Origin: Asaia bogorensis
GTDB taxonomy: Bacteria; Pseudomonadota; Alphaproteobacteria; Acetobacterales; Acetobacteraceae
Length of the DNA: 55,636 bases
Reading direction: 5' to 3'
Assembly (NCBI GenBank): GCA_945897825.1
Contig: CAMDGX010000023.1
Location: 1-55,636 of the forward strand
The position numbers and the translations under genes were made by a program. Below, in pieces: positions 1 to 55,636 of the stretch; position 1 is the first letter of the stretch, and each line of letters begins with the position of its first letter. The notes beneath the pieces were generated by a model. It had not been told where the DNA came from and did no database searches. It was given only the letters and a program-made list of their open reading frames with translations.

Positions 1-266
1 GTGGCGGCCGCGGCGGTGACGACGCGGGAGATATCCATGTCGGTCGCCCGCATGAGGCGCAGCGCGTCCTGCGCCAGGGCGTCGGCGCCAACGGCCCCGG
101 CGAACACGACGGTGGCCCCATCGCGCGCCGCGGCGACGGCCTGGTTGGCCCCCTTGCCACCGGGCTCGATGGTCATGGCCGGGCCGAGCACGGTTTCGCC
201 GGGGGCGGGGAGGTGCGGCAGGGGGAAGATGAGGTCGAGGTTGATGGAGCCGAAGGCGAGGATCAT
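1..266 (-). CDS. Ribokinase-like PfkB-family sugar kinase, N-terminal part (cut by window edge)
   Basis: Only the first 88 or so residues lie in the window; the rest runs off the left edge. The translation begins [20 protein letters not shown] and continues with GETV and the glycine-rich [13 protein letters not shown] segment. That is the N-terminal substrate-binding signature of ribokinase and other PfkB carbohydrate kinases, which phosphorylate a sugar with ATP. The ATG overlaps the stop codon of thyX by four bases (ATGA), so the two genes are translationally coupled and probably co-transcribed, although their functions are unrelated. Ribokinase is the likeliest identity; the true sugar cannot be read from this fragment, because the catalytic Asp and ATP site lie in the missing C-terminal half. 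Confidence 0.8.
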
Positions 267-1201
267 GGCGCACGCCCCAGCGCTGCCATCATCTCTCCCC
301 ACTCGCGCTTGGACAGCCCGCTGGCCTTCTGGTCCACCGGCTCGCCATCCAGCATGCGCTTCACGATCGCCAGCATGCCGGCCGAGAAGGTGACGGCGCC
401 GAGGCGGTAGTCGCGGAAGGCAGCGTAGGTCTGCGGCACCCACGCCTCGACCATCGCCAGCATCGCCTCGGCATAGGCGCGGATCTCGTACTGTGCGTGC
501 GCGTCGGCCCGCAAGCTGAGGAAATGCAGCAGGTTGTGGAGGTCGGTCTTCCAGTACCACTGGGTGTAGGTGTTCAGCGTCAGGTTCATGCGCGCGAGCT
601 CGCGGGCCAGGCCCTGGCGGGAGGGATCGGCGGGCGAGCCGTCAGCGGCCTCGTTCAGCATGGCGACGTAGTGGTCGTAGGTTCGCGTCGCGTCCTCGCG
701 CAGCAGGTCGAGCACCCGGGCGGCCTCCTCGCCCTCCAGCACGTCGCCGCGGCCCTGACGGTTGCTGGCGGATTGCGCGGCGAGGTGCTCGGGGGCCGGG
801 AGGTAGAACTCGCGGTCGAGGATGGAGTAGCGCGCGGAATACTCGTTCACGTTGGCGGTGCGGTGGCGGATCCACTGGCGCGCGATGAAGATCGGCAGCT
901 TCACGTGGAACTTGATCTCGCACATCTCGAACGGCGTGGTGTGGCGATGGCGCATCAGGTAGCGGATCAGGCCGGCATCCTCGGAGACACGCCGGGTGCC
1001 GCGGCCGTAGGAGACGCGGGCGGCCTGGACCACGGCGGCATCGTCGCCCATGTAGTCGATGACGCGCACGAAGCCGTGGTCGAGCACCGGAACGGCGGTG
1101 AAGAGCATGTCTTCCAGGGCCGGGACCGTGGCGCGACGGGTCTCGGCGCGGTGGGCGCGCTGGGCCTCGATGGCGGCCGCCTGCTCCGGCGTGAGGGGCA
1201 T
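263..1201 (-). CDS. thyX: Flavin-dependent thymidylate synthase ThyX
   Basis: This 312-residue enzyme makes dTMP from dUMP with methylenetetrahydrofolate, FAD and NADPH. The diagnostic ThyX region is visible as [15 protein letters not shown], matching the RHRxxxxNExSxRYS motif that binds dUMP and [20 protein letters not shown] just before it and [20 protein letters not shown] near the C-terminus are also typical. An in-frame GTG/ATG-rich extension reaches 1273. I prefer the ATG at 1201 because [14 protein letters not shown] looks like the real N-terminus and a GGGAG stretch lies about 10 bases upstream; the residues before it do not look like protein. Its presence suggests that the organism may not depend on classical ThyA. 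Confidence 0.95.
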
Positions 1202-1284
1202 GTGAAGGACTCCCGGTTCGTCGCGATGCGGATTACACGGACGCGACCGAATGGTCACGCTTGGCTCTTTCAACCGGGGGCAGG

Positions 1285-1302
1285 TGGGCCTATATGTGTG
1301 GT
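1285..1302 (+). promoter_or_regulatory. Candidate promoter of the tmRNA gene
   Basis: A TATATG hexamer at 1291-1296 sits just before the predicted 5' end of the tmRNA acceptor piece and could be a -10 box. The -35 region around 1268-1273 is a poor match. This is inferred mainly from position. Confidence 0.3.
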
Positions 1303-1572
1303 GTCGGCTTGCCGACTATGGCGATAAACGGTGGTTGGAATAAGCGTTGTGGACCCGGGGGCAGTGCCCGGCGCCTCCACCAAACTCCCCCTCGGGGGAA
1401 TGCGGGGGCGAAACAGGCTCGACACGCGTGGTAAAGACCCATCTTTTGCCCGGCATGGTTCCGCCGTCATCGGGCCGTATCACAAGTGCCAATGACAATC
1501 ATGAGGCGCTCGCTGTCGCTGCATAAGCGATAAGCGCGGTCCGGGGGGCACCGGGCAACAGAAGCCCCCCAA
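1300..1572 (+). ncRNA. ssrA: Two-piece, circularly permuted tmRNA (alphaproteobacterial type)
   Basis: tmRNA rescues stalled ribosomes and adds a degradation tag. The acceptor piece comes first. It has a GTCGGC/GCCGAC hairpin at 1303-1316, a T-arm with a 5-bp stem (CCGGG/CCCGG) and a 7-base loop, the acceptor strand CGCCTCC, then ACCA ending at 1382. The coding piece starts at 1404 with GGGGGCG, which pairs with CGCCTCC, followed by the AGGCTCGACA-type conserved region. The tag frame is 1488-1526, read as ANDNHEALAVAA followed by TAA; the ANDN start and AVAA end are as in other alphaproteobacterial tags. A 7-bp stem at 1543-1570 probably closes the 3' end. The spacer between the pieces (1383-1403) holds a small hairpin and is presumably removed by processing. 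Outer ends are approximate. Confidence 0.92.
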
Positions 1573-1638
1573 CTCCTTCCCGCCTGTGCGGATTGGCGAT
1601 GCCTTGCGTGGCCCCGCGCAACGCGCGACGTTTGTCGC

Positions 1639-2175
1639 ATGTCCTCCTATTGCGCCTTTGCCATCGGCCACTCCGTCCATGGCGCCTATCACGATTGCGA
1701 GCACGGATTTCCGTCCCGCGACGAGTCGGTGCTGTTCGAACGGCTGTGCATGGAAATCATGCAGGCGGGCCTGTCGTGGGAAACCGTGCTGAAGCGCCGC
1801 GCCACGATGCGCGCGGCATTCGACGGCTACGACGTGGATCGCATCGCCGGCTACGGGCCCGAGGACGAGGCGCGGCTGCTGGCGGATCCGGGGATCATCC
1901 GCAACCGATTGAAGGTGCAGGCAATCATCGCCAATGCCCGCGCAGTCCGGAGCCTGCGCGCCAGCCATGGCGGGTTTGCCGGCTGGCTGGATGCGCATCA
2001 TCCGCGCGACAAGCCGGCCTGGGTGAAGCTGTTCCGCCAGACCTTCCGCTTCACCGGGGGAGAAATCGTCGGCGAATTCCTGATGAGCCTGGGCTGGCTG
2101 GCGGGTGCTCACGCCCCGGACTGCCCGGCACATGCACGGATTCTGCCGCTTGACCCGCCCTGGCGACGGGGCTGA
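1639..2175 (+). CDS. tag: DNA-3-methyladenine glycosylase I
   Basis: This 178-residue base-excision repair enzyme removes 3-methyladenine from alkylated DNA. It follows the Tag fold closely: AYHDCEHGFP near the N-terminus, EIMQAGLSWETVLKRR in the helix-hairpin-helix entry, and DPGIIRNRLKVQAIIANAR. The zinc ligands known from E. coli Tag appear kept: an N-terminal Cys (residue 5), the His of AYHD, and the HxxxC near the C-terminus (AHAPDC). Length matches the family (about 185 residues). The gene lies between tmRNA and sspB without obvious functional connection. No strong ribosome site precedes ATG 1639, but no better start lies downstream. A second alkylation glycosylase of the AlkA type is at 26171. 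Confidence 0.92.
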   Translation: MSSYCAFAIGHSVHGAYHDCEHGFPSRDESVLFERLCMEIMQAGLSWETVLKRRATMRAAFDGYDVDRIAGYGPEDEARLLADPGIIRNRLKVQAIIANARAVRSLRASHGGFAGWLDAHHPRDKPAWVKLFRQTFRFTGGEIVGEFLMSLGWLAGAHAPDCPAHARILPLDPPWRRG

Positions 2176-2250
2176 GGCATACCAACATCCCCAGTGGTCT
2201 TTTCCCCGCCGGCCCCAGGCGCTATGGGACAGCGCGGCACCGCGAGGCAG

Positions 2251-2796
2251 ATGATGGAAGACGATCCCGACGGCCCCGGCCAGGATGCGCCGGCGAGCCT
2301 GATGCCCTACGACACCTGGACGGAACAGGCGATGCGCCATGTCGCCGTCCAGGCGCTGAAGCATGTCGCGCAGAACGGTTTGCCGGGCGAGCATCACTTC
2401 TACCTGACGTTCCGCACCGATGACCCCGGCACGGTGATTCCGCCGCGGCTCAAGACGCAGTACCCGCAGGAAATGACGATCGTGCTGCAGCACCAGTTCT
2501 GGGACCTGGTGGTGGATGATAGCGGGCCTGGCCCCGGCCAGGTGCGGATCGGCCTGTCCTTCGGCGGGGTTCCCAGCACGCTGGTGATCCCGATCGATGC
2601 GATCACCGCCTTCGCCGACCCGCATATCGGCTTCGGCGTGCGCTTCCGCTATGCGGCACCCGAGCCGGAAGCGGCGATCGAGGAGGCGGACGCGCCGGAC
2701 TCCGGGGATGCACCGGAGGCGCCGCCTGCCGCCGAGGCGCCGCAGGTGGTGAGCCTGGATGCCTTCCGGCGCCGCACGCCGCCTCGCGATTCCTGA
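2251..2796 (+). CDS. sspB: SspB-type ClpXP adaptor (alphaproteobacterial)
   Basis: The 181-residue protein has the SspB core: [20 protein letters not shown], then [32 protein letters not shown], and [23 protein letters not shown] Pro/Ala/Glu-rich flexible linker follows, ending in [10 protein letters not shown], the kind of short C-terminal peptide by which SspB tethers to ClpX. SspB captures ssrA-tagged proteins and hands them to ClpXP in the cytosol. The tmRNA gene that makes the tag is only about 0.7 kb upstream. The frame is open from 2194, but ATG 2251 (or the next codon, ATG 2254) follows a GAGG and fits the family N-terminus better. fumA starts 31 bases downstream, so the gene may head the following operon. 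Confidence 0.88.
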
Positions 2797-2827
2797 CCTG
2801 TCCCTTCTCCGCCCTGGAGCCCGCCGA

Positions 2828-4474
2828 ATGAACGCCATGCCGCCGCGGCCTTCGAACTTTCTCTATTCGCCGATGTTCCCGCTGGGCGCCGACCCGACGC
2901 CGTGGCGCAAGCTGGAGATCCAGGGCGTTTCTACCAGCACGTGCGACGGCCAGACCGTGCTGCGCGTGTCGCCCGAGGCGCTGAGCGAGCTGGCATTCCA
3001 GGCGTTCCGCGATGTCTCGCACCTGCTGCGCCCGGCCCACCTGGCCAGCCTGCGCGCCATCCTCGACGACCCCGAGGCCTCGGGGAACGACCGCTTCGTG
3101 GCGCTCGACCTGTTGAAGAACGCCAACATCTCGGCCGGCGGCGTGCTGCCGATGTGCCAGGACACCGGCACCGCCATCGTGTTCGGCAAGAAGGGCCAGC
3201 GCGTGTGGGTGCAGGGCGACGAGGAGGAGGCGATCTCCTGGGGCGTGCACCGCACCTACACCGAGACCAACCTGCGCTACTCCCAGATGGCGCCGCTGGA
3301 CATGTATCGCGAGGTCAACACCGGCAACAACCTGCCGGTGCAGTTCGACATCATGGCCGCACCGGGCGAGCACCACGCCGACGAATTCCACCTGATGTTC
3401 GTGGCCAAGGGCGGTGGGAGCGCCAACAAATCCTTCCTGTTCCAGGAAACGAGAGCGATCCTCACGCCCGAGAAAATCGTAAAATTCCTCGAGACCAAGA
3501 TGAAGACGCTGGGGACGTCGGCCTGCCCGCCCTACCACCTGGCCATCGTGATCGGCGGCACGTCGGCGGAAACCACGCTCAAGACGGTGAAGCTCGCCTC
3601 GACCAAGTGGCTGGACCAGTTGCCGACCGAGGGCAGCAAGGCCGGCCACGCCTTCCGCGACCTGGAGATGGAGCAGAAGGTGCTGGAGATCAGCCGCAAC
3701 ATCGGCATCGGCGCGCAGTTCGGCGGCAAGTATTTCTGCCACGATGTGCGGGTGATCCGCCTGCCGCGGCACGGCGCCTCGCTGCCGGTGGGGATCGGCG
3801 TGTCGTGTTCGGCCGACCGGCAGATCAAGGCGAAGATCACGCCCGATGGGGTGTTCCTGGAGGCGCTGGAGACCGACCCCGGCAAATACCTGCCGGAAAC
3901 CACGGACGACATCCTGGGCGGCGAGGTGGTGCCGATCGACCTCAACCGGCCGATGAGCGAAATCCGCGCCGATTTGTCGAAGCATCCGGTCAAGACGCGC
4001 TTGGCGCTTACCGGCACGATGGTGGTGGCGCGCGACATCGCCCATGCCAAGCTGCAGGAGCGGCTGGATGCCGGAGGCGGGCTGCCGGACTACATCAAGA
4101 ATCATCCGGTGTACTACGCCGGCCCGGCCAAGACGCCGGAAGGGATGCCGACCGGCGCGTTCGGCCCGACCACGGCCGGGCGTATGGACAGCTATGTCGA
4201 CGCCTTCCAGGCCGCCGGCGGCAGCTTCGTGATGCTCGCCAAGGGCAACCGCAGCCGCGCGGTCCGCGAGGCCTGCAAGAAGTTCGGTGGCTTCTACCTC
4301 GGCAGCGTCGGCGGCCCGGCAGCCCGGCTGGCGCAGGACTGCATCCGCAAGGTCGAGGTGCTCGAATACCCCGAACTTGGCATGGAAGCAGTGTGGCGCA
4401 TCGAGGTGGAGAATTTCCCCGCGTTCATCGTCATCGACGATAAGGGAAATGATTTTTATGAAGGCACCGAATAG
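2828..4474 (+). CDS. fumA: Class I (4Fe-4S) fumarate hydratase
   Basis: A 548-residue TCA-cycle enzyme interconverting fumarate and malate, the same length as E. coli FumA and FumB. The N-terminal alpha domain contains [10 protein letters not shown], whose Cys is an iron-sulfur ligand; further candidate ligands are the Cys of TSACPPYH and of [11 protein letters not shown]. The C-terminal beta domain shows [11 protein letters not shown] and ending GNDFYEGTE, typical of the family. ATG 2828 is chosen because the longer frame (from 2759) overlaps sspB and [20 protein letters not shown] resembles known N-termini. The next gene begins on the base after the stop codon, so they form one transcription unit. 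Class I enzymes are oxygen-sensitive. Confidence 0.95.
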
Positions 4475-4873
4475 ATGCGATTCACGGTCGACCGCCTCGA
4501 CCATATGGTTCTCTGTTGCCGGGACATGGAGATCACCGCGTCCTGGTACCAGCGCGTGCTGGGGATGGAGCGCGAGGAGTTCGGGCCGCGCAACCGCACC
4601 GCGCTACGTTTCGGCGGGCAGAAGATCAACCTGGACTCGGCAAGCGGCGAGATGCGCCCGAACACCGCGGCCACCCCGGTGCCTGGCGCGCAGAACCTGT
4701 GCTTCATCACCGCCATCCGCCCGGCGGATGTGGTGGAGCACCTCGGCAAGTGCGGCGTGGCCATCGTCGAGGGACCGGCCGCCAAGGTCGGCGCGCTGGG
4801 GCCGATCACCTCCGTCTATTGCCGCGACCCCGACGGCAACCTGATCGAGATTGCGACCTATCTCGGCGACTGA
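4475..4873 (+). CDS. VOC-family (glyoxalase/dioxygenase fold) protein
   Basis: A 132-residue single-copy VOC protein with paired beta-alpha-beta-beta-beta modules: LDHMVLCCRDMEITASWYQRVLGM at the start and VYCRDPDGNLIEIATY at the end. The His of LDHMVL and the Glu of NLIEIA are the usual metal ligands. The subfamily resembles the so-called VOC virulence proteins, whose substrate is unknown. The gene abuts fumA with no gap (TAG then ATG), so it is almost certainly co-translated. A metabolite-detoxifying or isomerising role is plausible but unproven. Confidence 0.85.
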   Translation: MRFTVDRLDHMVLCCRDMEITASWYQRVLGMEREEFGPRNRTALRFGGQKINLDSASGEMRPNTAATPVPGAQNLCFITAIRPADVVEHLGKCGVAIVEGPAAKVGALGPITSVYCRDPDGNLIEIATYLGD

Positions 4874-4883
4874 GCGAACCGCC

Positions 4884-5417
4884 ATGCCCCCCCTCGGCCT
4901 TGCCGCCCTCGCCCTGTTCCTGGCCTGCATCCCCGCCGCCAATTGGCTAATCGGGAATGTGGGAGTCGTATGCGTGCCCAATGGGCCGTGCCTGATCCCG
5001 GTGGCGCCGGGGCTGATGGCGCCGTCCGGCGTTCTGGTCATCGGCGCGGCGCTGGTGTTGCGCGACGTGGTGCAGCGGATGCTGGGGGCTAGCTGGGCGC
5101 TTGCCGCCATCGCCGCGGGTGCCGCACTGTCGTTCGCCATCGCGCCGCCGGCCCTGGTGATCGCATCCGCCACCGCCTTCCTGCTCAGCGAACTGGCTGA
5201 CTTCGCGGTGTACACGCCGTTGCAGCGCCGCCGCCTGCTGCTCGCCATGCTCGCGTCCTCGGCGGTGGGGCTGTTCGTCGATTCCGTGGTGTTCCTGTAT
5301 CTCGCCTTCGGCAGCCTGGACTATGTGGCCGGCCAGGTGGTCGGCAAGGCGTGGGCGCTGCTGCTGGCCTTCCCGCTGGTGCGCCTGCTGCGCCGCATCG
5401 CACCGCATCCGGCGTGA
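4884..5417 (+). CDS. VUT-family queuosine precursor transporter (YhhQ-like)
   Basis: A 177-residue inner-membrane protein with about five or six hydrophobic helices. It carries the family pattern around VAPGLMAPSGVLVIGAALVLRDVVQR and a LSELADFAVYTPLQRR segment, as in the Vut_1/DUF165 proteins that import preQ0 or preQ1. Its position directly before queA, tgt and queF strongly supports a role in supplying queuosine precursors. I use ATG 4884 rather than the in-frame ATG at 4851, which overlaps the VOC gene and would add a polar leader. The gap to the VOC gene is 10 bases and to queA 13 bases. Confidence 0.85.
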   Translation: MPPLGLAALALFLACIPAANWLIGNVGVVCVPNGPCLIPVAPGLMAPSGVLVIGAALVLRDVVQRMLGASWALAAIAAGAALSFAIAPPALVIASATAFLLSELADFAVYTPLQRRRLLLAMLASSAVGLFVDSVVFLYLAFGSLDYVAGQVVGKAWALLLAFPLVRLLRRIAPHPA

Positions 5418-5430
5418 TGAAGCCGGCCCG

Positions 5431-6462
5431 ATGAAGACTGCCGATTTCGACTTCGCCCTGCCGCCCTCGCGCATCGCACAGCACCCCGCCGAGCCCCGCG
5501 ACAGCGCCCGCCTGCTGCATGTCGCCCGCGACGGGCTGCACGACCGCATCGTGCGCGACCTGCCGGACCTGCTGCGCCCCGGCGACCTGCTGGTGGCCAA
5601 CGACACGCGCGTGATCCCGGCGCAGCTCACGGCCCGGCGCGGCGCGGCGACCATCGGCCTCACCCTCGATCGTCCCGACCAGCATGGCAACTGGCTGGCC
5701 CTGGCGCGCAATGCCCGGCGCCTGCGGCCGGGCGACGAGTTGGATTGCGGCGCCTGGCTCATTGCCACCGTCGTCGCCGGGCCGGACGAGGGCACCGTCA
5801 CCCTCCGCTTCAACATGTCCGGCGACGATTTCGCCCGCGCCCTGCACCAGGCCGGCGCGCTCGCCCTGCCTCCCTACATCGACCGGCCCGAGGGCCCGAC
5901 GGAGACGGACACCTCCAGCTACCAGACGATCTTCGCCGCCCATCCCGGCGCCGTCGCCGCGCCGACCGCCGGGCTGCACTTCACACCTGACCTGCTGGCC
6001 CGGCTGGCCGAGCGCGGTATCGGGCGCGCGACGCTGACGCTGCATGTCGGTGCCGGCACCTTCCTGCCGATCCGCACCGACGATGTCGCCGAGCACCGCA
6101 TGCATGCCGAACGCGGAGAGATCACGCCCGCCAGCGCTACCGCGATCAACGCCGCGCGCGCCGCTGGCGGGCGCATCCTCGCCGTCGGGACGACCACGCT
6201 GCGCCTGCTGGAATCCGCCGCGACCCCCAACGGCACCATCGCCCCCTTCGCCGGCGAGACCGCGATCTTCATCACCCCCGGCACCCCGATCCGCGGCGTC
6301 GACCTGCTGCTGACCAATTTCCACCTGCCGCGCTCGACGCTGTTCATGCTGGTATGCGCCTTCGCCGGCACCGCGCGCATGAAGGCGGCCTACAGCCACG
6401 CCATCGCCACCAACTACCGCTTCTACTCCTACGGCGACGCCACCCTGCTGGAACGGGCATGA
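5431..6462 (+). CDS. queA: S-adenosylmethionine:tRNA ribosyltransferase-isomerase
   Basis: A 343-residue enzyme that transfers and isomerises the ribosyl moiety of SAM onto preQ1 in tRNA to give epoxyqueuosine. Recognisable blocks are [69 protein letters not shown], and [20 protein letters not shown]. All are standard in QueA, and the length is normal (about 345 to 355). ATG 5431 gives the family start [11 protein letters not shown]. The stop codon overlaps the tgt start by four bases (ATGA), indicating translational coupling. Confidence 0.96.
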
Positions 6463-7580
6463 CCCTCACCTGGACCAAGGCGGCCACCGACGGCCGCGCC
6501 CGCGCCGGCACGCTGCGCACCGCCCATGGCGACGTGCAGACGCCGGTGTTCATGCCCGTCGGCACCGCCGGCACCGTCAAGGCGATGACCGCAGATGCCG
6601 TGCGCAGCACCGGGGCCGGCATCGTGCTCGGCAACACCTACCACCTGATGCTCCGCCCCGGCGCCGAACGCGTCGCCGCCATGGGCGGGCTGCACCGAAT
6701 GATGGACTGGCCCGGCCCGATCCTCACCGATTCCGGCGGCTTCCAGGTCATGTCTCTGGCCAAGCTGCGCAAGCTGGATGCCGACGGCGTCACCTTCCAA
6801 TCCCACCTCGACGGCAGCCGACACCGCCTCACGCCTGAGCGCTCGATCGACATCCAACACAAGCTGGACGCCACCATCTCCATGGTGCTCGACGAATGCA
6901 CCCCCTTCCCCGCCACGGAAGACCAGGCGCGCGACAGCATGGAACTCTCCCTGCGCTGGGCCGCGCGCTCGAAGGAGGCATTCATCGAGCGCGAGGGCTA
7001 CGGCCTGTTCGGCATCGTGCAGGGCAGCACCTACCCCGACCTGCGCCGCCGCAGCGCGGACAGCCTCGTGCAGCAGGGCTTCCCCGGCTACGCCGTCGGC
7101 GGCCTGGCGGTCGGCGAAGGGCAGGAGATGATGTTCTCCGTGCTGGACAGCACCGTGCCGCACCTCCCCGCCGACCGGCCGCGCTACCTGATGGGCGTCG
7201 GCACGCCGGACGACCTGCTCGGCGCGGTCGCCCGCGGCATCGACATGTTCGACTGCGTGATGCCCACCCGCGCCGGCCGCACCGCGCGCGCCTACACCAG
7301 CCGCGGCGTGATGAACCTGCGCAACGCCCGCTTCGCCACCGACGACCGGCCGCTCGACCCCGACTGCCCCTGCCCCGCTTGCAGCCGGCACAGCCGCGCC
7401 TACCTGCATCACCTGTTCCGCTGCGAGGAGATGCTCGGGCCGATGCTGCTGACCTGGCACAACCTCACCTACTACCAAGGCCTGATGCGCGGCATGCGCG
7501 AAGCCATCGCCGAAGGCCGCCTCGAAGCCTTCAGCGATGCCGCCCGCGCCGGATGGCAGGCCGGAGACCCACCCTCATGA
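6459..7580 (+). CDS. tgt: tRNA-guanine transglycosylase
   Basis: This 373-residue enzyme swaps guanine-34 of GUN-anticodon tRNAs for preQ1. [11 protein letters not shown] holds the general acid/base Asp, [17 protein letters not shown] and [11 protein letters not shown] line the base pocket, and MFDCVMPTR contains the nucleophilic Asp. The zinc site is visible as [17 protein letters not shown] (three Cys and a His). It overlaps queA upstream and queF downstream by four bases each. All key residues are present, so the enzyme should be active. Confidence 0.96.
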
Positions 7581-8032
7581 GCATCACGGACCTGACCCAA
7601 CTCGGCCAACCAACCGCCCTGCCCGCCTCGCCCGAAGAAGCTGTGCTGGAGCGCGTCGCCAATCCGGCGCCCGGCCAGGCCTACCTGATCCGCTTCACCT
7701 GCCCCGAATTCACATCGCTCTGCCCACTGACCGGGCAGCCGGATTTCGCGCACATCGTCATCGACTACGTGCCCGGCGAATGGATCGTGGAGAGCAAGTC
7801 GCTGAAGCTGTACATGGGCAGCTTCCGCAACCACGGTGCCTTCCACGAGGCCTGCACGATGCAGATCGCCAGCCAACTGGTGGAACTGCTCTCGCCAACC
7901 TGGCTGCGCATCGGCGCCTACTGGTACCCGCGCGGCGGCATCCCGATCGATGTTTTCTGGCAAACCGGCGCGCCACCGGCAGGGTTGTGGGTGCCGGAGC
8001 AGGGCGTGCCGGGGTATCGGGGGCGAGGGTAG
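7577..8032 (+). CDS. queF: NADPH-dependent preQ0 reductase, short unimodular type
   Basis: A 151-residue member of the tunnelling-fold QueF family, reducing 7-cyano-7-deazaguanine (preQ0) to preQ1. The catalytic Cys and Asp are in [20 protein letters not shown]. The NADPH-binding [20 protein letters not shown] is also present, followed by [16 protein letters not shown]. It is a complete short-type enzyme. The ATG overlaps the tgt stop. The gene ends in GGG-CGA-GGG-TAG immediately followed by TAA, and these bases already belong to the conserved end of repeat copy A, so the last codons may have been set by that element. Confidence 0.94.
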
Positions 8033-8165
8033 TAAGCAAGATGTTCTTTTTTGAAAAAAAGAACCAAAAAATTTTCTTCACCTTTGCACGGCGCGCGCGG
8101 AACAGCGCGGCGCAAATGGATAAAAGTTTTTTTGCTTCTTTTTTTTCAAAAAAAGAAGACGCTTC
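8031..8165. repeat. AT-rich three-hairpin repeat element, copy A
   Basis: A palindromic element between queF and queG. It begins AGTAAGCAAG, overlapping the queF stop. Hairpin 1 is 8043-8064 (GTTCTTTTT/AAAAAGAAC, loop TGAA). The central stem pairs CAAAAAATTTTCTTCACCTTTGC (8065-8087) imperfectly with its partner at 8112-8134 around a GC-rich middle. Hairpin 3 is 8135-8158 (CTTCTTTTTT/AAAAAAGAAG, loop TTCA). Other copies are near 32.6, 48.35 and 50.7 kb. No coding capacity. Confidence 0.85.
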
Positions 8166-8171
8166 CCTCCC

Positions 8172-9197
8172 GTGCTAACCACCCACATCCGCGAGAAGGC
8201 ATTCGCCCTAGGCTTCGACGCCATCGGCTTCGCCCGCGCCGAGCTGGGGCCGGAGGCACGCACAAGGCTGCGGGACTTCCTGGATGCAGGCCACCACGGC
8301 AGCATGGGCTGGCTGGCCGAGCGCACGGACCAGCGCAGCCATCCGCAGGCGCTGTGGCCGGAGGCGCGTAGCGTGGTCTGCCTCGGTTTGAACTACGGCC
8401 CCGATGGCGATGCGCTGGCGAACCTGGAACGACCGACCGTCGGCAACATCTCGGTCTATGCCCGCCACCGCGACTACCACGACGTGGTGAAGGGCATGCT
8501 GAAGCACCTGGCCCAGTTCATCGTGGCCCGCGCCGGCGGTGGGGCGAAGGTGTTCGTCGACACCGCGCCGGTCATGGAAAAGCCGCTGGCGCAGCGGGCG
8601 GGCATGGGCTGGCAGGGCAAGCACACCAATCTGGTCTCCCGCCGCCACGGCTCCTGGCTGTTCCTGGGCGAGATCTACACCACGCTCGAGCTGCCGGCGG
8701 ACGATCCCGGCGCCGATCATTGCGGCAGTTGCCGCCGCTGCCTCGACGCCTGCCCGACCGATGCCTTCCCGGCACCCTACAGGTTGGATGCCACGCGCTG
8801 CATCTCCTACCTGACCATCGAATACGCGGGCCCCATCCCCGAGGCGCTGCGCCCGGCGATGGGCAACCGCATCTATGGTTGCGACGATTGCCTGGCCGTC
8901 TGCCCCTGGAACAGCTTCGCGAGCGCCTCGCGACACATGAAGCTCACCGCCCGCGACGACCTGCGCGCACCCGCTTTGGCGGAGCTTGCCGGGCTGGACG
9001 ATGCGGGGTTCCGCCGGATGTTCTCCGGCTCCCCGGTCAAGCGGATCGGGCGCAACCGCTTCGTCCGCAACGTCGCCATCGCCATCGGCAACAGCGCGGA
9101 ACCCGCGTTCATCCCCGCCGCAACGCAGCTGGCCGCCGATGCCGACCCGGTCGTCGCCGAGGCCGGGCAATGGGCGCTGGCGAGGCTTTCGTCATGA
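8172..9197 (+). CDS. queG: Epoxyqueuosine reductase (tRNA)
   Basis: A 341-residue cobalamin and iron-sulfur enzyme carrying out the last step of queuosine synthesis. The N-terminal B12-binding domain includes [18 protein letters not shown] and [26 protein letters not shown], with the conserved catalytic Asp in VDTAPV. Two ferredoxin-like 4Fe-4S motifs follow: [16 protein letters not shown] and [16 protein letters not shown]-like tail ends the protein. The likely start is GTG 8172, right after repeat copy A, with no good ribosome site; translation may rely on the upstream operon or on a promoter inside the element. The stop overlaps the next small gene. Confidence 0.94.
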
Positions 9198-9403
9198 GCT
9201 GGCTGGTCAAGCGCAGCTTCACCCTCGCCGGGCACCGCACGTCCATCGCGCTGGAGGCGGAGTTCTGGCAGGTGCTGGAGCAGATGGCGGAAGCCCGTTC
9301 GCGCAGCCTGTCCAGCCTGATCAGCGAGCTGGACGCCGAGCGCTCGGCGGATCGCCCGCTTGCGTCATTGTTGCGCGTTCACGCGCTGACTGGCGCGCGT
9401 TAA
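9194..9403 (+). CDS. Small ribbon-helix-helix domain protein
   Basis: A 69-residue protein: [20 protein letters not shown] forms the beta strand and first helix, and [20 protein letters not shown] the second helix. This is the pattern of the RHH_4 family common in alphaproteobacteria. Such proteins usually bind DNA as dimers, but no target is known here. The ATG overlaps the queG stop codon (ATGA), so it is co-translated with queG. Confidence 0.75.
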
Positions 9404-9488
9404 CGACCGCGCAAGCTTTACGACGGATTCATTCGTTGCAGGAGGCGGGAGTGGCCCGCCCCCGGGTAAAAGCCCGAAAGCGAACGCC

Positions 9489-9683
9489 ATGCCGAAGCGC
9501 CCGACCGCCCGCCAATCTGAAGCTGGTATCCTGCCCGCCGTTGCACCGATCAGCGCACTGGTGCTGTGCGACCGCCTGATCCAGGTCGCCCAGGATGCCG
9601 ACCGTGCCGGCTACAGCCAGACCGCCGCCCATCTCGTGGCGCTGGTGGACCACATGTTCGATGGCCCGCCCCAGCGCCACTGA
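9489..9683 (+). CDS. Small hypothetical protein
   Basis: A 64-residue frame with protein-like composition: a helical ALVLCDRLIQVAQDADRAGYSQTAAHLVALVDHMF segment after a basic leader. I do not recognise a function, though short helical proteins of this kind are frequent in Acetobacteraceae. The region before it (9404-9488) contains a GC hairpin and an AGGAGG that is about 35 bases from this ATG, so the start is uncertain. The gene ends 10 bases before the convergent cupin gene. Confidence 0.5.
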   Translation: MPKRPTARQSEAGILPAVAPISALVLCDRLIQVAQDADRAGYSQTAAHLVALVDHMFDGPPQRH

Positions 9684-9693
9684 GCCTCGGCGT

Positions 9694-10026
9694 TCAGCCC
9701 TCGTACACCGCGTAGAACTTGCGGACCGGCTTCACCGTCTCCCACACGCCCTTGAATCCCTTGGGGATCACGAAGGTGTCGCCGGCGACATAGGTTTCCG
9801 CATGGCCGCTCTCGTCGGTCAGGCGCACCTCGCCTTCCAGAAGGGTGCACAGCTCGTCCTTGGTGTAGTTGATCTCGCCGCGGCCGGGCTGCGCCGCCCA
9901 GAAGCCGGTGCGGAACCCGTCGCGGGCATACCAGGTCTTGCTGGTCATGCGCTTGTCCGCGTCGGGCGCCGTGGATGCATCGAAGCGCAGGCTGCGGATG
10001 GTGGTGGTCATGGCATCGTTGGGCAT
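9694..10026 (-). CDS. Small cupin-domain protein (ureidoglycine aminohydrolase-like cupin fold)
   Basis: A 110-residue single-cupin protein. The barrel core is ARDGFRTGFWAAQPGRGEINYTKDELCTLLEGEVRLTDESG and YVAGDTFVIPKGFKGVWE, resembling the DUF861 cupin_3 group. These lack the usual double-His metal site, and none is obvious here. No substrate can be assigned. An AGGAG lies just before the ATG. It follows gloA on the same strand with a gap of 57 bases and may be the last gene of a lpxI-gloA-cupin unit. Confidence 0.8.
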   Translation of the reverse strand: MPNDAMTTTIRSLRFDASTAPDADKRMTSKTWYARDGFRTGFWAAQPGRGEINYTKDELCTLLEGEVRLTDESGHAETYVAGDTFVIPKGFKGVWETVKPVRKFYAVYEG

Positions 10027-10083
10027 GGTGGGCTCCTTGCGCGATGAACCGGCCCGGCACCGCGCCGGACCGGCCGCATCATG

Positions 10084-10479
10084 TCACGAACGCTGGATCA
10101 GTTCGATCTTGTAGCCGTCGGGGTCCTCGACGAAGGCGATCACGGTGGTGCCGAACTTCACCGGGCCTGGCTCGCGGGTGATCTTGGCGCCTGCCGCGCG
10201 CAGCCTCTCGCACCCGGCGTAGACATCCGGCATGCCGATGGCGAGGTGGCCGAAGCCGGTGCCGAGGTCGTATTTGTCGACGCCGTAGTTGTAGGTCAGC
10301 TCCAGCTCGGTCTGCTCCGGCCGGTCGGCATAGCCCAGGAAGGCCAGGGTATACTTGCCGTCCGGCACGTCGCGGCGGCGCAGCTCCGCCATGCCGAACA
10401 TGTCGCAATAGAACTTCACGCTGCGGTCCAGGTCACCGACGCGCAGCATGGTGTGCAGGTAGCGGAAGCCCTCGGCCAT
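10084..10479 (-). CDS. gloA: Lactoylglutathione lyase (glyoxalase I)
   Basis: A 131-residue cytosolic enzyme that isomerises the methylglyoxal-glutathione hemithioacetal. RYLHTMLRVGDLDRSVKFYCDMFGM carries the first metal ligand (His), ELELTYNYGVDKYDLGTGFGHLAI the Glu and His, and FVEDPDGYKIELIQR the final Glu, the classic four-ligand GloA pattern. Length is typical of the bacterial nickel-type enzyme. An AGGAG precedes the ATG. Its start is two bases from the lpxI stop, so the two genes are co-transcribed. Confidence 0.92.
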   Translation of the reverse strand: MAEGFRYLHTMLRVGDLDRSVKFYCDMFGMAELRRRDVPDGKYTLAFLGYADRPEQTELELTYNYGVDKYDLGTGFGHLAIGMPDVYAGCERLRAAGAKITREPGPVKFGTTVIAFVEDPDGYKIELIQRS

Positions 10480-10481
10480 CG

Positions 10482-11372
10482 TCAGTCTCCTGTCGGGATG
10501 GGGTGGTCGGGATCAAAACCCAGAAGAAAGATGCCGGCTTCGTCGGCCAGTGCAATGGCCTGCTCGCGCTCGGCCAGCAGCGTGCCGCCCGCCTCGAAGG
10601 CGATTCCGCGCAACCCGGCAGTCGCGGCCGCGCGCACGGTCTGCGCGCCGATGGTCGGCAGGTCGGCGCGCCGCTCCTGCCCCGGCTTGACCAGTTTGAC
10701 CAGCACGCCGCCCGCGCCCTCCCGCCGCAACGCGCCACAGCGCGCCAGCATGGCATCGGTGCCCTCGATCGCCTCGACCGCCAGCACCAGCCCCAGCTGC
10801 ACCACGCAGCCCTGGCCGACATCCACCTCGCCCAGCCTGCGGGCGACCGCAACGCCGCGCGCGATGTCTGCCAGCGCCTGCGCGTCCGGCCCGGTGCGGG
10901 TCAGCAGCCCCTGCGGCCCCAGCACCTCGCGCATCACGTCGTGCGCGCCGATCACGTTGAAGCCCAGATCGCCCAGCACCTTGATCACCGCGCGCAGCAG
11001 CCCGTCATCGCCGGCGAAGGCCGCCCGGCCGATCCGCGCGAGCAGCTTCGCGCCCTCCGCATCGGGCCGCAGGTCGAAGAAGCCGGGCCGGCGCACCGTA
11101 CCCACCAGCACCAGGTCGCGCACGCCGTGGCCGCGCAGCAGCTCCACGATCCGCCCCGCCGCCCCGAACCGCGCCATCGCGTGCGGATAGGCAGCCAGCG
11201 CGGCCGGCTGGGCGAAGCCTTCCAGCCCCAGCAGGAACACACCCCGCCCCGCCGCCCGCGCCGCCTCCGCCACGCGCAACGGCATCGGCCCGCCCCCGGC
11301 GATGATGCCGAGCGTGCCCCGTCCCGCGCCGTCCTGACCTGCCGCGTCACCGTCGCGTGCTTCGTTGCCCAT
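10482..11372 (-). CDS. lpxI: UDP-2,3-diacylglucosamine pyrophosphatase LpxI
   Basis: A 296-residue protein of the LpxI (DUF1009) family, which hydrolyses UDP-2,3-diacylglucosamine to lipid X in lipid A synthesis and replaces LpxH in alphaproteobacteria. Signature blocks are LGIIAGGGPMPLRVAEAARAAG, LVLVGTVRRPGFFDLRPD, GDDGLLRAVIKVLGDLGFNVIGAHDV and KPGQERRADLPTIGAQTV, the last holding the catalytic Asp. I choose ATG 11372, preceded by AGGAAGG at good spacing; the open frame extends further but is not protein-like. Unusually for alphaproteobacteria it is not beside lpxA or lpxB; the partner is gloA. Confidence 0.93.
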   Translation of the reverse strand: MGNEARDGDAAGQDGAGRGTLGIIAGGGPMPLRVAEAARAAGRGVFLLGLEGFAQPAALAAYPHAMARFGAAGRIVELLRGHGVRDLVLVGTVRRPGFFDLRPDAEGAKLLARIGRAAFAGDDGLLRAVIKVLGDLGFNVIGAHDVMREVLGPQGLLTRTGPDAQALADIARGVAVARRLGEVDVGQGCVVQLGLVLAVEAIEGTDAMLARCGALRREGAGGVLVKLVKPGQERRADLPTIGAQTVRAAATAGLRGIAFEAGGTLLAEREQAIALADEAGIFLLGFDPDHPIPTGD

Positions 11373-11484
11373 GGCGCCTTCCTGCCGCATGCCCCGCGCA
11401 AGCGCCAGCCCCCACCGCCCATGCGGTTGACGTGCCCGCACGCCCTTGCCACGGTCGTCACGACACACCAGCGCATTGGATTCC

Positions 11485-12528
11485 ATGTCCTCCACCACCA
11501 CAACCTCGTTCGCCGGCACGGCCCGCACCCTTCTGCCGGGCATCCTACTGTGCGTGGCGGTCACCGCCGCTGCGATGGCGCTGACCTGGCTGGAGGTCCA
11601 GCTGCTCGGCCGAGCCTGGGTGGAAGGCATCGTCATCGCCATCCTGCTCGGAACGCTCATCCGCAGCGTCTGGACGCCGCCCAAGTCACTGCAGGCCGGG
11701 ATCGGCTATGCCGGCAAGCAGATGCTCGAATTCGCCGTGGTGCTGCTCGGCGCCTCGGTCAGCGCCGTGACCATCGTCGCCGCCGGTCCGGTGCTGATGC
11801 TCAGCGTGATCCTCGTCGTCGCCGGCGCGCTGACGGCCAGCTTCCTGATCGGCCGCGCGCTCGGCCTGCCGGCGCGCATGGCAACCCTGATCGCCAGCGG
11901 CAACGCCATCTGCGGCAACTCCGCCATCGCCGCCGTCGCCCCGGTGATCGGCGCGAGCCAGGCCGACGTCGCCGCCTCCATCGCCTTCACCGCAGTGCTC
12001 GGCGTCGCCACCGTCATCACACTGCCGCTGGTGATGGATCTGCTGGGCCTCACGATCACGCAATACGGCGCGCTGGCCGGCATGACGGTGTACGCAGTTC
12101 CGCAGGTGCTCGCGGCCACGGTGCCGGTCGGGCAGGAAGCGGTCGAGATGGGCACGCTAGTCAAGCTCGTGCGCGTGCTGATGCTCGGCCCGGTCTGCGT
12201 GGTGCTGGCGCTGATCGTCCACCGGATCGGTCAGAAGGCCGGCGGCACGGCGAAGCTCGGCTTCTCCAAGATGGTGCCGTGGTTCATCATCGGCTTCCTC
12301 GGGATGCTGCTGGTGCGATCGCTGGGGCTGATCCCCGACATCCTGCTCGACCCCGTGAGGCTCGCGGCCGGCGCCCTGACCACCATCGCCATGGCCGCCC
12401 TCGGCCTGGGTGTCGACGTGCGCGTGGTCGCCCGTGCCGGCGGGCGCGTGACGGCAGCGGTCACCTGCTCGCTGGTGATGCTCGCGGTGATCAGCGTCGT
12501 GCTCATCCGGGTGCTGGGCGTCGCCTGA
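11485..12528 (+). CDS. YeiH/UPF0324-family membrane permease (putative sulfate exporter type)
   Basis: A 347-residue inner-membrane protein with about ten hydrophobic helices. The family pattern is visible in LLGRAWVEGIVIAILLGTLIRSVW, LEFAVVLLGASVSAVTI, LIASGNAICGNSAIAAVAPVIGA and GALAGMTVYAVPQVLAATVPVG, as in YeiH. Relatives have been linked to sulfate or sulfonate-derived anion export, but the substrate is not established. The gene is divergent from lpxI, with 112 bases between them that may hold both promoters. ATG 11485 is preferred over an earlier in-frame ATG at 11446. Confidence 0.85.
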   Translation: MSSTTTTSFAGTARTLLPGILLCVAVTAAAMALTWLEVQLLGRAWVEGIVIAILLGTLIRSVWTPPKSLQAGIGYAGKQMLEFAVVLLGASVSAVTIVAAGPVLMLSVILVVAGALTASFLIGRALGLPARMATLIASGNAICGNSAIAAVAPVIGASQADVAASIAFTAVLGVATVITLPLVMDLLGLTITQYGALAGMTVYAVPQVLAATVPVGQEAVEMGTLVKLVRVLMLGPVCVVLALIVHRIGQKAGGTAKLGFSKMVPWFIIGFLGMLLVRSLGLIPDILLDPVRLAAGALTTIAMAALGLGVDVRVVARAGGRVTAAVTCSLVMLAVISVVLIRVLGVA

Positions 12529-12610
12529 GGCGCGGCGCAAACGACAGGCTGCCTTTCCCGCGCGATCCTGTATGATCTCCTCAAACAAACGATTCCGCAG
12601 GGGGCTGAAC

Positions 12611-13834
12611 ATGACCGAAACCAATTCCCGTGGCCTGGGCCGGCTCACGCGTCGCGGGGCCCTGGTCGCCGGCGCCGCCACGCTGGCAATGCCACGCATC
12701 GGCGGGGCGCAACCCGCCGCGGTCAAGATCGGCGTCATCCATCCGGTGACCGGCGCGCTCGCCTTCTCCGGCTCGCAGTGCCGCCTGGGCGCCACCATGG
12801 CGATCGCCGACATCAATGCGGCCGGCGGCATCAAGGCGATGGGCGGCGCGAAGCTGGAGGCGTTGCTCGGCGACGCGCAAGGCCGCGCCGAGATCGCAGC
12901 ATCCCTGGTCGACCAGATGGCCGAGGCCGGTGCCTCCGGCTTCACCGGCTGCTTCGCCTCCCCGCTCGGGCTTGCGGCCACCACGGCGGCGGCGAAATAC
13001 AACATCCCGTTCTCGATCGACTCGGGCATCGTGGACGCCATCACCACGCGCGGCCTCAAGAACGTCTTCCGCCTGTTCCCCAACCTGTCGATGACCATCG
13101 GCGGCGCCATGCCGGCACTCGATGCCATCAACAAGAAGGCCGGCTCCCCGGCCAAGACCGCCGTCGTGGTGCATGAGGACGGCGAGTTCGGCACCAACAC
13201 CGCCAAGCAGCAGGCCGCGGCGCTTGCCGGCATCGGCATCAAGGCGCTGGAACTGCTGCCGCACGCCACGCCGACGCGCGACTTCACCAACATCGTGTTG
13301 AAGATCAAGGCGCTGAAGCCCGATCTGGTGATGATCACCAACTACCAGAACGAATACGCCCTGCTCTCGCGCACACTGGTGCAGCAGCGCGTCGACCTCG
13401 TCGGCACCTATTCCATCCTCGGCGGCGGCTTCAACCTGAAATTCGCCAAGGAGGCCCCGACCGTCGCCGAGAACATGATGGACTTCAACCACTGGTACAG
13501 CGTGAAGGACCCCCGCTCGGCCGCCTTCCGCAAGCGCGTGGAAGACAGCAACAACATCATCACCTTCGAGGTGATCTTCGGCTATTTCGCCATCAAGCTG
13601 CTCGCCGATGCCTGGGAGCGTGCCGGAAGCTCGGACAAGGAAAAGACGATCGAGGCGCTGAACACCTCCACCTTCAGCGACCACTTCATGCCCTACGGCC
13701 CGACCAAGTTCGTCAACGGCCAGAACACCGGCAGCCAGGCCGTGGCACTCCAGATACAGAAGGGCGACATGGAGGTGGTGTGGCCCGACCCCTTCGCGAG
13801 CAAGCCGCCCGTCTTCCCGCGGCCGAAGGCCTAG
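12611..13834 (+). CDS. livK: Periplasmic substrate-binding protein of a branched-chain amino acid-type ABC transporter
   Basis: A 407-residue type I binding protein. The N-terminus has a twin-arginine-like leader (RLTRRGALVAGAATLAMPRIGGAQP), so it is probably exported folded to the periplasm. The mature part starts VKIGVIHPVTGALAFSG, the usual Leu/Ile/Val-family ligand-binding entry, and continues with DINAAGGIKAMGGAKLE and GEFGTNTAKQQAAAL. A GGGGG lies near the ATG. It heads an operon with two permeases, two ATPases and an M20 peptidase. The real ligand could be an amino acid, an amide or a short peptide; the family is broad. Confidence 0.88.
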   Translation: MTETNSRGLGRLTRRGALVAGAATLAMPRIGGAQPAAVKIGVIHPVTGALAFSGSQCRLGATMAIADINAAGGIKAMGGAKLEALLGDAQGRAEIAASLVDQMAEAGASGFTGCFASPLGLAATTAAAKYNIPFSIDSGIVDAITTRGLKNVFRLFPNLSMTIGGAMPALDAINKKAGSPAKTAVVVHEDGEFGTNTAKQQAAALAGIGIKALELLPHATPTRDFTNIVLKIKALKPDLVMITNYQNEYALLSRTLVQQRVDLVGTYSILGGGFNLKFAKEAPTVAENMMDFNHWYSVKDPRSAAFRKRVEDSNNIITFEVIFGYFAIKLLADAWERAGSSDKEKTIEALNTSTFSDHFMPYGPTKFVNGQNTGSQAVALQIQKGDMEVVWPDPFASKPPVFPRPKA

Positions 13835-13895
13835 GCTTGTCGCACCATCCCCGCCCCCCGGCCGCGCCGGCTTGGGGGCGTCCGGCCCGCATCGC

Positions 13896-14765
13896 ATGAG
13901 TGCCGAAATCCTCCTCGCCGCCCTGGTCAACGGGGTGCTGACGGGCGGCGTCTATGCGCTGGTCGCCCTCGGCCTCACGCTGATCTACGGCGTGCTGCAC
14001 ATCGTGAACTTCGCCCACGGCTCGCTGCTGATGGTCGGCATGTTCGCCGCCTACATGATGGCGACCAGGCTCGGCATCGACCCCTATCTGGGCCTGCCCC
14101 TGGTCGCCGCCTTCATGGGCGGGCTGGGCTGGCTGCTCTACCGCTTCGTCATCGGCCCGGTCTCGCGCGGCGAGGACCGGGCGATCCTGCTCGCCACCCT
14201 CGGGCTGGCCGTCGTGCTGGACAACCTTGCCCTGGTCCTGTTCACCGGCGACACCCGCCAGCTCGAAACCGACCTCACCTTCACCATGGCGGAGGTCGGC
14301 CCGCTGCTGCTCTCGGTGCCGCGGCTGATCAGCTTCTCCGTCTCGCTTGCCCTGGCCGGGTTGCTCTGGGCCTTCATGGCGCTGACCGACACCGGTCGCG
14401 CCATCCGTGCCGTCGCCAAGGAACCGGAGGGCGCCAAGCTGATGGGCATCCGCCCGGAGCGCATCTTCGCGCTGGCCTACGCCATCGGCATCGCCTGCCT
14501 CGGTGCGGCCGCGTGCCTGCTGCTGCCGAGCTTCTACGTCTCGCCCTATGTCGGCAACGTGTTCGTGCTGGTCGCCTTCACCATCGTCGTCCTCGGCGGC
14601 ATGGGCAGTTTCCCCGGCGCCATGGTCGGCGGCCTGCTGATCGGCGTGACGGAAAGCCTCGGGGGTCTCTACCTGGGCGAGAGCCTCGGCCCCATCGGCA
14701 TCTCGGCGGTGTTCATCGCCGTGCTGCTGCTGCGGCCGACCGGGCTGTTCGGCGCGGTGCGATAG
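13896..14765 (+). CDS. livH: Branched-chain amino acid-type ABC transporter permease LivH
   Basis: A 289-residue inner-membrane permease of about eight helices. LAALVNGVLTGGVYALVALGLTLIYGVLHIVNFAHGSLLMVGMFAAY is the LivH hallmark, and MALTDTGRAIRAVAKEPEGAKLMGI is the cytoplasmic coupling loop to the ATPases. FTIVVLGGMGSFPGAMVGGLLIGVTESLGG follows near the C-terminus. It starts 61 bases after livK and is followed, after a strong AGGAGG, by a small gene. Confidence 0.92.
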   Translation: MSAEILLAALVNGVLTGGVYALVALGLTLIYGVLHIVNFAHGSLLMVGMFAAYMMATRLGIDPYLGLPLVAAFMGGLGWLLYRFVIGPVSRGEDRAILLATLGLAVVLDNLALVLFTGDTRQLETDLTFTMAEVGPLLLSVPRLISFSVSLALAGLLWAFMALTDTGRAIRAVAKEPEGAKLMGIRPERIFALAYAIGIACLGAAACLLLPSFYVSPYVGNVFVLVAFTIVVLGGMGSFPGAMVGGLLIGVTESLGGLYLGESLGPIGISAVFIAVLLLRPTGLFGAVR

Positions 14766-14774
14766 GAGGCGCGC

Positions 14775-15044
14775 ATGGAAACGGAGATCGCCGGCTTTCA
14801 CCCCCTCGCCGTCGCGCTGCTGAGCGCACTGACCGCCGCCTTCCTCATCAAGGGCGTGCTGCCGCGCATCCGCCGCAAACCCGACGACGGCAGCGCCCAG
14901 GACCTGGAACGCCGCCTGCGCGCCGCGATCCCCGACCCGGCGGCGCGCGAACGCCTGTTGCAGGACGCGCTGCGCCGCACCGGCGGCAACCGCGCACGCG
15001 CCATCCGCATCGTGCTCGACGATCTGGCCGGGGACCGCCGATGA
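14775..15044 (+). CDS. Small single-span membrane protein inside the liv operon, function unknown
   Basis: An 89-residue protein encoded between the two permease genes. A hydrophobic segment (LAVALLSALTAAFLIKGVLP) near the N-terminus is followed by a charged cytoplasmic-looking tail with DLERRLRAAIPDPAARERLLQDALRRTGG and IRIVLDDLAG. The coding case is good: AGGAGG sits eight bases before ATG 14775 and the stop overlaps the livM start (ATGA). I know no family with certainty. It may be an accessory subunit of the transporter or an assembly factor. Confidence 0.75.
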   Translation: METEIAGFHPLAVALLSALTAAFLIKGVLPRIRRKPDDGSAQDLERRLRAAIPDPAARERLLQDALRRTGGNRARAIRIVLDDLAGDRR

Positions 15045-15979
15045 CCCTGCGGTTCGTGCCGCCCATCGCCTTTGCGATCCTGATCCTGCTGCCGTTCACC
15101 TTCGGCTCGCAGTTCCTGGTCAACCTCGCGATGCTCACCGCCATGTCCGCCTTCATCGGCCAAGCCTGGAACATCGCCGGCGGCTTCGGCGGGCTGACCA
15201 GCTTCGGCCACACCGTGTTCTTCGGCATCGGCGCCTACACCGCCGCCATCCTGGCCACGCGCTACGGCATCTCGGCTTGGTTCGCCCTGCCCCTGGCCGC
15301 CCTGCTCGGCGCCGCGACCGGTGCGGTGATCGGCTTTGCCTCGTTCCGCGCCGGCCTGCGCGGCTCCTACTTCGCGCTGGTGACGCTGGCCTTCGCCGAA
15401 GCATTCCGCGTGCTCGCCACCGCCAGCGAATTCACCCGCGGTGGCCAGGGCATCAACGTGCCGCTCGCTCTGGGCCTCGCCAATTTCCAGTTCGCCGACC
15501 GCCGCGCGACCTACGCCATCATCGTGTCCCTCCTGCTGCTGTCCATGGCGGTGGCCGTCTGGCTGCGCCGCTCCCGCTTCGGCGCCCGCCTCATGGCCGT
15601 GCGCGAGAACGAGGACGCCGCGGCGGCGCTGGGCATCGACATCGTCCGCACCAAGACCGCCGCCTTCGCCCTCTCCGGCGGCCTCGCCTCCCTCGGCGGC
15701 GTCGTCTATTGCCAGACCTACCTGTTCGTCGACCCGCTGATCGCCTTCGGCGTCGAACGCAGCGTCGAGATGCTGCTGGTCGCCATGATCGGCGGCGCCG
15801 GCACCATCTGGGGCCCCGTCCTCGGTGCACTGGCGCTCCATCTCGTTGCTGATACGGCGCGCAGCTTCATCTCCACCCCCGGCTTCGCGCCGATGCTCTA
15901 CGGCATCATGCTGCTGGTCATCGTCGGCCTGCTGCCCGGCGGCATCGCCAGCCTGGCTGGAAGGTTCCGTCGTGCTTGA
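15041..15979 (+). CDS. livM: Branched-chain amino acid-type ABC transporter permease LivM
   Basis: A 312-residue permease with about eight to ten helices. SAFIGQAWNIAGGFGGLTSFGHTVFFGIGAYTAAIL is the LivM signature, and RFGARLMAVRENEDAAAALGIDIVRTKTAAF is the coupling loop that contacts the ATPases. MIGGAGTIWGPVLGALAL follows near the C-terminus. It pairs with LivH in a heterodimeric channel. It overlaps the small upstream gene by four bases and livG by eight. Confidence 0.92.
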   Translation: MTLRFVPPIAFAILILLPFTFGSQFLVNLAMLTAMSAFIGQAWNIAGGFGGLTSFGHTVFFGIGAYTAAILATRYGISAWFALPLAALLGAATGAVIGFASFRAGLRGSYFALVTLAFAEAFRVLATASEFTRGGQGINVPLALGLANFQFADRRATYAIIVSLLLLSMAVAVWLRRSRFGARLMAVRENEDAAAALGIDIVRTKTAAFALSGGLASLGGVVYCQTYLFVDPLIAFGVERSVEMLLVAMIGGAGTIWGPVLGALALHLVADTARSFISTPGFAPMLYGIMLLVIVGLLPGGIASLAGRFRRA

Positions 15980-16706
15980 GGTCACCGCGATTTCCAAGCG
16001 CTTCGGCGGCCTGCAGGCGGTGCGCGACGTGTCGCTCAGCGTGCCCGAAGGCTCCATCACCGCGCTGATCGGCCCGAACGGCGCCGGCAAGACCACCACC
16101 TTCGCCATGATCGCCGGCTTCATCCGCCCCGATTCCGGCACCGTCCGCTTCCTCGGCCACGACGTTACCGCCATGCGCCCGGACCGCATCGCGGCCCTCG
16201 GCATGGTGCGCACCTTCCAGATCACCCAGCCCTTCGCCGGCCTGTCGGTGATGGAGAACATCCGCATCGGCGCCTTCCTGCGTGACGCCAGCCCCGCCGC
16301 CGCCGAGGCCCATGCCCGCGCGATCGGCACACGCCTCGGCCTCGGCCCGGTGCTCGACCGCCCCGCCGCCGGCCTCACCGTCGCCGCCCGCAAGCGCCTC
16401 GAAGTCGCCCGCGCGCTCGCCACCCAGCCCAGGCTGCTGCTGCTCGACGAGGTGATGGCCGGCCTCAACCCCTCCGAGCTCGGCGAGATCGTCGCCATGA
16501 TCCGCGACGTGCGCGACGGCGGCGTCACCATCCTGCTGATCGAGCACATCATGGCCGCCGTCGCCGCGCTGGCGGAGGACGTCCACGTGCTGGCCGAAGG
16601 CGCCCTGATCGCCCGCGGCACCCCGCGCGAAATCGCCGAGGACAAGCGCGTGGTCGAAGCCTATCTCGGCCATGGTGCCGCCGAACGGATGGCCCGCCAT
16701 GCTTGA
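15972..16706 (+). CDS. livG: ABC transporter ATP-binding protein LivG, with divergent signature motif
   Basis: A 244-residue ATPase. Walker A is GPNGAGKTTT, the Q-loop region is MVRTFQITQPFAGLSVMENI, Walker B is LLLLDEVMAGLNPSE, and the switch His is in LLIEHIM. The usual LSGGQ signature is replaced by LTVAARKRLEVARAL; the family more often has LSYGQQRRLEIARAL. The same kind of change occurs in a subgroup of LivG proteins and need not abolish function. Translation probably starts at GTG 15972, inside the end of livM. Confidence 0.88.
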   Translation: MLEVTAISKRFGGLQAVRDVSLSVPEGSITALIGPNGAGKTTTFAMIAGFIRPDSGTVRFLGHDVTAMRPDRIAALGMVRTFQITQPFAGLSVMENIRIGAFLRDASPAAAEAHARAIGTRLGLGPVLDRPAAGLTVAARKRLEVARALATQPRLLLLDEVMAGLNPSELGEIVAMIRDVRDGGVTILLIEHIMAAVAALAEDVHVLAEGALIARGTPREIAEDKRVVEAYLGHGAAERMARHA

Positions 16707-17400
16707 GGTGACCGACCTCCACGCCGGCTACGGCCCGTTCGAGGTGCTGCACGGCCTCTCGCTGAACGTCGCCGCCGGCGAGATCGTCGCCGTCCTCGGC
16801 GCCAACGGCGTCGGGAAGACCACGCTCAACCGCGCCCTCTCCGGCGTCATCCCCGCCCGCAGCGGCCGCATCCGCTTCGACGGCGCGGACATCACCGGCA
16901 CCGGCTACGACGCCATCGTGAAAGCCGGCCTCATCCACGTGCCCGAAGGGCGAAAAATCTTCCCCAACCTCTCGGTGCGCGACAACCTCCTGCTCGGCGC
17001 CTGGCTGCGCGGCCGGTCCGAACGCGCCCGCAATCTCGACGAAGTGCTCACCCTCTTCCCCCGCTTGCGCGAACGCCTGGCGCAGTTCGCCGGCTCCATG
17101 AGCGGCGGCGAGCAGCAGATGCTGGCGATCGGCCGCGGCCTGATGGCCCAGCCGCGCCTGCTGATCCTCGACGAACCCTCGCTCGGCCTCTCCCCGCTGC
17201 TCACCGAGGAGGTATTTGCCCTGATCGCCCGCCTGCACGCCGACGGAATGTCGATCCTGCTGGTGGAGCAGAACGTGGTGCAGTCGCTGGCCATTGCGCA
17301 GCGCGCCTACGTGGTCGAGCATGGCCGCATCGCGCTCTCGGGCCCCGCCGCCGACCTGGCCGAGGACCCGCGCCTGCGCGCCGCCTATCTTGGATTGTGA
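16699..17400 (+). CDS. livF: ABC transporter ATP-binding protein LivF
   Basis: A 233-residue ATPase. Walker A is GANGVGKTTL, the LivF-specific VPEGRKIFPNLSVRDNLLLG follows, the signature is the canonical MSGGEQQMLAIGRGL, Walker B is LLILDEPSLGLSP, and the switch His position reads LLVEQNV (Gln, as usual in LivF). It forms the heterodimer with LivG. The ATG at 16699 overlaps the livG end by eight bases, and the gene runs directly into the M20 peptidase. Confidence 0.93.
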   Translation: MLEVTDLHAGYGPFEVLHGLSLNVAAGEIVAVLGANGVGKTTLNRALSGVIPARSGRIRFDGADITGTGYDAIVKAGLIHVPEGRKIFPNLSVRDNLLLGAWLRGRSERARNLDEVLTLFPRLRERLAQFAGSMSGGEQQMLAIGRGLMAQPRLLILDEPSLGLSPLLTEEVFALIARLHADGMSILLVEQNVVQSLAIAQRAYVVEHGRIALSGPAADLAEDPRLRAAYLGL

Positions 17401-17411
17401 GGAAGACCCTG

Positions 17412-18551
17412 ATGGACCTGTCGTTCGACCCCAACGCCCTGCCCTTCGACGCCAACGCGATGCTCGACGGGCTGCGCCCCTGGATCGAGTGCGAAAGCCC
17501 GACCTTCGATGCCGCCGCCGTCGAGCGCATGCTCGACCTCGCCGGACGCGACCTCGTCGTCGCCGGCGCGCGCATCGAACGCATCGCCGGCCGCATGGGC
17601 TTCGCCGGCTGCCTGCGCGCCACCTTCCCACACGAATCGACCGGCCCCGGCATCCTGGTCATGGGCCACATGGACACCGTCCATCCCATCGGCACCCTGG
17701 CCAAGCTGCCGTTCCGCCGCGACGGCGAGAAGTGCTACGGCCCGGCGATCCAGGACATGAAGGGCGGCAACTACCTCTCGCTCGAAGCGGTCCGCCAGCT
17801 CGCCCGCGCCGGCATCAAGACCAAGCTTCCCGTCACCTTCCTGTTCACGCCCGACGAGGAAGTCGGCAGCCCCTCCACCCGCGACGTCATCGAGGCCGAG
17901 GCCGCCCGCCACAAGTACGTGCTGGTGCCCGAGCCCGGCCGCCCCGATGGCGGCGTGGTCACCGGCCGCTACGCCATCGCCCGCTTCAACCTCGAAGCCA
18001 CGGGCCGCCCGAGCCACGCCGGCTCCCGCCCCGGCGACGGCCGCAGCGCCATCCGCGAGATGGCCCGCCAGCTCATCGCCATCGAGGACATGACGACGTC
18101 CGACTGCACCTTCAGCGTCGGCGTCATCAACGGCGGCACCTGGGTCAACTGCGTCACCACCACCTGCACCGGCGAGGCGCTGTCAATGGCCAAGCGCCAG
18201 GACGACCTCGACCGCGGTGTCGAAGCGATGCTCGCCCTGAGCGCCAGCAGCAACGACGTGCAGTTCAAGGTCACCCGCGGCGTCACCCGCCCGGTCTGGG
18301 AGCCGGACGCCAAGGTGATGGCGCTCTACGATCATGCCCGCCGCATTGCCAAGGGCATCGGCTTCGACATCACCCATCAGAGCAGCGGCGGCGGCTCGGA
18401 TGGCAACTTCACCGGCGCCATGGGCATCGCAACCCTGGACGGCCTCGGCGTCCAGGGTGCCGGCGCCCACACGCTGGAGGAGCACATCGAAATCGCCAGC
18501 CTGGCCCGCCGCGGCAAGCTGATGGCTGGCCTGCTCGCCAGCCTGGAATAG
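17412..18551 (+). CDS. M20-family metallopeptidase (glutamate carboxypeptidase-like)
   Basis: A 379-residue zinc hydrolase. Metal-binding blocks are VMGHMDTVHPIG (first His and Asp), GPAIQDMKGGN (bridging Asp), TPDEEVGS (catalytic Glu pair), EPGRP and the C-terminal GAGAHTLEEHIE (last His). The dimerisation domain carries GRPSHAGSRPGDGRSAIREMA. The layout is that of the carboxypeptidase G2/glutamate carboxypeptidase group, which cleaves amide bonds next to an acidic residue. It follows livF with an 11-base gap, so it probably processes what the transporter imports. ATG 17412 has a GAGGAAG upstream; an in-frame GTG at 17397 is the alternative. Cytosolic, no signal peptide. Confidence 0.9.
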   Translation: MDLSFDPNALPFDANAMLDGLRPWIECESPTFDAAAVERMLDLAGRDLVVAGARIERIAGRMGFAGCLRATFPHESTGPGILVMGHMDTVHPIGTLAKLPFRRDGEKCYGPAIQDMKGGNYLSLEAVRQLARAGIKTKLPVTFLFTPDEEVGSPSTRDVIEAEAARHKYVLVPEPGRPDGGVVTGRYAIARFNLEATGRPSHAGSRPGDGRSAIREMARQLIAIEDMTTSDCTFSVGVINGGTWVNCVTTTCTGEALSMAKRQDDLDRGVEAMLALSASSNDVQFKVTRGVTRPVWEPDAKVMALYDHARRIAKGIGFDITHQSSGGGSDGNFTGAMGIATLDGLGVQGAGAHTLEEHIEIASLARRGKLMAGLLASLE

Positions 18552-18588
18552 CAATCGGCGCCACTGCACGGGGGCATCGTCATACTCT

Positions 18589-18612
18589 GGCCATGACTTC
18601 GCGTCATGGTCC
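18589..18612 (+). terminator. Hairpin after the liv-M20 operon
   Basis: GGCCATGAC and GTCATGGTCC pair around TTCGC, giving a 9-bp stem with one G-U pair, 38 bases past the M20 stop. No U-run follows, so it is only a possible terminator or RNA-stabilising end. Confidence 0.35.
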
Positions 18613-18723
18613 GGGTATTGAGACGCCCACCCGCGCCATCGTGGCCAGGGGTATGCATTTCTGACAGAGGAAGAACGGCCCGGTGATCAGCAACGCTCCG
18701 CGCGGCGCCGGGTGCATGCCCGC

Positions 18724-20358
18724 ATGAGCAGCACGACCTCCGCCCTTCCCCGCCGCGCCGCCCTGCCGCGCATGGGCCGCGCCGAGATCATCGCGCTCAC
18801 GGTCCTGGCCGTCGCGCTGGTCTTCGTACTGACCACAGTCATTCGTTCCCCCCTGAAGGACGACGTCGCCTGGCTGCTCTGGGTATCACGCAAGTGGCTC
18901 GAGGGACGCGAGCTCTACATCGACCTCGTGGAGGTGAACCCTCCGCTGGTGGTCTGGCTCTACGCCATTCCGGCCGGGATCGCGATGTGGCTCGACCTTG
19001 CGCCCAAGTTCCCCTCCACCCTGTTCTTCGCCGGCATCCTGCTCGGCTCCGCCTGGTGGACCGCCACCCTGCTGCACGGCCGCGCGCCGCTGCTCAAGCG
19101 CCGGATTCCGGTATTCAGCGTCATCGGCACACTGCTGCTGGTCTTGCCCGGCGTGGAGTTCGGCCAGCGCGAGCACCTGCTGGCTGCCGTCGTGCTGCCC
19201 TATATCGCGCTGTTCGTCCGCGCCCTGGAAGGCGAGCGCGAACCTGCGCTCCAGGCCGCCATCGCCGGCTGCATCGCCGCCCTTGGCTGCGCCATGAAGC
19301 CGAGCTATGGCCTCGCGCTGCTGTTGCTGGAGGCGATCGGCTTCCTGCGCGGCCACCGCAAGCTGCGCATGGCGCCGCTGTCCTTCGTGGTCACCACCGG
19401 CATCTACGGCGTCGCGGTGCTGCTGTTCGAACCGGCCTTCCTCACCAAGGCGGTGCCGCTGGCGCTCGCGATCTACGGCGGCACCGACACCTCGGTCTGG
19501 CACATCCTGTCGGAAAGCCGGAACCTGCTGTTCGGCCAGGCCGTCGCCCTGCTGCTGTGCTGGTACAGCCAGACGGCGCTGGGCCGCCACTCGCCGTTCC
19601 TGCGCCACCTGTTCCTGGCCCTGGTCGCCTTCGGCGCGGCCTGCACCGTGCTGTTCGTCATGCAGGGCAAGGACTGGTTCTACCATCGCCTGCCCGCCAC
19701 CACGGCCACCGTGCTGGCGCTGATCCTGTGGCTCACGGTGGTGTTTGCCGCCCATGCCGGTCGCATCGCCGACGGCGTCGCCGCCATGTCGTGGCGCCGC
19801 CTCGCCCTGCCCGTCCCGCTCGCCGCCGCCGCCCTCCTGGCCTTCGGCATCGCCAACGTGCAGCGCGTGCGCCCATGGGTGGTGCAGGCGGTGGAGCCGA
19901 ACCTCTCCACCGAGGTCAAGCTGGTCAAGCTGATCAAGCGCGAGAAGGCCAAAACCTACATCGCCTTCTCCGAATGGATCGGCCTCGGCTTCCCCGTGGT
20001 CAACGACGCCGGCGTCTCCTGGGCCTCGCGCTTCGACTCGATGTGGGCGCTGAAGGGCGAACTCTGGAAGATCAGCAAGGAGGGCCGCGCACCCAAGGAA
20101 TGGCCGATCCGCCGCTGGGTGGCGCGCGACTTCATCGCCGGCTGCCCGGACATCGCCGTCGTCGACACCCGCGAAGGAACAAACTACATCGGCGTCCTCG
20201 TCGCCTCCGACCAAGAATTCGCCCGCGCCTGGTCGCAGTACCGCGAGATCGCCTTCTTCGACGGGTTGCGCATCTACAAGCGCGAGGAATACGGCTGCGA
20301 CAGCGAGCCCCTGCCCCCCGGCCGCCCGCCGCAGGTCTCCGTGGTCCCGAGCGAGTAA
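18724..20358 (+). CDS. Large multi-pass membrane protein, probable GT-C-type glycosyltransferase
   Basis: A 544-residue protein with about ten to eleven hydrophobic helices and a soluble C-terminal domain of about 160 residues. After the first helix the loop SPLKDDVAWLLWVSRKWLEGRELYIDLVEVNPPLVVWLY has the paired acidic residues and tyrosine context seen in GT-C transferases that use polyprenyl-phosphate sugars (ArnT and PMT-like). MKPSYGLALLLLEAIGFLRG and several charged short loops follow. The acceptor and sugar cannot be told. ATG 18724 (MSSTTSALPRR) is preferred; GTG 18712 is in frame. The stop codon TAA lies within AGTAAGCAAAGCC, the end of the repeat that follows. Confidence 0.6.
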   Translation: MSSTTSALPRRAALPRMGRAEIIALTVLAVALVFVLTTVIRSPLKDDVAWLLWVSRKWLEGRELYIDLVEVNPPLVVWLYAIPAGIAMWLDLAPKFPSTLFFAGILLGSAWWTATLLHGRAPLLKRRIPVFSVIGTLLLVLPGVEFGQREHLLAAVVLPYIALFVRALEGEREPALQAAIAGCIAALGCAMKPSYGLALLLLEAIGFLRGHRKLRMAPLSFVVTTGIYGVAVLLFEPAFLTKAVPLALAIYGGTDTSVWHILSESRNLLFGQAVALLLCWYSQTALGRHSPFLRHLFLALVAFGAACTVLFVMQGKDWFYHRLPATTATVLALILWLTVVFAAHAGRIADGVAAMSWRRLALPVPLAAAALLAFGIANVQRVRPWVVQAVEPNLSTEVKLVKLIKREKAKTYIAFSEWIGLGFPVVNDAGVSWASRFDSMWALKGELWKISKEGRAPKEWPIRRWVARDFIAGCPDIAVVDTREGTNYIGVLVASDQEFARAWSQYREIAFFDGLRIYKREEYGCDSEPLPPGRPPQVSVVPSE

Positions 20359-20486
20359 GCAAAGCCAGGGCTTCGCCCTGACCCACCAAGGGCCGACGGC
20401 CCTTGGAACCCCAAAACTTAAGGTATGAGGTCCAGGGGCTCGGCCCCTGGCGGGTCTGGGCAGAGCCCAGCCTTGGCTTTCTTTAC
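20353..20486. repeat. GC-rich four-hairpin palindromic element between convergent genes
   Basis: Four perfect hairpins lie in a row, each with a 3-base loop: CAGGGC/GCCCTG (20366-20380), CCAAGGGCC/GGCCCTTGG (20386-20406), CCAGGGGC/GCCCCTGG (20432-20450) and CTGGGC/GCCCAG (20456-20470). The outer ends are an imperfect inverted repeat, GTAAGCAAAGCCAGGGC against GTAAAGAAAGCCAAGGC read on the other strand. The left end overlaps the stop codon of the gene before it. It lies between convergent genes and could terminate both. Similar hairpin blocks are, to my memory, dispersed in Acetobacteraceae. Confidence 0.75.
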
Positions 20487-20503
20487 GCCTATGGGCCTTC
20501 CCC

Positions 20504-21880
20504 CTAAGCCCCCGCCAGTTCCGGCAGCGCCCGCGCCCAGGCCCGCAGCCCGTCATCGAACGACGACAGCCGGAAGAACTCGTTCGGCGCATGGATGTTC
20601 TCGTCGGCGATGGCATAGCTCAGCATCACCGTCTCCAGCCCCAGCTGCTGCTTGACCATCGCCGAGATCGGCAACGTGCCACCGATACCCACGCGCAGCG
20701 GCTTGCGCCCATGCACCTGCTCGATCACCCGCTCCACGGCCGCGAGGAACCTGTCATCCTCCGGCACCGCATAGGCCGGCGTCCCGTCGCGCGAACGCCG
20801 CACCTCGATCTCCGCCCAGGCCGGGCAGTTCGCGCGCAGATGTGCCTCCACGGCGTCCCCCGCCCGCTTCGGGTCCTGCCCGGGACCGAGCCTGCAGGTG
20901 ATCTTGGCACTCGCCGTGGCGGGGATCACCGTCTTGCCGCCGACACCCTGGTAGCCGCCGGTGATGCCGTTCACCTCGACGGTCGGGCGCAGCCACAATG
21001 ACTCCAGCAGCCGCACGCCAGGCTCGATCGCCCCGGGCGTCGCGCCGATCTCGGCAAAGAACTTCCCCTCGTCGAACCCCAGCGCCTCCATCGAGGCATA
21101 GTCGCTGTTCGAAGGCCGCTGCAGCCCGTCCATGAACCGTGGCACCGCGATGCGCCCCTCGGCATCGTGCAGCGAGGCGATCAGCCGCGCCAATACCGTC
21201 ACCGCATTGCCCACCGGCCCGCCATAGCGCCCGGAATGCAGGTCGGTCCCAGCGGTGCGCACATGCACCTCCATGCCGATATTGCCGCGGCTGTTGGTGT
21301 TGACGCTCGGCGTTCCCGGCCGCCAGCGCCCGCCATCCGCACTCACCAGCACGTCCGCGGACAGCAGCGCGCGGTGCGTGTCGAGCAACCCCGGCAACGA
21401 CCGGCTGCCGATCTCCTCCTCGCCCTCCAACAGCACCTTCACGTTCAGCGGCAACCCGCCGGTCACCGCCAGCCACGCCTCGATGCCCGACAGCGCAATC
21501 CACAGCGGCGACTTGTCGTCCGACGCGCCGCGCGCCACGTAGCGGTCGGCGTGCAAGGTCGGCTCGAACGGCGGCGACTCCCACGCGTCCAGCGGATCGG
21601 GCGGCTGCACGTCGTAATGCCCGTACACCAGGATGGTCGGCTTGCCCGGCGCCCCGGTCCACTGCGCGAACACCGCGCTGTGCCCGCCATTGTTCAGCAG
21701 CTGCACATCCTGCATGCCCATCCGCGCGAGCCTCGCCTGCAACAGCCCGGCCGCCTGGTCCATCCCCGCCTTGTAGGCCGGGTCGGTGGAAACCGACGGG
21801 CAGCGGATCAGCTCGAACAGCTCGTCCAGCAAACGCTGCCGGTTCGCCTGCATCCATTCATCGACGGCCGGGAGGCTCAT
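20504..21880 (-). CDS. M20-family dipeptidase
   Basis: A 458-residue zinc peptidase. ILVYGHYDVQPPDP carries the first metal ligands, VARGASDDKSPLW the bridging Asp, LLEGEEEIGS the catalytic Glu pair, and DENIHAPNEFF the final His. The dimerisation domain shows TAGTDLHSGRYGGPVGNA. The pattern is that of the PepV/CNDP-like dipeptidases acting on dipeptides or N-acyl amino acids. ATG 21880 overlaps the stop of the SDR gene by four bases. It is the last gene of a four-gene coupled operon, so a role in the same catabolic route is likely. Confidence 0.9.
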   Translation of the reverse strand: MSLPAVDEWMQANRQRLLDELFELIRCPSVSTDPAYKAGMDQAAGLLQARLARMGMQDVQLLNNGGHSAVFAQWTGAPGKPTILVYGHYDVQPPDPLDAWESPPFEPTLHADRYVARGASDDKSPLWIALSGIEAWLAVTGGLPLNVKVLLEGEEEIGSRSLPGLLDTHRALLSADVLVSADGGRWRPGTPSVNTNSRGNIGMEVHVRTAGTDLHSGRYGGPVGNAVTVLARLIASLHDAEGRIAVPRFMDGLQRPSNSDYASMEALGFDEGKFFAEIGATPGAIEPGVRLLESLWLRPTVEVNGITGGYQGVGGKTVIPATASAKITCRLGPGQDPKRAGDAVEAHLRANCPAWAEIEVRRSRDGTPAYAVPEDDRFLAAVERVIEQVHGRKPLRVGIGGTLPISAMVKQQLGLETVMLSYAIADENIHAPNEFFRLSSFDDGLRAWARALPELAGA

Positions 21881-22632
21881 CGCCCGCCATCCACCTGGAG
21901 GATCTGCCCGTTGACGAAGCTGCCAAGCTCGGAGGCGAAGAACAGCACCCCGTTGGCGATGTCCTGCGCCGTGCCGAGCTTCTTCAGCGCGATGCGGTCC
22001 ACCAACGCCTTCTGCCCCTCCGGCCCGTAGCTCTCCCACTGCACCTCGGTCGACGGATTGGAGCGGATGAAGCCAGGCGCCACCGAATTGACCGTGATGC
22101 CGAACGGTCCAAGCTCATGCGCCAGCTGCCGCGTCAGGCCGACTACGGCATGCTTGGTCGAGCAATAGGCCTGGATGCCGGTCAGCGAGGCCTGCAGCCC
22201 CGCGCCGGAGGAGATGTTAATGATGCGGCCGGCGCCGGCCTTCTTCATGCCGGGCGCCACGGCCCGGCAGAGCCCCATGGCGGCGCCGACATTCACGTCG
22301 AACACCACCTGCCATTCCTCGTCCGTGATCTCGTCGATCGGGTGCATCACCTGCCCGGCCACGCCGCCGGCGTTGTTGACCAGCACATAGGCGGCCTGGC
22401 CGGTCGCCTGCTCCACGTCGCGCACCCAGGCGGTCGCCGCCTTGCGGTCGTTGAGGTCGAGCACCTTCGTCACCGCGCCCGTCAGCCGCGCCGTCTCGCC
22501 CAGCGGCTCCGGGCGCAGATCGCAGGCATGCACCACGGCGCCGAGGTTGGCGAAGGTCGCGGCAATCGCCCGCCCGATGCCATGCCCGGCGCCGGACACC
22601 ACCACCACCTTGCCGTCGAAACGGATATTCAT
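21877..22632 (-). CDS. Short-chain dehydrogenase/reductase
   Basis: A 251-residue classical SDR. The NAD(P)-binding motif is VSGAGHGIGRAIA, the LVNNAGG segment follows, the catalytic Ser is in NISSGAG and the Tyr/Lys pair in AYCSTKHAVVG. PGFIRSN follows. The Asp of ACDLRPEP after strand beta-2 suggests NAD preference. Its substrate is unknown; the neighbours (creatininase-like, PanE-like, M20 dipeptidase) point to a small catabolic pathway. It overlaps both flanking genes by four bases. Confidence 0.92.
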   Translation of the reverse strand: MNIRFDGKVVVVSGAGHGIGRAIAATFANLGAVVHACDLRPEPLGETARLTGAVTKVLDLNDRKAATAWVRDVEQATGQAAYVLVNNAGGVAGQVMHPIDEITDEEWQVVFDVNVGAAMGLCRAVAPGMKKAGAGRIINISSGAGLQASLTGIQAYCSTKHAVVGLTRQLAHELGPFGITVNSVAPGFIRSNPSTEVQWESYGPEGQKALVDRIALKKLGTAQDIANGVLFFASELGSFVNGQILQVDGGR

Positions 22633-23639
22633 CGCGGAATCAGCTCCAGAAGATTGTCGTCGCTCATCGGCCGGCGGCCCTGTTCGATCTCGTGGATCAG
22701 GGCGACCAGCTTCGAAATGGTCGGCGTGGCGATGCCGTGCCTGGCGCCGATATCGGCGATCGGCTTGATCTGCACATCCACCTCGGTGGTCCGCTTGCGC
22801 ACGAACAGGTCTCGCCAGATCCCCGAATGCGTCTTGGCGCTCGGCCGGTTGAACACCACCAGGTCCGCCACCGCCTTCTCCGCCAATTCGCGCGGCGCAT
22901 TGGGCATGAACGCGTTCGGGTCATAGCCGTTGAAGCCCATGGGCACGATGCCTTCGGCCAGCGTCACCTCGCACACCTCGCGCCCGATCGCCCGCCACAC
23001 CGGCATCATCTCCGGCCGCGCCAGGCAGTCGGCGATGCCCTTCTCCCCCAGCGCCTGGGCGAACAGCATCGCGCCATAGCCGAGCTTGCCCCACAGGTAG
23101 CCCCAGATGTTGTCCGTCATGATCGCGCCGGGCTCGAACTCCGACAGGATCGCGTGCAGCGCCCGCAGCCGCTCGGTGCTGCGTCCGTGCAACTCGCCCA
23201 GCACCACGGCGCCGCGGCTGCCGAACATCACCTCCCCGGGCGCGATCCAGTCGGTCGAGTAGTTGATGAACGCGCCGACCGTCCGGTCGCGCCCGACGAT
23301 CGGCGCGATGATCGTCTCGCACAGCCCGTTCTGCAGCGACAGCACGTAGCCGTCCTGCGACAGGTGCGGCAGCAGCGCGCGCGTCGCCGCCTCCGTGTGC
23401 TGCGCCTTCACCGCCAGGAAGACCATGTCCCAAACGCCCGAGACCTCGTCGGGCGTGTAGGCGGGCGCCACCACGGTGAACTGGTCCACCGGCCCGGTAA
23501 TCTTCAGCCCGGTCGTGCGGATCGCCGCCACGTGCTCGGCGACCACATCAACGAAGGCGATGTCATGCCCGGCGCGCTTCAGATACGCCCCGGCGGTGCC
23601 GCCGATGGCGCCGGCCCCCCAGACCAGGATGCGCGCCAT
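22629..23639 (-). CDS. Ketopantoate reductase-family (PanE/ApbA-like) dehydrogenase
   Basis: A 336-residue protein. The N-terminal Rossmann motif is ILVWGAGAIGGTAGAYLKRAGHDIAFVD, FLAVKAQHTEAATRALLPHL and LSLQNGLCE follow, and the helical C-terminal domain is of ApbA type. It is longer than canonical PanE (about 300) and lies in a catabolic operon, so I think it is a paralogue acting on another 2-oxo acid rather than the pantothenate enzyme. The start ATG overlaps the stop of the creatininase-like gene by one base (TGATG). Confidence 0.82.
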   Translation of the reverse strand: MARILVWGAGAIGGTAGAYLKRAGHDIAFVDVVAEHVAAIRTTGLKITGPVDQFTVVAPAYTPDEVSGVWDMVFLAVKAQHTEAATRALLPHLSQDGYVLSLQNGLCETIIAPIVGRDRTVGAFINYSTDWIAPGEVMFGSRGAVVLGELHGRSTERLRALHAILSEFEPGAIMTDNIWGYLWGKLGYGAMLFAQALGEKGIADCLARPEMMPVWRAIGREVCEVTLAEGIVPMGFNGYDPNAFMPNAPRELAEKAVADLVVFNRPSAKTHSGIWRDLFVRKRTTEVDVQIKPIADIGARHGIATPTISKLVALIHEIEQGRRPMSDDNLLELIPR

Positions 23640-24331
23640 CACCAGTTCTCCATCTGGGCCCGCGTCTCCTCCACGGCGACATCCCAGATCGCCAGCATGT
23701 CCTCGTCGGGCCGCTGCGTACGCCCGCCGAAATTGCCGTCCTCCAGCAGCGTGCGCGATTCGAACGGCGCCAGCGTGCGCAGCCGCTCGGTGTCCACCAT
23801 CGCCTTGGCATCATCGGCCGGCGTGGTCGGCAGGCGGGTCCAGGGAAAGTTCTCCATCCAACTGCCGTGGCTCGCCACCCGGTCGGTCGCTTGCACCAGC
23901 GCCATGGTGCGCGGCGCGTTCCACCAGTTGTGGAAGCGCACCCGACAATCCGGGTTGTCCATCATCCATTCCTGCGCCAGGGCGCCTGCCGGCGCATTGC
24001 CGCCATGGCCGTTGACCAGCACGATGCGCCGGAACCCGCTGCGCTTCATGCTGTCCAGCAGGTCGCGCACCACGGCGCACAGCGTATCCACCCGCAGCGT
24101 CATGCTGCCGGGGAAAGACTGAAAATACGGCGCCAGCCCGAACGGGATCGCCGGGAACACCGGAATGCCCAACGGCTCCGCCGCCTCCACCGCTACCCGT
24201 TCCGCCAGGATCATGTCGGTCGCCAGCGACAGCCCGGCATGCTGCTCCACGCTGCCGATCGGCAGCACGCCGCGGTCATCGTGCCGCAGCCAATCCTCGA
24301 CCATTCGCCAGTCCATCTGCGCAATGCGCAT
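23639..24331 (-). CDS. Creatininase-family amidohydrolase
   Basis: A 230-residue protein of the creatininase/formamide hydrolase fold. GVLPIGSVEQHAGLSLATDMILAERVA matches the metal-binding GSxEQHGxHLPxxTD block, though the usual Gly after His is Ala here and the second His is replaced by Leu/Ser context. LVNGHGGNAPAGALAQE is intact and should supply further ligands. Related enzymes hydrolyse cyclic or linear amides. The change in the first motif may shift metal binding or substrate. It begins a four-gene leftward operon. Confidence 0.82.
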   Translation of the reverse strand: MRIAQMDWRMVEDWLRHDDRGVLPIGSVEQHAGLSLATDMILAERVAVEAAEPLGIPVFPAIPFGLAPYFQSFPGSMTLRVDTLCAVVRDLLDSMKRSGFRRIVLVNGHGGNAPAGALAQEWMMDNPDCRVRFHNWWNAPRTMALVQATDRVASHGSWMENFPWTRLPTTPADDAKAMVDTERLRTLAPFESRTLLEDGNFGGRTQRPDEDMLAIWDVAVEETRAQMENW

Positions 24332-24414
24332 ACCGTCCCCCGCCGCCAGAATCCACGCACACGCTGACACAGAACGAGGGCACGTCAACCGCCGGCGCGA
24401 AATGATCCGGCCGA

Positions 24415-24627
24415 TCAGCGCGGAACGCTGGCAACCACCTTGTCGCAGTTCATGCGGTTGGCCATCAGGCAATCCTCCACCCGCGTGGTGTGGGCCAGCT
24501 GGCGGACCAGGAAGATGCACAGCACCAGAACGGCCAGCGTCACCGCCAGCCCGGCAAGGCTCTGCGTCTGGCGGTTTGCCGCCTCGGCGAGCTCGGCTTC
24601 GGTCTCGAAGCGCCGGGTCCCGGCCAT
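24415..24627 (-). CDS. Small single-span membrane protein, function unknown
   Basis: A 70-residue protein: a charged start (MAGTRRFETEAELAEAANRQ), one hydrophobic helix (LAGLAVTLAVLVLCIFLVRQL) and a short tail with two Cys (VEDCLMANRMNCDKV). The tail is predicted to be periplasmic and could form a disulphide. A GGGAGAGGA lies before the ATG. Similar small proteins occur, as far as I recall, in Acetobacteraceae, without known function. It is 83 bases upstream of the creatininase-like gene on the same strand and divergent from the permease gene. Confidence 0.7.
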   Translation of the reverse strand: MAGTRRFETEAELAEAANRQTQSLAGLAVTLAVLVLCIFLVRQLAHTTRVEDCLMANRMNCDKVVASVPR

Positions 24628-24766
24628 GCCGTCCTCTCCCGCGGGCGCCCCGCGGCGCCACGGGTTGCAGTCTAGCCGAAATCGCGGGATCACGTGCAAC
24701 ACCGCGCTTCCCTTCCGCGATGCACGCCTGGGTTGCCGCAAGCGAGACCATTGGAAAGGAACCGCA

Positions 24767-26158
24767 ATGGTCCTGCTGGTGCAGACCCTGCCGCTGCTGG
24801 TGCTGGTCGGGCTGCTGGGCATCGCGCGCACCGGCCCGGTGCTCGCCTGCCTCGCCGCCATCGCCGCCAGCCTGCCTGCCTTCCTCGCCACAAGCCCCTT
24901 GGCCGACCTTGCCCCCTTTCTGTCCGCCAGCCTGGCCGAGGGCGCCTGGCTCTCCGTCATCCCGGTCGGCATCGTCGCTGCCGGCCTGGTTTTCCACGCA
25001 GCCGTCGTGGCGCGGGAGAGCGAGGCGACCCCGCCGGGCGAAGCCGCCGAGCGAATCTTCACCGCCGCCTTCCTGCTCGGCCCCTTCGCCGAGACCGTCA
25101 CCGGCTTCTGCGTCGGCGCCATCTTCGCCCTCGGCGTGATGCGCCGCGCCGGCGTGCCGGGCGTGCCGGCCGCCGCGATGTCGCTGCTGACGCTGGCCCT
25201 GATCCCCTGGGGCGGCCTCGGCCCCGGCACGGCCGTCGGGGCGGCGATCTCCGGCGTGCCGGGCCAGGAGCTGGGCGCACGCAACGCCTGGATCGTCGCC
25301 GCCGAGCTGCCGCTGCTGCTGCTGCTGTTCTGGCGCTGGAGTGCCGCCGCCGGCTTCCGCGTCGACATGCCTCGCAAGCTGGTCCAGCTCGGCTGGGTGC
25401 TCGCCGTCGGCGCCTCGCTGATCCTGTGGCACCGCGTGGCCCCGTGGGAGCTGTGCGGCGTGCTGGCGACCGGGCCGCTACTGGCGGCACGGCTGCTGCT
25501 CGCCAACCCGCCGCGCGGCGCCGCCGGCTGGCTGCGTGCGGTGGGGGCGGCATTGCCCTACATCCTCCTCGCCGCCGTGCTGCTGGCCAGCCGCCTGTGG
25601 CGCGACGCCCCGGCCTTCCATCCCTTCCCCGGCCTGCCGCCGCTGCCGGCCAATCATGCCATGGTGGCGATCGTGCTGGTGGCGTTGGCCATGGTCCTCA
25701 CCCGCCCGCAGCCGGCCCGGCTGGTCGCCGACGCGATGCGGCGCGCCTGGCGCCCGGCGCTGGCGCTGCTGATGTTCGTTCTGCTGTCACGCTTCCTGTC
25801 CAACGCCGGCATCCCGCAGGCCCTCGCCCACGCCCTGGCCGGCGCGTTCGGCGATGCCGCCCCCTATGCCTCGCCGCTGCTGGCCGGCATCTCGGCGTTC
25901 TTCGCCGGCACCAATGTCGGCTCCAACAGCACGATGATGCCGCTGCAGGGCGAACTCGGCCGCCTCGCCGGCCTGCACCCGGCCGCCCTGCCGGCCATCC
26001 AGAACGGCACGCTGTTCCTCCTGCTCGCCCCCCAGGTGGTCGGCATGATCGCCGGGCTGGCCGGCCGCGAGGTGACGCCGGCGGCGATCTGGCGCATCGC
26101 CTGGCCGGTCGCGCTGGTCTCGCTCGCCGTCGGACTGGCGGCGGTGGCGATCGGGTGA
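24767..26158 (+). CDS. LctP/LldP-type organic acid permease
   Basis: A 463-residue membrane protein with about twelve helices. FLLGPFAETVTGFCVGAIFALGVMRRAGVP and the C-terminal SAFFAGTNVGSNSTMMPLQGELGRLAGL and LLAPQVVGMIAGLAGREVTP resemble the conserved segments of L-lactate/glycolate permeases. It is shorter than E. coli LldP (551), so substrate specificity is unsure; lactate or another 2-hydroxy acid is likely. GGAAAGGA sits before the ATG. The 139 bases to the divergent small gene should hold both promoters. The AlkA-type gene starts 12 bases downstream. Confidence 0.7.
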   Translation: MVLLVQTLPLLVLVGLLGIARTGPVLACLAAIAASLPAFLATSPLADLAPFLSASLAEGAWLSVIPVGIVAAGLVFHAAVVARESEATPPGEAAERIFTAAFLLGPFAETVTGFCVGAIFALGVMRRAGVPGVPAAAMSLLTLALIPWGGLGPGTAVGAAISGVPGQELGARNAWIVAAELPLLLLLFWRWSAAAGFRVDMPRKLVQLGWVLAVGASLILWHRVAPWELCGVLATGPLLAARLLLANPPRGAAGWLRAVGAALPYILLAAVLLASRLWRDAPAFHPFPGLPPLPANHAMVAIVLVALAMVLTRPQPARLVADAMRRAWRPALALLMFVLLSRFLSNAGIPQALAHALAGAFGDAAPYASPLLAGISAFFAGTNVGSNSTMMPLQGELGRLAGLHPAALPAIQNGTLFLLLAPQVVGMIAGLAGREVTPAAIWRIAWPVALVSLAVGLAAVAIG

Positions 26159-26170
26159 CAAGCTGCGCCG

Positions 26171-26794
26171 ATGCGCACCGCCCTCCGCCACCTCGGCGCC
26201 GCCGACCCGGCCATGCAGGCGCTGATCCGCCGCGTCGGCCGATGCGGCTACGTGCAGGAAAAGCGCGAGCCCTACGAGGCCCTGGTCCGCGCCATCGCCC
26301 ACCAGCAACTGCACGGTGCGGCCGCGCGCACCATCCTCGGCCGCTTCACCGCACTGCATCCGGACACCCCCTTCCCCACCCCGGAACAGGTGCTGTCCAC
26401 CGACGACGCCGCCATGCGCGCCTGCGGCTTCTCCGCCACCAAGACCGCGGCCATCCGCGACATCGCCTGCAAGGCGCTCGACGGCGTTGTGCCCACCCGC
26501 CGCGCCGCATCCCGCCTGTTCGACGCGGAGCTGATCGAGCGCCTGACCATCATCCGCGGCGTCGGGCGCTGGACGGTCGAGATGCTGCTGATGTTCAACC
26601 TCAACCGCATGGACATCCTGCCGGTCGACGATTTCGGCGTGCGCGAGGGCTACCGCAAGCTGCACGGGCTGGAGGCCCAGCCGAAGCCGAAGGAACTGGC
26701 CGCGATCGGCGAGATGTGGTCGCCCTGGCGCAGCGTTGCCAGCTGGTACCTCTGGCGCGCGGCGGAGGAAGGACGCGGCGTCAGGAAGGCGTAG
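26171..26794 (+). CDS. AlkA-type DNA-3-methyladenine glycosylase II
   Basis: A 207-residue helix-hairpin-helix glycosylase of the short MAG type. EALVRAIAHQQLHGAAARTILGRF lines the base pocket. The hairpin is IIRGVGRWTVEMLLMFNL, followed by the catalytic Asp in ILPVDDFGVREGYRKL, and the end has MWSPWRSVASWYLWR. It repairs alkylated purines. It overlaps the convergent hydrolase gene by 14 bases. Together with tag at 1639 the window encodes two structurally unrelated 3-methyladenine glycosylases. Confidence 0.9.
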   Translation: MRTALRHLGAADPAMQALIRRVGRCGYVQEKREPYEALVRAIAHQQLHGAAARTILGRFTALHPDTPFPTPEQVLSTDDAAMRACGFSATKTAAIRDIACKALDGVVPTRRAASRLFDAELIERLTIIRGVGRWTVEMLLMFNLNRMDILPVDDFGVREGYRKLHGLEAQPKPKELAAIGEMWSPWRSVASWYLWRAAEEGRGVRKA

Positions 26795-27551
26795 CGGGCG
26801 CGAACGCCTCCACCACCGCCAGGAACCCCTCGGGATCGTCGGCATGCAGCCAGTGCCCGGCATTCTTCAGCGTCACGAACTTCGCCGCCGGGAACAGCGC
26901 CGCGATCGCCGGGCGATGCTCCGGGCGCACATAGCGTGAGCGCGCCCCGGCCAGGAATAGCGTCGGCCCCGCATAGGCGCCCTCCTCCACCGGCCAGTCC
27001 TGGATATCGTCCATGCCGGCGATGATGTGCTCAAGCCCGATCCGCCAGCGCGGCTGCGCGCCGAGCAGCAGGTTGGACAGCAGGAAGGCGCGCTCGCCCG
27101 CATCTTCCACCATCGGCGCCAGCGCTTCGTCGGCCTCCGCGCGCGTCATCCCCGGCAGCAAATCCAGGTCGCGCATCGCCACCGCGTAGGTGACCAGATG
27201 CGGCCGGTAGCGCACCGGCGCGATGTCGGCCACGCAGAGCCGGCTGACCGCCTCGGGATGCGCCAGTGCCAACGCCATCGCGGCCTTGCCGCCCATCGAA
27301 TGCCCCAGCACCGCGCAGGGCAGCACGCCCAGCACCTCCAGCGTCTCGCGCACATCCTCCGCCAGGGTGCGGTAGTCCATGCCGGGCGCGTGCGGGCTTG
27401 CGCCGTGGTTGCGCAGGTCCAGCGCCACCACCCGCCGCCCGCCCGCCGCCAGCCGCCGCTGCACCGCGCCGAAATTCCCGGACTGCCCGAACAGCCCATG
27501 CAACAGCACCAGCACCGGCCCCTCGCCGCGCGACACGCTGTTCAGGATCAT
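26781..27551 (-). CDS. Alpha/beta-fold hydrolase (YbfF-like esterase)
   Basis: A 256-residue serine hydrolase. LVLLHGLFGQSGNFGAVQRRL carries the oxyanion HG, LDLRNHGASPHAP follows, and the nucleophile elbow is VLGHSMGGKAAMALA (Ser). The acid and His lie in LFLAGARSRYV and KNAGHWLHADDPEGFL. It resembles the YbfF group of small acyl-ester hydrolases. It overlaps the EamA gene by four bases, so it is translated with it, third after the quinone reductase. Confidence 0.88.
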   Translation of the reverse strand: MILNSVSRGEGPVLVLLHGLFGQSGNFGAVQRRLAAGGRRVVALDLRNHGASPHAPGMDYRTLAEDVRETLEVLGVLPCAVLGHSMGGKAAMALALAHPEAVSRLCVADIAPVRYRPHLVTYAVAMRDLDLLPGMTRAEADEALAPMVEDAGERAFLLSNLLLGAQPRWRIGLEHIIAGMDDIQDWPVEEGAYAGPTLFLAGARSRYVRPEHRPAIAALFPAAKFVTLKNAGHWLHADDPEGFLAVVEAFAPATPS

Positions 27552-28435
27552 GCCTTCCTCCCCGGCAGCACCGACACCCCAACCCCGCCGAGGATCAGCG
27601 CGGTGCCCAGCAGCAAATCCACCCCAAGCCCTTCGCCCAGCCACAGCGTCGCGAGCACCAGCCCGACCGCCGGCGTCATCAGGAACCCGACCGAGGCCAC
27701 CACCACCGGCAGGTGGATCATGGTCAGCAGGTAGCACCACGTCCCGATCGGCCCGGCCACCAGCCCGACATACAGCAGCGATGCCAGGGCCGGCCCACCC
27801 CACTGCCCCGGCGCCTCCATCAGCAGCGCGAAGGGCAGCAGCACCAGGCTCGCCAGCCCGAACGCCCACGGCAGCAGCTGCACCATCGACAACGCCGGCG
27901 GCCGCAGCCGCACCACCAGCATCGGCACGCCCACCGCAGCGGCGGCCACCAGCAGGAAGAAATGCCCGAGCAACACCCCCGGCGCCGTCCAGTCGATCGA
28001 CCACGGCCCGATCAGCAGCACGATCCCCGCCAGCCCCAGCCCGACCGCCACCCAGCGCGCGCGCGGCACCACCTCGCCGAGCAGCAGCACCGAGGCCGGC
28101 ACGGTGAACACCAGCGTCACCGAGGTGATCACCGAGGTCCGCCCGGATTCAACCCACACCAGCGCCAGGTGCACGCAGATGAAGAACAGCGCGAGCTGCG
28201 ACAGCGCCACCGACAGGAAGAATGGCATGTCCCGCCGCGTCGGCAGCGAAAGCCGGCGCATCGCCAGCAGCAGCCCCAGCGTCACCAGCGCCGACAGGCT
28301 GGTGCGTCCGAGCGCGAACCACACCGGCGCCGCCCCGTGCCCGATCGCCTCCTTGGTCACCGGCCAGGCGCTGCTGAACAACAGCACCGCGCCGGCCAGC
28401 GGCAGCAATCCGCGCCAGGTGACCTTCTGCGTCAC
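27548..28435 (-). CDS. EamA/DMT-family transporter
   Basis: A 295-residue inner-membrane protein made of two EamA repeats, ten predicted helices in all. The first repeat starts LLPLAGAVLLFSSAWPVTKEAIGHGAAPVWFALGRTSLSALV, with the typical FALGR positions, and the second repeat starts near LLGHFFLLVAAAAVGVPMLVVR. EamA proteins export amino acids or other small metabolites. The start is probably GTG 28435, seven bases before the end of the upstream reductase gene. Confidence 0.88.
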   Translation of the reverse strand: MTQKVTWRGLLPLAGAVLLFSSAWPVTKEAIGHGAAPVWFALGRTSLSALVTLGLLLAMRRLSLPTRRDMPFFLSVALSQLALFFICVHLALVWVESGRTSVITSVTLVFTVPASVLLLGEVVPRARWVAVGLGLAGIVLLIGPWSIDWTAPGVLLGHFFLLVAAAAVGVPMLVVRLRPPALSMVQLLPWAFGLASLVLLPFALLMEAPGQWGGPALASLLYVGLVAGPIGTWCYLLTMIHLPVVVASVGFLMTPAVGLVLATLWLGEGLGVDLLLGTALILGGVGVSVLPGRKA

Positions 28436-28441
28436 ACGCCG

Positions 28442-29452
28442 TCAGTCGGCCACTGTCAGCATGATCTTGCCGATATGCGCGCTGCTCTCCATCAGCGCAT
28501 GCGCCGCCGCCGCCTGCTCCAGCGGGAAAGTGGCGTGGATCACCGGCGCGCACTGCCCCGCATCCAACAGCGGCCAGACCTTCGCGCGCAGTTCGGCGGC
28601 GATCGCCCCCTTCTGCGCCGTGGTGCGCGGGCGCATCGTGGAGCCGGTCACGGTCAGGCGCCTTGTCATGATCGGCGCCAGGTCCATCGCCTCCACCTTG
28701 GAGCCGCCGAGGAAGGCGATGATCACCAGCCGCCCGTCGATCGCCAGCGCGCGGATGTTGCGCGGGAAGTAGGAGCCACCGACCATGTCGAGCACGACAT
28801 CGACGCCCCGTCCCTCGGTCAGCGCCTTGATCTCCGCCCCGAAATCCTGCGTCCGGTAGTTGATCGCCGCGGCCGCGCCCAGCTTCACGCAGGCCGCCAC
28901 CTTCTCGTCCGACCCCGCCGTGGCATAGGCCGTCGCCCCGAACGCCGCAGCGAGCTGGATCGCCGTCACCCCGATGCCCGAGGTGCCGCCATGGATCAGC
29001 ACGCGCTCGCCCTTGGCCAGCCGCCCGGCCATGAACAGGTTCGCCCACACGGTGAAGAACGTCTCCGGCAACGCCCCGGCCCGCAGCGCGTCATACCCCT
29101 TCGGCCACGGCAGCGTCTGCGCCTCGGGCGCAGTGCAGTATTCCGCATACCCGCCGCCATTGGTCAGCGCACACACACGGTCGCCCACGCGATAGCCGCG
29201 CACCTCCGCGCCGACCGCCACCACCTCGCCGGCCACCTCCAACCCGATCAGCGGGCTCGCCCCCGGCGGCGGCGGATACGACCCGCTGCGCTGGGCAACA
29301 TCGGGCCGGTTCACCCCGGCCACCTGCACCCGGATCAACACCTCGTCGGCCTTCGGCACCGGCACCGCCGCCGTGCCGGGCCGCAGCACCTCCGGCCCGC
29401 CGGGCTGGGCCGCCTCGATGATCCGCATGGTGGCGGGAAGCGTCATGGCCAT
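28442..29452 (-). CDS. NAD(P)H-quinone oxidoreductase (medium-chain, zinc-free, TP53I3-like)
   Basis: A 336-residue member of the quinone oxidoreductase branch. [40 protein letters not shown] is the substrate domain start; it has no zinc-binding Cys. The Rossmann segment is [35 protein letters not shown]. The pattern matches the PIG3/TP53I3-like quinone reductases common in alphaproteobacteria. First gene of a three-gene leftward operon; the divergent region 29453-29557 probably carries its promoter. Confidence 0.92.
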
Positions 29453-29557
29453 GTCCTCGCTCGCTTTGCGTCTAGGTCGCCCCGCGCGCCCGCCCCGTCA
29501 AGCCTCGACAACCGCGCGCCCCGATGCTGCACTCCGCGCAACGACGAGAGGCAACCC

Positions 29558-30178
29558 ATGCGCATCTTCCAGCACCACGTGCTGACCACCGCCCCGCACG
29601 GCGCCGCCCCGGTCGGCAAGCGCCTCGCCACCGAGGCCGCCAACACCGCCCGCGCCGCCGGCGGGCGCCTATTCGGCGTGTTCACCTCGATGATCGGCCT
29701 CGGCGTCAACAACCTGGTGATGCTCTCCGAATTCCCCAGCGAAGCCACCGCCCGCGCCACCGACCTGCTCGCCGGCATCCCCGCCGGCATCGTCCGCCAC
29801 GAGTTCTGGGAGCCCGACCCGCGCCCCACCCCGCAGGAATCCCTGCCGGAGACCGACGGCTTCTTCTCCCACCGTTGGTTCGACTGCGCCGACGCCGACT
29901 GGCCCCGCTTCCGCGACATCTCCGCCGACGCCTGGGACAACTTCGAAGACGTCCACGACACCCGCGTGATCGGCTTCTGGCGCAGCCGCACGGCCCCCTC
30001 CCCCGGCGTCACCCGCGTCTGGCTGATGGCCTGGTACAAGGACCTCGCCGCCTGGGAAGCCTCACGCTTCGTGCTCAACCCGGTCGGCACCAAGGCGGAA
30101 CAGGCATTCGCCAATTTCCGCGCCCGCCGCGAGATGACGCTCGATTCCGCCGTCTCGATGCTGCGCCGCGTCACCTGA
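29558..30178 (+). CDS. NIPSNAP-like or unknown 206-residue protein
   Basis: A soluble 206-residue protein without signal. The C-terminal half has RVWLMAWYKDLAAWEASRFVLNPVGTKAEQAFANFRARRE, similar to the NIPSNAP pattern of aromatic and Arg residues in a ferredoxin-like fold. The N-terminal half (FGVFTSMIGLGVNNLVMLSEFPS) may be a second, divergent repeat. No catalytic residues can be named. GAGAGG precedes the ATG. It ends three bases from the convergent GST gene. Confidence 0.55.
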   Translation: MRIFQHHVLTTAPHGAAPVGKRLATEAANTARAAGGRLFGVFTSMIGLGVNNLVMLSEFPSEATARATDLLAGIPAGIVRHEFWEPDPRPTPQESLPETDGFFSHRWFDCADADWPRFRDISADAWDNFEDVHDTRVIGFWRSRTAPSPGVTRVWLMAWYKDLAAWEASRFVLNPVGTKAEQAFANFRARREMTLDSAVSMLRRVT

Positions 30179-30180
30179 CC

Positions 30181-30792
30181 TCAGGCAGGCGCGCGCGGCA
30201 GCGGCTCCATCCCCGGCAGCGCCAGGCATCGCGCCACCCAGGCCCGCACCCCCGGCCACCGGGCCAGATCGAACCCGCCCTCGTCGGCCGACTGCGTGTA
30301 GGCCACCAGCGCGATGTCGGCCACGCTCGGCCCGTCGCCGGCCAGCCAGTCATGCGCCGACAGCCGCCGCTCCATCACATCGAGCGCCCGCCCGCCGCGC
30401 TCCCGGCATTCCTCCATCCGCGCCCGCTGCGCCTCGCCCTGCCGAAGGAACGCGATCACGTTGCGCGCGACCGCGATGTAAGGCTCGTGGCTGTACTGCT
30501 CGAAGAACAACCACTCCATCGCCCGCGTCCGCGCCAACCCGGCCGGTGGCAGCCACGGCGTGCCCTCCGCGAAGTGGCACAGGATGGCGTTGCTCTCCGT
30601 CACCACCACGCCATCGTCCAACACCACGATCGGCACCTTGCCGTTCGGGTTCAGCGCGAGGAACGCCGCCCCGCGCGTCTCCCCGCCATTGGAGTCCACC
30701 TCAACCCAGCGGAACTCCCGCCCCGTCGCGCGCAGGATCGTCGCGACCTTCCAGCAGTTTCCGCTCGCCCACATGCCATGGACCGTGACCAT
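30181..30792 (-). CDS. Glutathione S-transferase family protein
   Basis: A 203-residue GST. The thioredoxin-like domain is VHGMWASGNCWKVATILRATGREFRWVEVD, with a Ser/Cys region at the usual catalytic site, and the glutathione-binding NPNGKVPIVVLDDGVVVTESNAILCHFAE follows. The helical C-domain has DWLAGDGPSVADIALVAYT. The pattern is close to the YfcG/nu-class-like bacterial GSTs. The gene is divergent from hyuB, 61 bases away. Cytosolic detoxification or a reductase role is likely. Confidence 0.9.
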   Translation of the reverse strand: MVTVHGMWASGNCWKVATILRATGREFRWVEVDSNGGETRGAAFLALNPNGKVPIVVLDDGVVVTESNAILCHFAEGTPWLPPAGLARTRAMEWLFFEQYSHEPYIAVARNVIAFLRQGEAQRARMEECRERGGRALDVMERRLSAHDWLAGDGPSVADIALVAYTQSADEGGFDLARWPGVRAWVARCLALPGMEPLPRAPA

Positions 30793-30853
30793 CGCGCCCT
30801 CCGCCCCGGGGCGCCGGGTTGCCGCCCCCGGCCCGCCCTGTAATCTGCCCGCC

Positions 30854-32629
30854 ATGCCCGCACCAGACCCGATCACCGCCGAGCTCTTCCGCAACGCCGT
30901 CGTCGCCATCGGCGACGAGATGGCACTGACCATCTACCGCGCCGCCTATTCCGGCGTGCTCAAGAACAACATGGACTACTCGACGGCGGTCTGCGACGCG
31001 AAGGGCCGCCTGCTCGCCCAGGGCCTGTCGCTCCCCGGCCATCTCTGCTCCATCCCGATCGCCCTGCAATCCTGCCTGCGCCATTTCGGCGACGACATCG
31101 CCGAGGGCGACATCCTGTGCATGAACGACCCCTACGACGGCGGCATGCACCTGCCCGACATCTTCGTCTTCCGCCCGATCTTCGCCGAGGGCACCATCGT
31201 CGCCTGGGCCGCCACCATCTGCCACCACACCGACGTGGGCGGCCGCGTCGCCGGCTCCAACGCATCGGACAGCACCGAGATCTACGCCGAGGGCCTGCGC
31301 ATCCCGCCGGTCAAGCTGCACGAGCGCGGCGTGCCCAACACCACCCTGCTGCGCATCCTCGACCGCAACGTCCGCGTCCCAGCCCGCGTCATGGGCGACC
31401 TGCGCGCCCAGCTCGCCGCCTGCGAAATCGCCGCCCGCGGCGTGCGCGACCTCCTCGCCCGCCACGGCACCGCGGGCTTCGCCGCCCTGTCCGAGGAGAC
31501 GATGAACCACTCCGAGCGCCTCGTCCGCGCCTGCCTGGCCGAACTGCCCGACGGCGAGGCCACCTTCACCGACTGGATCGACGACGACCAGATCGACGCC
31601 GGCAAGCCCATCAAGCTCGTCTGCACCATCCGCAAGCGCGGCGACCACATGGTGATGGACTGGACCGGCTCCTCCCCCCAGGTGAAGGGCGCCATCAACA
31701 ACACCTGGTCCTACACCGCCGCGGCCAGCTTCACCGCCGCCAAGTGCATCCTGCGCGAGAACATGCCGAACAACGACGGCGTGTTCCGCTGCATCGAGGT
31801 GATCGCCCCCCCCGGCACCATCACCAACGGCGTGCTCCCCGCCGCCTGCGCCGCCCGCGGCCTCACCGGCTTCCGCTGCGCCGACGCCGCCTTTGGCGCA
31901 CTCGCCATGCTCTACCCCGACCGCGTCTTCGCCGCGTCCGACGGCGGCAACACCGGCATCACCATCGGCGGCTACGATGAGAACCGGAAACCCTTCATCT
32001 ATGTCGACTTCCTCTCCGGCGCCTGGGGCGCCCGCCCCTGGGCCGACGGGCTGGAAGGCAACACCAACATGTTCGCCAACATGGCCAGCTTCTCCATCGA
32101 GGTGATCGAGGCCGAGAACCCGCTCGAAGTCCTGGACTACGAAATGGTCCCCGACACCGCCGGTCCCGGCCGCTTCCGCGGCGGCGTCTCGCTGCGCCGC
32201 ACCTGGCGCATGCTGGAAGGCGAAGGCATGCTCCAGGTGCGCGCCGACCGCGCCACCCACCGCCCCTACGGCCTGTGGGGCGGCGGCCCCGGCGCCCCCA
32301 GCCGCAACCTCCTCAACCCCGGCCCCGGCGAGCAACCCCTACACGCCAAGCTCACCATGACGCTCCGCCGCGGCGAGGTCTTCCGCCACGACCTCCCCGG
32401 CGCCGGCGGCTGGGGCTGCCCCCTCTCCCGCGACCTCGACGCCGTGGCGAAGGACCTGCGCGACGGCCTCGTCACCATCGAGGGCGCCGCCCGCGACTAC
32501 GGCGTGGTCGCATCCGGCGATCCCCCAGTGATCGACATCGCCGCCACCGAAGCCCTGCGCGCGAGGCTGCGCGCCGAACGACCAAGGGCACCCGACGTCG
32601 CCTGGCAGCCGTTGCATCAAAGTCAGTAA
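30854..32629 (+). CDS. hyuB: Hydantoinase B/oxoprolinase-family subunit
   Basis: A 591-residue subunit. ITAELFRNAVVAIGDEMALTIYRAAYSGVLKNNMDYSTAVCDAKGRLLAQG is the HyuB start, GDILCMNDPYDGGMHLPDIFVFRPIF holds the metal/phosphate region, and the family ends in GGWGCPLSRD. With HyuA it opens a cyclic amide (hydantoin, 5-oxoproline or similar) using ATP. Its stop TAA lies inside AGTAAG, the start of repeat copy B, which separates it from hyuA by 149 bases. Confidence 0.92.
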   Translation: MPAPDPITAELFRNAVVAIGDEMALTIYRAAYSGVLKNNMDYSTAVCDAKGRLLAQGLSLPGHLCSIPIALQSCLRHFGDDIAEGDILCMNDPYDGGMHLPDIFVFRPIFAEGTIVAWAATICHHTDVGGRVAGSNASDSTEIYAEGLRIPPVKLHERGVPNTTLLRILDRNVRVPARVMGDLRAQLAACEIAARGVRDLLARHGTAGFAALSEETMNHSERLVRACLAELPDGEATFTDWIDDDQIDAGKPIKLVCTIRKRGDHMVMDWTGSSPQVKGAINNTWSYTAAASFTAAKCILRENMPNNDGVFRCIEVIAPPGTITNGVLPAACAARGLTGFRCADAAFGALAMLYPDRVFAASDGGNTGITIGGYDENRKPFIYVDFLSGAWGARPWADGLEGNTNMFANMASFSIEVIEAENPLEVLDYEMVPDTAGPGRFRGGVSLRRTWRMLEGEGMLQVRADRATHRPYGLWGGGPGAPSRNLLNPGPGEQPLHAKLTMTLRRGEVFRHDLPGAGGWGCPLSRDLDAVAKDLRDGLVTIEGAARDYGVVASGDPPVIDIAATEALRARLRAERPRAPDVAWQPLHQSQ

Positions 32630-32765
32630 GAATGTTCTTTTTTGAAAAAAAGAACCAAAAAACTTTCTTCCATTTGCCCCGTGCCAGTCGGACAAGCCGA
32701 GCGCAAATGGACAAAGTTTTTTTGCTTCTTTTTGTTCACAAAAAGAAGAGCCTTCCTTCCTCCTG
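32625..32765. repeat. AT-rich three-hairpin repeat element, copy B
   Basis: Same element as at 8031. It starts AGTAAG over the hyuB stop. Hairpin 1 is 32634-32655 (loop TGAA). The central stem CCATTTGC/GCAAATGG, extended by CAAAAAACTTTC-type arms, surrounds a GC-rich middle. Hairpin 3 is 32725-32748 (CTTCTTTTTG/CAAAAAGAAG, loop TTCA). The element ends about 13 bases before the hyuA start. Confidence 0.85.
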
Positions 32766-32778
32766 ATCGGACCCCTTC

Positions 32779-34839
32779 ATGCGCATCGGCATCGACATCG
32801 GCGGCACCTTCACCGACCTGGTCGCCATCGCGGCCGACGGCGCCATCACCACCCACAAGACCGCCTCCACCCCGGCCGACTATTCCCTCGGCATCGAGAC
32901 CGGCCTGCGCGCCCTGCTCGGCGCCGACGCCCCTGTCAGCGAGGTGCTGCACGCCACCACCGTCGGCTCCAACACCATCCTCGAGGGCAAGGGCGCCCGC
33001 ACCGCGCTGATCACCACGCAGGGTTTCCGCGACGTGCTGGAAATCCGCGACCTGCGCATGCCCCGGCTCTACGACATGCACTGGACCAAGCCCCCCGCCC
33101 TGGTCGAGCGCCGCCTGCGCCTCGAGGTCGCCGAGAAAACCCGCCCCGACGGCAGCATCGCCATCCCCCTCGACCCCGCGAGCCTGGAGGTCGCGATCGC
33201 CTTCCTGAAGCGCGAGCAGGTCGCCAGCGTGGCCATCTGCCTGCTGCACAGCTACGCCAACCCCGCCCACGAAACCCAGGTCGCCGAAGCCCTCGCCCAG
33301 GCCCTGCCCGGCGTCGCCATCACCGCCAGCCACGCCCTGCTGCCGGAGATCAAGGAGTATCCGCGCACCTCCACCACGGTGGTGAACGCCTACATCCAGC
33401 CGATCGTGCGCGCCTATCTCACCTCGCTCCAGGCAAGGCTGAATTCCGTCGGCATCACCGCCCCGCTGCACCTGATGCAGAGCAATGGCGGCCTCGCCTC
33501 CGCCGCCACCGCCGCCGCAGCCCCGGCGCGGATCGTCGAGAGCGGCCCCGCCGCCGGAGTGGTCGGCGCCGCCGTGCTCGCCCGCCGCCTCGGCATGGCC
33601 CGCGCCATCACCTTCGACATGGGCGGCACCACCGCCAAGGCCGGCGTGGTCGAGGGCGGCGAGGTGCTGCGCGCCGAGGCCATGGAAGTCGGCGCGGGCG
33701 TCATGGCCGGCGCCCGCCTGCTGGTCGGCGCCGGCTACATGCTGAAGCTGCCCGCCATCGACCTGGCCGAGGTCGGCGCCGGCGGCGGCTCCATCTGCCG
33801 CATCGACGCCGCCGGCGCCCCCAAGGTCGGCCCCCACTCGGCCGGCGCCGACCCGGGCCCCGCCTGCTACGGCCGCGGCGGCACCGAGCCGACCATCACC
33901 GACTGCAACCTGGTCCTCGGCTATCTCGACCCCGCCGGCCTGGCCGGCGGCGCGCTCCGCCTCGACCCCGAGGCCGCCCGCCGCGCCGTCGCCGACAAGC
34001 TCGCCAAGCCCCTCGGCCTGTCGATCGAGGAAGCCGCGAGCGGCATGCTGCGCGTCGTCTCCGCCACCATGATGCGCGCCATCCGCGCCGTCACCGTCGA
34101 GCGCGGCCGCGATGCGCGGGACTTCCCGATCATCGCCTTCGGCGGCAACGGCCCGCTGTTTGCCGCCGGCATCGCCGCCGACCTCGGCGTGCGCGAGATC
34201 CTGGTGCCGCCGATGCCCGGCCTGTTCAGCGCCTTCGGCCTGCTCCTGGCCGACACCGAGCACCACGCCACCCGCTCGCTGCGCCTGCGCGTGACCGGCG
34301 CGGACCCGGCCCCGCTGCAGCAGGCGCTCGACGCCCTGGTCGCCGACGGAAACGCCCGCCTCGCCGCCGACGGCTTCGCCCCCGCGATGCGCGCCATGCA
34401 GCTCGGCGCCATGGCCCGCTATGTCGGCCAGTCCAGCGAGATCGCCGTCTCCCTGCAACTCGGAGGCGCACCCGCGATCCTCGCCGCCCTGCCCGAGGCC
34501 TTCGCCGAGGAGCATGAGCGCACCTACGGCTTCCGCGCGCCGCCCGAGGAGCCGGTGGAACTCACCTCGCTCTCCCTCGTCGCGCGCGGCATCCCCGCCG
34601 CCCCGCGCCTGCCCGCCGCCATTCCGCCGCGCCGGTCCCGCGGCACCGCCAGCCGCCCGGCCTGGTTCGCCGCCACCGGCTGGGTCGAGACGCAGGTGCT
34701 CGACCGCGCCGACCTCGCCGCCGGCGCCCGTCCCGGCCCGGTGATCGTCCAGGAATACGACGCGACCTGCCTCGTCCCCCCCGGCATGTCCGTGGCGCTC
34801 GACGGCTTCGGCAACCTGGTGCTCCGCCCGGCCGACTGA
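32779..34839 (+). CDS. hyuA: Hydantoinase A/oxoprolinase-family subunit
   Basis: A 686-residue ATP-dependent subunit of the actin/hexokinase-like fold. The phosphate-binding start is RIGIDIGGTFTDLVA, and VLHATTVGSNTILEGKGARTALITTQGF, GPAAGVVGAA and ITFDMGGTTAKAGV follow in the correct order. Length is standard (about 680). With hyuB the substrate is a cyclic amide; 5-oxoproline, hydantoins and acetone-type substrates are all possible. It lies 13 bases after repeat copy B. Confidence 0.94.
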   Translation: MRIGIDIGGTFTDLVAIAADGAITTHKTASTPADYSLGIETGLRALLGADAPVSEVLHATTVGSNTILEGKGARTALITTQGFRDVLEIRDLRMPRLYDMHWTKPPALVERRLRLEVAEKTRPDGSIAIPLDPASLEVAIAFLKREQVASVAICLLHSYANPAHETQVAEALAQALPGVAITASHALLPEIKEYPRTSTTVVNAYIQPIVRAYLTSLQARLNSVGITAPLHLMQSNGGLASAATAAAAPARIVESGPAAGVVGAAVLARRLGMARAITFDMGGTTAKAGVVEGGEVLRAEAMEVGAGVMAGARLLVGAGYMLKLPAIDLAEVGAGGGSICRIDAAGAPKVGPHSAGADPGPACYGRGGTEPTITDCNLVLGYLDPAGLAGGALRLDPEAARRAVADKLAKPLGLSIEEAASGMLRVVSATMMRAIRAVTVERGRDARDFPIIAFGGNGPLFAAGIAADLGVREILVPPMPGLFSAFGLLLADTEHHATRSLRLRVTGADPAPLQQALDALVADGNARLAADGFAPAMRAMQLGAMARYVGQSSEIAVSLQLGGAPAILAALPEAFAEEHERTYGFRAPPEEPVELTSLSLVARGIPAAPRLPAAIPPRRSRGTASRPAWFAATGWVETQVLDRADLAAGARPGPVIVQEYDATCLVPPGMSVALDGFGNLVLRPAD

Positions 34840-34867
34840 TCCGCGGACCACGGCCCCCGAAACGCAT

Positions 34868-34899
34868 CCGGGGCGCCCCTCTCGCAAGGGGCGCCCCGG
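34868..34899. terminator. Bidirectional terminator between hyuA and the PEP-CTERM gene
   Basis: A perfect 13-bp stem CCGGGGCGCCCCT/AGGGGCGCCCCGG with loop CTCGCA, followed by TTTC on the + strand. It sits between the hyuA stop and the stop of the convergent PEP-CTERM gene. Confidence 0.8.
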
Positions 34900-34926
34900 T
34901 TTCGCATCACGCCAAGGTGGCGTGGG

Positions 34927-35619
34927 TCAGTGCACGGTGCGCCGGCGGCGGCGCGCCACGCCCAGCCCGATCAGCCCCACCGCGATCATCGCCATGGAGG
35001 CGGGCTCGGGGATGTTCGTGTTGTTGCCCGGCGGCGAGCCGGGCACCAGCGTCACGAGGCGCTGGGTGGAGTTCACCGGAACCGGGTCCAGCGTGACGAT
35101 CTGCATCGTGTTGCTGGCCTGCCAGGTCCCGTTGGTGACGTTGGTCCGGAACGTGTCGGACAGCGTGTTGATTGCAGCCCCGTTGGTCGACGAGGTGTTC
35201 ATGGTGAAATTGGTCACCACGGTCTTCCAGATCGCCACCTGCATCGCCGCGGAGTTGTTGTCCGCGCTCAGGTCCAGCGTGGCGGCACCGGTCAGCAGCG
35301 CGTTCAGCTGTGCCGCGATGGTCGGATTGGAGTAGTTGCCGAGGCCGTAGGTGCCCATGCCGGCCAGGGTGTTGTTCAGGTCGATGCACCACGCGTTCAT
35401 GTCAGCAACGCCGACATTGTTGATCTGAACGTTGTCCAGCACGATGCGGCCGGCATTCACCGTCAGGTTCAGCGGCTGCGTGATGCTCACGCTCTTGGCA
35501 TTGGTCAGACTGTAGCCGTTGTAGGTCAGCGTATCGGCCAGCGCCGCGATCGGCGCCGTCATCAGGCCGATCGCCACGACCGCGGCGGCCAAGGCTTGGC
35601 TGCGAAGCAATGTGAACAC
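34927..35619 (-). CDS. PEP-CTERM sorting domain protein, secreted
   Basis: A 230-residue exported protein. The signal peptide is SQALAAAVVAIGLMTAPIAALADT with a likely cut after ALA. The body is rich in Asn, Thr and Ser (NNVGVADMNAWCIDLNNTLAGMG, DNNSAAMQVAIWKTVV), as in surface proteins. The tail is the PEP-CTERM signal: NIPEPASMAMIAVGLIGLGVARRRRR, that is PEP, a hydrophobic helix and an Arg cluster. Such proteins are handled by an exosortase at the envelope; none lies in this window. The start is probably GTG 35619 with GGAG upstream. Divergent from the serralysin gene. Confidence 0.85.
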   Translation of the reverse strand: MFTLLRSQALAAAVVAIGLMTAPIAALADTLTYNGYSLTNAKSVSITQPLNLTVNAGRIVLDNVQINNVGVADMNAWCIDLNNTLAGMGTYGLGNYSNPTIAAQLNALLTGAATLDLSADNNSAAMQVAIWKTVVTNFTMNTSSTNGAAINTLSDTFRTNVTNGTWQASNTMQIVTLDPVPVNSTQRLVTLVPGSPPGNNTNIPEPASMAMIAVGLIGLGVARRRRRTVH

Positions 35620-36210
35620 GTTTCAATCTCCAAATGCACAACCGACATCCATCGTCTGCGATGATTTCGGCGAACCTCGATGGAAACCACTCTGCAACTC
35701 TCGTGCCAATTTTCGGCACGTTTCGAATCAATGCGTTACATACCTGGCTCCAGAGAAGTGTCGGAATTCCTACACGCCCCGACCGGGCCAGAATGCGCCC
35801 TTTTCCGGTTATTGTTGTTTTCTATCAATATGTTAACGGTATTTTTCTGATAGATTAAGCGAGACCGGGGTGTGTAAAGAATCTCGACTCCCGAATCAGG
35901 AACGCGCCATTCCCGACTCCACAGCACAGAAAATGAGACTCTCGTGCCATCCGATGCCTCAGGCACGTTACATTCGGCCGCTCTCGCGAACGCGATCCAA
36001 CCGCCGACAGACGCATGCTCAAACCGATTGCATCCGCCCGGCTATTGCGGCAAACGAGTTGTGCCGCATTCCGTACGTGCCCGCCGCCCCGACGACCGGA
36101 TCGGCCCGCACCAAGCGCGTTCATCGATACATGACCGCGGGGATGTCGGAGAATTTTGCGACGAAGGCACCTTCGGCGAAATAAATCGCCGTGCCGACCC
36201 GGATCAGCCC
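35620..36210. promoter_or_regulatory. Long divergent intergenic region with repeated CGTGCC/GGCACG inverted repeats
   Basis: About 590 bases without a convincing gene lie between the PEP-CTERM gene and the protease gene. Two motif blocks are repeated: ACTCTCGTGCC, an inverted GGCACG and GTTACAT occur at 35697-35742 and again at 35938-35973. The inverted halves CGTGCC/GGCACG are 7 bases apart in the first (35702-35720) and 13 in the second (35943-35967). Between them (35805-35870) is the most AT-rich DNA of the area, a likely promoter zone. Frames covering the right part look non-coding. Confidence 0.6.
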
Positions 36211-38463
36211 ATGGCCCTTTGCAGCTGCCTGGCCTGTGCCAACCAAGCCGATGCGCCGCAGTGGTTCATTTGCGCATCGGCAGGTCCGTTCGACGACGAC
36301 GGTGCCGCTGACGGCCTCCCCCTCGACCCGCAATCCGCCCCCATCTCGCCCAGAACCGGCAACACCACCGCGATCGGCACCACCGGCAACTTCACCAACC
36401 AGGACATCAACGGCCTGCTCTCCGGCTACGCCTGGTCCAACATCCCGATCACCTACAGCTTCCCCGCTTCCGCGAGCTTCTACGGCCCGACCTACCGGGA
36501 CGCCGCCGCCGGCAACGGCTTCCAGGAATTGTCGGCCACCCAGAAGGATGCGGCGCGCACCGCCTTCCAGCTGGTCGCCGAATACAGCCAGGTCACGTTC
36601 AGCGAGATCACCGAGACAGAGACGGTCCACGCAACCATCCGCCTCGCCGGTTCCGCCACGCCACCGACGTCCTATGCCTACTATCCCGGCCCGTTCTCGG
36701 AGAACGGCGACATCTGGTTCGGCAACATCCGCAACGACCCGACCGCCAAGGGCGGCTACGCCTACTCCACCTTCCTGCACGAGATCGGCCACGCCCTCGG
36801 CCTGAAGCACGGCCACATGGACGACGGCACCCATGGCGTGCTGCCCGCCCAGCACAACTCCACCGAGTGGTCGGTGATGACGTACATGTCGTACATCGGC
36901 GCCACCGGGCAGTTCTACGAGAACGCCGAGGGCAGCGGCAACCAGACCTACATGATCAACGACATCGCCGCGCTGCAGTACATGTACGGCGCGAACTTCA
37001 ACACCCGCGCCGGCAACACCACCTACAGCTGGAGCCCGACCACCGGCGAGATGTTCATCGACGGCGCGGGCCAGGGCGCGGCCACCGCGAACATCGCCTA
37101 CGCCGCGATCTGGGACGGCAACGGCACCGACATCTACGACCTCTCCAACTACACCACGCATCTCTCGATCGACCTGCGCCCCGGCGAATGGTCGATCTTC
37201 GACACCACCGGCGGCGCCCAGCGCGCCCAGCTCGGCGCCGGCAACACCGCGCACGGCAACGTGGCGAACGCCCATCTCTACATGAACACCGACACCCGCT
37301 CGCTGATCGAGAACGCCACCGGCGGCACCGGCCACGACACCCTGCGCGGCAACGCCGGCAACAACACGCTGTCCGGCGGCGACGGCGACGACATCCTGCG
37401 CGGCGACGGCGGCGACGACACCCTGCTTGGCGGCCCCGGCACCGACACCGCGCTGTTCAGCGGCGCTTCCTCGGACTACGTCGTCACCCATCTCGGCGGC
37501 ACCAGCTACCAGTTCGTCGGCCCCGACGGCACCGATACGCTGACCGACATCGAGCTCGTGCGCTTCGACAGCGACGGCGTGGATGTCGCCACCGCCGCCG
37601 CCTGCTTCGCGCCGGGCACCCGCATTGCGACCCCCGCCGGCCCACGCCCCGTCGAGGCGCTGGCGATCGGCGACCTCGTCGCCACCGCCGGCGGCCCCGC
37701 CCGCAAGGTGCGCTGGATCGGCCGGCGCCGCTACGACGCCGCCACCGTCGCCGCCAACCCGCAGTTGCACCCCGTCCACATCCGCGCCGGCGCGCTGGCC
37801 CCCGGCCGCCCCGACCGCGACCTCGTCCTCTCGCCCCAGCACGCCGTGCTGGTCCAGGGCGACGCCGCCACCGGCCCGCTGCTGGTCCCCGCCGCGGCCT
37901 TGGTCAACGGCGCCTCAATCACCCAGCCCACCCATGCCGGCCCGCTCGCCTACCTGCATGTCGAGCTCGACCGCCACGCCCTGCTGCTCGCCGAGGATGC
38001 CGAAGTCGAAAGCTTCGCCGACGAGGCCAGCCGCGCCCTGTTCGACAACGCCGCCGAGTTCCGGCTGCTCTACCCGAACGCCGCCCCCGCCCCGCCGCCG
38101 ATGCCGCGCACCGAAAGCGGCCCCGCCCTCGAACGCGCCCGCCAGCGCCTGGCCGCCCGCGCCGGCCTCGCCCCCACCCAGGCGTCCCTGGGCGCGCTGG
38201 TCGGCCATGTCGAGCGGATCGAACGCGGCATCCTCGAAGGCTGGGCCATGGACAGCGCCAGCCCCGACACCCCGGTGGAGCTCCTCGTGGAAACCCCGCT
38301 CGGCCGCCGCCGCACGCTCGCCAACGCCTGGCGCGGCGACCTGCACCGCGCCGGCATCGGCTCCGCCCGCCACGGCTTCCGCGTCCCGCTCGGCCCGCGC
38401 GCCACGGTCGTCACGGTCAGGCGCGCTGGAGACGGTGCGGAACTCCGCTGGCTGGGTACCTGA
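36211..38463 (+). CDS. Serralysin-type metalloprotease with RTX repeats fused to a Hint domain
   Basis: A 750-residue composite protein. Residues about 70-260 form an M10 protease: the zinc motif is FLHEIGHALGLKHGH and the Met-turn is SVMTYMSY. Around 390-420 are RTX nonapeptides (GGDGDDILRGDGGDDTLLGG), which bind calcium. At about 465 a Hint_2 domain begins with the Cys in AACFAPGTRIATPAGPRPVEAL, followed by IGDLVATAGGPARKVRWIGRRRY and LSPQHAVLV. The last 150 residues (VERIERGILEGWAMD) are unassigned. There is no Sec signal, so type I secretion is likely, though the RTX block is internal. ATG 36211 is chosen because the open frame before it looks non-coding; no clear ribosome site is visible. 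Confidence 0.85.
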   Translation: MALCSCLACANQADAPQWFICASAGPFDDDGAADGLPLDPQSAPISPRTGNTTAIGTTGNFTNQDINGLLSGYAWSNIPITYSFPASASFYGPTYRDAAAGNGFQELSATQKDAARTAFQLVAEYSQVTFSEITETETVHATIRLAGSATPPTSYAYYPGPFSENGDIWFGNIRNDPTAKGGYAYSTFLHEIGHALGLKHGHMDDGTHGVLPAQHNSTEWSVMTYMSYIGATGQFYENAEGSGNQTYMINDIAALQYMYGANFNTRAGNTTYSWSPTTGEMFIDGAGQGAATANIAYAAIWDGNGTDIYDLSNYTTHLSIDLRPGEWSIFDTTGGAQRAQLGAGNTAHGNVANAHLYMNTDTRSLIENATGGTGHDTLRGNAGNNTLSGGDGDDILRGDGGDDTLLGGPGTDTALFSGASSDYVVTHLGGTSYQFVGPDGTDTLTDIELVRFDSDGVDVATAAACFAPGTRIATPAGPRPVEALAIGDLVATAGGPARKVRWIGRRRYDAATVAANPQLHPVHIRAGALAPGRPDRDLVLSPQHAVLVQGDAATGPLLVPAAALVNGASITQPTHAGPLAYLHVELDRHALLLAEDAEVESFADEASRALFDNAAEFRLLYPNAAPAPPPMPRTESGPALERARQRLAARAGLAPTQASLGALVGHVERIERGILEGWAMDSASPDTPVELLVETPLGRRRTLANAWRGDLHRAGIGSARHGFRVPLGPRATVVTVRRAGDGAELRWLGT

Positions 38464-38467
38464 CGCG

Positions 38468-39472
38468 CTACAGCGACGGGTCGACCAGCACCTTGGCATC
38501 CGGCCCCGGCCGGCGCAGCCGCTCGAACACCTCGGGCAGGTCGTCGAGCCCGATCACCCGCGTCACCAGCGACGCGGCGTCGATCCGCCCCTGCGCCATC
38601 AGGTCCAGCACCAGCGCGAAATCCTCATGCTGGTAGCCGAGCACGAATTGCAGCGACAATTCCTTGCGGATCGCCACCCGCGGCAGGATCGTGTCCTCGC
38701 CGCGGTTCACCCCCACCACGACCACCCGTCCCCGCACCGGCGCCACCGCGATGCACGCCTGCAACAACCCCACGACACCCACGCACTCGAAGATCACCTC
38801 GGCCGCCGGAAGCTGCTCCGTCGCCGGGTCCAGCAGTCGGGTCGCCCCGAACGCCTGCGCCCGCGCCCGCCGCACCGGGTCAATCTCGCTCACCGTAATG
38901 GCGCGCGCGCCGGCGAAGCGGGCAAAGGCCACCACCGCCAGCCCGATCGGCCCGGCGCCGACCACCAGCACCTCGCGCCCATACAGCGAACCGGCCAGCC
39001 GCACCGCATGCGCCCCGACCGCCAGCGGCTCGGCCAGGGCCGCTTCCCGCAGCCCGATCCCGTCAGGCACGCGCAGCGCATGCCGCCCGCCCAGCGCCAC
39101 GAACTCGCCGTAGGCCCCTGGCACCGCCGCCGACATGCCGACGATCCGGTTGCGGGGGCAAAGGATGCCCAATCCGTCGCGACACACGCCGGCCGGGCGG
39201 CATTCGTCGCATTCGCGCAGCGGCACGCCGATCACCCGGTCGCCGACCTGCCACTCGGCGGCCTGGGATTCCACCACGGTGCCGGCGAACTCGTGCCCGA
39301 GCACCGTGCCCGGCTCCAGCGGCACCAGCGACGCCTCGGTGGCATGCAGGTCCGAGCCGCAGATGCCGGCATAGGCCACCCGCACCACGATCCCGCCCGG
39401 CTCCGCCACCGGGCGCTGGCGCTCCTCGATCTCCAGCTTGCGCCCGACGCCGTGGAAGACCGCCGCCCGCAT
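38468..39472 (-). CDS. Zinc-dependent medium-chain alcohol/polyol dehydrogenase
   Basis: A 334-residue MDR enzyme. The catalytic zinc site is in YAGICGSDLHATE and VLGHEFAGTV (Cys, His, Glu). The structural zinc lobe is CDECRPAGVCRDGLGILC. The Rossmann motif is VLVVGAGPIGLAVVAFARFAGA and ITVSEIDPVRRARA suggests NAD. It resembles threonine or sorbitol dehydrogenases. Last gene of the MFS-dpaL-amidase-dehydrogenase operon; its start is four bases from the amidase stop. Confidence 0.9.
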   Translation of the reverse strand: MRAAVFHGVGRKLEIEERQRPVAEPGGIVVRVAYAGICGSDLHATEASLVPLEPGTVLGHEFAGTVVESQAAEWQVGDRVIGVPLRECDECRPAGVCRDGLGILCPRNRIVGMSAAVPGAYGEFVALGGRHALRVPDGIGLREAALAEPLAVGAHAVRLAGSLYGREVLVVGAGPIGLAVVAFARFAGARAITVSEIDPVRRARAQAFGATRLLDPATEQLPAAEVIFECVGVVGLLQACIAVAPVRGRVVVVGVNRGEDTILPRVAIRKELSLQFVLGYQHEDFALVLDLMAQGRIDAASLVTRVIGLDDLPEVFERLRRPGPDAKVLVDPSL

Positions 39473-39476
39473 CGCC

Positions 39477-41045
39477 CTACCCCTCGCAGCCCGGCGGCAC
39501 GCGCCGCGCCATCGTCGCCTGCTCGAAGGCATGGGCGATGCGCAGCAGCTTCGCCTCGCTCCAGGCCCGCCCGGCGAAGGTCGCCCCTTGCGGGTAGTCC
39601 GGCGTCGCCACCTTGCCCACGCCCGAGGTGAAGCCGGCCGGCACCAGCACGCTGGGGTAGCCGGGCTTGGCCGCGATCCCGGCGCCGGCGTTGCCCGGGA
39701 ACAGCACGGCATCCAGCTTGTGCGCGTCCATGTAGGCATCCATGCCCATGCGGCCGGCGGTCAGCAGGTCGAGGCGGCGGGCCGATTTGTATTCCGGCTC
39801 CGAAAGATCCCCCTTGGTTGCCGCCGCCGCGCGGAACAGGTCCTGGCCGAAGCGCAGGCATTCTTCGGGATGGGCATCATTGAAGGCGATGATGTCGTCC
39901 ATCGAGCGCATCTTCGTCCCGCGCAGCCACTCGCTCAGATAGTCGTTCAGGTCGCGCTTGATCTCATAGACGAACACCGTCGAGACCCGCCGCACCGTGT
40001 GCCGCAGCGGGCTTTCCGGATTGGTGTCCAGCACCGGCATCTCGGTCCCGGCGGCGCCGAGCCAGCCGGCCACCGGCATCGGCGCGCGCACGATCACCGC
40101 GCCGAGATCGGCCAGCGCCTCGATCGCCTGGTCCATGACCTTGCGCGCCCGCTTGGACAGCGGCCCGTAGTACACGTCGCGCCCGGGATCGTCGGGTGCC
40201 ACCGGCACGCCGATGCGCATGCCCTTCGCGCCGTCGGCGGTCAGGCCTTCGGTGTAGTCCTCCGGGCGCTTCAGCTTGGCCGTTGCCGCATCGAGCGGAT
40301 CGGGCTGTGCGAGCACGTTCAGCAGGATCGCCGCATCGCGCACCGTGCGCGTCATCGGCCCGGCCGTGTCCTGGCTGTGCGAGATCGGCAGGATGCCGGC
40401 CCGGCTGATCAGCCCCACCGTCGGCTTCACCGTCACCACGCCCGACTGGTTGGCCGGCGACAGCAGCGAGCCCGACGTCTCCGAGCCGATCGTCGCCACC
40501 GCCAGCCCCGCCGCCACCGCCACGCCCGATCCGGCGGAGGAGCCGCCCGGCTGCACCACCGGGATGTTGTTCTTGTACAGATCCGGCGCCCAGGCATTGC
40601 GCACCTGCCCGCCCAGCGACGAATACCCGCTCGGCATGCCCACGGTCAGGAAATTGGCGAACTCGGTCAGGTTCGCCTTGCCGAGGATCACGGCACCCGC
40701 CTCGCGCAGCAGCTTCGTCACCGTCGCATCCCGCCGCGCCTTGGCATCGGCCAGCGCCAGCGACCCTGCCGTCGTCGGCATCTTGTCGCCGGTGGCGATG
40801 TTGTCCTTCAGCAGGATCGGCACGCCCTCCAGCGGGCGCTTCGCCTTGCGCTTGCTGGCATCGAGCTTGCGCGCGATCTCCACCGCCTCGGGGTTTGTCG
40901 CCCGCACCGAATTGAGCGCCGGCCCGGCGCGGTCGATCGCCTCGATGCGCGCGAGGAACGCGCGCGTCAGCGCCTCCGCGCTCGTCTCGCCCGCGGAAAG
41001 GGCGGCGCGCACGGAATCGATGGTGCTGTTCGACAGGTCCGTCAT
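39477..41045 (-). CDS. Amidase signature-family hydrolase
   Basis: A 522-residue amidase. The Ser-cisSer-Lys triad can be located: Lys in GVPILLKDNIATGD, and the two Ser in PGGSSAGSGVAVAAGLAVATIGSETSGSLLSPA, the canonical glycine/serine-rich signature. It hydrolyses an amide to acid and ammonia. The start ATG 41045 is in an open frame that continues upstream but belongs to a shadow. It is 11 bases after the dpaL stop. Confidence 0.93.
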   Translation of the reverse strand: MTDLSNSTIDSVRAALSAGETSAEALTRAFLARIEAIDRAGPALNSVRATNPEAVEIARKLDASKRKAKRPLEGVPILLKDNIATGDKMPTTAGSLALADAKARRDATVTKLLREAGAVILGKANLTEFANFLTVGMPSGYSSLGGQVRNAWAPDLYKNNIPVVQPGGSSAGSGVAVAAGLAVATIGSETSGSLLSPANQSGVVTVKPTVGLISRAGILPISHSQDTAGPMTRTVRDAAILLNVLAQPDPLDAATAKLKRPEDYTEGLTADGAKGMRIGVPVAPDDPGRDVYYGPLSKRARKVMDQAIEALADLGAVIVRAPMPVAGWLGAAGTEMPVLDTNPESPLRHTVRRVSTVFVYEIKRDLNDYLSEWLRGTKMRSMDDIIAFNDAHPEECLRFGQDLFRAAAATKGDLSEPEYKSARRLDLLTAGRMGMDAYMDAHKLDAVLFPGNAGAGIAAKPGYPSVLVPAGFTSGVGKVATPDYPQGATFAGRAWSEAKLLRIAHAFEQATMARRVPPGCEG

Positions 41046-41056
41046 CGGGTCTTCCT

Positions 41057-42220
41057 TCAGGCTGCGTCCGCCACCAGGCGCGCGTAAAGCTCGGGGTCGG
41101 TCGCCCCCTCGGTGCTGAACAGCAATATCCGACTGTCCGGCCCCAGCGAAAGGGCCGCCCGCGCCGCCGGGTCGGCTGCCGCCAGCAGCAGCGCAGCCAG
41201 CCCCGCCACGCCGGACTCCCCGGCCACGATCCCCTGGCGCGCCAGCAGCCGCATGCACTCCACCGCCGCCTCGTCCGGCACCGCCATGAACGCGTCGGCC
41301 GCGCGCGCCAGTTCCTGCCACGCCAGGATGCTCGGCTCGCCGCAGGCAAGCCCGGCCATCAGCGTGTCGAGGTCGCCGGGGATCGCCACCGGCTCGCCCG
41401 CCTCGGCACTGGCCAGCAGGCACGCCGCGCGGTCCGGCTCGGCCACGATGAACATCGGCGGCGTGGCCAGCGTCGTGCGCAGCTGCACCGACACCGCCGC
41501 CGCCGCCCCGCCGACGCCGCCCTGCATGAAGCAATGCGTCGGGGCCGGGCCTTCCCACTGCTCCAGCGCCTCGGCGGCCATCAGCCGATAGCCCTGCATC
41601 ACATCCACCGGCACCGTGGTGTAGCCCTCGTAGGAGGTGTCGGAGATCACGAACCAGCCATTCGCCTCGGCATCCCGCGCCGCCTGGCGCACCGCGTCGT
41701 CGTAGGTGCCGGGCACGCGGCGCACCTCGGCGCCGTAGCGCGCGATGGCATCGACCCGCCCCTGGCTGACCGTGGCATGCACATAGATCACGCAGCGGCA
41801 GCCGAAGCGCTGCGCCCCCCAGGCGACGGAACGGCCATGGTTCCCGTCGGTCGCGCAGGTGACGGTGATGTCCCGCGTGGTGTCGAGATAGGTGCCGGCC
41901 ACCAGGTCGCCCGAATCCGCCTGGGGCGCCACCCCGCGCCGCGCCAGCTCGGCGGCCAGCGCCATCGCCACCGCATAGGCCCCGCCCAGCGCCTTGAAGC
42001 TGCCCAGCCCGAAGCGCGCCGCCTCGTCCTTCAGCCGCACCGCCCCGATGCCGGCGCCGGCGGCGATCGCGGCGAGATCGTGCAGCGGCGTCACCGCATA
42101 GCCGGGCCACGACGTGATCTCCGTCCGCGCCCGCCGGAAGCCGCGATCGGGCAGCACGACAACGCCGGGCGTGCCGGCATTGGGGTTGGGGAACAGGGAG
42201 AACGGATGCGGCGCCAACAT
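41057..42220 (-). CDS. dpaL: Diaminopropionate ammonia-lyase-like PLP enzyme
   Basis: A 387-residue fold type II PLP enzyme. The PLP Lys is in RFGLGSFKALGGAYAVAMAL, and ATDGNHGRSVAWGAQRFGC is the Asn-Gly loop, in the pattern of diaminopropionate ammonia-lyase. QGGVGGAAAAVSVQLR is the phosphate-binding loop. The reaction in the family is release of ammonia from 2,3-diaminopropionate to give pyruvate, but related activities on other amino acids exist. Its neighbours, an amidase and a dehydrogenase, suggest breakdown of a nitrogen-rich compound. ATG 42220 follows the MFS gene by 41 bases. Confidence 0.85.
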   Translation of the reverse strand: MLAPHPFSLFPNPNAGTPGVVVLPDRGFRRARTEITSWPGYAVTPLHDLAAIAAGAGIGAVRLKDEAARFGLGSFKALGGAYAVAMALAAELARRGVAPQADSGDLVAGTYLDTTRDITVTCATDGNHGRSVAWGAQRFGCRCVIYVHATVSQGRVDAIARYGAEVRRVPGTYDDAVRQAARDAEANGWFVISDTSYEGYTTVPVDVMQGYRLMAAEALEQWEGPAPTHCFMQGGVGGAAAAVSVQLRTTLATPPMFIVAEPDRAACLLASAEAGEPVAIPGDLDTLMAGLACGEPSILAWQELARAADAFMAVPDEAAVECMRLLARQGIVAGESGVAGLAALLLAAADPAARAALSLGPDSRILLFSTEGATDPELYARLVADAA

Positions 42221-42261
42221 GGCGGCATGCTGCGTCGCGGCCGGGCAAACCGCAAGCCGAA

Positions 42262-43704
42262 CTAGACCTCCGCCCGCGCCGCCTCCTCCGCGCGCAGCAG
42301 CCGGCGGATCAGCAGCGAGGCAACCATCGGCGGCAGGGCGAACAGCGTGAACAGCCACCCGGCCGCCGTCGATGCCCCCGCCGGACCGCCGGGGTCGGCG
42401 ATGCCGGACAGGTTGGTCACCACCCCGCCCAGCGCGGAGCCGAAGGCATAGGTGGTCATCAGCACGATGGTGATCGAGGCGGCGGCCACGTCCTTCTCAT
42501 TGTCGGCGGCCGAGGCGAACACCCGTGGCCCCAGATGCGGCCAGGCGAAGCCGATGCCGAAGCCCATCACCGCCAGCGCGACCGCGATCGGCACGACGGC
42601 CCGCCCCGTCTCGTCATGCAACGGCATCAGCGCCGACAGCACCACCAGGCTCATCGCCATCAGCAGCGGCCCGCCGCGCATGCTCAGCAACACCCGCGCC
42701 CGCCCGCCGCCGGAGGACAGCACGGCGCCGGTGGTCCAGCCGGCGGACATCAGGGCGGAGAGGTAGCCGGCGTGCAGCGGCGTCATGCCGTGCAGCACCT
42801 GCAGGAAATACGGCACGAAGATCTCGGTGTTCACCGCGAAGGCCAGCATCATCATCGCGCCATAGGCCATGCCCAGCGGCGTGCGCAGGTCGGTGCCGCC
42901 GCGCGGCAGCAGCCGCAGGTCGGACGTCGCCTCCAGCCGGAAGAACCACGCCATCCCCATCGCCGCCACGCCCAGCCCGATCATCCCCGCCTGCGACGAG
43001 CCGGAGGTGCCGCCGATCGACACCGCCATCACCGAGCCGGTCAGCACCAGCAGGTTCAGCACCGCCAGCTTCGTGCGCGGCGCCGGCGCGCGGTCCATGT
43101 CGCGCGGCAGCGCCGCGGCCACCAGGGCCGCCACCACCGGCACCACCAACAGCGTCGACCAGAACGCCCAGCGCCAGGCGCCATACTCGGCGAAGATGCC
43201 GCCCACCGCCGGCCCGGCCAGCGTCGCCACCCCCCAGGCCGCCGAGATCACCGACAGCGCGCGCGACCACAGCTGCGCGGGGAACAGCACCCGCACCATG
43301 GAGAAGGACAGCGCCGAGAGCAGCCCCGCCCCCAGCCCCTGCACCAGCCGGGCCGCGAGCAGCACCGCCATGTTCGGCGCCAGCGCGCAGGCGATGGTGC
43401 CGATCGCGAACAGCACCAGTGCGGCACGATAGGTCCCGTGCCCGCCGAGCCGATGCAGCATGCGCGCGCAGGCCGCCCCGCCCAGCAGCGAGGCCACCAC
43501 GTACAGCGTCGTGCTCCAGGCGAAGAACGGCATGCCGCCGATATCGGCCACCACGCTCGGCATCACCGTCACGACGATGAAGGTGTTCAGCGCATGCAGG
43601 ATCATGCCGGCGCCGACCACCAGGCAGCGCAGCAGGTTCGCGCCGCGCAGCAGGTCGGCCCAGCCCTGGTCGGGGGCGGCTTCGGTGTCGTTTGGCATCA
43701 GCAT
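42262..43704 (-). CDS. MFS transporter (DHA-type drug/metabolite exporter or importer)
   Basis: A 480-residue protein with about 12-14 helices. The motif between helices 2 and 3 reads ACARMLHRLGGHGTYRAALVLFAIGTIACALAPNMAVLLAARLVQGLGAG, matching the MFS signature with the antiporter-like motif C (GVATLAGPAVGGIFAEYGAWRWAFW). It is most similar to the DHA2 multidrug branch. First gene of the operon with dpaL, amidase and dehydrogenase, so it may move their substrate. ATG 43704 has GAGGGAC upstream. The gene is divergent from denD, and the skew switch lies just to its right. Confidence 0.9.
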   Translation of the reverse strand: MLMPNDTEAAPDQGWADLLRGANLLRCLVVGAGMILHALNTFIVVTVMPSVVADIGGMPFFAWSTTLYVVASLLGGAACARMLHRLGGHGTYRAALVLFAIGTIACALAPNMAVLLAARLVQGLGAGLLSALSFSMVRVLFPAQLWSRALSVISAAWGVATLAGPAVGGIFAEYGAWRWAFWSTLLVVPVVAALVAAALPRDMDRAPAPRTKLAVLNLLVLTGSVMAVSIGGTSGSSQAGMIGLGVAAMGMAWFFRLEATSDLRLLPRGGTDLRTPLGMAYGAMMMLAFAVNTEIFVPYFLQVLHGMTPLHAGYLSALMSAGWTTGAVLSSGGGRARVLLSMRGGPLLMAMSLVVLSALMPLHDETGRAVVPIAVALAVMGFGIGFAWPHLGPRVFASAADNEKDVAAASITIVLMTTYAFGSALGGVVTNLSGIADPGGPAGASTAAGWLFTLFALPPMVASLLIRRLLRAEEAARAEV

Positions 43705-43812
43705 GTCCCTCGGGGCGCGCACCATGCCGCAGGGCGGGTCGGCGCGAAACCCCCGGGGCCTTTCTGCGGCCGGGCTTGTGTGCTTATGAACACGGATCAG
43801 GCGGAGGCGGAC

Positions 43813-44799
43813 ATGAAGGTTGCGATCCTGGGCGGCGGCGGTTTCCTCGGGCGGCGCGTGGCCGAACGGCTCGCTTCCGCCGGCACGCTGGGCGGGCGGG
43901 CGATCACCGGCATGACGCTGTTCGACCTCCAGGCCCCCCCTGCCCTGTCGGCCGGCTTCCAGGTCGCGACGCTGGGCGGCGACATCGCCGAGCTGCCGGA
44001 GGCGGCGATCCCGCCGGGCACCGAGGTGGTGTTCCACCTCGCCGCCGTGGTCAGCGCGGCGGCGGAGGCCGACTACGACCTCGGCCGGCGCGTCAACCTG
44101 CGCGGCACCGACGCGGTGATCGATGCCTGCCGCCGGCTGGTCGGTGCCGGGGGCAAGGCGCCCCGCGTGGTGTTCACCAGCAGCATCGCCAGCTTCTCCG
44201 GCGGGCAGGCGGCGATGCTGGACGACGGGGCGAAGCAGGTGCCGGCCAATTCCTACGGCACCCAGAAGGCCGCCGCCGAGCTGCTGCTGGCCGATGCCAC
44301 GCGGCGCGGCTTCATGGACGCGGTGTCGCTGCGGCTGCCGACGATCATCGTGCGGCCGGGGCGGCCGAACAAGGCGGCGAGCAGCTTCTTCTCCTCGATC
44401 GTGCGCGAGCCGCTGCTCGGGCTGGAAGCCGAGCTGCCGGTGCCGGACGACTTCAAGGTGTGGGTCGGCAGCCCGAACTCGGCGGTCGGCTGGCTGATCC
44501 AGGCCGCCGCGATGGACACCGCGCCGATGGGGCTGGACCGCAGCCTGAACCTGCCGGGCCTGTCGGTGACCGTCGGGCAGATCATCGGGGCGCTGGAGCA
44601 GGTGCGCCAGGGTGCCTCGGCGCTGGTGGCGCGCAAGCCGGACAAGGCGATCGCGGAGATCGTCGGCGGCTGGCCGGCCGGGTTCACGGCGTCGCGGGCG
44701 CGGGCGCTGGGCTTCGCGCCGAACGAGGGGCTGGTGGAGCTGGTGCGCGCCTTCGTGGCCGACGATCTGGAGGCCACCCGCCGCGACCGCGGCATGTGA
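43813..44799 (+). CDS. denD: NAD-dependent epimerase/dehydratase, DenD (D-erythronate dehydrogenase)-like
   Basis: A 328-residue extended SDR. The NAD-binding start is VAILGGGGFLGRRVAERL, LAAVVSAAAEADYDLGRRVNLRGTDAVIDAC follows, and the catalytic Ser/Tyr/Lys are in FTSSIASF and SYGTQKAAAELLL. RLPTIIVRPGRPNKAASSFFSSIVREPL is the DenD/nucleoside-diphosphate-sugar epimerase-like signature. The D-erythronate substrate is inferred from family resemblance. ATG 43813 follows a GGAGG at ideal spacing. The last codons belong to a 20-base direct repeat. Confidence 0.85.
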   Translation: MKVAILGGGGFLGRRVAERLASAGTLGGRAITGMTLFDLQAPPALSAGFQVATLGGDIAELPEAAIPPGTEVVFHLAAVVSAAAEADYDLGRRVNLRGTDAVIDACRRLVGAGGKAPRVVFTSSIASFSGGQAAMLDDGAKQVPANSYGTQKAAAELLLADATRRGFMDAVSLRLPTIIVRPGRPNKAASSFFSSIVREPLLGLEAELPVPDDFKVWVGSPNSAVGWLIQAAAMDTAPMGLDRSLNLPGLSVTVGQIIGALEQVRQGASALVARKPDKAIAEIVGGWPAGFTASRARALGFAPNEGLVELVRAFVADDLEATRRDRGM

Positions 44800-44823
44800 T
44801 GATCCGCCGCGACCGCGGCATGT
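44778..44823 (+). repeat. Tandem 20-base duplication at the denD stop
   Basis: CCGCCGCGACCGCGGCATGT occurs at 44778-44797 and again at 44804-44823, with GATGAT between (period 26). The first copy contains the last codons of denD and its TGA; the second is a non-coding remnant. This looks like a recent tandem slip. Confidence 0.85.
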
Positions 44824-45031
44824 AACGATGCCGCGCATTGCTGGCCCGCGCCAGTCGCGGGGAAATTCCGCCAACGTTACCTGCATTTAAGCCGTATTCG
44901 CGCGATAGCCGGTTGTCGCGGCCGCTGGTGCGGCCCATGAATGCGGGTGAACGGCGCCACGCCCTTTCGGGGGCCGGGCGCGCAGGCGAAGGTCTGGTGG
45001 GTTGCGGATTGCCGGGTTTCCAGGAGCTGGC

Positions 45032-46942
45032 GTGATCAGCCGGCGGATTGCCTGGGGAAGGCGCAACGTCGGGCGGCATTTGTCGCCACGGCGCCTGATC
45101 CGTTATCTGCGCCCGCGCCCTGGCGCGGATGAAGACGGGGCGCCGCCGCGGGTGCGGCGCGGGTTTGGGTTCTGGATCAGCCATGCACCGGCCACCGCGC
45201 GCGCCCTGGTGCGTGCCGACGAGATGTGGCTGTCGGTGCTGGCGGCCTTTGTCGGCGCGTTCTCCGGCCTGTGCGTCATCGCGATGAGTGCCGTGACGCA
45301 GTGGATGCACATGGTGCTCTACGGCATCGGCCCGCATGACCGGCTGTCCTCGCAGGTCGAGGTCGGGCTGTGGAACGCGCTGCTGGTGCCGACGCTGGGC
45401 GGGCTGGTGCTCGGGTTATCGGGGTTGGCGCTGGCGAAGTGGTGGCCGCGGCGGGCGGTCGACGCGATCGAGGCCAATGCGCTGCATGGCGGGCGCATGT
45501 CGGTGAATGCGAGCCTTGTCGTCGTGGCGCAGACGATGTGGTCTAACGGCGTCGGTGCCTCGGTGGGGCTCGAGGCGGGCTATACCCAGATCGGCGCGGC
45601 GCTGGCCTCGCGGCTGGGCCGGGCGTTCCGGGTGCGGCGCAACGATCTGCGGCTGCTGGTCGGCTGCGGCGCGGCGGGCGCCATCGCGGCGGCGTTCAAC
45701 GCGCCGCTGGCAGGCGCCTTCTATGCGTTCGAGCTGGTGATCGGCACCTATACGCTGGCGGCGCTGGCGCCGGTGATCATTGCCTCGATCGTCGCGGTGT
45801 CGATCTCGCGGGCGCTGATGCCGCACGAGTTTGCCTTCGACCTGCGGCTGCCGCTGGCGATCGATCCGGTGAACTACGTTCCGATCCTGTTGCTCGGCGT
45901 GGTCTGCGCGCTGGCCGGGATCGCGATCATGCGCGGCGTGACGGTGACGGAGGACATCTTCCGCCGCTCGGGCGTGCCGGTGTGGCTGCGCCCGGCGATC
46001 GGCGGGCTGGCGGTGGGGATGCTGGCGCTGGTGACGCCGCAGGTGCTGTCGGCGGGGCATGGGGCGCTCCAGGTGGACATCGATGCGCCGTTCACGCTGG
46101 GGGCGCTGCTGCTGCTGATCCTGCTGAAGTCGGTGGCTTCGGCGATCTCGCTGGGCTCGGGGTTTCGCGGCGGGTTGTTCTTTGCCTCGCTGTTCCTGGG
46201 TGCGTTGGTGGGCAAGGCGTTCGCGGCCGCGCTGGCCGAGGTGTCGGCCGTGTATGCGATGCCGAGCGTGGTGGCGGCGCTGGTGGGCATGAGTGCCTTG
46301 GCGGTGGCGATCGTGGGCGGGCCGTTGACGATGGCGTTCCTGGCGCTGGAGACGACGGGGTCGCTGCCGCTGACGGTGGCGGTGCTGGCGGCTTCGGTGG
46401 TGTCGTCGCTGACGGTGCGGCGGACCTTCGGGTATTCGTTTGCGACGTGGCGGTTCCACCTGCGCGGGGAGGCGATCCGCAGTGCCGTCGATATCGGGTG
46501 GATGCGCAACCTGACGGTCGGGCGGATGATGCGGCGCGAGCTGCGCACGGTGCGCGGGGACACGACGCTGGCGAGCTTCCGGCGCGACTTCGCGCTGGGG
46601 GTGGCGGACCGGGTGGTGGTGGTGGACGATGCCGGGAAATACGCGGGCATCGTGCTGGTGGCGGAGGCGCATACGCAGGCGAACGAGGTGGCGGGCAAGG
46701 GGGCGGTGGGCAAGGGAACCGGGACGGTGATGGACCTGCTGCACAGCGAGGAGGACATGCTGACGCCGCAGATGACGATCAAGGAGGCGGTGGCGCTGTT
46801 CGAGGCGGCGGAGGCGGATGCGCTGGCGGTGGTGGACAGCGTGGAAAACCGCAAGGTGATCGGGTTGCTGACGGAGCAGTATGCGCTGCGGCGCTACAGC
46901 GAGGAGCTGGAGCGGCGGCGGCGGGAATTGTCGGGGGAGTAG
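45032..46942 (+). CDS. ClC-type chloride channel/antiporter with C-terminal CBS domains
   Basis: A 636-residue membrane protein. The ClC filter segments are visible in divergent form: NGVGASVGLEAGYTQIGAALAS with the gating Glu (usually GSGGSVGREGP), GAAGAIAAAFNAPLAGAFYAFE, and LGSGFRGGLFFASLFLGALVGK (usually GSGxxGGxFxPxL). A pair of CBS domains (about residues 500-630, TVGRMMRRELRTVRGDTTLASF and DMLTPQMTIKEAVALFEAAEAD) follows in the cytoplasm. The start is GTG 45032 after CCAGGAG; an in-frame TTG at 45002 is not favoured. The AhpD-like gene starts five bases downstream. Confidence 0.9.
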   Translation: MISRRIAWGRRNVGRHLSPRRLIRYLRPRPGADEDGAPPRVRRGFGFWISHAPATARALVRADEMWLSVLAAFVGAFSGLCVIAMSAVTQWMHMVLYGIGPHDRLSSQVEVGLWNALLVPTLGGLVLGLSGLALAKWWPRRAVDAIEANALHGGRMSVNASLVVVAQTMWSNGVGASVGLEAGYTQIGAALASRLGRAFRVRRNDLRLLVGCGAAGAIAAAFNAPLAGAFYAFELVIGTYTLAALAPVIIASIVAVSISRALMPHEFAFDLRLPLAIDPVNYVPILLLGVVCALAGIAIMRGVTVTEDIFRRSGVPVWLRPAIGGLAVGMLALVTPQVLSAGHGALQVDIDAPFTLGALLLLILLKSVASAISLGSGFRGGLFFASLFLGALVGKAFAAALAEVSAVYAMPSVVAALVGMSALAVAIVGGPLTMAFLALETTGSLPLTVAVLAASVVSSLTVRRTFGYSFATWRFHLRGEAIRSAVDIGWMRNLTVGRMMRRELRTVRGDTTLASFRRDFALGVADRVVVVDDAGKYAGIVLVAEAHTQANEVAGKGAVGKGTGTVMDLLHSEEDMLTPQMTIKEAVALFEAAEADALAVVDSVENRKVIGLLTEQYALRRYSEELERRRRELSGE

Positions 46943-46946
46943 GGCG

Positions 46947-47339
46947 ATGGTCAGGCTGGTCGAATACGCGGAGGCGTCGGCGGAGGCGCGGGCGGTGTTC
47001 GAGGACATCGCCGCGGTGCGGGGCATCCGGCCGGAGGAGGTGAACAACGTGTGGAAGGCGATGGCCGTCCATCCGGCGAACATGCGGCGGTTCTGGGAGC
47101 AGGTGAAGGCGGTGATGGGGCCGGGGACGCTGGATCCGGTGACCAAGGAGCTGATCTACCTGGCGGTGTCGATCAGCCAGCAATGCGAGTATTGCGTGGC
47201 CTCGCATACGGTGGCGGCACGGCGGAAGGGGGCGAGCGAGGACATGCTGGCCGAGATGATCGCGGTGGTGGGCCTGGCGGTGGAGGGGAACCGGCTGGCC
47301 TCGGCGTACCAGGTGCCGGTGGACGCGGCGTTCCGCTAG
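46947..47339 (+). CDS. AhpD-like/carboxymuconolactone decarboxylase-family protein
   Basis: A 130-residue all-helical protein. The redox motif is CEYCVASHTVAARRKG with two Cys two residues apart and the following His, as in AhpD peroxidase-like proteins. NNVWKAMAVHPANMRRFWEQV and MLAEMIAVVGLAVEGNRLASAY complete the family pattern. It could act as a peroxide or disulphide reductase partner. ATG 46947 is five bases from the ClC stop, so it is in the same transcript. Confidence 0.9.
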   Translation: MVRLVEYAEASAEARAVFEDIAAVRGIRPEEVNNVWKAMAVHPANMRRFWEQVKAVMGPGTLDPVTKELIYLAVSISQQCEYCVASHTVAARRKGASEDMLAEMIAVVGLAVEGNRLASAYQVPVDAAFR

Positions 47340-47381
47340 TTTGTCTTGATATCGTAATAATTAAGGCGCGGCAGGGCTTGG

Positions 47382-48005
47382 TCAGGCCCGGCCGTGTTTT
47401 TTGGCGGCCCGCGCGGCGGCGATGATGTTGGGCGGCAGGCCGAGGCGGGGGTCGGTGAGGCGCCAGGGGCGTTCGGGACGGGGTTTCGGCGCGCGCGGTT
47501 TTCTTGGGCGCGGGGGGAGTGTGAGCCAGTCGGGCTGCTTGACGCCGAGGGCCTGGCAGAGGGGGCGCAGCAGGCGGCCGGCTTGCGGGGCGTCCTGCAC
47601 GAACTGACGCGCTTCTGTTTCGTTGTGCAGGATGTGCGACAGGAACCCGGCGGGCGGGGCGGCTTCCGGGATGCGGTGGTTCACCCAGGCGAAGGCGCGC
47701 GGGAGACGGATTTCGGGCGTCGGCCGGGGCTTTGACGGGCGCGGCTTGCGGGGGGTGGGGAGGGTGCCGGTGCGCCATCTGTCGTGCAGGGCGTGGAGGC
47801 GGGTGAGCAGGCGGTCGAGGCGGAGCCAGAGCAGGGTCCAGACGGGCTCGGGGAGGAGGGGACGCTTCGGGGGTGGAACGATAGCGAGAAAGACCCTCTG
47901 GCCGAGCCATACGGGCTGCGGCGGACGCAGCTGTCGCGTCAGCTGGGTGCCGATGGCGGCGCGCAGCATCACGACGATGCGGGTGAGGTGTTCCATGAGG
48001 GTCAT
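47382..48005 (-). CDS. Hypothetical protein, Pro/Arg-rich, Acetobacteraceae-type
   Basis: A 207-residue protein of unknown function. The first 60 residues are amphipathic (MEHLTRIVVMLRAAIGTQLTRQLR), then come RLDRLLTRLHALHDRWR and an Arg/Pro/Lys-rich linker, then a conserved-looking block with FAWVNHRIPEAAPPAGFLSHILHNETEARQFVQDAPQAGRLLRPLCQALG. I recall similar proteins, often in several copies per genome, in Acetobacteraceae. No catalytic motif is clear. A perfect palindrome lies eight bases before the ATG. It may be autoregulated or mobile-element associated. Confidence 0.7.
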   Translation of the reverse strand: MTLMEHLTRIVVMLRAAIGTQLTRQLRPPQPVWLGQRVFLAIVPPPKRPLLPEPVWTLLWLRLDRLLTRLHALHDRWRTGTLPTPRKPRPSKPRPTPEIRLPRAFAWVNHRIPEAAPPAGFLSHILHNETEARQFVQDAPQAGRLLRPLCQALGVKQPDWLTLPPRPRKPRAPKPRPERPWRLTDPRLGLPPNIIAAARAAKKHGRA

Positions 48006-48012
48006 GGGGGGT

Positions 48013-48033
48013 ATCTAACATTGTTTGTTAGAT
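48013..48033. promoter_or_regulatory. Perfect inverted repeat just upstream of the hypothetical gene
   Basis: ATCTAACA and TGTTAGAT are separated by TTGTT. The palindrome ends eight bases before the ATG at 48005 (minus strand). The AT-rich sequence in GC-rich surroundings suggests an operator. It overlaps the region where a ribosome or RNA polymerase would sit, so it could repress the gene when bound. Confidence 0.65.
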
Positions 48034-48035
48034 GA

Positions 48036-48344
48036 TGCAAGGGGTGGGTGAGGAATTTTTTCTGGCGATGCGGGGTTTGGGTGGGTGCCTTGGGGGTGGG
48101 GAGAAGGAAGAAAGAAAGGAAGGAAGGAAGGAAGCAAACAAGAAGAAGATTCAACACGGAGGCACAGAGGCACGGAGGAGCAAGGCAAGGGAGAAGGAAG
48201 GAAGCAGGATTCACATAGAGGCAGAGAGGGTAGAGGACGCCGGGAGAGGCTATGGTTTGCCTTTGGTGTTCGGGTGGTGGAGAGAAAGGAAGCGTGGATT
48301 CCTCACTTCGTTCGGAATGACGGTGGTTAGATGGGGGGATGAAT
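48036..48344. repeat. Purine-rich low-complexity zone with GAAG microsatellite and ACACGGAGGCACAGAGG motif
   Basis: There is no convincing gene in this 300-base gap. From 48104 to 48150 runs a GGAA/GAAG microsatellite, then AGAAGAAGATTC. At about 48151-48180 lies TTCAACACGGAGGCACAGAGG, which resembles a repeat I recall from many bacterial genomes. The rest is purine-biased. It replaces the left half of repeat copy C. Confidence 0.75.
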
Positions 48345-48393
48345 AAAGTCTTTTTGCTTCTTTTTCTTCAGAAAAAGAAGGCGCTTGCTTACT
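48345..48393. repeat. AT-rich repeat element, half copy C
   Basis: Only the right part of the element is present: AAAGTCTTTTTG, hairpin 3 at 48357-48380 (CTTCTTTTTC/GAAAAAGAAG, loop TTCA), then GCGCTTGCTTACT. Read on the minus strand the end is AGTAAGCAAGCGC and contains the bisC stop TAA at 48389-48391. Confidence 0.85.
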
Positions 48394-50686
48394 CTTCTTC
48401 GATCCTGGGCGGCGTGTGGACTTTGATGGGTGGGAGGGGGGCGGTCCATTTTTCGAGGCGGACGAGGCAGGACTGGGCGATGGGGCCTTGGCCGAGTTTG
48501 CTGGTGGGGGCGTCGCGGGTGAGGACGTTGGGGTTGCCGTGGACGCAGAGGCTGCCGGGGGTGCCGGGCTCCAGCGGGTCGAGCCAGGCGCCGGTGGGCA
48601 GGACGACGACGCCGGGGAGCAGGCCGTCGGTGAGGGTGGCGCCGGCGAGGCAGGCGCCGCGGGCGTTGAAGACGCGGACGATGTCGCCGTGGGCGATGTT
48701 ACGTTCGGCGGCGTCGGCGGTGTGGATCAGGATGGCTTCGCGGCCGTGGATTTTCGACGCCAGCGAGGTGCGGGCCATGTCCATCTGGCTGTGCAGGCGG
48801 GTGGCGGGCTGGACGCTGAGGAGGTGGAGTTCGTCGGGGGCGGCGGTGCCGAGGTATTCCTGGGGCGCGCGCCAGACCGGGTGGCCGGGGCAGTCGTCGT
48901 AGGCGAAGCCGGCGATGCGTTCGGAGAAGAGTTCGATTTTTCCCGACGGGGTGTTGAGCGGCGCGGCGTCGGGGGTGGCGCGGAAGCTGCTGAAGGCGAC
49001 GATGGGGGTTTCGGGTTCGGGGACTTCGACCATGCCTTGCGCCCAGAAGGTGTCGAAGTCGGGCAGGGTGACGTCCATGCGGGCGGCGGCGTCGCGGGCG
49101 CGGCCGTACATGGCGCGCAGCCAGGCGTTCTCGTCGCGCTGCTGGGTGTAGCGGGGGCGGACGCCGAGGGCGTCGGCGATGTCGGCCATGTAGTCGAACT
49201 CGTTTCGGGCCTGGGCGACCGGCGCGACGAGTTGCTTCATCGCCAGGATGTGGCGGTCGAGCGAGCCGGCGCCGATGTCGTTGCGCTCCATGGTGGTGGT
49301 GGCGGGCAGGACGATGTCGGCGTGGCGGGCGATGGGGGTCCACCAGGGTTCGCTGACGATGATCGTTTCGGGCTTGGCCCAGGCGCGCAGCAGGCGGTTG
49401 ATGTCCTGGTGGTGGTGGAAGGGGTTGCCGCCGGCCCACCAGACGAGGCGGGTGTCGGGATAGGTGATGCGGCGGCCGTTCCAGTCGACCTCGTCGCCGG
49501 GGCGTTCGAGCATGTCGGTGATGCGGGCGACGGGGATGAAGGAGCGGGCGGGGTTGGGCAGCGACGGGAGGCTGACGGAGGGGATCATGTGGCGGGCGCC
49601 GCCCATGCCGTTCTCGCTGCCGAGGCCGAAGGTGAAGCCGCGGCCGGGGAGGCCGATGCCGCCGAGCATCGATGCCAGGGCGGTGAGCATCCAGTAGGGC
49701 TGTTCGCCGGCCTCGGCGCGCTGGAGGGACCAGGCGGCGGTGAGCATGTTGGGCGCGGCGGCGAGGTCGCGGGCGAGTTGGGCGATTTGCGCCGCGGGGA
49801 GGCCGGTTTCGCGGACGGCCCATTCGGGGGTTTTGGGGGTGTTGTCGGTTTCGCCGAGGATGTAGGCGCGGAGGTGCGCGTAGCCGGTGGTGTGGGTGGC
49901 GAGGAAGGCCTGGTCGGCGTGGCCCTCGGTGATGAGGACGTGGGCGAGGGCGAGCATCAGGGCGGTGTCGGTGGTGGGGCGGATGGGCCACCACTCGGCT
50001 TGGATGTCGTCCGGAATGTCGGCGCGGATGGGGGAGATGTTGACGATGCGGATGCCGGCCTGGGCCGCGCGGTGGAGCCAGGTGCCCATTTCGTGGCGGG
50101 CGCCGCCGCCGGCGTTGACGTGGCCGTTGCGCAGGGTGATGCCGCCGAAGCAGACGAGGATCTTCGCGTGGGCGATGATGTCGCGCCAGGCGATGACGGG
50201 ACGGTCGACGATTTCCATGCCGCCGACGATGTGGGGCATGAGCGTCATGCCGGCGGCGTAGGAGTAGTTGGTGACCTGGCCGGTGTAGCCGCCGGCCGAC
50301 GCCAGCAGGCGGTGGAGCTGGGACTGGGCGTGGTGGAAGCGGCCGGCGCTGGCCCAGCCGTAGGAGCCGCCGAAGATGCTGGCGGGGCCGTGCGTGTCGC
50401 GGACCCTTGCGAGTTCCGAGGCGACGAGGGTGGTGGCGTGGTCCCAGGTGAGGGGGACGAAGGGGTCGGCGCCGCGGGGGGTGCCGCCGGCGCGGTCGCC
50501 TTGGAGCCAGGATTTGCGGGCGTGGGGGCGGTCGATGCGGAGCGGGGAATGCAGCGCGTCGGGCATGCCCTGGAGGATGGGGGGCGGGGCGGGGTCGGCC
50601 GGGGGGGGGGTGATGCGCGTGAGGCGGCCGTGTTCGATGGTGGCGGTGAAGGCGCCCCAGTGGGCGGCGTGGTGCAGCTCGGTCAT
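48389..50686 (-). CDS. bisC: Molybdopterin oxidoreductase of the biotin sulfoxide/TMAO reductase group
   Basis: A 765-residue molybdoenzyme. It starts MTELHHAAHWGAFTATIEHGRL, without Tat signal and without the N-terminal Cys cluster, so it is cytosolic and lacks the 4Fe-4S centre, as in BisC and TorZ-like enzymes. RPHARKSWLQGDRAGGTPRG and SIFGGSYGWASAGRFHHAQSQLHRLL are family blocks. The Mo ligand Ser is probably in TGQVTNYSYAAGM. GHVNAGGGARHEMGTWLHRA binds the cofactor. It probably reduces a sulfoxide or N-oxide. The C-terminus EEE is directly followed by a TAA that lies in repeat copy C, and the promoter side faces copy D. Confidence 0.88.
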   Translation of the reverse strand: MTELHHAAHWGAFTATIEHGRLTRITPPPADPAPPPILQGMPDALHSPLRIDRPHARKSWLQGDRAGGTPRGADPFVPLTWDHATTLVASELARVRDTHGPASIFGGSYGWASAGRFHHAQSQLHRLLASAGGYTGQVTNYSYAAGMTLMPHIVGGMEIVDRPVIAWRDIIAHAKILVCFGGITLRNGHVNAGGGARHEMGTWLHRAAQAGIRIVNISPIRADIPDDIQAEWWPIRPTTDTALMLALAHVLITEGHADQAFLATHTTGYAHLRAYILGETDNTPKTPEWAVRETGLPAAQIAQLARDLAAAPNMLTAAWSLQRAEAGEQPYWMLTALASMLGGIGLPGRGFTFGLGSENGMGGARHMIPSVSLPSLPNPARSFIPVARITDMLERPGDEVDWNGRRITYPDTRLVWWAGGNPFHHHQDINRLLRAWAKPETIIVSEPWWTPIARHADIVLPATTTMERNDIGAGSLDRHILAMKQLVAPVAQARNEFDYMADIADALGVRPRYTQQRDENAWLRAMYGRARDAAARMDVTLPDFDTFWAQGMVEVPEPETPIVAFSSFRATPDAAPLNTPSGKIELFSERIAGFAYDDCPGHPVWRAPQEYLGTAAPDELHLLSVQPATRLHSQMDMARTSLASKIHGREAILIHTADAAERNIAHGDIVRVFNARGACLAGATLTDGLLPGVVVLPTGAWLDPLEPGTPGSLCVHGNPNVLTRDAPTSKLGQGPIAQSCLVRLEKWTAPLPPIKVHTPPRIEEE

Positions 50687-50710
50687 GGGTGGGAATTTGG
50701 CGGTTCGACA

Positions 50711-50862
50711 GGAAGGAAGGAAGGGGTTCTTTTTTGAAAAAAAGAACCAAAAAACTTTTGTCCATTTGCTTGGGGGTTTCTGGGCGGATACGCGGGCGCG
50801 AATGGATGGAAGTCTTTTTGCTTCTTTTTCTTCAGAAAAAGAAGATTCTTGCTTGCTTCCTT
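50711..50862. repeat. AT-rich three-hairpin repeat element, copy D
   Basis: A full copy between the divergent bisC and aminotransferase genes. GAAGGAAGGAAGG precedes hairpin 1 at 50726-50747 (GTTCTTTTT/AAAAAGAAC, loop TGAA). The central stem pairs 50748-50769 with 50796-50820. Hairpin 3 is 50821-50844 (CTTCTTTTTC/GAAAAAGAAG, loop TTCA), followed by ATTCTTGCTTGCTTCC. Unlike the other copies it is at 5' ends of genes. Confidence 0.85.
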
Positions 50863-50917
50863 GAAGGCCGGGCGCCCGCAGCGTAGGGTTGCGACCTGTT
50901 CCGAAGGAGGCTTTGCC

Positions 50918-52321
50918 ATGAATCCCCCGCCGCGCGCCAATTCGGCTGCTGCCCGCGACATCGCCAATGTTCTGCACCCGAACACCGACCTGAAGATGCA
51001 CCTGGAGAACGGGCCGGTGGTGATCACCCATGGCGAGGGGGTTCGTGTGTTCGACGACACCGGCAAGGGCTACATCGAGGCGGTGGCGGGGCTGTGGTGT
51101 GCGTCGCTGGGGTTCTCGAACGAGCGGCTGGTGGAGGCGGCGGCGGCGCAGATGCGCAAGTTGCCGTATTATCACGGGTTCACCAGCAAGTCGCACGGGC
51201 CGATGATCGACCTGGCGGAAATGCTGATCGAGCGGGCGCCGGTGAAGATGAGCAAGGTGTTCTTCGCCAATTCGGGGTCCGAGGCGAACGATACCGCGAT
51301 CAAGATGGTGTGGTATTTCAACAATGCGATCGGGCGGCCGGAGAAGAAGAAGATCATCGGGCGGATCAAGGGGTATCACGGGATCACCGTGGCATCGGCG
51401 TCCTTGACCGGGCTGGCGGCGAACCATCGCAGCTTCGATGTGCCGCTCGATCGGTTCGTCCATACGATGACGCCGCATTACTACCATGGCGCGCTGGAGG
51501 GGGAGAGCGAGGAGGAGTTCGCCACGCGGTGTGCGGATGAGCTGGAGAAGCTGATCCTCAAGGAGGGGCCGGACACGGTGGCGGCGATGTGGGCCGAGCC
51601 GGTGATGGGGGCCGGGGGGGTGATCGTGCCGCCGAAGGGGTATTTCCCGAAGATCCAGGCAGTATTGAAGAAGTATGACGTGCTGCTGGTGGCCGACGAG
51701 GTGATCACCGGGTTCTGGCGGACGGGGAACTACTGGGGGTCGGGCACGCTGGATGTCCGGCCGGATATCCTGACCTGTGCGAAGGCGCTGTCGTCGAGCT
51801 ACCTGCCGATCTCGGCGGTGATGGTGAACGACCGGGTATTCCGGGCGCTGGCGGAGGAAAGCCATTCGATCGGGACGTTCGGGCATGGCTACACGTATTC
51901 CGGGCATCCGGTGCCGGCGGCGGTGGCGGTCGAGACGCTGAAGATCTACGACGAGATGAAGATCGGTGAGAATGTGCGCACGGTCGGCGCGGTGATGCAG
52001 GCGGCGCTGCGCGAGCGGTTCGCCGGGCATGAGCTGGTGGGCGAAGTTCGCGGCATGGGGCTGATCGCGGCGGTGGAGCTGGTGGCGGACCGGGCGACGC
52101 ATCGGAACTTCGATGCCGGGCTGAAGATCGGCGCGCGGGCGGCGAAGCTGTGCGAGGCGAACGGGGTGATCAGCCGCGGGCTGCCGGGGGATGCGCTGGC
52201 GTTCAGCCCGCCGTTGATCATCGGCGAGGACGATGTGCGCGAGATGGTGGAGAAGGTCGGGCGGGCCGTCGACGAGCTGGCGGTGCAGCTGCGGCGGGAG
52301 AGCATCGGGGTGGTGGCCTAG
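50918..52321 (+). CDS. Class III PLP aminotransferase (omega-amino acid:pyruvate type)
   Basis: A 467-residue enzyme. VFFANSGSEANDTAIKMVWYFNNAIGRPEKKKIIGRIKGYHG is the PLP phosphate region, VLLVADEVITGFWRTG has the Asp pairing with the PLP nitrogen, and the Schiff-base Lys is in LTCAKALSSSYLPISAV. GHGYTYSGHPVPAAVAVETL closes the site. The pattern fits beta-alanine or putrescine:pyruvate aminotransferases. The ATG at 50918 follows an optimal AAGGAGG. Repeat copy D lies in its upstream region. Confidence 0.9.
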   Translation: MNPPPRANSAAARDIANVLHPNTDLKMHLENGPVVITHGEGVRVFDDTGKGYIEAVAGLWCASLGFSNERLVEAAAAQMRKLPYYHGFTSKSHGPMIDLAEMLIERAPVKMSKVFFANSGSEANDTAIKMVWYFNNAIGRPEKKKIIGRIKGYHGITVASASLTGLAANHRSFDVPLDRFVHTMTPHYYHGALEGESEEEFATRCADELEKLILKEGPDTVAAMWAEPVMGAGGVIVPPKGYFPKIQAVLKKYDVLLVADEVITGFWRTGNYWGSGTLDVRPDILTCAKALSSSYLPISAVMVNDRVFRALAEESHSIGTFGHGYTYSGHPVPAAVAVETLKIYDEMKIGENVRTVGAVMQAALRERFAGHELVGEVRGMGLIAAVELVADRATHRNFDAGLKIGARAAKLCEANGVISRGLPGDALAFSPPLIIGEDDVREMVEKVGRAVDELAVQLRRESIGVVA

Positions 52322-52371
52322 GCCCCCGGCGACGGCGCTTCGGGTCCGGGTCGGCATCGAAGGGGGACAGC

Positions 52372-52788
52372 GTGACGAAGATGCGCCACCTGTTGCTGTG
52401 GCCGATGCTGCTGGTGCTGGCGTCACCGTGCGTGGCGCATGACCAGGTCGTCGGGGTCACGCCCGAGGAGGTCCGCTTCGGCCATGTCCGGCGGCTGGGG
52501 GAGGCTGTGGTGTTGCATGGCGATCCCTCGCGGCCGGAGCCCTACGTGGTGCGCATCAAGGTTGGGCCGAACAACGTGACGATGCCGCATTCGCACCCGA
52601 AGGCGGAGGGGGTCACCGTCATTTCGGGCTGGATCGGCTTCGGCATCGGGCCTGTGTTCGACAAGGAAAAGGGGCGGGTTCTGCACCCCGGGTCGTTCCT
52701 GCACCTGCCCGCCAGGACGCCGCATTTCGCCTGGACGGGACCGGAGGGCGCGGTGATCCAGGCGCATGGGATCGGGCCGTTCCCGTAG
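52372..52788 (+). CDS. Secreted cupin-domain protein
   Basis: A 138-residue protein with a signal peptide (HLLLWPMLLVLASPCVAHD) and a single cupin barrel. NVTMPHSHPKAEGVTVISGWIGFGIG holds the His pair and Glu, and LPARTPHFAWTGPEG the last His, so metal binding is likely. Periplasmic. The probable start is GTG 52372 after a GGGGG stretch; ATG 52381 is an alternative. Substrate unknown. Gap to the aminotransferase is 50 bases. Confidence 0.8.
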   Translation: MTKMRHLLLWPMLLVLASPCVAHDQVVGVTPEEVRFGHVRRLGEAVVLHGDPSRPEPYVVRIKVGPNNVTMPHSHPKAEGVTVISGWIGFGIGPVFDKEKGRVLHPGSFLHLPARTPHFAWTGPEGAVIQAHGIGPFP

Positions 52789-52817
52789 GGCACGATCCGC
52801 GCTGATCGAAGCGCAGC

Positions 52818-53879
52818 TCAGGTCGAGGCGGCAGGCAGCAGCAGGACCTTCGACGCCTCGCGCCGATGCCCGGCGGCGAAGCCTTCGAGCGCCTGGGTCA
52901 GCGGCAGGCGGTGGGTGACCATGCGGGCGAAGAGCTCGGGCGTTTCGGCCAAAACCGCGATGGTGTGGCGCCAGATGGCGTCGTTGCCGCGGGCGGTGCC
53001 CTGGATGCGCAGTTCGCGGCGGGCGACCTGGGTGAGGTCGGTGGGAACGGTGTCGGCGTGGATGCCGGCGGCGACCATGGTGCCGCGCAGGCGCAGGATC
53101 GAGAGCGCGGTACGGACGGCGGCGGGGCTGCCGGCAGCTTCGAAGGCGATGTCGAAGCCGTCGCCGGCGGCGTCGCGCAGGCGGGCGGGGCCGTCGGGTG
53201 CGGCGAGGTCGATCGGGTTCTCGAAGCCCAGGGCGCGCAGGACGGCGAAGCGGGGGGCGTCGTTGAGGCCGACGATGGTGACGTCGGCGCCGGCGCGGCG
53301 GGCGAACAGCGCAATGCCCTGGCCGATGGTGCCGGGGCCGAACACGACCACGCGGTGGCCGGGCCGGACCTCGCCGTTGGCGACCGCGTTGGCGCAGATG
53401 GAGAGGGGTTCGACCAGGGCGCCGAGCGTGGGGTCCAGGCCAGGTGGGAGGGCGAGAAGCTGGGTGGCGGGGCAGGTGACGAAGGGGGCGAAGCCGCCGT
53501 TGTCCTGCAGGCCGATGGCGCGGCGGCGCGTGCAGTCGTCGGGGCGGTCGGCGCGGCAGTGGTGGCAGGTGCCGCAGGCGGCGGAGGGTTTCACGGCGAC
53601 GGGGTCGCCGATGCGCCAGTTAGTGACGTTCGGGCCGACGGCGCTGATGGTGCCGGCGAATTCGTGGCCGAGGGTGACCGGCAGGCCGGGGGTGAGGAAG
53701 GCGTAGGACGGGGTCCATTCGTCGATGTGCAGGTCGCTGCCGCAGATGCCGGCGGCGGCCACCTCGACGATGACCTGGCCGGGACCGGGGGCGTCAGGGA
53801 GGGGGACGCGGGCGAGTTCGACGCCGGGATGGGGGCCGGCCTTGCGCAGGGCCGGCATGGTGGTTTCGTTGGCGGGCAT
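52818..53879 (-). CDS. Zinc-dependent alcohol dehydrogenase
   Basis: A 353-residue MDR enzyme. The catalytic zinc site is AAGICGSDLHIDE and VTLGHEFAGTISAVG; the structural zinc Cys are in ACGTCHHCRADRPDDC. The Rossmann region is RVVVFGPGTIGQGIALFARRAGADVTIVG. It resembles the L-threonine/sorbitol dehydrogenase group. The start ATG is two bases from the stop of the upstream E1-like gene, so they are co-transcribed; the enzyme may use a product of that pathway. Confidence 0.9.
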   Translation of the reverse strand: MPANETTMPALRKAGPHPGVELARVPLPDAPGPGQVIVEVAAAGICGSDLHIDEWTPSYAFLTPGLPVTLGHEFAGTISAVGPNVTNWRIGDPVAVKPSAACGTCHHCRADRPDDCTRRRAIGLQDNGGFAPFVTCPATQLLALPPGLDPTLGALVEPLSICANAVANGEVRPGHRVVVFGPGTIGQGIALFARRAGADVTIVGLNDAPRFAVLRALGFENPIDLAAPDGPARLRDAAGDGFDIAFEAAGSPAAVRTALSILRLRGTMVAAGIHADTVPTDLTQVARRELRIQGTARGNDAIWRHTIAVLAETPELFARMVTHRLPLTQALEGFAAGHRREASKVLLLPAAST

Positions 53880-53881
53880 CG

Positions 53882-55636
53882 TCAGGACCCCAGCAGGGCC
53901 TGGGCGCAGGCGTCGAGGATGGCGTCGGTGTCCATGCGGTGCTTGCGGTAGAGGTCGGGGATGTCGGCGGACTCGCCGAAATGTTCGGGGCCGAGCGGGA
54001 TGGTGCGCTGGCCGCGCACGGCGCCGAGCCAGGAATGGGCGGCGGGGTGGCCGTCGAGGATGGTGACCAGGGCGGCGTTCCGGTCGAGCGGGGCGAGGAT
54101 GTGCTCGATGTGCGACCGGGCGGTGCGGTCGCCGGCGCGGCGGGCGCGGGCGGCTGCGGTCCAGCCGGCGTGGAGGCGGTCGGGCGAGGTGATGGCCAGC
54201 AGGCCGGCGCCGGGGGAGTCTTCGGCGAGTTCGGCGAAGGCGGCTTCGGCCTCGGGGGCGACGGGGCCCTGGTAGGCGAGCGCGATGCGGGCACCCTCGG
54301 CGGGGGGGACGACCCAGTGGGCGCCGGCGATGACGTGGTCGGGGTTCAGGGTGCGCGGTTTCTGTTCCAGCGCGCGGGTGGACAAGCGCAGCCAGACGGC
54401 CGAGCCGTCGGGTTTCTGCATGTGGGCGAAGGCGTGGCGCAGCAGAATGGCGAGCTCGTCGACATGGGCGGGCTCGAAGCTGGCCAGGCGGTCTTGGGCG
54501 ATGCCGATCAGCGGGGTGTTGATGGATTGGTGCTGGCCGCCTTCGGGGGCCAGCGTCAGGCCGGAGGGGGTGGAGACGAGGAGGAAGCGGGCGTCCTGGT
54601 AGCAGGCGTAGATCAGGGCATCAAGGCCGCGGTTGACGAAGGGGTCGTACACCGTGCCGATCGGCAGCAGGCGCGCGCCGTGCAGGCGGTCGGCCAGGCC
54701 CGTGGCGGCGAGGAGGAGGAAGAGGTTCTGCTCGGCGATGCCGAGTTCGATGTGCTGGCCTGAGGGCGTCATGCCCCAGCGCTGGGCGGAGGCGACCTTG
54801 GCGTCGCGGAAGACGTCGTTGCGGGTGTGGCGGTCGAACACGCCGCGGCGGTTCACCCAAGGGCCGAGGTTGGTGGAGACGGTGACGTCGGGGCTGGTGG
54901 TGACGATGCGCGCGGCGAGGTCCTTCAGTTCGCCGGTGCCGCGGCCGATCTCGGCGAGGATGTCGCCGAAGCCGGCCTGGGTGGAGGATTTGCGGCCGGT
55001 GACGCGGGGCATGGGCAGTTCGGCGGGGACGTGGATCGCCGGCGAGGACAGGCTGCGGCCCTCGGGGGTGAGGGGCGCAGCGAAGGGGATGGAGGCGAGG
55101 AAGGCCTGGAGTTCGTCCGGGGTGGCGTCCAGCCCCTCGAAGGGGTCCCATTCATGGCCGTCGCGGATGCGGTTGGTGGCGCGGAAGCTATCCATCTGCT
55201 CGCGCGTCATCAGGCCGGAGTGGTTGTCCTTGTGGCCGGCGAAGGGCAGGCCCATGCCCTTGATGGTGTAGGCGATGAAGCAGGTGGGCTGGTCGCCTTC
55301 GGCGTCGGCGGCGCGCAGGGCCTCGATGAGGGTCTCGATGTCGTGGCCGCCGAGATTGGTCATGAGGTCGGCGAGCTCGGCGTCGGTCATCGGGTCGATG
55401 ATGGCGCGGATGCCCTCGTCGCGGGACAGGTCGGTGAGGATGGCCTGGCGCCAGGCGGCACCGCCCTGGAAGGTGAGCGCGGAGTAGAGCGAGTTCGGGC
55501 AGTCGTCGATGAAGCGGCGCAGGGCCTCGCCGCCGGGGCGGGCGAAGGCGGCTTCGAGCTTGCGGCCGTATTTGAGGGTGACGACGTTCCAGCCCATGTC
55601 GCGGAACAGGCCCTCGATGCGGCCGAACAGGCGGTC
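53882..55636 (-). CDS. Homodimeric pyruvate dehydrogenase E1/transketolase-family enzyme, C-terminal part (cut by window edge)
   Basis: The frame is open to the right edge, so the N-terminal thiamine-diphosphate domain is missing; 584 residues are present. LMTNLGGHDIETLIEALRAAD and YTIKGMGLPFAGHKDNHSGLM match the AceE/transketolase TPP domain. TVSTNLGPWVNRRGVFDRHTRN, GQHIELGIAEQNLFLLLAATGL (with the TPP-activating Glu) and LAPEGGQHQSINTPLIGIAQDRL belong to the pyrimidine domain, followed by the TK C-domain. I favour a homodimeric 2-oxo acid dehydrogenase E1-like enzyme; a transketolase-like activity is the alternative. It precedes an alcohol dehydrogenase in an operon. Confidence 0.8.
   Translation of the reverse strand, partial: DRLFGRIEGLFRDMGWNVVTLKYGRKLEAAFARPGGEALRRFIDDCPNSLYSALTFQGGAAWRQAILTDLSRDEGIRAIIDPMTDAELADLMTNLGGHDIETLIEALRAADAEGDQPTCFIAYTIKGMGLPFAGHKDNHSGLMTREQMDSFRATNRIRDGHEWDPFEGLDATPDELQAFLASIPFAAPLTPEGRSLSSPAIHVPAELPMPRVTGRKSSTQAGFGDILAEIGRGTGELKDLAARIVTTSPDVTVSTNLGPWVNRRGVFDRHTRNDVFRDAKVASAQRWGMTPSGQHIELGIAEQNLFLLLAATGLADRLHGARLLPIGTVYDPFVNRGLDALIYACYQDARFLLVSTPSGLTLAPEGGQHQSINTPLIGIAQDRLASFEPAHVDELAILLRHAFAHMQKPDGSAVWLRLSTRALEQKPRTLNPDHVIAGAHWVVPPAEGARIALAYQGPVAPEAEAAFAELAEDSPGAGLLAITSPDRLHAGWTAAARARRAGDRTARSHIEHILAPLDRNAALVTILDGHPAAHSWLGAVRGQRTIPLGPEHFGESADIPDLYRKHRMDTDAILDACAQALLGS

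Follow-up and report, generated by a model that had tools for sequence, protein, structure and literature searches.

The question raised by this locus is what the A/T-rich repeat is that recurs along a 55,636-nucleotide stretch of the Asaia bogorensis genome (the whole stretch analyzed, hereafter the window), and whether selection acts on its folded form. The initial annotation had reported three full copies (A, B and C) and a half copy (D), and all four were borne out: a search with the pattern of hairpin 3 (up to three mismatches, both strands) returned eight rows, confined to the four places A–D in the window, and no match in 100 shuffles of it. Hairpin 3 indeed closes with T-A in copy A, G-C in copy B and C-G in copies C and D, on a stem of 10 bp in all four. 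Hairpin 1 is present, but it is not a separate kind; it corresponds to an inverted unit with a 9-bp stem, the TTCA loop of which lies on the opposite strand. The three-hairpin form was upheld in part. RNA minimum-energy folds, obtained for both strands of copy C and for the plus strand only of copies A and B, contain separate hairpins in copy C but a single long hairpin in A and B; two folds thus compete, the three-hairpin form being one of them.

In a full element, of about 150 bp, two inverted units flank a core that is variable and self-complementary, each unit consisting of a pyrimidine linker, a G and a hairpin of 8–11 bp with a TNCA loop. An A tract, the core hairpin and a T tract can be read along it in both directions. 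Copy A begins with an AAGN-rich left flank (8031–8042) that overlaps, and then extends past, the stop codon of a QueF-like gene (7577–8032). It continues with a type II-like unit one base off type II (8043–8072, outward strand minus, hairpin 8043–8064 plus linker), a variable core (8073–8125) and a plus-strand right unit (8126–8158; linker 8126–8134, hairpin 8135–8158, inner pair T-A). Copy B, beside a hydantoinase B-like gene whose stop codon ends at 32629, comprises a minus-strand type II unit (32634–32663, hairpin 32634–32655 plus linker), a core (32664–32715) and a plus-strand type III unit (32716–32748; linker 32716–32724, hairpin 32725–32748, inner pair G-C). Half copy D is a plus-strand type I unit (48348–48380, hairpin 48357–48380) separated by 8 bp from the stop of a minus-strand gene (48389–50686). 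Copy C lies between divergent genes and includes a minus-strand type II unit (50726–50755, hairpin 50726–50747 plus linker), a core (50756–50811), a plus-strand type I unit (50812–50844; linker 50812–50820, hairpin 50821–50844, inner pair C-G) and a CTTN-rich right flank (50845–50862).

The repeat is not restricted to the window. The Asaia bogorensis genome contains 316 exact matches to the hairpin, which was found in 44 of 200 Acetobacteraceae genomes, with hundreds of copies in some acetic-acid-bacteria genomes, and in none of 380 genomes from the rest of the class (Alphaproteobacteria outside Acetobacteraceae). Strain genomes of Gluconacetobacter, Acidiphilium, Roseomonas and Rhodovarius carry the unit as well. 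The copies counted comprise 85 full ones, including 13 whose partner unit escaped the strict pattern, and 6 half copies; overlap with called genes, counted before the 13 rescued partners were added, never exceeds 15 bases. When pairing classes were counted on the 72 strict full copies only, 51 were II-I, 11 II-III, six III-III, three I-III and one III-I, and no I-I or II-II pair was present among them. That the element belongs to no named family is likewise sustained: only tmRNA models reach the Rfam gathering score in the whole window, copy C giving sub-threshold matches only. Going by titles and the opening lines of abstracts, none of the literature matches listed describes the repeat family, within a coverage that lacks most subscription papers.

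Selection on the folded form (RNA or single-stranded DNA), put forward in preference to AT drift, is supported by a far larger set, in which stems compensate: the inner pair is C-G, G-C or T-A, the outer pair is C-G or G-C, and stem bodies span 4–7 bp. Cores fold (mean z of −3.21 for 70 cores), and at positions 10–24 of the core arms the match to the own partner beats all 2000 permutations (n = 51); at positions 0–12 there is no clear win over permutation (149/2000). A double-stranded palindrome bound by a dimer appears disfavored, because half-site spacing shifts with stem length (8, 9, 10 or 11 bp) while the loop stays constant.

The initial annotation had proposed selection on folding but had missed three things: that the linker mirrors the stem, a second constraint, that copies sit at stop codons, and that the element moves. 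Base changes in the linker follow those in the stem in mirror order, which is the code of an intrastrand triplex. The rule is obeyed in 456 of 473 units, and the 17 violators account for 15 of the 25 different pairings of linker and body. Mirror and direct copy give different predictions for 201 units; the mirror fits 191 of these, and a linker that copies the stem directly (and pairs with the purine arm) fits none. Counting in 6-bp bodies with 7-nt linkers, an inner-pair stem C corresponds to a linker C in 174 cases and to T in one, a G to T in 98 and a T to T in 13. When units were searched for irrespective of their linker, 28 of 32 TTTCT-bodied units had a TTCTTT linker, and a new TCTTT-bodied unit was found with a TTTTCT linker; the rule also holds in TTTTCC and TTTTTCC bodies (one unit each). 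Units obeying it differ in the length and composition of their stem bodies. Four to seven triads are few for a triplex.

A bolder reading, held tentatively and with somewhat less than even confidence, is that a triple helix may be under evolutionary maintenance: in many genera, a change in the stem comes with its mirror image in the third strand. Comparative covariation of this kind, seen in the length as well as the base of the third strand, is what serves to establish RNA helices, and it would allow the triplex question to be tested in culturable relatives. If this is true, bacteria of the family would use a triplex-clamped hairpin, present hundreds of times in some genomes, as a mobile device serving gene ends in both directions.

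Regarding position, full copies have 111 ends that face a stop codon; the median distance to it is 8 bp, and for 106 of these ends it is within 21 bp. All six half copies face a stop and five are within 21 bp, a pattern on which, given six copies, we place no weight. Among intergenic gaps of at least 60 bp, the element occupies 37 of 59 between convergent genes, 46 of 180 between tandem genes and 5 of 85 between divergent ones. Canonical units do not differ in frequency between stop-facing (87/111) and start-facing (41/53) positions, and discordant tandem pairs split into 8 and 6. Stop-facing units being no more canonical, and copy C lying between divergent genes, both count against a role at 3′ ends.

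The site of copy A is empty in all six aligned relatives and site S2 in all seven; the element therefore moves. One site is occupied in opposite orientations in two species, and some copies are present in their own genome only. No clear target duplication was seen by eye at sites S1 or S2, where the element lies between genes that are only 7–11 bp apart in relatives. Constraint in place was read from one shared site, S3, occupied in seven species: mean pairwise identity there is 1.00 and 0.96 for the two units, 0.44 for the core, and 0.87 and 0.75 for the flanking genes.

Taking these data together, we see about an even chance that the repeat is a non-autonomous mobile element of acetic acid bacteria, with two triplex-capable units around a hypervariable core, that settles after stop codons and of which some copies are kept for a role at 3′ ends. 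The two inverted units would enclose a hypervariable hairpin core, each hairpin being capped by T-N-C-A and preceded on its 5′ side by the pyrimidine linker. Because it mirrors the upper stem, the linker could fold back into the major groove as a third strand (T.A-T and C.G-C triads) that runs parallel to the purine arm. Read on the other strand, the identical letters would spell a purine-motif triplex. Copies would settle within a few bases after a stop codon, some of them seemingly supplying part of it, and a subset would then be retained by the host at gene 3′ ends. The likeliest putative role would be transcription end or insulation, or protection of the transcript 3′ end, in both directions. 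The S1 and S2 copies, placed between nearly touching genes where a strong terminator should be harmful, count against this proposal, as do the chance-level terminator scan and the findings on the related E. coli motif given below.

Empty sites, copies restricted to their own genome, a site where two species differ in orientation, a patchy range and inverted pairs of unlike units would all be expected of a wholly selfish element akin to REPINs, in which a transposase reads the folded ends and the post-stop position reflects lethality elsewhere or targeting. Transposition alone, however, leaves unexplained the 96–100% identity of the S3 units against 44% for the core, unless homogenization between copies accounts for it, and the genome has no Y1 transposase; we consider this explanation rather improbable. 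BIMEs of E. coli have been reported to absorb supercoils or to bind a nucleoid protein or gyrase, and gene-end DNA in cruciform or triplex form could do the same here. Either strand can be read in the mirror code, stop-facing and start-facing units are equally conserved, convergent gaps are enriched, and a purine-motif triplex needs DNA (PMC4666352); against such an element acting as DNA, which we likewise deem unlikely, single-base stem mismatches on the outward strand are more often G.T than A.C (6 vs. 2 of 18), a weak hint of RNA from very few cases.

Still less probable is an ordinary family of bidirectional intrinsic terminators, in which the mirror pattern would be a by-product of the common descent of a few unit types. 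It would suit the post-stop position, the folded cores and the tracts flanking the core hairpin both ways, but a simple terminator scan of 32500–51500 gave 7 hits versus 7.2 (SD 2.9) in shuffles, which is not above chance, and among the elements only hairpin 3 of copy C matched. A fixed T tract is also disfavored, since the mirror rule spans bodies unlike in length and composition (TTTCT, TCTTT, TTTTCC and TTTTTCC). As for a REP of the classical kind, tagged with GTAG and mobilized by a RAYT transposase, the inverted pairs, intergenic location and high copy number agree with it, but the copies and flanks inspected have no fixed GTAG adjacent to the hairpin. Y1_Tnp (RAYT), present in 24 of 200 Acetobacteraceae genomes, gave no match in that of Asaia bogorensis; among 16 loci inspected, four contain a unit and none has its gene bracketed by units, and two of the three read closely have other palindromes of their own. 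The GTAG found in some flanks is part of the stop codon and not fixed in place, and we take the tag as refuted; the RAYT link is rejected given the lack of Y1_Tnp in the own genome and of bracketed loci. This origin is highly improbable.

Under the mobile-element reading that we prefer, the repeat is a stop-codon-adjacent element whose mover was not found among Y1_Tnp proteins, and its nearest kinds are the BoxC/PIT triplex motifs and the REP/BIME pairs. BoxC/PIT/TM-ECO motifs, as presented in PMC4666352, resemble it in having a pyrimidine block, a purine block and a mirror-image third block on one strand, in their dispersed intergenic copies and in the close inverted pairs of unlike types; in E. 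coli MG1655, all five such pairs join a type A to a type B BoxC (Holder et al., 2015; PMC4666352). BoxC is, however, G/C-rich (CCCTCNCCC...), whereas the repeat is A/T-rich with a TNCA loop, and its units do not conform to the consensus CCCTCNCCC N3-6 GGGNGAGGG N3 GGGNGAGGG. According to the same text, BoxC keeps no fixed distance to genes and is more often upstream of them (PMC4666352), in contrast to the median of 8 bp from the stop found here. Covariation of the third block with the stem across genera also departs from what is given for BoxC. Bacterial intrastrand triplex motifs were found by pattern search, one of them forming in vitro, with their role left open; for the related E. coli motif, single strands formed a triplex in vitro and duplexes did not, no triplex was detected in vivo, and terminator activity was lacking (PMC4666352).

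REP, BIME and REPIN sequences share with the repeat short palindromes in inverted pairs around a spacer, mostly in gaps between convergent or same-direction genes, as outlined in PMC3733652. Theirs are GTAG and CGTC palindromes, whereas here neither tag was seen and the genome has no RAYT (PMC3733652 for the comparison); the mirror-repeat linker and the hypervariable core are features of the repeat and not of REP/BIME/REPIN. Bidirectional intrinsic terminators are similar in lying at gene 3′ ends and in their A tract, hairpin and T tract both ways, but differ in that the end units here are nearly fixed across genera, do not exceed chance in the simple scan and occur between genes that nearly touch in relatives. 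A length of about 150 bp, inverted ends and empty sites in relatives recall MITEs, but no clear target duplication was seen here and no partner transposase was found in a search for Y1_Tnp only.

BoxC was rejected as the partner of half copies, being found at one of the 19 units first called half (13 of which were later paired). Loose BoxC-like sites (up to four substitutions) numbered five in a sampled 645 kb, one of them beside a half copy. A plasmid search with copy B retrieved two records, both from Pseudoroseomonas cervicalis, at 78–80% identity.

All four copies reported in the initial annotation were found in the window where it had placed them: the full elements A, B and C (from about 8031, 32625 and 50711) and the half copy D (about 48345). 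Hairpins 1 (9-bp stem) and 3 (10-bp stem) of these elements are one kind of unit in opposite orientation, which reads outward from the variable core as a pyrimidine linker, G, stem, TTCA and stem. In the window and 30 further stretches of its genome (645,484 bases), from which the gene-end census was also taken, a fuzzy pattern recovered 163 units. Type I (GTCTTTTTG-CTTCTTTTTC-TTCA-GAAAAAGAAG, 54 exact), type II (GTTTTTTG-GTTCTTTTT-TTCA-AAAAAGAAC, 49) and type III (GTTTTTTTG-CTTCTTTTTG-TTCA-CAAAAAGAAG, 29) dominate; because the stretches were selected for exact matches, types I and III look more exact here than they otherwise would. This sample holds 85 full and 6 half elements, 13 missed partners having been rescued. 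Among 72 strict full elements, type II is paired with I in 51 and with III in 11, III with III in 6 and I with III in 4; no I-I or II-II pair occurs among them. Flanks are AAGN-rich on the left and CTTN-rich on the right in the genus Asaia, more weakly so in some other genera.

The linker mirrors the stem: it is a T followed by the stem body in reverse, C giving C and T or G giving T. Of 473 units with a perfect stem and a TTCA, TCCA or TACA loop, 456 fit this rule exactly: 162/169 in the genome of the window, 34/35 in the genus, 46/46 in family loci, 5/6 in loci beside RAYT-like genes and 209/217 in named loci, part of which were fetched by a pattern that set the linker length but allowed any inner pair and any C/T position. 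In units with 6-bp bodies and 7-nt linkers, a C-G inner pair goes with linker C (174/175), G-C with T (98/98) and T-A with T (13/13). As unit types have common ancestry, units are not independent events, and the rule is better judged by its several body types. The rule is obeyed by 25 of 40 distinct unit types (maximum 16 in 10,000 permutations) or, counted as linker/body pairs, by 10 of 25; the remaining 15 pairs are rare exceptions with 17 units between them. Mirror and direct-copy predictions differ for 194 units, of which 188 follow the mirror and none the direct copy; when further loci and units with any TNCA loop are included, the mirror holds in 191 of 201 discriminating units, across seven body types, and direct copy in none. 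When 200 family genomes were searched for bodies of the TTTCT or TCTTT kind with an unconstrained linker, the sole fixed base being the G before the stem, TTTCT bodies were found in 23 genomes of 14 genera. The predicted TTCTTT linker was present in 28 of 32 TTTCT-bodied units of fetched loci, TCTTT still being kept in two of the four misses; the predicted TTTTCT linker was present in the one new TCTTT-bodied unit and in two from earlier loci.

By the classification in PMC4666352, the outward strand, reading from linker to hairpin, would belong to class IV, a pyrimidine motif that both DNA and RNA can form, and the inward strand to class II, which only DNA can form. Single-base stem mismatches (six G.T vs two A.C) are too few to choose RNA. 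The core sequence varies between copies, yet it folds (70 cores, mean z -3.21; z is below -1 in 59 of them and above 1 in none). Its arms match their own partner better than those of other elements at positions 10-24 (0/2000 permutations, n=51), and this match was reached in 8/2000 permutations at positions 12-22 (n=63); positions 0-12 gave no clear excess (149/2000, n=71).

Using gene calls from our own codon-usage caller, we placed 43 of the 85 full elements in tandem, 34 in convergent and 5 in divergent gaps, with 3 at stretch edges. A stop codon lies within 21 bp of 106 of 111 stop-facing ends (median 8 bp); 8 of 53 start-facing ends come that close to a gene (median 30). Where genes lie at least 60 bp apart, elements occupy 37/59 convergent, 46/180 tandem and 5/85 divergent gaps (Fisher p 7e-14 and 9e-5 for convergent and tandem vs divergent); as the stretches were picked for bearing copies, these fractions are likely above genome-wide values and the contrast between gap classes alone is meant. 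Stop codons near element ends, counted before partner rescue, are TAA 49, TAG 35 and TGA 20, which differs from usage over all called genes (TGA 348, TAG 166, TAA 76), a shift that would fit a stop codon provided by the AAGN flank.

Comparison with relatives (G numbers denote other genomes surveyed) showed copy A, between QueF-like and QueG genes, to be absent in 6/6 relatives aligned on both sides, where match coordinates leave 23-45 bp vs 154-175 bp in the genome of the window. Copy B is absent in 3/3 aligned relatives and copy C in 6, G119 having another subtype there. The counterpart of copy D is of type III in G033, G171 and G202 and an 8-bp form in G119 and G201; G203 and G200 lack one. 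Site S2 (L109:13125), where the element directly follows a TGA, is empty in 7/7 relatives; S1 (L109:7354) is empty in 4, with the element reversed in G200 and other DNA in G119. S3 (L109:18358) holds an element in 7 species and none in G119. At this single site, the two units have mean pairwise identities of 1.00 and 0.96, compared with 0.44 for the core and 0.87 and 0.75 for the flanking genes; the units there are therefore under selection or homogenisation in place.

Several results count against our preferred reading, that of a mobile repeat with triplex-clamped units and a host role at gene 3' ends. The minimum-energy RNA folds of copies A and B are each a single long hairpin, stop-facing and start-facing units do not differ in conservation, a simple terminator scan stayed at chance level, and the S1 and S2 copies separate genes that nearly touch in relatives.

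The TTGCTTCTTTTTNTTCANAAAAAGAAG pattern has 316 matches in the 4.93-Mb genome of the window (reversed control 0). Across the family it was found in 44 of 200 genomes, representing 26 of 102 genera, with a maximum of 456 copies (G119). A class-wide draw of 385 genomes gave two matching genomes, that of the window and G056; 5 of the 385 belong to the family, and the unit pattern was found in 0 of the 380 others. Named carriers among the 112 stretches listed include Gluconacetobacter, Asaia, Neokomagataea, Acidiphilium, Roseomonas, Pseudoroseomonas, Rhodovarius and Rhodovastum, names that point to Acetobacteraceae as the family. In the family genome G178, matches to the TTTCT-bodied variant (131) outnumber those to the type I/III pattern (47), which suggests lineage-specific bursts of a single unit type.

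As far as the consulted part of PMC4666352 describes them, BoxC/PIT/TM-ECO repeats share with the present ones a three-block logic and the inverted pairing of unlike types and lack terminator activity; unlike the present repeats, which are A/T-rich and bound to gene ends, they are G/C-rich and without distance preference. REP dimers, as presented in the consulted part of PMC3733652, have a similar pair layout and gene-end bias, and their tag and RAYT (the Y1_Tnp-domain transposase that moves classical REPs) are missing from the present repeats. A scan of the whole window gave no Rfam match in the elements at gathering score. From these comparisons we call the present family a paired, A/T-rich, predicted intrastrand-triplex repeat, mobile and bound to gene ends.

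RAYT-like (Y1_Tnp) genes with their own CCCGCATC-type palindromes nearby were seen at loci L146 (G019) and L148 (G110); at L146, the RAYT-like gene is separated from the stop codon of the preceding gene by a unit of the present family. In the window, the place of a second unit beside half copy D is taken by another palindromic repeat, of the GGATTCCTCACTTCGTTCGGAATGACGG kind (48296-48323), and a similar sequence likewise stands in for the second unit beside another half copy, in L006 (same place as L120). Loose BoxC/TM-ECO-like G/C-rich motifs occur in the same genome at L121:650-684 and L118:1376-1410, one adjoining a half copy. The window also holds a called 207-aa gene without Pfam match at E 0.001 (47382-48005, minus strand) and an Alphaproteobacterial (permuted) tmRNA gene with a strong Rfam match (1264-1574, plus strand).
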